A stretch of 24,141 nt of DNA from Baffinella frigidus (Eukaryota; Cryptophyceae; Cryptomonadales; Baffinellaceae): NCBI GenBank assembly GCA_026770585.1, contig MU647037.1, positions 56,009-80,149 of the forward strand, written 5' to 3'. The translations under genes were made by a program, and so were the position numbers. This document shows positions 1 to 24,141 of this stretch, one piece after another; the stretch's first letter is position 1; each line of letters starts with the position of its first letter. The notes under the pieces were generated by a model. It did not search any database, was not told the origin of the DNA, and saw nothing but the letters and a program-made list of their open reading frames with translations.

Positions 1-55
1 TACAGGGGTACCTCGCTCATAAGAAACCGCCTCCCCCTAGGACCCTACAGTAGGA
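1..55. mobile_element. CAGGGGTACC fold-back element, single arm
   Basis: Left arm only (tacaggggtacctcgctcat...cctaggaccctacag) at the window edge; no matching right arm follows. Confidence 0.85.
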
Positions 56-138
56 ATGCATTAAAACATCTCAACATAATGTATGACCTGGCGTCGCGTT
101 TGAAATTCCAAACCTGACTTATGACCTGGTTCGGGCAG

Positions 139-192
139 TGGGAAATGGAAGATGCGGAGAAGGAGGAGTGACGCGTTGATATGGTGTATCTC
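139..192 (+). pseudogene. Start copy of exon 1
   Basis: After acceptor cgggcag it reads WEMEDAEKEE, TGA, then RVDMVYL, aligning codon by codon with REIEDAEEEE K RRADMVF of exon 1. The stop replaces Lys. Only the exon start is matched; the exon end is absent. WEM is the commoner FKBP wording at this place, so it may preserve an older state. Confidence 0.75.
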
Positions 193-345
193 GCGTGTGC
201 GCACGCCACATTTTCGAACTCGACTTTTCAGACCACACTGTCGAACTCGACTTTTCATTTTTCAGTCAACTTCTATTTTCAGTCAACTTCTAAGTCAACA
301 CGGCGTGCAACGGAGTCTGGCGTGTCTGACGTGTGCCGAGTGCAG

Positions 346-442
346 AGGGAGATTGAAGATGCGGAGGAGGAGGAGAAGCGGCGCGCGGACATGGTGTTTA
401 ACGAGAAGGACGACCACGACAACCGCGTCCTCAAGTTCGCAG
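346..442 (+). CDS. Exon 1 visible of TPR immunophilin: acidic linker
   Basis: Follows acceptor gagtgcag and ends TTCGCA G|gtgagc (phase 1). It encodes REIEDAEEEEKRRADM and then VFNEKDDHDNRVLKFA, a charged linker before the TPR domain. The split Gly codon G|GT joins exactly to exon 2. Start at 346 is the nearest AG; the frame stays open further upstream, so a longer exon is possible. Partial copies lie on both sides. Confidence 0.75.
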
Positions 443-3400
443 GTGAGCACATGTGCTGTGTTTGGCTTCAGGGTGTAGGGTACTCAACCGTTAATTTCTG
501 CCTTTTTTAATGCTGCAATGAGGCTGACGAGAAGGACGACCACGCCAACCGCGTCCTCAAGTTCGCAGGCGAGCACATTTGCTGTGTTTGGCTTCAGGGT
601 GTAGGGGTAAGGTTTATGCATCTGCGTTGCTTCGCTCAGGACAAGACCCGAGACACACGAAAAACGCGTCATCAAGTTCTCAGGCGAGCATCACTCTTGC
701 ATATCCACAGGACTCTACGGTAGGCCATCTGTAGGGACTTAGGGTTTTCTACGCACATCCTACACCGGTTCTTGGTGGCTGAGAAACCAAAAAAAAGCTC
801 TTTTTCTTCTTCATTAGAGCGAGTTTTGAATCTGTTGGCTACGAAAACAACCAGGGAAAATCACAAGTTGGCGGTTCTGGTACTCAACCGTTAACTTTTG
901 CCTTTTTTTATGCTGCAATGAGGCTGACGAGAAGGACGACCACGACAACCGCGTCCTCCAAGTTTGCAGGTGAGCACATTTGCTGTGTTTGGGTTCAGGG
1001 TGTAGGGTTAAGGTTTACGCATCATGTTTGAATTGCTCAGGCCGAGACACACGATACTCGCGTCTTCAAGTTCTCATGCGAGCACCCACGCAAGGCTCTT
1101 CGAGACAGACCAGGTTCGTACCACGCAAGAGTGTAGGGCAGAGTGACCCACAGGAGAAATAGTAGAATTCTACTATTTCTGAAGTTCCTAAGTGGTCATT
1201 CTTCCCAAAACAAAATCGGAATTTCGGAAAGTTGTTACAAACCCCGTGTGAACTGGCTTGTTTTCGCAGGTCAGCCTTACACTCTTGCGTGGTACTTAAA
1301 ACCGATGGGCCGTTTTTTTGGCAACCTGGGGCAGACCACACGAGGCTATCCATGCGAATAGAATAAAAGGGCGTTGTAAAAAATTGTGGAGAAATGATCA
1401 CATTTCCTCCCGGTTTTCCAATTGCTGACTTTTGGGCAATAATCCAATAATTGACTTATGAATCTGTTCGCATGGATAGCCTCGTGTGGGACACGGGCAC
1501 GCGTTTTCAAAAACAAATGGATAACCTCCCGTGGAGACCTGCGTTACCCACTCCGCTCAGGAACCCCATGACCGTATCCAGCGACTACACACCGTGTCTG
1601 GGCTAGTCAAGTAAGTTGACTAAGTTGACTAAGTTGACTAAGCCAACGGTTGACTAACCTCTGTTTGGGTGGTCCCAGAACCACCCAGAGGGTGGGTGGA
1701 GAAAGAACATCTCATCCACTAGAACGTCATAGATACAATTTCATAGTTTGCTAGAGCTCTCACGTCTCGTCGCACCTGTCCACCTGGCGCACAGCGGTCG
1801 TGTTTAACAATTTAGTCAACCTTGTTTTCCCCCTGGTTCGCAGGTCGGTTCCCGATGGCGGAGAAGAACAAGAACGAGGGGACTGAGCTTTTCAAGGGAG
1901 GCAACTTCCGGCCCGCCGCGGAGCGCTATATCAAGGTAAGTCACACAGCGGGCTACGAAGGGATTTCATAAATAACCCAGAAGCGATACGCCATAGGACC
2001 CTACGGTAGGTAGTAGCGTAGGGACATAGGGGGGGGTCCTACGGATGGGGTAACAGAAAGGATGATACATCAAGGTAAAGGTTCACACGCTAATTTCATA
2101 GGCTAACGGTCTGAAAATGGGGTCGTTCGGCATACGGCATTGCCTAGAACCTCCTACCGTAGGCCGAGGGATCCTAGGACCAAAAAGTCTCGGCCTACGG
2201 TAGGAGGTCCTAGGCAATGCCGTAGGCCTAACTACCCCGTTTTCAGGCCGTTACCCTATTAAATTCCGGCGCCATGGTAATTCCGGCGTTGTGTATCACC
2301 CTTATCTCAGATAAACACTTTTAAAAGTCGTTTTCCTAAGTCAACTCCCCCACAAATCTGTCAACTTATGCTTTACTCTGCGAGCCCGTACGCATAAGTT
2401 GACAGATTTGTGGGGGAGTTGACTTAGGAAAACGACTTTTAAAAGTGTTTATCTGAGATAAACCCTGCGGTACTGCCTACTGTAGCACCCTGCTGCATGC
2501 CAGAATTGGGCTGACATCAAGGTAGAGATAGACCACACTTTCGAACTCGCATTTTCGTTGTTCAGTCAACTTCTAAGTCAACGTATGCGTTGACTAAGTC
2601 AACGTATGCAAGAAGACGGCTCATACACTATCGACCAATTCCTCACTTTGATGAGCGTCACGCGGCGGCGATTTCAGCTTTGACATCGATGTCTAAACCC
2701 TAAACCCTAAACCCTAAACCTTCTAAACCCTAAACTCTACACCCTGAATCAGGCGCTGGGACACCTGGCGAAGCTGATTCACGTGGAACAGCAGATGAAA
2801 GATGACCAACACGTGCAAGCCAAGGCTCTCAAGGTGAAAGTCAATTTTGCGGGAAAGTCAATCTTGCACAAAAGTCAATCTTGCGGGAAAGTCAATCTTG
2901 TGCGAAAGTCAATATTGTACGAAAGCAGATGAAAGATGACCAACACGTGCAGGCCAAGGCTCTCAAGGTGAAAGTCAATCTTGTGGAAAAGTCAATCTTG
3001 CACAAAAGTCAATCTTGCGGGAAAGTCAATCTTGTGCGAAAGTCAATGTTGTACGAAAGCAGATGAAAGATGACCAACACGTGCAGGCCAAGGCTCTCAA
3101 GGTGAAAGTCAATCTTGTGGAAAAGTCAATCTTGCACAAAAGTCAATCTTGCGGGAAAGTCAATCTTGTGCGAAAGTCAATGTTGTACGAAAGCAGATGA
3201 AAGATGACCAACATGTGCAGGCCAAGGCTCTCAAGGTGAAGAGTCAATCTTGGTTCGTGCTCCGAAAGTGGTTCTTATTCGAAAGTCAACATTGGTTCTT
3301 GTTGAGAATCAATAGTGGTTCTTGTTCCTGCATGGTGCGGTCAAGGGTGGTTCGGGAGTTCTTCAGGCTTTGACGTTGTTCTACAGTACACCATATGATG

Positions 3401-4751
3401 CGTAGAAAAGGCACCACACAGTTCTCCACTGTTACTTCTTAAGTTAACAGAGGTTCCACTTTTGCTTTGAGACGTCCCAATCTCGACTTTTGTCTCGGTG
3501 CGCAGCGCTCTTCGATACACGGTATGTTTCTGAACCAAGACGATCGTGTTCTGAACAAATACACGATATGGCTACCACACAGCGGACTACGAAGGGATTT
3601 TTGTTTTCTGAGCTACCAAGAATCGGTATAGGATGTGCGTAGCAAAACCCCTATGTCCCTACGGATGGTCTACTGTAGATACTACCCCGTGAGGGATGTC
3701 CTGAGTGACTTTACACAGTCACGACTCAGAGTCCTGCGGATTTGCACTTTGACACCCGCAAATTGATGGCAGGTGACGTGCCACAACAACCTGGCGATGT
3801 GCTTCCTGAAGCTCGAGATGTGGAGCAAGGCCGCCGATAACGCGACCAAGGTACAGAAGCCTACTGTAGGGTCTAAAGACTGATTCAGTTATTGCTTATT
3901 CACGATATCCCTTTGGAGTCCACTGTGTGGGTGAGATACCACACAGTGGAAATTGAGGGCATGCTTCGCCGTAGGATCTTACTGTGCACTCTGAAACTCG
4001 AGATGTGGAGCAAGGCTGCCGACAACCAAGGTACCGCACCCGCTCAGCAGAATACAACGGGATTTCGCGAACAACCCCTCAGTGAATCAGCCCTAGGACC
4101 CTACAGAAGACCAATCTTTCAAGCGTGTCTCGCTCCGAGGCGGGCCCAACGAACTAGTTGAGGGGGCCGAGGCTGAGGACGAGAGCTGCTTGCGCTTAGG
4201 GATGTAGGGGGGTTCCTAACCGAAACCTGGTTTGATGTCCAACCAAGGAGCCAGGCTGCCGAAAATGCGACCAAGGTATCTCAACCCGCAACCCTAACCC
4301 ATAATGGCTCCAACTGACCCCCCCCCAAAACTCAAACTTCCTCGCCCCCGCGCACCATAAACCCTCAACACTCAACCCCCAAACCTCAGCCTCCACCCCG
4401 GCACGGTGCTTGACGTGGAGGGGGATAACTTTAACTGGGTGTTTGATTTGGAGGGGGACAACTCTAACTGGGTGTTTGACTTGGAGGGGGACAGGGTGCT
4501 TGATTTGGAGGGGGACACCTCTACCCCCCCCCCCGGCAGGGCTTGCGAACGGCAATTTTGGGAATGACTGTGTGTATCCCTCTGCAGGTGCTGGACTTGG
4601 AAGGGGACAACTCTAACTCCAAGGCGATGTTCCGCCGCGCTCAGGCCCGCATGCAGCTCAAGGTGCGATCCTCGATGGAGAGAGAGAGAGAGAGAGCGAG
4701 AGCGAGAGAGAGAGCGAGAGAGAGAGAGAGCGAGAGATAGAGAGAGAGTGC

Positions 4752-4782
<31 letters not shown>

Positions 4783-7700
4783 TGTGTCGAGAGAGAGCGT
4801 CGATCCAAGGCGATGTTCCGCCGCGCTCAGGCCCGCATGCAGCTCAAGGTACGAGCCTCGATTCTCCGCTCGGAGAGAGAGAGAGAGAGAGACAGAGAGA
4901 GAGAGAGACAGAGAGACAGAGAGACAGAGAGAGAGCGATCAAGAGAGAGAGCGAGAGAGTGCGAGAGAGTGTGTCGAGAGAGAGAGCGAGAGAGTGTGTC
5001 GGTCCAAGGCGATGTCCCGCCGCGCCCTAGCCCGCATGCACCTGAAGGTACGATCTCACAGGAAAACGGTTTTAATTTAAAACTTTCTGGCAATGAAATT
5101 TACGACACACGATAAGTTTTACTAGTTATATCAAAGCATTCGTGTGGTAATTTTTATTGAATCACAGGTTTTAAATTAAAACCGTTTCCCGATGAGATCG
5201 CTACACCCTCAACCCCACACCTTCAACCGTCAACCCTCGAGGCGCTCGAGGCGCACGTCCATCTCGGCACATAACTGCATCATTGTCACGTTGTATGCTA
5301 CGCCACCTTTTATGCGCGGCATTTTTCGGTTGGTGTTGCTATATTGGGTATAAAACCTAAACCTAACGTAGCGTAAAAGTGATACGGATTCATGAATGTT
5401 CCGAGAGGGGGTCACATGCAAGTCCAAGGCCGTCTTCGAACATGGCCGCGCCCAGGCTATGTGTGGAGGGTAAGTGTGTGTTTCGGTAGCCTGTGTTAGG
5501 GTAGGTGGAATGCACCACCTGGGACGGGCCTGGGTGCGGCCATGCTCGAACATTTATCCGGGAACAAGTATTTTTCTTTTAAAAAATCCGTACGAAAATT
5601 ACCACACAATTGCTTCGGACGTGACCAGTTGTGTAGTAATTTTCATTGCCAGCTTTTAAAAGAAAAATACTTGTTCCCGGATAAACATGGCCTTGGAGTT
5701 GGAGGTGTCCCCCTCTCGGAACATTAATGAATCCGTATCACTTTTACGCCCAGGCCCGCTGAAGCTGCGATTCCTGCATGCAGCTCAAGGTACGAGTGTC
5801 GATTCTCCGCTCGGGGAGAGAGAGAGGGAGAGAGAGAGAGGGAGAGAGAGAGAGGGAGAGAGAGAGAGGGAGAGAGAGAGAGAGCGATCGAGAGAGAGAG
5901 CGAGATGGAGAGAGAGGGATGCAGCACAAGGTGCTGTTCCCCAATGCCACGTGTGTTTGATTCCGCTCTGCAATGCAACACCCACGATTTCTCATTGTTA
6001 TGGGAATCCAACAAACTTCTTTTCTGTGGCAGGACTTCGACGACGCCCTGGTGGACCTTCCAGACTAGTCAAAAGTTGACGTTCCGGATCAACGGTACAC
6101 ATCCGTCAACTTTGGCGTGGAAAAGAACCCGGGGTCACTAAACGTCTGCGCCCAAATAGGACTTCGACGGGGCGCTGGTGGACCTGAACGCGTGTGCGTT
6201 GCTCTCTCCCGAGGACGGCGCCGTGACCAAGCTCCGCGACCGCGCCGATAAGGAGGTGCATTCATACCACGCGGTGGACTACGGACCTTTCATCAATAGT
6301 CGACTCCTAGGCAGGTCCTAGGGCCTACGGACCTTTCATCAATAGGCCTACGGACCTTTCATCAATAGGCCTGCGGACCTTTCATCAATAGGGCCTACGG
6401 ACCTTTCATCAATAGTCGATCAGGAGGTGCTTGCATGTATGCCCACCACAGGACTGACTATTCGGGTAGGCCCGCCTCGAGACAGATCGATACGCCCGTC
6501 TCGGGACACGGATAGGCCCGCCTCGGGACAGATGGATAGGCCCGCCTCGGGACAGGGTGGTATGAATGCACCTCCTCATACCACGCGGTGGACTACGGAC
6601 CTTTCATCAACAGTCGACTCTCGCCCGACGATGTTAACGTTAAGGCCGTATCTGGTGCAAATTTGGTCACGTTATCCCTTAAGTGGCCAGTAGGCGCATA
6701 CGCCCTGCAGTAGGGCCCTAGGACCTGCCTAGGACCTCTTGGAGGTCCAATTTGACCTTATCGGCCGATCAGGAGGTGCTTGCATGTATGCCCACCACGG
6801 GACTGACCATTCTTATCTCAGAAAACGAGTTCTAAAACTCGTTTTCTTAAGTCAATTCCCCTACAAATTCGTCAACTTATTCTTTACTATCCGCATAAGT
6901 TGACAAATTTGTAGGAGAATTGACTTAAGAAAACGAGTTTTAGAACTCGTTTTCTGAGATAAATTCGGGTAGGCCCGCCTCGAGACAGATTGATACGCCC
7001 GTCTCGGGATAGGCCCGCCAGGCGACAGATGGATAGGCCCGCCTCGGGACAGATGGATAGGCCCGCCTCGGGACAGACAGTAGGCCCGCCTCGGAACAGT
7101 TTGACCGGCCGCCTCGAGATAGACCGCTGTGATGGGCCCGCCGCAGGCTTTACAGGGGTACCTCGCTCATCAGAAACCAACCCCCCCACCAGGACCACCG
7201 TAGGGCCCTAGACATGGTCCTACTGTAGGTTGCTAGGGGGCGGTGATTTCTCATGAGCGAGGTACCTCTGTAAGTGCAGAGAGACGCGGGCGACTCTGTG
7301 TGGGTATCTAGGCTCTAAGGGCATCTAAGGACGCAAGGTTATGAGGACGTCGGCGAAGATTCACTTAAGCATGATGCCTCGCACCATAGACAACGCTCCC
7401 TTCCTAGGACCCCTACAGGGCCCTTGGTTCTGGTCTGTAAGTGTTACTTGTTCATAACGTCTCGCATGGGCTGTCGTGTCATCCTGGTGTCTTATTGTCG
7501 AAATGATGTCCATGGACCCGCCCGGGTTCCCGCTCCAAAGTTGACGAATTTGTACCGTGCACCCAGCATGTCAACTTTAGAATAGCCTGGAACCGCCTCG
7601 CCAGGATGCAGCGGGTATTGTCGAAATGGGCTTCGCGCGGAATCGGGATCAGGTCAGGAAATCAGAAACATTTCCAAAAAATGGACTTTAATGCTATCTT

Positions 7701-8094
7701 GAGCATGGTTTTTATCTCAAAATACCGTCTCCCACCCATAAGATGACACAAAACGGCAAAAAAATGGGGGAAAGTTGCTGACCTGACCTCGATTTTTTCC
7801 GCGCGGAGCCCATTTCGACAATATTCGAGGAACCCCTTCGAGTTCTGAACCAACGATGTTCATGAGCGGGACGACTCAATTTAAACCGTGTTTTTGCTAT
7901 CTTGGGATGGGTTTTCGTATATATTAAAGCTGTGTCGAAGCTAATCTAGCAAAATAAGAGAGTCACCACCCTTAAGATAGCATAAAAGGCGGTGTAAATT
8001 GATTCGCCCCGCACACTAATGTGTCCCCTTCATCCTCCAGGTCAAGTTGCGCGAGGCCAAGTCCAAGAAGGTCTACTCCAAGATGTTCGGATGA
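346..8094 (+). CDS. TPR immunophilin co-chaperone (FKBP51/52- or Cyp40-like), C-terminal part, 7 exons, 5' partial
   Basis: Spliced CDS 346-442, 1844-1935, 2753-2833, 3773-3850, 4588-4662, 6160-6255, 8041-8094; junction phases are 1,0,0,0,0,0 and all introns are GT-AG. The ~190-residue product is an acidic linker, three TPR units and a short charged tail ending KKVYSKMFG. TPR co-chaperones of this kind bind the C-terminal EEVD of Hsp90/Hsp70. Clamp-type residues are visible: Lys in NKNEGTELF, Asn in CHNNLAMC, Lys and Arg in KAMFRRAQAR. The usual first-helix Asn is Thr, as known for FKBP51/52 (KERGT/KEKGT type), so this need not mean loss. The tail resembles FKBP52 (KKLYANMF) and Cyp40 (YAKMFA). 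The peptidyl-prolyl isomerase domain would lie before position 1, so FKBP versus cyclophilin cannot be decided here; RRAQ...SPED leans to Cyp40, WEMEDAEKEE in a decayed exon copy leans to FKBP. Confidence 0.9.
527..1076 (+). pseudogene. Four end copies of exon 1 with donor-like sites
   Basis: Fragments 527-568 (donor changed to GC), about 649-683, 927-969 (one-base insertion, donor gtgagc kept) and about 1042-1076 repeat the last ~42 nt of exon 1 and its donor region. Flanking intron text (tactcaaccgttaa..., gctgtgtttgg...) is repeated with them, so the unit is exon end plus intron start, roughly 400 bp for the 527 and 927 pair. Confidence 0.85.
1336..1499. mobile_element. ACGAGGCTATCCATGCGAA fold-back element
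   Basis: Ends ccacacgaggctatccatgc / gcatggatagcctcgtgtgg, interior gaaatgatcac and ggcaataatccaataatt. Second copy at 13921-14093. Confidence 0.9.
1844..1935 (+). CDS. Exon 2: first TPR helix pair
   Basis: Acceptor ctggttcgcag, donor ATCAAG|gtaagt. Encodes GRFPMAEKNKNEGTELF then KGGNFRPAAERYIK, matching TPR1 of FKBP/Cyp40 co-chaperones (K..EG[NT].LFK.G.[FY]..A...Y). The ATG at 1855 is internal because the reading frame runs through the junction. Confidence 0.93.
2104..2253. mobile_element. TAACGGTCTGAAAA fold-back element
   Basis: Arms taacggtctgaaaatggggt / accccgttttcaggccgtta with a second arm pair cctcctaccgtaggccgag / ctcggcctacggtaggagg. Confidence 0.9.
2302..2461. mobile_element. 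TTATCTCAG fold-back element, divergent copy
   Basis: Arms ttatctcagataaacacttt and its complement, ~65 bp each, around a short loop. Direct repeat ACCC on both sides. Confidence 0.93.
2697..2745 (+). repeat. CCCTAAA telomere-like array before exon 3
   Basis: ctaaaccctaaaccctaaac and variants, ending at acceptor ccctgaatcag. C-rich on the plus strand, the sense strand of this gene. Confidence 0.92.
2753..2833 (+). CDS. Exon 3: end of TPR1 and inter-repeat loop
   Basis: Acceptor ccctgaatcag after a CCCTAAA array; donor CTCAAG|gtgaaa. It encodes ALGHLAKLIHVEQQ then MKDDQHVQAKALK (27 aa, phase 0/0), the extended helix and loop between TPR1 and TPR2 seen in immunophilins. Its last 43 nt plus donor recur three more times downstream in 134-bp units. 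Confidence 0.92.
2791..3240 (+). repeat. 134-bp tandem repeat carrying the exon 3 end and donor (3.4 units)
   Basis: Units begin at 2791, 2925, 3059 and 3193 (partial), exactly 134 bp apart. Each begins with the last 43 nt of exon 3 (gcagatgaaagatgacc...), continues through donor AAG|gtgaaa and then an 18-19 bp subrepeat of the form aaagtcaatcttgygsg. Units 2 and 3 look identical. 134 is not a multiple of 3, so the array cannot be one extended exon. Confidence 0.95.
3773..3850 (+). CDS. Exon 4: TPR2
   Basis: Acceptor attgatggcag, donor ACCAAG|gtacag. Encodes VTCHNNLAMCFLK then LEMWSKAADNATK (26 aa), the classical TPR2 (C..N.A.C.LK......A...). The second Asn of CHNN is the clamp Asn. Two decayed copies of the exon end follow at 3991-4030 and 4246-4275. 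Confidence 0.95.
3991..4275 (+). pseudogene. Two end copies of exon 4
   Basis: 3991-4030 reads LKLEMWSKAADN with a 5-base deletion just before ccaag|gtacc; 4246-4275 keeps gctgccgaaaatgcgaccaag|gtatc. Both retain a usable GT. Confidence 0.85.
4405..4510 (+). pseudogene. Four start copies of exon 5
   Basis: gtgcttgacgtggaggggga, gtgtttgatttggaggggga, gtgtttgacttggaggggga and gtgcttgatttggaggggga repeat the beginning of exon 5 (VLDLEGDNSN) just upstream of it, ~33 bp apart. The exon end is not included. Confidence 0.85.
4588..4662 (+). CDS. Exon 5: TPR2-TPR3 junction with clamp Lys/Arg
   Basis: Acceptor tccctctgcag, donor CTCAAG|gtgcga. Encodes VLDLEGDNSNSKAMFRRAQ then ARMQLK (25 aa). KAMFRR carries the clamp K...R pair. 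It has the most boundary copies of any exon: four start fragments upstream (4405-4510) and four end fragments downstream (4804-5789). Confidence 0.95.
4672..4998. repeat. GA microsatellites in intron 5
   Basis: GA-rich blocks at about 4675-4797 and 4875-5000 with scattered C or T, interrupted by an exon 5 end copy. A third block is at 5815-5920. Their ORFs give only Arg/Glu or Leu/Ser runs and are not genes. Confidence 0.95.
5056..5195. mobile_element. TCACAGG/GATGA fold-back element
   Basis: Arms aaaacggttttaatttaaaa; core ttacgacacacg...tcgtgtggtaa; flanked by GATC. Sits 8 nt after the donor of an exon 5 copy. Confidence 0.88.
5554..5684. mobile_element. TTATCCGGG fold-back element, copy
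   Basis: Arms ttatccgggaacaagtattt; core ttaccacacaattg...cagttgtgtagtaatttt; flanked by ACAT. It interrupts an eroded exon 5 copy region. Confidence 0.95.
5815..5920. repeat. GA/GGGA microsatellite
   Basis: Starts about 25 nt after the donor of the fourth exon 5 end copy; same arrangement as the blocks at 4675 and 4875. Confidence 0.95.
6033..6059 (+). pseudogene. Start copy of exon 6
   Basis: ttctgtggcag|GACTTCGACGACGCCCTGG encodes DFDDALVDL, then diverges and meets a TAG. It has an intact acceptor and lies 127 bp upstream of the real exon start. Confidence 0.85.
6160..6255 (+). CDS. Exon 6: TPR3 second helix and C-terminal helix
   Basis: Acceptor cgcccaaatag, donor AAGGAG|gtgcat. Encodes DFDGALVDLNACALLSPED then GAVTKLRDRADKE (32 aa). 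A start-only copy, DFDDALVDL then stop, precedes it at 6033. Confidence 0.95.
6418..6776 (+). pseudogene. Short end copies of exon 6 with donors
   Basis: gatcaggag|gtgcttgc at 6418 and 6767 resemble gataaggag|gtgcattc at the end of exon 6. tatgaatgcacctcct at 6561 is the same junction inverted, next to a direct copy of the following intron text. Short matches, supported by their shared flanks. Confidence 0.55.
6813..6962. mobile_element. TTATCTCAG fold-back element, copy
   Basis: 150 bp, arms ~65 bp and nearly perfect, flanked by ATTC. The duplicated host text at 6452-6490 has the same flanks (ggactga..attcgggtaggcc) without the insert and with one ATTC. Confidence 0.96.
7151..7272. mobile_element. 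CAGGGGTACC fold-back MITE, copy
   Basis: Inverted arms tacaggggtacctcgctcat / atgagcgaggtacctctgta, centre with cctaggacc-like and ggccctag palindromes. Tc1/mariner-like by its TA flanks. No coding capacity. Confidence 0.92.
7618..7821. mobile_element. TTGTCGAAATGGGC fold-back element
   Basis: Ends ttgtcgaaatgggcttcgcg / cgcggagcccatttcgacaa, TA on both sides; inner arms gaggtcaggt-type and core atgctatctt...acccataagatg. Confidence 0.9.
7868..8010. mobile_element. Fold-back element ending just before exon 7
   Basis: Arms actcaatttaaaccgtgttt / aggcggtgtaaattgattc with core ttgctatcttggg...ccacccttaagatagc. It ends ~30 nt before the exon 7 acceptor. Confidence 0.85.
8041..8094 (+). CDS. Exon 7: terminal exon with stop
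   Basis: Acceptor catcctccag; encodes VKLREAKSKKVYSKMFG and TGA. This basic tail is the conserved end of TPR immunophilins. A CT microsatellite begins immediately after the stop, and GATGTTCGGCTGAG, a copy of the exon end, closes that microsatellite at 8246-8259. Confidence 0.95.
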   Translation, partial: VKLREAKSKKVYSKMFG

Positions 8095-8096
8095 GC

Positions 8097-8112
8097 CTCT
8101 CTCTCTCTCTCC

Positions 8113-8170
<58 letters not shown>

Positions 8171-8250
8171 CTCTCTCTCTCCGTATCTCTCTCTCTCTAT
8201 CGCTCTCTCTCTCTATCGCTCTCTCTCTCTATCGCTCTCTCTCTCCGATG
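8097..8250. repeat. CT/TATC microsatellite after the stop codon
   Basis: CT repeats with a TATC section, bounded on the left by AAGATGTTCGGATGAG and on the right by CCGATGTTCGGCTGAG: two copies of the TPR gene's last codons. It would be transcribed in the 3' UTR. Confidence 0.9.
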
Positions 8251-8303
8251 TTCGGCTGAGAATCTGCCTGCGGGTGGATAGTTTCCCGGTGGGAGGTGTG
8301 GGG

Positions 8304-8430
8304 GTTTCGTCTACGTATCCCTTAAGTGGCCAGCCGGTCAAATTTGACCGCCAAGAGGTCCTAGGCAGGTCCTAGGGCCCTACGGTAGGGCGTAAGAGCC
8401 TACTGGCCACTTAAGGGATATGTGGAGTGA
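8304..8430. mobile_element. CTTAAGTGGCCAG fold-back element
   Basis: tatcccttaagtggccag at 8309 and ctggccacttaagggata at 8403 are inverted, around gaggtcctaggcaggtccta. An inverted relative lies at about 6660-6760 in intron 6. Confidence 0.8.
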
Positions 8431-9060
8431 ATCACGGGTCCGGGTACATGTCCGTGACGGTGTAAAGTCACTCCGACAACTCCTGCATGGGGCGTGTCCC
8501 CAGACCACACTCGGCATCTACAGGGGTACCTCGCTCATAAGAAACCGCCCCTCCCCCTAGGACCACCGCAGGGCCCTACGCATAGGCCTACTGTAGGGTC
8601 CTAGGGGGGGGCGGTTTCTTATGAGCGAGGTACCCCTGTACGTTTATCTTGATCGCAGCAGGTTCCGCGATTTTGACCAGTGCGGCAAGCCCGCGTGGCG
8701 TCGGGGAGAACTTTCAACAATCTTTTTTCTTCCCTTTGTTTTCATGCACACGCCTCACTGCCGAGCAGAATACGTGACTTTGTAAAGTCACTCCCCTGCA
8801 AGCCGCGGGCTTGTCCCCAGACCACACTCGGTGTTTCCAGCAAATGTTTATCTTCCCTTTTGTTTTCATTCACACGCCTCACGGCCGAGCTTTTCCTCGG
8901 GGGATGCTGGAACATCCGTAGCATAGCCCTAAACCCTACACCCTACAGGGGTACCTCGCTCATAAGACCCCCCCCCCCCCTAGGACCCTACAGTAGGGCT
9001 ATGCCTAGGGCCCTATGGTGGTCCTAGGGGGGTGGGCGTTTTTTATGAGCGAGGTATCCC
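8431..9060. other. Intergenic region between the convergent genes
   Basis: Contains two MITEs and a ~90-bp direct duplication (tgtaaagtcactcc...ccccagaccacactcgg at 8461 and 8780; ttttcatncacacgcctcac at 8741 and 8864). No exon or RNA gene seen. Confidence 0.7.
8519..8640. mobile_element. CAGGGGTACC fold-back MITE, copy
   Basis: Nearly perfect arms, 122 bp including flanking TA; lies in the intergenic region after the TPR gene. Confidence 0.95.
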
Positions 9061-9064
9061 TGTA
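8944..9064. mobile_element. CAGGGGTACC fold-back MITE, copy
   Basis: Inserted in a ccctacacccta stretch; arms tacaggggtacctcgctcat and atgagcgaggtatccctgta. Confidence 0.93.
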
Positions 9065-9277
9065 CACCCTACACCTTACGCCCTACGCCCAACTTCATCA
9101 TCCCGACATCCGCCGGCTCCTACTACACCACCCATAATGGCTCCAACTACCCCCCCTCCCCCAAACTTAAACTTCCTCGCTCCCGGCTTCTACTACATCG
9201 CCTCTAATGGCTCCAACTACCCCCCCCAAAAAACTCAAACTTCCTCGCCCCCGCGCAACCTGGCATCCTCGTGTGGG

Positions 9278-9488
9278 TACAGGGGTACCTCGCTCATAAG
9301 AAACGACCACCCCCCTAGGACCACCATAGGGCCCTACTGTAGGGTCCTAGGGGGCGTTGGTTTCTTATGAGCGAGGTAGTACAGGGGTACCTCGTTCATA
9401 AGAAACGACCACCCCCCTAGGACCACCATAGGGCCCTACTGTAGGGTCCTAGGGGGCGTTGGTTTCTTATGAGCGAGGTACCCCTGTA
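9278..9488. mobile_element. Two CAGGGGTACC MITEs in tandem
   Basis: 9278-9378 (right end truncated after gcgaggta) and 9380-9488 are almost identical and abut with one base between, so this is a tandem duplication of the element rather than two insertions. A further eroded arm is at about 9540-9567. Confidence 0.93.
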
Positions 9489-9577
9489 GACCGAGCTCAC
9501 TGGTCCACCTTTCAGAGAATGGAGAGTGGGGGGGGCGCTTTCTTATGCCAGAGGTTCCCCCGTAGACCGCACTACGT

Positions 9578-9668
9578 GGACCACTTTCAGAGAGTGGTGT
9601 CCACTTAGTGAGAGCGGTGTCCACTTAGGTGAGAGTGGCGTCCACTTAGGTGAGCGTGGTCCACTGAG
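9578..9668. repeat. ~22-bp tandem repeat
   Basis: gagagtggtgtccacttagg, four degenerate units, between the MITEs and the minus-gene stop. Confidence 0.85.
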
Positions 9669-9684
9669 TGCCGTCACGTACCCT

Positions 9685-9775
9685 CGAAGGGCGCGTCAAT
9701 CCTTCCTCGAAGGGCGCGTCAATCCTCGAAGGGCGAGTGGTCCCCCACTCGAACGCGTCCCCCCACTCGAAGGGC
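9685..9775 (-). repeat. Tandem copies of the minus-gene stop region
   Basis: gaagggcgcgtcaatcct and variants recur at about 9687, 9710, 9737 and next to the true stop at 9770. On the minus strand this is aggattgacgcgcccttc, the last codons with TGA. Confidence 0.8.
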
Positions 9776-9778
9776 GCG

Positions 9779-9916
9779 TCAATCCTCCTCTTCCCCGACG
9801 GATGGAAGCGAGCGGCCGGATCGCGCGCTCGCCAGGCTCCCGCCGCGAGAGGGTGCTCGCGTGAGCCGCATCATGTCCACGACCCCGCCGATGACCACTT
9901 CCGCCCCTTGTGCCCC
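9779..9916 (-). CDS. Minus-gene exon 8, terminal exon
   Basis: Acceptor cctcactcgcag; encodes GAQGAEVVIGGVVDMMRL, TRAPSRGGSLASARSGRS, LPSVGEEED and TGA. A start copy (GAQGAEVVI) with intact acceptor lies upstream at 10143-10169, and the stop region is tandemly copied just downstream (about 9685-9775). Confidence 0.82.
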   Translation of the reverse strand, partial: GAQGAEVVIGGVVDMMRLTRAPSRGGSLASARSGRSLPSVGEEED

Positions 9917-12900
9917 CTGCGAGTGAGGGTGTGGGGGGTGAGTTTTTTTTTTTTTGGTTTTTGTTTTTTGGGGTGGACCCAGCCCTCTCGCGAGCTCCCG
10001 TGAGGGTGAGGGTAAGGGGGGTTTGGTTTTTTTTTGTGTGGGGGGGGTGGTTTTTGGGGTGGACCCAGCCCTCTCGCGAGAGGGCACGCGCATCGTGTCT
10101 ATCGTCCTAAGCCCTAAACCCTCAACCCTCAACCCTAAAGCTGATTACAACTTCCGCCCCTTGCGCCCCCTGCGGGATGGGGGGGGGAGGGGGGGGGGGG
10201 GGGTTGGGGCTTGGGGTTTGGGTTTTGGGTTTTGGGTTTTGGGTTTTGGGGTTTGGGGTTTTTGGGCTTTGGGTTTGAGTTTTGGGTGTTGGGTTTTGAT
10301 TTTTGGGTTTGGGGTTTTGGGGTTTGGGGTTTGGGGTTTGGGGTTTGGGGTTTGGGTTTTGGGTTTTGTTTTTTGGGTTTTGGGTTTATGGTTTAGGGTT
10401 CTGGGTTCTGGATTTTGGGTTTTGGGTTTTGGGTTTTGGGTTTTGGGTTTTGGGTTTTGGGTTTGGGGTTTTGGGTTTGGGGTTTAGGTTAGGGTTTTGG
10501 GTTTAGGGTTTGGGGTGTATGTTGTATGGTTTAGGTTGAGAGTTTAGGTCTTGGGTGAGCTAGGGCGCAGCACGCGGGATGAGGTTTTAAGAATGTCGAG
10601 TCTGAATCACCTTGGATGAAAATGAAAGCACGCTCAACAGAGAGAAAGATATGGAGAGCGAGATGGAAAGCGAGAGCGAGCGAGCGAGAGGGCGAGAGGG
10701 AGGGAAGGAGGGAGGGAGGGAGGGAGGGAGGGAGGGAGGGAAGGATAGAGAGAGAGAGCGAGAGAGAGAGATCACAGGGGGGGCATAGAGCAAGGGTGCC
10801 GTTCGGCTGGATCGAGCACCTTGGGGACTTCGACGTTTGATCTTCCGCCGCGGGCACGGATCGAGGTTGTTCGCTGGTTTTGGGGTTTGGGTTTTGGGTT
10901 TTGGGTTTTGGGTTTTTGGGTTTTGGGTTTTGGGGTTTGGGGTTTTTGGTTTAGGGGGCAGGATCGCTCCCCAGTCAGCAACGGCCTTGTCCGTTTTTTC
11001 TTCGTTTTTTTCTTCACACCAGGCCGTGAAGTGGAATTTCAGTTATGAGTCTTGCTGTTAATTTGATACCAGTTCTGAGTCTTGTGGTTAATTTGATACC
11101 AGTTATGAGTCTTGTTGTTAATTTGATACCAGTTATGAGTCTTGTTGTTAATTTAATACCCAGATTTTTGGGGGTCAGCCTGGGCGTGGAAAGGATGAAA
11201 GGTTGCGTGTCACCGGGGACCGCACACTCAGTTACAGGGGTACCTCGCTCATAAGAAACGCCCCCCCCCTAGGACCACCGTAGGGCCCTGGGCATAGCCC
11301 TACTGTAGGGTCCTAGGAGGAGGAGGTTTCTTAAGAGCGAGGTACCCCTGTAGTACCACGCGACGCAACGTCGCGTTTTGAAATTTTCAGGGAGCCACGT
11401 GGCGTGGATATTCTTGGGTACAAACTATGCCCCTACGGATCGTAGTTTGGTACCAAGAAAGTTTTGTGCCAGCCTGGGCGTGGAAAGGATGAAAGGTTGC
11501 GTGTCACCGGGGACCGCACACTCAGTTAGTACCACGCGACGGAAATTTCAAGGGAGCTATGTGGCGTGGATATTCTTGGGTACAAACTGTGCCCCTACGG
11601 ACCGTATCGTAGTGGCATTTGCACTATGTACGTGAGGGTTCTTTACCAACGCCCTTTTTTCCCTTCAATCTTTGGTAACGCTGAAGACGTCAGAGGGGAT
11701 TCATCTCGGAAGATATCTGAATGAGTTCCGTTTAAATGGGAAGTTGCATAGGAGAAATCAGCAAGGCATCGTAAATTCAATTAGGCCTCCTAATTAAAAC
11801 GAAAACGCTCATTAGGGAACTGATTCAGTTATTTTTCGAGACGAGGATGCCACTCGGAGGGATCCGGATTTGAATTTGACCCCGGATCCCGGGCTATCAC
11901 TTGACCAAATTTACACCAGAAAATCCTTAAAGTTAATTATCCCTGGGCAAGTTGACTTTCGTTGAAAGGTCCGTAGTCCACCGTGTGGGGTTAGATACCT
12001 TGATGCGGCTGCGCATAAGATTGCGCGGACTGAAAGATTTCGTTAGGAAGTTGCATAGGATAAATTAGTACGGTAGAGTACATTCAATTAGGCCTCCTAA
12101 TTACACGAATGGGGCAGAAGCAGAAGCTAGAGAGAGAGAACGAGAGAGAGCGAGCGAGAGAGAGAGCGAGAGCGAGAGAGCGAGAGAGAGAGCGAGAGAG
12201 CGAGAGCGAGAGAGAGAGAGAGCGAGCGAGAGAGAGAGAGAGCGCGCGAGCGAGCGAGAGAGAGAACGAGCGCGAGACAGCAAGAGAAAGAGAGAGAGCG
12301 AGAGGGGGGGGAGGGTGGTGGGGGGGGTTGCATACCTCGATGGGACTGCGCATAAGATTGCGCGAAATAAAACTGATTCAAAATAAAACTGGTTATCTTT
12401 GAACTGATTCATCTATCTTTCGATGAGGATGGGTGGATACCTCGATGGGGCTGCGCATAAGATTGCGCAACCGGAGCGTCTCGGCCTTCTTCTCCGCGGT
12501 CTTCAGAATGATCGACGCCTCCTCTTCCTCCGACTTCTGCTCGAACCCACCACCTCCCGCGTCAGAGCTGGCTAGGGATCAGGCACCGGCAAGATAGCAC
12601 CCCACCCATAAGATGACACAAAACCTCCAACCCCCCAAAGTTAAAACCTCCAACCCCCCAAAGTTAAAACCTCCAACCCCCCAAAGTTAAAACCTCCAAT
12701 CCCCCAAAGTGCCAACCAGATTTGGCGCTACGGAACCTTGTCCGCAGGGAGCGAGACAAATGTACGACATTGTTGGCTGCCAACACAATCTCATCCCGCC
12801 AACACAATCTCATCCCGCCAGGTATTTAATTTAAATGCTTCAGAGTTCCCTGAATCAACAAAATTTACTACACAATTGGCCAATGCCAGTCACGTCCAGC

Positions 12901-15900
12901 CCCGGACGTGCTAACGTGTAGTAAATTTTGTACATTTGGGGAACTCCGAAGCATTTAAATCAAATACCTGGCGGGATGAAATCACCGCACAGTGATCGTC
13001 CTGCGTCCTATGTGATCGTCCTGCGTCCCGCGCAGCAGCAAAACGCGGTTTGCCTTTCGGCCTCGATGCAGGTGCTGCGCTGCTAAAACAAGTGGTCAAC
13101 CGTGCTAAGACCCACCGCCTCCCGCGTCAGGGTTCGTGCCATATCCCTGGCAACTTATGGCGTGCCTAATCCGTGGCCACTTATGGCGTTGGTGCCTTAT
13201 CTCCGGCCGCTTATGGCGTGACACGTGGACCGCACGAAGTGGATCACTCTCAGGCTCGCCCCTGAACCCTGACCACGCAGGGCTGGAGGGGGGGGGGGGT
13301 TCAAAAGTCATTTTTTCAAGAGAAAATTCAAAAGTCAATTTTGTGGAGAAAACGGCTCCAAGGGCGCCCTAATGGCTCAAAGGGTGCCCCTGGAATACCC
13401 CCACGTAGCGCCCTGTGTGGACCTGAACCCCAACCTCGTCACCGACGCACCCGCACTGCCGGAAGCTGGGCAGGCACTCCAAAGTTAACGGTAGCTGGCC
13501 AGGCCCTCAAAAGTTGACAGGTGTCAAAAGTTGACATGTGCGTACCACGAACCCAGTCAACTGAGGGAAAAGGCCTGTTTCCTACGTGAACCCATCCGGC
13601 CTGCAGGGACATCGGGCGTTCGCCTGCACGCTCACTACTTTAGACGTGATGGGGAGCAATCAAAAGTTGCCGCAAGGGCAGAAAGCACGAAAATCCGTGC
13701 TTTCTTGCAAAAGTTGACTCCAGGGTCCAGACAAGTTGACATTTGCGACTGCCTCCCCTCAGGTCTAGCGTAGCAAGGCTACCACGCCAGAGTGGAGGAG
13801 AAGGTTAATTTTTTAAAACCGCGTCTGGAAGCGGTTTTTGACTTTGAAGACTACTGCCTTGCAGGGCAATTGACTTCTGGCGACCCCTCCGAAGATTCTG
13901 GCGTGGTGCGGGTCACCCCCACGAGGCTATCCATGCGAACAGAATAAAAGGACATTGCAAAATTTGTGGGGAAATGATCACGTTTCCGTACGGATGTCCG
14001 TACGGAAACGTGATCAAATGCTGGCTTTTGGCGTGTTTCCTGGGCAATGATCGAATAATTAACTTATGTTTCTGTTCGCATGGATAGCCTCGTGTGGACC
14101 GTCCCCGGATATCCGGGGGGGGGTATCCGGGGGTAACGTGATCATTTCCAACACACGTTGAAGAAAAGGACCCAGTTCCCGTGCAAAAGTGTTCCCTGTA
14201 GCCTTTTGAGCGGCCGCCACTACCCCCAGCCCGGATTCTCAGCTTCCAAAGTTGTGCGGTGTGATAAAAAAACGGTGCTACCCCCTCCCTGGCGGTGTGA
14301 TAAAAAAACGGCGCCTCCTCTGGCGGTGTGATAAAAAAAACGGTGCTATGACCCCCTGGCGGTGTGGTCAAAAAACGGTGCTACCGCCCCCCGGCGGCCG
14401 CTGTTTTCTCGTGGCGCGGCTCAACTCCAGGCTGATAGTAATCTCATCGCGGCGAGTATCTATGATAAATACGCAAAGGCAACGAAATTTACTACACAGA
14501 TCGATCATACTAGTAGTTATTAAAACATGTGTGTAGTAATTTTCGCTGCCGGTGCGTATTTATCATAAGTACTCGTCCGGATGAAATCACGAAGACAAAA
14601 ACGAAGACCGCTCCAGGGCATAAGTGGGATTTTCATACACACTCGTGCGCGCCAAAAGTGTTTGGATGGCTTATCGTGGTATTGTAGAATTAGAGTTGGC
14701 TTGGATTCGGGGTCGGGTCGGCAAATTGAAAAAATAAATTTTATGCTATCTTCTTGTAGAAATGGGCTCCGCGCGGATTCAAGGTCAGGTCAGGAAAAAC
14801 GTCTTTTCGAGAAAAAAACGTCGAAAACGAACTTTTATGCTATCTTAGGCATGGGCAAGATGCCTAAAATAGAATCAACCACCCTCAAGATAGCACAAAA
14901 GTTCATTTTCGACGATTTTTTCTCAAAAGACGTTCCTGACCTCCTCACCTCACGTTTTAGAAATCCGCGCGGAGCCCATTTCTACAATATGCATGATACT
15001 GATGACCAGACAGCACCCCACCCATAAGATGCCACAAAACCTCCAACCCCCAAAGTTCAACCTCCAACCCCCCAAAGTTACCTTGATTTCTGCGTTCCAC
15101 GCTCTTGACATGGATGGGATGTTGTGTCCGTGTTCTGCGGTGGTGTTTGGTGTTTGGTGTTTGGTGTTTGGTGTTTGGGGGTTTGGGGTTTGGGGTTTGG
15201 GGAATGGCGTTTCGTGAGTCCGAAAGCGTCACACTGCGGCCAAGACTGGTCTAGTGCGTATCAAAGAGAGCCCTTGTTGAAATGAACCGTTTCAACAGCT
15301 GATCTCACCCAATCCTGGTGGAACTGGATCAACTCCCTTAATGCGCTCCCCCACTCGAGGCTAGAAGTGTAACTATTTTAAAAAAAAAACTTTACAAGTC
15401 CTTTACAAGTGGACCGCTGTGTAGTAATTTTCACAAAAATAGGGTCTTTTGGTCACGTATCTCAGGTTATAACCAGAGACACGTGACCAAGCCTGCCCGT
15501 GACTGGTACTAAATGTAACAACCCCACATTCAAAATGGTCCCACTTCCAGCCTCGAGTGGCCAGCCCGGGCAAAGACAGGGCATGACGTTCTAGCGCGTT
15601 CTCGAGCGCTTGAGCGCATTGAGCGAGTTCTTGATGCGATGCAAGCAAATCACGAAAACAGGACAGCCACAAAAAAATGGCTGCGCAAAGCGAAAAAAAA
15701 GGCTTCAGGTCCTCCCGTCGTGCATCCTCCCGCTTGAAAAGCTGTCACCCTTTTCCAGGCCTCGAGAATTCCAGCCATAATTTTGCCATGGTACTGCAAC
15801 CCATACCCCAAACTTAATCTCCATAGAAGTATTCATTAATTGCTTTTGGCGCAGCGAAATTTACTACACAACTGCTTTACTATTACTTTTATGAGCAAAT

Positions 15901-16964
15901 CGTGTAGTAATTTTCGTTGCCCAAAAGCAATTAATTAATACTTGTACGGAGATTAAACTGCAACCAGTCGGATGCCCCGCGGCATGTCTGGAGCGACAGT
16001 GCTGGGAAGTGTCAGAGGACACTTCCTGGTAGCGAACCCCCCGACCAGAGTGTGAGTGAGTGAGTGAGTGAGTGAGCGAGTGAGTGGGTGAGTGAGTGTG
16101 TAAGTGAGTGACTGTGCGAGTGAGCGTGTGAGTGAGTGAGTGAGTGAGTGAGCGAGCGAGTGAGTAGGTGAGTGAGTATGTGAGTGAGTGTATATTAGGA
16201 ACTGGTGTGTACCACGCAGCGGACCACACCGGGATTTCTCGAATAACATGTAGAGACTAATTCATAGGAACCTACGGCATGCAAAACCGCAGTACCCTAA
16301 GGCATGCATCACCGTAGGGACATAGGGGGGTTCCTACGGACCACGTTACGGAAAGGTGGTCCGAATCCTACAAAAAAAACCTTTCTCAGCATGTTGTACG
16401 GATCCGACTGCTGGCAGGCTGTCAACTTTTGAGGGTCTGGCCAGCTACCGTTGACTTTGGAGTGCCTGTCCAGCTACCAGCAGTGCGGGTGCGTCGGTGA
16501 CGAGGTTGGGTTTCGGATCCGAAAGGCGGATAGGAACGGACATTCGGGTTTGCAGGGGATCGCGGCTAGGTTTCGGTTTCCGGGATCTGGTTTCCGGAGT
16601 CTGGTGTTCGGTTTCCGGTTTCCGGTGTTCGGTTTTCGGTGTCCGGTTTCCGGGATTCGGACTGCGGGCGTCGGGCCTACGCTAGATCTGAGGATGGGCA
16701 CTCGCAAAAGTCAACTCCTCACAGCCGCGAGGTCAACTTTTGGAAGAATAGCCCGTTTTCGGGCTATTCTGCGAGGGTGTCAACTTATGATTGCTCCCGG
16801 TCACGTCTAAAGTAGTACCTCCAAGAAGCGCGTTCTGCATAATCGTCCCTCGGGCTATTCTGCGAGGGTGTCAACTTCGGACTGCGGGCGTCGGGCTCTG
16901 GGTTTCAGGGATGAGGGTTCAGAGAACGTCGGGCTGTGGGTTTCAGGGATGAGGGTTCAGAGAA

Positions 16965-16996
<32 letters not shown>

Positions 16997-19900
16997 GGTT
17001 TGGAGTTGAGGGTTTAGGGTTTAGGGTTTGGAGTTTAGGGTTTAGGGGTTGAGGGTTGAGGGTTGAGGGTTGAGGGTTTATGGGTTAGGGTTGAGGGTTG
17101 AGGGGTTGAGGGTTAGGTTTTGGGGGTTAGGGTGTGGGGTTTGAGATTTCGGGGGTTGGGATTTGGTTAAGAGTTAGGGGGTTGGGATTTGGTGTTAGGG
17201 GGTTGGGATTTGGTTAAGACCTCCAAGAAGCGCGTTCTGCATAATCGTCCCTCGGAATATCGACGACGTCGTGCTTCGACTCTTCCGCGTGCATAGGGAC
17301 TTGATCCAGTTCAACCAGGATTGGGTGAGATCAGCTGTTGAAACGGTTCATTTCAACAAGGGCTCTCTTTGATACGCACTAGACCAGTCTTGGCCGCAGT
17401 GTGACGCTTTCGGACTCACGAAACGCCATTCCCCAAACCTCAATTCGGGCTGCGGGCGTCGGGTTGTGGGTTTCGGGGGCCAACACCTCCAAGAAGCGCG
17501 TTCTGCATAATCGTCCCTCGGAATACCGACGACGTCGTGCTTCGACTCTTCCGCGTGATCTTGATTACACGTGCCCCCTCGGGCGGCGCGACCCACCTGA
17601 GAAAGGAGGGATCCGGTTTTCGGTTTTCAGGATCCGGTTTTCGGGTACGAGATCCGTTTTTCGGGTACGAACAGGACAGACAAAGCTGCTCCCGTTTGCA
17701 CTCTTCCGCGTGAACTGGACAACTCTTGCCCTCGAGCCACCTGGAAGAGATTGGGAATTTATTGCCAACCAAGCAGCGCCAGCACCGCAGATGCCCTACG
17801 CACCCACCTCAGGAGTGTGCGCCCGTCAGCCCCCCTCCCTCCCTCCCTCCCTCCCTCCCTTCCTCCCTCTCTCCCTCCCTTCCTCCCTCTCTTCCTCCTC
17901 CTGACTTCAACAGAGAGACGCGACCCACCTGAGAGGAGGACACTTGTGTTGAACTTATGACGTCGGGACTTATCTCAGAAAACGAGTTCTAAAACTCGTT
18001 TTCTTAAGTCAATTCCTCTACAAATTTGTCAACTTATGCGGAGAGTCAAGAATAAGTTGACGAATTCGTAGGGGAATTGACTTAAGAAAACGAGTTTTAG
18101 AACTCGTTTTCTGAGATAAGGACGTCAACTTAAGGCATCCGGAGAGGGCACGCACCAAGTGTCTCTATCTGAGATAGGACCACGCCAGAGTGCTGGCAGT
18201 ATGTGTTTAAACCGTGTCAGGACACGGTTGTTGACTTTTGAAAACTATTGCATTGAAAGGAAATTGACTTTTGGCGACCCCTTCGAAGACTCTGGCGTGG
18301 GAGTGTGAGCCAGACAGCTGCGATTCTGACTTCAACCGGTGTTTCGGGGATCTCTGCGTCGCTAGGGAGGGAGGGAGGGATGGAGGGAGGGAGGGAGGGA
18401 AGATGCTGATTGCAAGATCGTCTCCTGGAAGCCCTAGGACCAACACAGCCCAGTGTTGCTACACGACCCTGCATCCGAATCGTTACCGGGCATGACGCCG
18501 AGAAAAAAACGCCGGCCGCCACGCCTACCTGAATGGTACCCACTTAGCAGGGGCCAAGTCCCCCCCCCCCCGAAAATCCGGGGGGGGGTCCAATGGAATT
18601 CATAGCAATGGATAAGATTCTAGTACACGTAATTTGGATGGACTGTATCCGTGAAGCCTCGGGTGGCTGCTACGTGGGGATGCGACCATCAACCCTCACA
18701 GTCTGGGCAAATCGGGAAAAATGGCTCCAAAAATCCCCTTGGAGGCCGTCGGATTCCGACGGCCTCCAAGGGGACTTGGTGTTGTGGAATTTTTCGATTT
18801 TCCCAAGGTGCGAGGGTTGGTGGGAGAACGCACTCTCGCTTGAAGGCCCGCTCCATATCACTTTGAACATTCCTTTCGTTCATCGCCATGCACTGCTCGG
18901 CCTTCTCCCGCTCGTGCAGGAAGTTGTTGTAGATCCCCGCCACCCGCTCCTCGCACGACGCCCGATCTCGCGCTTGCCGTTCCTGCACATCGTTTCCCCA
19001 AGTCAATTTCCCCGCACATCCGGAATCCAGAAGACATCTCCAAATGATCCGTGTCCCCGCGACCCGCTCCTCGCACGATGCGCGGTCAATTTTTTCAAAG
19101 TTTCGAGCCCCAATCATTAAGGTTACGATGATAAGGTTGCGATCACGCGCGTGCCGTTCCTGTCCCGCATTCCCCTCACGTCAATCCGCCTGAAACCCCG
19201 GCAAAATTCGTTTCCCGAAAGGAGGTGACCCCCCACGAACACCCGGCATCCGCAAGTCAAAGGCCAATTTTATCCGGGAACAAGTATTTTTCTTTTAAAA
19301 AATCCGTACGAAAATTACCACACAATTGCTTCGGACGTGACCAGTTGTGTAGTAATTTTCATTGCCAGCTTTTAAAAGAAAAATACTTGTTCCCGGATAA
19401 AATTCCCCCAAACATCCGTCATCTACAAGCCAATCCCCCAAACACCCGCAAATCGCAGGAGAAGGGAAATCGCGCTTGCCATTCCTGACCCGCGTTTCCC
19501 CCAAACAAGCCCCCCCCCAGAAAGGAAGGGGTTTCAGTTTTCCGAAAGGGGTTCAGTTTCAGATACTTTTGCGGACCCATTTGTGCGGACCCCGGAAGTC
19601 GTCAGGTCACTCCGCGTCTCTTCGCGAGTTGGCGAGCGCACGCACCTCACGGGTTCCACTTTCCGCAACGTTTGCGGGCCCGGAAGTTCCCAGTTTGAGG
19701 ACGCGTAATTTTCCAAATTTTCGGAATGTCTTGAGGGCCCAGAATCCCCCAGGTCGTTCCGCGTCTCTGTCGCGAGAGCACGCTTATCTGGGGATACCTA
19801 TTTTTCTTTAGTTTGATGGCAAGGAAAACTACTACATAAATGCTTTAATATTACTCATAAGAACGATTTGTGTAGTAATTTTCCTTGCCATCAAACTAAA

Positions 19901-22900
19901 GAAAAATTGGTTTTCCCGGATAAACGCACCTCAATGGTTGCAGTTTCCGCAACGTTTGGTGGTCCAGAATTTGCCAGGTCGCTCCATTTCCCAGGATCCA
20001 CTCGAGGCTAGAAATGGGACTTTTTTAAATGTGGGGTTGTTGAATTTAGTACCAGTCACGGGCAGGCTTGGTCACGTTGCTCAAATTATAACTTGAGCAA
20101 CGTGGCCAAACGCCCCCATTTGTGTGAAAATTACCACACACCTCTTTTTTTTCTTCACTTGTTAACGAATTCCTATTTGAAAATAGTCACACTTCTAGCC
20201 TCGAGTGGATCCGGAACGTTCGTGGAGGACCCATAATTTTCCAATTCGTTAGGGGGTCCGGAATTTTGCTCTCTGGAGAGCACGCACCTGGAGGAGGACT
20301 TTGCGAAGCTTGCTCTTGTCCTCTGTCGAGGCTAGAAATGGGACTATTTTAAATGTGGGGTTGTTGAATTTAGTACCAGTCACGGGCAGGCTTGGTCACG
20401 TTGCTCAAATTATAACTTGAGCAACGTGGCCAAACGCCCCCATTTGTGTGAAAATTACCACACACCTCTTTTTTTTCTTCACTTGTTAACGAATTCCTAT
20501 TTGAAAATAGTCACACTTCTAGCCTCGAGTGGATCCGGAACGTTCGTGGAGGACCCATAATTTTCCAATTCGTTAGGGGGTCCGGAATTTTGCTCTCTGG
20601 AGAGCACGCACCGCTAGGAGCACTTTGCGATGCTTGCTCTTGTCCTCTGCCGCCTGGATCCATCTTGTGCTTTCTCTCGTCATGCTTTTCCCGAGCGTTT
20701 CGTGCAGATTCAGGACCTGGGGGCGCTCTTTGCTTTACTATTTTGCTTAACTATTTGCTTTACTATGTGCGTTACCATTTGCTTTACTATTTGCTGTACT
20801 ATTTGCGTTACATGCCCCACCACGCGACGATAACCTGTGTATCAAATCGGTGACGTATTTCTATTATTTCTGCACTACTGAAAGTTTTTGGGGTTCGGGA
20901 TCCGCGCAAACTTGACAGATTTGTGGGCGAGTTGACTGGAAAACATGTCAAGTTGATACACACGCCATCGTCGCGTGGCAAGTGCTCTTTGCTTTACAGG
21001 GAGCCATCTCGATAGCAAAGAGCCCCTGGCGGCCTACAGGGAGCAATCAGCATTTGGCCCAGCACGTTTCACACATCGGAACCACGAAGCCGGGCAATCG
21101 GCGGGGGTGTTGACTTCTCGCCACGCCGGATCTCATCTGGACGAGTATGCATGATAAACACGCACCGGCAACGAAATTTACTACACAAATGATTTAACAA
21201 GTAATAGTATGATCCATGTGTGTGGTAAATTGCAGCCGATCCGATCTAACTGCGGCGAGTGTGTATGCTAAACACACGGCGGTAATAAAATTTACCACAC
21301 ACATGGATCATACTAGTACTTATTAAATCATTTGTGTAGTAAATTTCGTTGCCGGTGCGTGTTTATCATGCATACTCGCCCGGATGAGATCCGGCGTGGC
21401 GAGAAGTCAACACCCCCGTCGATTGCCCGGCTTCGTGGTTCCGATGTGTGGATCAAACCAGGTCACTTTCGAGGGAGGGGGGGGGGGTTCCGCGCGCGAC
21501 ACACACTTGCAAAGAGTGTTTCCGCGCCGCGGGTGTGCGCTAGCTAGCGACCAATCTCATCTCGGAAGACAACTGAATCCGTTCCTTTCCAATAGGAGGT
21601 TGGATAGGAGAAATTGGTCAGGGCATAGTAAATTTAACCAGGCCTCCTTATTAAATGAAAACGCTAATTAGGGAATTGATTCAGTTATCTTGCGAGATGG
21701 AATCTAACCGCGGCGGGTATGAAACACTCCGCCCATGGGGAATTTAATTTTGGACCAAGACAGAATCTGTCCCGCTATCTTAGGCTCCCCACGCGGACGG
21801 TAGGGGTGTATATGCTGTTTTAGGCATCAAATGATGCTAGCTTACGCCTTTTCTTAACGTACATTATGAGGTGACACAATTGCAATTTTCGCAAAGGAAC
21901 GTGACTGACCTCACGAAAGTTACTACACAAATGCCCACTTGTAAAAACCAATGATTTTAAACAGGTTTCTAGGATTCTCGTGTGCTTCCTCCTGGAAATC
22001 TTCGAGTCGCAACTTTGAGGGTGTTGCGGAGACCGAAAAGGGTTTGAGGGTGTTGATAACACGTAACAAAACGTTTGGAGGGTGTTGATAACATCTGACA
22101 ACAACGTTTCGAGGGTGTTGACAACAACCAACCGTATGGCGGGTCCGTCATACGGCCCATCCACCCAAGATCAGACGAGGGGCAATCGCAAAAGTCAATT
22201 TCTCAGATTTCAGGGGGAATACACGCCAAAAGTGGATCGAAAGTCCCTGAGAGGGACTCTACTAGAGCCATTGCTTTTTACAATTGCTCCGCGTAAAATC
22301 TAGGGTGGAGACTATCGGATCTCTCAACGTAGAGCCCGTGAGTAATTCATATGAGGAAGAATCAACCACTTGCTGATAGAGCGCTGTGCAGAGAAGTTGG
22401 CCACCGAAAAATAGGGAAATGGGGAAATTGGAGCCATTTTGTCCACTTTTGAGAAATTCATGGTACTAAATTTCTCCAAAGTTGACAAAACGGCTCCAAT
22501 TTCTCGATTTTCCATTATTCCCCGTGGCCAACTTCTCTGCACAGCGCTCTACTGTTGTCTGCAAGTGACGCGTGGAGTCATGTGTGAGCTTCACACACTT
22601 TCATGGGGTTAAAATACCTGGCTGTGTACTAGATATCGATGAGATGGAAGCCTTGCGAAATATAAATTATTACAGGCTGGTAAGTATGAACATCAATATC
22701 AATGAATATGTAAATATAATTAATATGAATAACATGTAAATATGATTAATATGTAAATATGCATAATTAATATGTAGATATGAATGGTGCACCTCCTGGT
22801 ACTGCTGGGCCTTAGCCATCTTGCGTCCGGCGATGTTCATGTCGCGCGTCTTCGAGTGCACCTTCACGGGCGGGAGCCGCACGCTCGCCTCCTGTCTCTC

Positions 22901-22903
22901 CAC
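9779..22903 (-). CDS. Unrecognised charged, helix-rich protein, C-terminal part, 8 exons, 5' partial
   Basis: Chained minus-strand exons: 22903-22793, 20716-20612, 18982-18834, 17596-17487, 15134-15082, 12536-12441, 10873-10820, 9916-9779. Phases 0,0,2,1,0,0,0 match at every junction and every intron is GT-AG. The product (~271 aa visible) has long stretches of charged helix (for example ERQARDRASCEERVAG, KTAEKKAETLRLRN), a basic patch ARVIKITRKSRS, and a Gly/Ser/Arg-rich end closing with an acidic GEEED. I do not recognise a family. Exons 1-3, 6 and 8 are supported by boundary copies; exons 5 and 7 are microexons found from splice sites, phase and heptamer context and are less certain. More exons may lie upstream of the window. 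Confidence 0.72.
10143..10169 (-). pseudogene. Start copy of minus-gene exon 8
   Basis: atcccgcag|GGGGCGCAAGGGGCGGAAG encodes GAQGAEVVI; the rest of the exon is missing. A heptamer array begins ~35 bp further upstream in sense. Confidence 0.9.
10204..10530. repeat. TTTTGGG/TTTGGGG array
   Basis: ~320 bp of gggtttt-type heptamers with a few tttaggg units. It is C-rich on the minus strand and lies upstream (sense) of the exon 8 start copy at 10143-10169. Confidence 0.95.
10625..10775. repeat. GA/GGGA microsatellite
   Basis: GAGC and GGGA blocks, ~45 nt downstream (minus sense) of the candidate exon 7 donor. Confidence 0.95.
10820..10873 (-). CDS. Minus-gene exon 7, 54-nt microexon (candidate)
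   Basis: Acceptor aaaaccag immediately after a sense CCCAAAA array (10878-10950), donor CCCAAG|gtgctc, phase 0/0, 18 codons: RTTSIRARGGRSNVEVPK. It fits between exons 6 and 8 without changing frame. A GA-rich microsatellite (CT in sense) follows its donor, as after other donors here. Confidence 0.55.
10878..10953. repeat. TTTTGGG array abutting candidate exon 7
   Basis: Heptamers end at the ccag acceptor of the 10820-10873 exon; C-rich in the minus-gene sense. Confidence 0.93.
11041..11160. repeat. 30-bp tandem repeat, 4 units
   Basis: Units at 11041, 11071, 11101 and 11131 (agttatgagtcttgttgtta...). Being 30 bp it stays open as a 10-aa repeat (MSLVVNLIPV), but no splice or family evidence supports coding. 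Confidence 0.95.
11168..11620. repeat. Duplicated ~180-bp block, one copy with a MITE
   Basis: cagcctgggcgtggaaagga through cactcagt, then gtaccacgcgac through ttcttgggtacaaact, occurs at 11173-11460 (with the element at 11233) and 11469-11620 (without). Confidence 0.94.
11233..11352. mobile_element. CAGGGGTACC MITE with a paralogous empty site
   Basis: Lies between cactcagt and gtaccacgcgac. The duplicated host sequence at 11517-11540 reads cactcagttagtaccacgcg without it, leaving one TA. This defines the element ends (CAGGGG...CCCCTG) and a TA target duplication. Confidence 0.96.
11701..11844. mobile_element. TCATCTCGGAAGATA element
   Basis: Terminal inverted repeats tcatctcggaagatatctga / tcagttatttttcgagacga; flanked by GGAT. 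Related to 21557-21700; part of its interior recurs at about 12035-12106. Confidence 0.88.
11999..12364 (-). pseudogene. Two end copies of minus-gene exon 6
   Basis: 12364-12336 and 12026-11999 repeat cgcaatcttatgcgcag then yccatcgag (or gcatcaag) and donor gtatgc/gtatct. Both are downstream of the exon in sense. Confidence 0.92.
12124..12312. repeat. GA microsatellite
   Basis: GA with GAGC interruptions, beginning ~25 nt downstream (minus sense) of the donor in the exon 6 end copy at 12336. Confidence 0.95.
12441..12536 (-). CDS. Minus-gene exon 6, charged helix
   Basis: Acceptor ggttcgagcag, donor ATCGAG|gtatcc, 32 aa: KSEEEEASIILKTAEKK then AETLRLRNLMRSPIE. Upstream in-frame starts at 12553 or 12567 are possible alternatives. 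End copies with donors are at 12336-12364 and 11999-12026; an acceptor-region copy is at about 13108-13133. Confidence 0.8.
12626..12715. repeat. 23-bp tandem repeat, 4 units
   Basis: cctccaaccccccaaagtta repeated; two more units at 15039-15080 next to the candidate exon 5 donor. Confidence 0.93.
12810..12979. mobile_element. TCATCCCGCC fold-back element
   Basis: Arms tcatcccgccaggtatttaa and complement; core aaaatttactacacaattgg...cgtgtagtaaattttg; flanked by AATC. The left flank (aacacaatctcatcccgcc) is itself duplicated. Confidence 0.93.
12980..13430. other. Intron stretch without a supported gene
   Basis: Holds a duplicated gtgatcgtcctgcgtcc, the acceptor-region copy of exon 6 near 13108-13133, three ~27-bp ttatggcgt repeats (13150-13215) and a poly-G run. 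The short ORFs on both strands have no support. Confidence 0.6.
13791..13907. mobile_element. CCACGCCAGA element
   Basis: Ends accacgccagagtgg / attctggcgtggt, inner palindrome aaccgcgtctggaagcggtt. Second copy at 18179-18301. Confidence 0.85.
13921..14093. mobile_element. ACGAGGCTATCCATGCGAA fold-back element, second copy
   Basis: Same ends as 1336-1499; the centre holds a perfect extra palindrome, gtttccgtacgga / tccgtacggaaac. Confidence 0.92.
14257..14398. repeat. ~35-bp tandem repeat, 4 units
   Basis: gcggtgtgataaaaaaacgg with variable ctaccccctccc tails. Confidence 0.92.
14444..14584. mobile_element. TCATC fold-back element
   Basis: Arms cggcgagtatctatgataaa / tttatcataagtactcgtcc; core gaaatttactacacagatc...atgtgtgtagtaattttc; flanked by AATC. 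Confidence 0.92.
14755..14986. mobile_element. TGTAGAAATGGGC fold-back element
   Basis: Ends tgtagaaatgggctccgcgc / gcgcggagcccatttctaca; inner arms around cgtcttttcgagaaaaaa and core ttatgctatctt...accctcaagatagc. Related to 7618-7821. Confidence 0.92.
15082..15134 (-). CDS. Minus-gene exon 5, 53-nt microexon (candidate)
   Basis: Acceptor caccaccgcag directly after a C-rich CCAAACA array, donor ATCAAG|gtaact. Phase 1 in and 0 out joins exon 4 to exon 6: E HGHNIPSMSRAWNAEIK. Without it exon 4 (phase 1) could reach exon 6 only through a poorer GAG acceptor at 12554. Donor-side intron text (aactttggggggttgg) is repeated near 12.65 kb. Confidence 0.55.
15139..15202. repeat. TGTTTGG array abutting candidate exon 5
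   Basis: gtgtttggtgtttggtgttt then tttgggg units; on the minus strand it is a C-rich tract ending at acceptor accgcag of 15134. Confidence 0.9.
15351..15560. mobile_element. CCACTCGAGGCTAG fold-back element
   Basis: Ends ccactcgaggctagaagtg / cacttccagcctcgagtgg with an inner palindrome around gtcacgt. Reverse-oriented relative of the copies at 19998 and 20326. Confidence 0.9.
15815..15955. mobile_element. TAATCTCC fold-back element
   Basis: Arms taatctccatagaagtatt with attaattgcttttg; core gaaatttactacacaactgc...atcgtgtagtaattttc; flanked by AACT. Confidence 0.92.
16043..16192. repeat. GTGA microsatellite
   Basis: gagtgagtgagtgagtgagt with GCGA and GTGT variants, ~150 bp. Confidence 0.95.
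16819..17293 (-). pseudogene. Two end copies of minus-gene exon 4
   Basis: 17293-17221 and about 16852-16819 repeat attatgcagaacgcgcttct then tggag followed by gtctta or gtacta. The second copy has an AG (ccctcgcag) nearby upstream and could itself be spliced as a tiny exon. Confidence 0.88.
16965..17215. repeat. TTGAGGG array with TTTAGGG units
   Basis: ggttgagggttgagggttga repeated, then mixed gggggttgggattt. It lies between the two end copies of exon 4. Confidence 0.93.
17487..17596 (-). CDS. Minus-gene exon 4
   Basis: Acceptor tcctttctcag, donor CTTGGA G|gtgttg. In the frame dictated by exon 3 it encodes EWVAPPEGARVIKITRK then SRSTTSSVFRGTIMQNALLG; GC3 is higher in this frame (25 of 36 codons by hand count) than in the other open frame (20 of 36), which reads HAEESKHDVVGIPRDDYAE. 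End copies at 17221-17293 and 16819-16852; start copy at about 17914-17928. Confidence 0.7.
17827..17902. repeat. CCTCCCT microsatellite
   Basis: ccctccctccctccctccct and cttcctccctct variants between the exon 4 region and its start copy at 17928. Confidence 0.93.
17914..17928 (-). pseudogene. Start copy of minus-gene exon 4
   Basis: cctcctctcag|GTGGGTCGCG matches the acceptor and first bases of exon 4; upstream in sense, as the polarity rule predicts. Confidence 0.7.
17970..18119. mobile_element. TTATCTCAG fold-back element, copy
   Basis: 150 bp, nearly identical to the copy at 6813, inserted in the minus gene's intron 3; direct repeat GGAC on both sides. Confidence 0.96.
18179..18301. mobile_element. 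CCACGCCAGA element, second copy
   Basis: Ends accacgccagagtgctgg / cttcgaagactctggcgtgg; interior aaattgacttttggcgaccc matches the 13791 copy. Confidence 0.87.
18363..18402. repeat. GGGA microsatellite
   Basis: agggagggagggagggatgg repeats in minus-gene intron 3. Confidence 0.9.
18715..18798. repeat. Perfect hairpin after minus-gene exon 3
   Basis: ccccttggaggccgtcgga is followed at once by ttccgacggcctccaagggg, with weaker outer arms. It is ~50 nt downstream (sense) of the exon 3 donor. Confidence 0.9.
18834..18982 (-). CDS. Minus-gene exon 3, charged helix
   Basis: Acceptor gatgtgcag, donor AAGCGA GA|gtgcgt (phase 2). Encodes ERQARDRASCEERVAG, IYNNFLHEREKAEQ and CMAMNERNVQSDMERAFKR. The donor hexamer is the same as in exon 2. 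Three start copies lie upstream (19057-19159 and 19464-19484). Confidence 0.82.
19057..19484 (-). pseudogene. Three start copies of minus-gene exon 3
   Basis: 19484-19464 (gtcag|GAATGGCAAGCGCGA), 19159-about 19138 (gacag|GAACGGCACGCGCG) and 19086-19057 (DRASCEERVAG). All are upstream of the exon in sense and keep the exon start only. Confidence 0.85.
19270..19400. mobile_element. TTATCCGGG fold-back element, copy
   Basis: Almost base-for-base identical to the element at 5554 although in another gene; flanked by AATT. Confidence 0.96.
19784..19923. mobile_element. TTATCTGGGG fold-back element, divergent
   Basis: Ends ttatctgggg / cccggataa, different arms (tttctttagtttgatggcaa) but the same ACTACATA...TTTGTGTAGTA core; flanked by ACGC. 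Confidence 0.92.
19998..20208. mobile_element. CCACTCGAGGCTAG fold-back element
   Basis: Ends ccactcgaggctagaaatg / acttctagcctcgagtgg; inner palindrome cacgttgctcaaattataac...; core contains gaaaattaccacacacctc. First unit of the 324-bp duplication. Confidence 0.93.
20288..20325 (-). pseudogene. End copy of minus-gene exon 2
   Basis: Encodes EDKSKLRKVLLQ|gtgcgtgctctcc, matching EDKSKHRKVLLA|gtgcgtgctctcc of the real exon 324 bp away. The upstream side is cut by the fold-back element at 20326. Confidence 0.9.
20326..20532. mobile_element. CCACTCGAGGCTAG element, duplicated and left-truncated
   Basis: Same as 19998-20208 but starting tcgaggctag: the terminal bases are missing because the duplication breakpoint fell at the element edge. 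Confidence 0.93.
20612..20716 (-). CDS. Minus-gene exon 2
   Basis: Acceptor gcgcccccag, donor CTAGCG|gtgcgt, 35 aa: VLNLHETLGKSMTRES then TRWIQAAEDKSKHRKVLLA. Its end and donor recur at 20288-20325 in a 324-bp tandem duplication, and donor-only remnants continue down to about 19640. Confidence 0.85.
20728..20812. repeat. 12-13-bp tandem repeat just upstream of minus-gene exon 2
   Basis: tttgctttacta and tttgcgttacta variants, six to seven units. Part of a larger inverted pair: ccacgcgacgataacctgtg (20818) against cacgccatcgtcgcgtgg (20962). Confidence 0.87.
21071..21450. mobile_element. Palindrome with a second fold-back element inserted at its centre
   Basis: Outer arms 21071-21132 and 21388-21450 are complementary (acacatcggaaccacgaagc ... 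cgccacgccggatc). Between them, at duplicated GATC, sits a TCATCTGG...CCGGATGA element (21133-21387) related to the one at 14444, itself containing two rearranged ACTACACA cores. Confidence 0.92.
21557..21700. mobile_element. TCATCTCGGAAGATA-type element
   Basis: Ends tcatctcggaagacaactga / tcagttatcttgcgagatgg; flanked by AATC. Interior aggcctcctta and ggagaaattggtcag match the 11701 copy. Confidence 0.88.
22012..22125. repeat. ~45-bp tandem repeat in minus-gene intron 1
   Basis: gagggtgttgataacatctg and variants with aaaacgtttgg, three to four units, followed by a short palindrome (gtatggcgggtccgtcatac). Confidence 0.85.
22377..22551. mobile_element. TAGAGCGCTGTGC fold-back element
   Basis: Arms tagagcgctgtgcagagaag and complement, with TA at both ends, and inner arms aaattggagccattttgtc / gacaaaacggctccaattt. 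Confidence 0.92.
22675..22785. repeat. AT-rich ~16-bp repeat after minus-gene exon 1 donor
   Basis: taatatgtaaatatga-like units, about seven, in the only strongly AT-rich stretch of the window; begins within 10 nt of the donor at 22792. Confidence 0.88.
22793..22903 (-). CDS. Minus-gene exon 1 (visible)
   Basis: Acceptor cttggccag, donor CAGGAG|gtgcac, phase 0/0, 37 aa: VERQEASVRLPPVKVHSK then TRDMNIAGRKMAKAQQYQE. Two start copies lie upstream at 23199-23242 and about 23475-23541 with acceptors intact. Confidence 0.85.
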
Positions 22904-22929
22904 CTGGCCAAGGATTTCGGAGGTTAGGG

Positions 22930-23190
22930 GTTGGGGATCAGGGTTCAGGGTTCATGATTCAGGGTTCAGGGGTCAGGGTTCAGGGTTCAGGGTTCAGGGT
23001 TCAGGGTTCAGGGGTCAGGGTTCAGGGTTCAGGGTTCAGGGTTCAGGGTTCAGGGTTCAGGGGTTAGGGCTCAGGGTTCAGGGTTCAGGGGTCAGGGTTC
23101 AGGGTTCAGGGTTCAGGGTTCAGGGTTCAGGGGTCAGGGTTCAGGGTTCAGGGTTCAGGGTTTTGGGTTCTGGGTTCATGATTCAGGGTT
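22930..23190. repeat. TTCAGGG array abutting minus-gene exon 1
   Basis: ~35 heptamers gggttca with ggggtca variants, ~25 bp upstream (sense) of the exon 1 acceptor. Confidence 0.96.
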
Positions 23191-23198
23191 CAGGGTGC

Positions 23199-23541
23199 AG
23201 CTTCACGGGCGGGAGCCGCACGCTCGCTTCCTGTCTCTCCACCTGGAGAGGTGGGGGGTTGGGGTTCAGGGGTTTGTGGTTGGGGTTCAGGGTTCGGTGT
23301 TTAGGGCCTATGGTTTGGGGTTCAGTGTTGAGTGTTTCGTGTTTCGTGTGTAGGGTTGTGTGTGTAGTGTGTAGTGTGGGGTGTGTAGTGTGCAGTGTGT
23401 AGTGTGTAGTGTGCAGTGTGTAGGGTGTAGGGTGTAGGGTGTAGGGTGTAGGGTGTAGGGTTTAGTGTGTAGGTTTGAGGCGCGCGTCTTTGAGTGAAGC
23501 TTCACGGGCGGGAGCCGCACACTCGCCTCCTGTCTCTCCAC
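23199..23541 (-). pseudogene. Two start copies of minus-gene exon 1
   Basis: 23242-23199 and 23541-about 23475 each begin ctctccag|GTGGAGAGACAG and encode VERQEASVRLPPVK; the second continues LHSKTRA. Neither contains the exon end or donor. Both are preceded by heptamer arrays. Confidence 0.92.
23255..23475. repeat. TGTAGGG/TGTAGTG array before an exon-1 start copy
   Basis: Mixed gtgtagt and ggtgtag units after a ttggggttca section; upstream (sense) of the 23242 acceptor copy. Confidence 0.93.
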
Positions 23542-23549
23542 CTGGAGAG

Positions 23550-23910
23550 GTGGGGGGTTGGGGTATAGGGGTTGGTGTTTGGCGTTTGGTGTTAAGGGGT
23601 TGGGGGTTGGGGGTTGGGGTTCAGGGTTCGGGGTTCGGGGTTCAGGGCTCGGGGCTCGAGGTTCAGCGTTCAGGGTTTAGGGTTTGGGGTTTGGGGTTTG
23701 ATATTTTAGGGGTTGCAGGGTTGAGGGTTGAGGGTTGAGGGCTCAGGGTTCGGGGTTGAGGGTTGAGGGTTGAGGGTTGAGGGTTTGGGGTTGAGGGTTG
23801 AGGGTTGAGGGTTGAGGGTTCGGGGTTCAGGGTTCAGGGTCCAGAGTTCAGAGTTCAGGGTTCAGGGTTCAGGGTTCAAGGTTGAGGGTTGAGGGTTGAG
23901 GGTTAAGGGT

Positions 23911-23956
<46 letters not shown>

Positions 23957-24015
23957 GGTTGGGGGTTGGGGGTTGGGGGTTGAGGGTTGAGGGTTGAGGG
24001 TTGAGGGTTAAGGGT

Positions 24016-24061
<46 letters not shown>

Positions 24062-24141
24062 GGTTGGGGTTTTGGGGTTGGGGGTAGGGTGCAGGGTGCA
24101 GGGTGTAGGGTGCAGGGTGTAGGGTGCAGGGTGCAGGGTGT
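23550..24141. repeat. TTGAGGG/TTCAGGG/TGCAGGG array to the window end
   Basis: Locally homogeneous blocks: ggttgag (from ~23715), ggttcag (~23820-23875), ggttgag (~23880-24060), then ggtgcag/ggtgtag to the edge. Upstream (sense) of the 23541 acceptor copy; nothing else is seen in it. Confidence 0.95.

Follow-up and report, generated by a model that had tools for sequence, protein, structure and literature searches.

Polarised partial exon copies in the introns of Baffinella frigidus and their probable origin in local direct duplications

Duplications across exon boundaries in described systems

In the potato RdRp gene, as outlined in PMC4974935, a tandem genomic duplication spans an intron-exon boundary, the exonic piece of the upstream copy having become intron and the downstream copy serving as exon. 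This is the arrangement that we call here an upstream START copy, i.e. a partial copy made of the acceptor and the exon start; its counterpart, the END copy, comprises the exon end and the donor. The potato case is, in that account, a single event that gave a new intron, whereas 22 of the 61 exons sampled here have decaying START and/or END copies. The review PMC3443670 describes intron gain in which an exon segment containing AGGT is duplicated in tandem, and as in that scheme direct duplication puts exon sequence into introns and supplies splice sites here, although AGGT-type gain, as the review presents it, makes new introns and our copies are known in existing introns only.

Introners, as characterised in PMC9860276, have TIRs in many families, and repeats of 3-9 bp flank the known ones. 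As here, they are short dispersed elements at introns that can supply splice sites. Unlike introners as described there, the duplicated exon stretches run to tens of bases (20-78 bp of exon in the 31 nearest copies, instead of a short target duplication), and the element ends lie off the intron ends, with the core 21-48 bp off the exon edge in the four foldback-core cases considered below. In maize, alternative transposition of Ac makes tandem direct duplications (PMC3744419), a likeness in that a DNA transposon is able to cause direct duplications; the maize features given in that report are a transposon pair and an 8-bp target duplication, neither of which is known for the copies here.

Exon copies in the introns of the window

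The window, i.e. the whole stretch of DNA that was analysed, comprises 24,141 nucleotides of contig MU647037.1 and belongs to a eukaryotic genome of 382 Mb. Its plus-strand gene encodes a TPR protein in 7 exons and is backed by homologues, spliced alignment to the homologue P0001 giving six GT-AG introns (Table 1). The aligner left the start of exon 1 unset, and it was taken at the AG before 346; the queries P0001 and P0005 found no further upstream exons within 10 kb.

At a threshold of E<=1e-3, five of the seven plus-gene exons have partial copies in their flanks that abide by one rule, START copies lying upstream (exons 1, 5 and 6) and END copies downstream (exons 1, 3, 4 and 5). The same search returned zero copies of exons 2 and 7, no END copy of exon 6 and no whole-exon copy of any exon of this gene. 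The initial annotation had placed START copies upstream of exons 1, 5 and 6, and all three were recovered; its END copies at exons 1-7 were found at exons 1, 3, 4 and 5 and were over-read at exons 2, 6 and 7, which have none at this threshold. Many copies in the window stop near the splice site, and under a strict definition of edge coverage (12 bp on each side) 2 of 14 exon edges are covered, as against 22% of intron positions. Tandem arrays occupy 2790-3252, 4618-5053 and 20002-20652, and another lies outside the window at exon 3 of locus C226. Some further matches were seen: an additional END match of exon 5 at 5773-5868 is largely purine repeat, exon 3 has five inverted matches (69-72%) that combine the intron side with 15 exon bases, and exon 5 has an inverted END match of 71% and an inverted interior match of 32 bp at 87.5%.

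On the minus strand, homologues of the gene pieces tried were found neither in Pfam nor in PDB or protein searches, so the gene model is a candidate only, and four of the eight exons claimed (m1, m2, m3 and m8) were examined. The copies of all four agree with the polarity rule: the upstream START copies proposed earlier are seen for m1, m3 and m8, and the downstream END copy proposed for exon 2 is present at m2, where it sits inside a 324-bp head-to-tail duplication (20002-20328 / 20326-20652). Candidate m3 also has an interior copy upstream, at 19054-19087 (88%).

Table 1. Exons, candidate exons, partial exon copies and the foldback element in the window (percentages are identities)
Feature	Position	Strand	Details
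Plus gene exon 1	346-442	+	extent visible in the window; homologue P0001; end from spliced alignment, start at the AG of the initial annotation
START copy of exon 1	135-187	+	exon positions 1-52; 78.6%; window search
END copy of exon 1	527-606	+	from position 56, with donor and intron; 96%
END copy of exon 1	656-690	+	from position 70; 86%
END copy of exon 1	927-1008	+	95%
END copy of exon 1	1050-1085	+	81%
Plus gene exon 2	1844-1935	+	spliced alignment; no above-threshold copies
Plus gene exon 3	2753-2833	+	spliced alignment
END copies of exon 3	2924-3252	+	three; tandem array of period 134 bp
Plus gene exon 4	3773-3850	+	spliced alignment
Interior, near-END copy of exon 4	3983-4026	+	exon positions 26-69; downstream; 86%
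END copy of exon 4	4247-4278	+	from position 50; 87.5%
START copies of exon 5	4438-4528	+	two: 4438-4469 and 4495-4528
Plus gene exon 5	4588-4662	+	spliced alignment
END copy of exon 5	4804-4929	+	including intron; 85%
END copy of exon 5	5003-5055	+	87%
START copy of exon 6	6031-6058	+	exon positions 1-26; 89%
Dispersed foldback element	6059-6159	+	between exon 6 START copy and exon 6 acceptor, adjoining the acceptor
Plus gene exon 6	6160-6255	+	spliced alignment
Plus gene exon 7	8041-8094	+	spliced alignment 8041-8091, then stop; no above-threshold copies
Candidate exon m8	12468-12563	-	upstream START copy 13103-13130 (86%); no homologue
Candidate exon m3	18849-18985	-	upstream START copies 19140-19185 (78%) and 19443-19515 (70%); no homologue
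Candidate exon m2	20618-20716	-	downstream END copy 20234-20328 (94%); no homologue
Candidate exon m1	22796-22906	-	upstream START copies 23481-23545 (94%) and 23174-23306 (74%); no homologue

Polarity and frequency of copies in a genome sample

The sample was drawn from the window's own genome and holds 61 exons in 14 loci. Spliced models contributed 19 of 19 exons at C62, 6 of 21 at C226, 3 of 17 at C1133, 2 of 11 at C467, 2 of 4 at C293, 4 of 4 at C1204 and 3 of 3 at C190; exons were dropped as apparently spurious where their identity was low, where they were tiny or where they fell outside the HMM hits. Kinesin exons came from 15 of 45 places, in C506, C101, C942, C2, C112 and C138; the places C506:56113-56226 and C112:294252-294374 were excluded because they are themselves copy-like. 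The intronless HSP70 pair of C709 was excluded from the exon counts, and the 10 places found for the PF00118 family were left out of them. An identity cut of 75% was applied to the copy counts of exons and random segments alike. Under this cut lie, at C62, three direct and two inverted WHOLE matches, one END-up and one START-up match (all 57-72%) and, at C2 exon 3, a START-up match of 74%; at C1133 exon 3 a START-down match of 23 bp appears only at E<0.01.

In these 61 exons, some of them chosen from spliced models when some copies were already visible and the kinesin edges hand-set to AG/GT after the copies were seen, the 53 copies that span an exon edge divide into 25 START-up, 28 END-down, 0 START-down and 0 END-up. 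All 53 thus follow the rule, or 31 of 31 after collapse per exon and type. With unadjusted kinesin cores there are still zero direct START-down or END-up copies, and more copies are classed as interior. The remaining classes are three interior and two inverted copies, the latter both interior, giving 56 direct versus 2 inverted, and no WHOLE-exon copy lies above threshold. The polarity proposed in the initial annotation thus extends to the sampled loci, where START and END copies do not fall equally on both sides of exons, and so does the absence of intact whole-exon duplicates; its statement that almost every exon carries copies was too strong, since copies accompany 22 of the 61 exons, spread over 9 of the 14 loci.

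Measured against random non-coding segments, the polarity is beyond chance, the frequency of copies not clearly so. Local copies were found for 558 of 1,386 of them, and 312 of their 578 START/END copies (54%) fit the rule, with START copies 177 up and 135 down, END copies 135 down and 131 up, and 133 WHOLE copies; a smaller run gave copies in 177 of 480 segments and 233 polar among 422 START/END copies. From the per-locus random-segment rates 22.9 exons with copies are expected, versus 22 seen, a rough comparison in that random sampling over-represents duplicated DNA and the segments may contain unannotated exons. With fair sampling the background may lie closer to 25% than to 40%, and there may be a modest excess of copies at exons, about 1.4-fold. 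Copies that match exons also remain recognisable for longer than background copies. The copied fraction of the exon has a median of 0.50 in 30 real exon/type pairs versus 0.44 in 578 random ones (KS p=0.06), and a depletion of long copies was not seen, fractions above 0.65 occurring in 7 of 30 real and 121 of 578 random pairs.

Simulation gave a similar division. When head-to-tail duplication had to retain exactly one intact exon, 433 of 433 copies were polar; when at least one intact exon was allowed, 526 of 594 were polar and 255 WHOLE copies arose in addition, and dispersed copying was polar in 239 of 427 (56%). Since random segments are unpolar and the simulation that keeps one intact exon is fully polar, we attribute the polarity to geometry together with selection, and consider it probable that the exon copies are local direct duplications, polarised by selection that keeps a single exon intact. 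Frequent head-to-tail duplication in non-coding DNA would yield the copies. When a duplication has one end in the exon and the other in the intron, only one arrangement would spare the exon, so that a unit spanning the exon start would leave acceptor and exon start upstream and a unit spanning the exon end would leave exon end and donor downstream. Selection would remove duplications that give two whole exons or a broken exon, and the leftover half-exons would turn into intron and then decay neutrally. We infer from these patterns both the mutational origin of the copies and the selection against whole-exon copies. The earlier idea of an interior exon kept by selection among decaying copies fits the counts, the random segments and the decay of AG and GT given below.

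Alternative origins and what the polarity means

On the intron side, plain tandem duplication alone appears incomplete. Among the 31 nearest copies, similarity extends into the intron side in 12 (p<=0.05) and is not recognisable in 19, a shortfall against simulated neutral tandem copies with ordinary indel rates, in which the intron side stayed detectable in 28 to 31 of 31; heavy indel turnover lowered this to 5-18 of 31. The nearest copies of C190 exon 3 and C1133 exon 2 are 94% and 95% identical, with intron-side p values of 0.61 and 0.09. Because of the 19 copies without a recognisable intron side, some of the duplications probably hold inserted DNA between the two copies.

It is conceivable, if on balance doubtful, that the insertion itself makes the duplication: a foldback element (or repair filler) would enter an exon near its edge, the invaded exon stretch would come to flank the insert in two copies, of which the outer would turn into intron and the inner remain as exon, and the insert would then border the new splice site, so that polarity is likewise forced. 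With relatives of dispersed repeats sought within 218 kb of sequence, repeat coverage of the interval between copy and exon averages 0.50 for the 19 copies without intron-side similarity (13 of 19 above 0.3) and only 0.17 for the flank-similar cases (4 of 12) and 0.19 for random intervals (35 of 141); repeats, however, already cover 0.33 of intron interiors, and donor-proximal repeats do not differ significantly from these (0.43 v 0.33, p=0.26). An enrichment of repeats at donors that seemed strong against all non-coding DNA (0.36 v 0.20) is no longer so against intron interiors. The clearest case is exon 6 of the window, where the interval between START copy and acceptor is 98% covered by relatives within the sampled loci. 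The core of this family, AAGTTGAC..GTCAACTT, has 16 regex matches (one of the 16, inside an exon, is spurious), and 4 of them fall in the interval that separates an exon from the nearest of its copies, versus 0.41 expected (Poisson P 8e-4). These four intervals belong to cases with no recognisable intron side, a hint that insertion and duplication may be linked, though the core was picked out post hoc, at exon 6; in the four clearest cases the duplicated stretch is 26 to 56 exon bases. Against this reading, several fuller copies of the element elsewhere resemble, by eye, TIR elements with a TA-type target more than they do long duplications, the exon 6 insert is by eye without element ends, and the core at C1204 exon 3 lies some 270 bp away from the copy. 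That the introns of this organism grow inward, each foldback insertion duplicating an exon edge and intron ends forming a layered record of past edges, we consider rather improbable.

A junction-directed process (linked, for example, to splicing, to R-loops or to stalled replication within the exon) that repeatedly duplicates edges outward seems quite unlikely. Both START and END copies do occur on 9 exons (Fisher p=0.0015), in some cases the two kinds meet at one exon position (for example at exons 1 and 5 of the window and at C226 exon 3; p=0.06 and 0.02 against pooled lengths), and exons may modestly exceed the length-bias-corrected background, but co-occurrence within genes is not significant (p=0.26) and random segments show copies about as commonly as exons. 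Given this last point and the simulation, no junction-directed mechanism is needed, so that of the outward duplication first proposed there remain introns holding local duplications that cross exon edges, without the directed process. The shared end point of START and END copies within the exon, striking by eye, was no better than in shuffled pairs (p=0.55 and 0.28).

We regard it as very unlikely that selection maintains the copies as alternative splice sites or functional decoys. A matching AG is present in 19 of 25 START copies and GT in 17 of 28 END copies (22 of 28 within 2 bp), but the squared mean copy identity (87.9%) by itself predicts about 19 AG and 22 GT; several copies have a GC donor or have lost the donor, no selection on AG or GT in the copies was seen, and decay is about neutral. 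An assembly artefact from collapsed or duplicated reads is barely credible in spite of one tandem pair at 97.9% identity, as the identities of the 53 edge copies range over 77-98%, their lengths and breakpoints differ, and they follow an identical rule across 9 loci.

Local direct duplication with one exon kept intact implies that a striking polarity rule can emerge even if no mechanism is directional: where such duplications abound in a genome, functional exons would acquire START copies on their upstream side and END copies on their downstream side. Therefore polarity together with missing whole-exon copies could mark a functional exon, and the same mark, read from sequence alone, could gauge the strength of selection against whole-exon duplications. 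On a practical matter, the sampled loci commonly contain half-exons that carry splice sites, which is a warning for gene finders. The foldback link, if confirmed, would give introns a way to grow that differs from that of classical introners.

Exon-edge copies in the window and at further loci

In the window (G000:C702:56009-80149), the plus gene codes for the C-terminal portion of a TPR protein (Pfam TPR_1, TPR_2). The one homologue listed with an organism name comes from Hemiselmis andersenii, a cryptophyte (59% identity), which makes a cryptophyte source likely. Protein-to-DNA spliced alignment supported seven exons and six GT-AG introns, with the start of exon 1 placed at an AG. Querying the window with each exon plus 80 bp (E<=1e-3), we found one start copy (acceptor AG and exon start) upstream and four end copies (exon end and donor GT) downstream of exon 1, three end copies forming a 134-bp array for exon 3, one end and one near-end copy for exon 4, a pair of start copies upstream of exon 5 together with end copies on its downstream side, and a single start copy for exon 6. 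The initial annotation had assigned copies to every exon of this gene; this stood for end copies at exons 1, 3, 4 and 5 and start copies at exons 1, 5 and 6, but exons 2 and 7 yielded none in these searches. Exon 5 (4588-4662) also encodes two extra residues, NSN against N in most aligned homologues, which reads as a 6-bp tandem repeat. Four candidate exons of the putative minus gene had copies on the sides predicted by the rule, and one candidate-exon copy sits within a clean 324-bp head-to-tail duplication.

The assembly searched holds 382,457,362 bases in 1,364 contigs, and 13 further loci were taken from it as stretches around HSP70-family and kinesin-family places. Counting local direct copies at >=75% identity, over a selected set of exons with adjusted edges and with weaker matches removed by that cut, 22 of 61 exons had copies, spread over 9 of the 14 loci. 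All 53 edge-spanning copies at these exons obeyed the side rule proposed from the window (25 start copies upstream, 28 end copies downstream), or 31/31 with each exon-and-type combination entered a single time, and the claim that no intact whole exon is duplicated was likewise borne out, with no whole-exon copy at this identity among the 61 exons of the 14 loci. Interior copies were few (three direct, two more inverted). The polarised exon-edge copies are real and occur at 9 of 14 sampled loci.

Four start and three end copies flank one 87-bp HSP70-like exon in L030, a stretch of one further locus (7211-8867), with breaks near exon position 37-58, chiefly 45. At several exons (exon 3 of locus C226 and window exons 1 and 5) start copies stop where end copies start; as a real pattern this meeting point was rejected, not being significant against shuffled pairs (p = 0.06 and 0.02 against pooled lengths), and start and end copies co-occurred within genes no more than expected. 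Stretch L042 (G000:C709:128001-138000) holds two head-to-head HSP70 genes, 100% identical over 586 residues and without introns in the matched part, whereas a paralogue, in L028/L029, is split into 19 exons.

Duplication geometry and selection as the probable basis, with random-segment controls

A direct duplication ending inside an exon would leave the whole exon in only one of its two products. With a unit of intron plus exon start, the second product would carry the whole exon and the partial copy would lie upstream; with exon end plus intron, the first product would carry it and the partial copy would lie downstream. When we simulated random head-to-tail duplications and deletions keeping exactly one intact exon, 433/433 edge copies were polar (plus 20 interior), against 526/594 with 255 whole copies when extra intact exons were allowed, and 239/427 under dispersed local copying. 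The data agree with the first simulation, and polarity, the main feature, is best explained by duplication geometry together with selection.

As a control, we drew 1,386 non-coding segments at random from the same loci, similar to exons in length and with 45-75% G+C; 558 (40%) had local direct copies. Collapsed per segment, these comprised 177 start copies upstream and 135 downstream, 135 end copies downstream and 131 upstream, 133 whole and 198 interior copies. Chance polarity was therefore 54%, compared with 31/31 at exons (0.54^31, ~5e-9 by our own calculation if exons are taken as independent); a previous run on 480 segments found copies at 177, with 233/422 polar. Whole copies made up 133/711 of the edge-reaching types at random segments and 0/31 at exons (about 0.002).

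Exon edges as duplication hot spots received no clear backing, as 22 of 61 exons had copies where per-locus rates predicted 22.9. This comparison carries two biases, namely that random sampling over-represents duplicated DNA (a fair background is perhaps ~25%) and that copies matching exons stay recognisable longer; hot-spot status is therefore not demonstrated, and the figures leave room for a ~1.4-fold excess. Retention of decoy splice sites left no sign in the 25 start and 28 end copies, since AG (19/25) and GT (17/28; 22 within 2 bp) survive about as well as the remaining copy sequence.

Intervening repeats and possible insertion-linked duplication

The intron side was recognisable in 12/31 cases. 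Plain tandem duplication followed by drift fits this poorly, as at these identities it expects recognition nearly always (28-31/31 simulated at ordinary indel rates, 5-18 under heavy indel turnover). In the other 19 cases the DNA between copy and exon was often dispersed repeat (mean coverage 0.50 vs 0.19 for random intervals), and the same foldback core, spotted post hoc, lay there in four unrelated genes, including that of window exon 6, with 0.41 expected; repeat content at donors as a class was not significantly above that of intron interiors. This is a lead: some of the duplications may have formed jointly with an insertion, via break repair or transposition, as is reported for maize Ac elements (PMC3744419). 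The insertion-linked and plain routes impose the same polarity.

Repeat and palindromic elements noted in the window and in L030
Feature	Positions
Foldback family, TACAGGGGTACCTCGCTCATAAGAAAC ends	1-54, 7151-7272, 8519-8640, 8944-9064, 9278-9488, 11233-11352
Second palindromic element, ~150 bp, 3 copies	2301-2462, 6812-6963, 17969-18120
Foldback pair, 133 bp identical	5553-5685, 19269-19401
381-bp palindrome, 87% self-complementary	21070-21450
Dispersed element starting (C)ACACAGCGGRCTACGAAGGGATTT	1936-1990, 3577-3680, about 16210-16350; also L030 from 8339

The 27-base end of the first family occurs exactly 6,012 times in the genome (3,035 forward, 2,977 reverse), and the identity of the foldback pair suggests recent movement. 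The dispersed element abuts the donor of plus exon 2 and, at another locus, that of an HSP70-like exon; its start matches 12 times in 218 kb. Cryptophyte genomes can exceed 500 Mbp, repeats often forming over half (PMC12220804).

In earlier work, one potato gene shows duplication across an intron-exon boundary, an exonic piece of the upstream copy having turned intron (PMC4974935), and tandem duplication is described as one route of intron gain (PMC3443670); introners, with flanking repeats of 3-9 bp, do not match the copies seen here (PMC9860276). The open-access matches listed included no title on polarised copies of exon edges, a weak sign that such copies are so far unreported. We believe that their scale and the link to elements make them of moderate interest.
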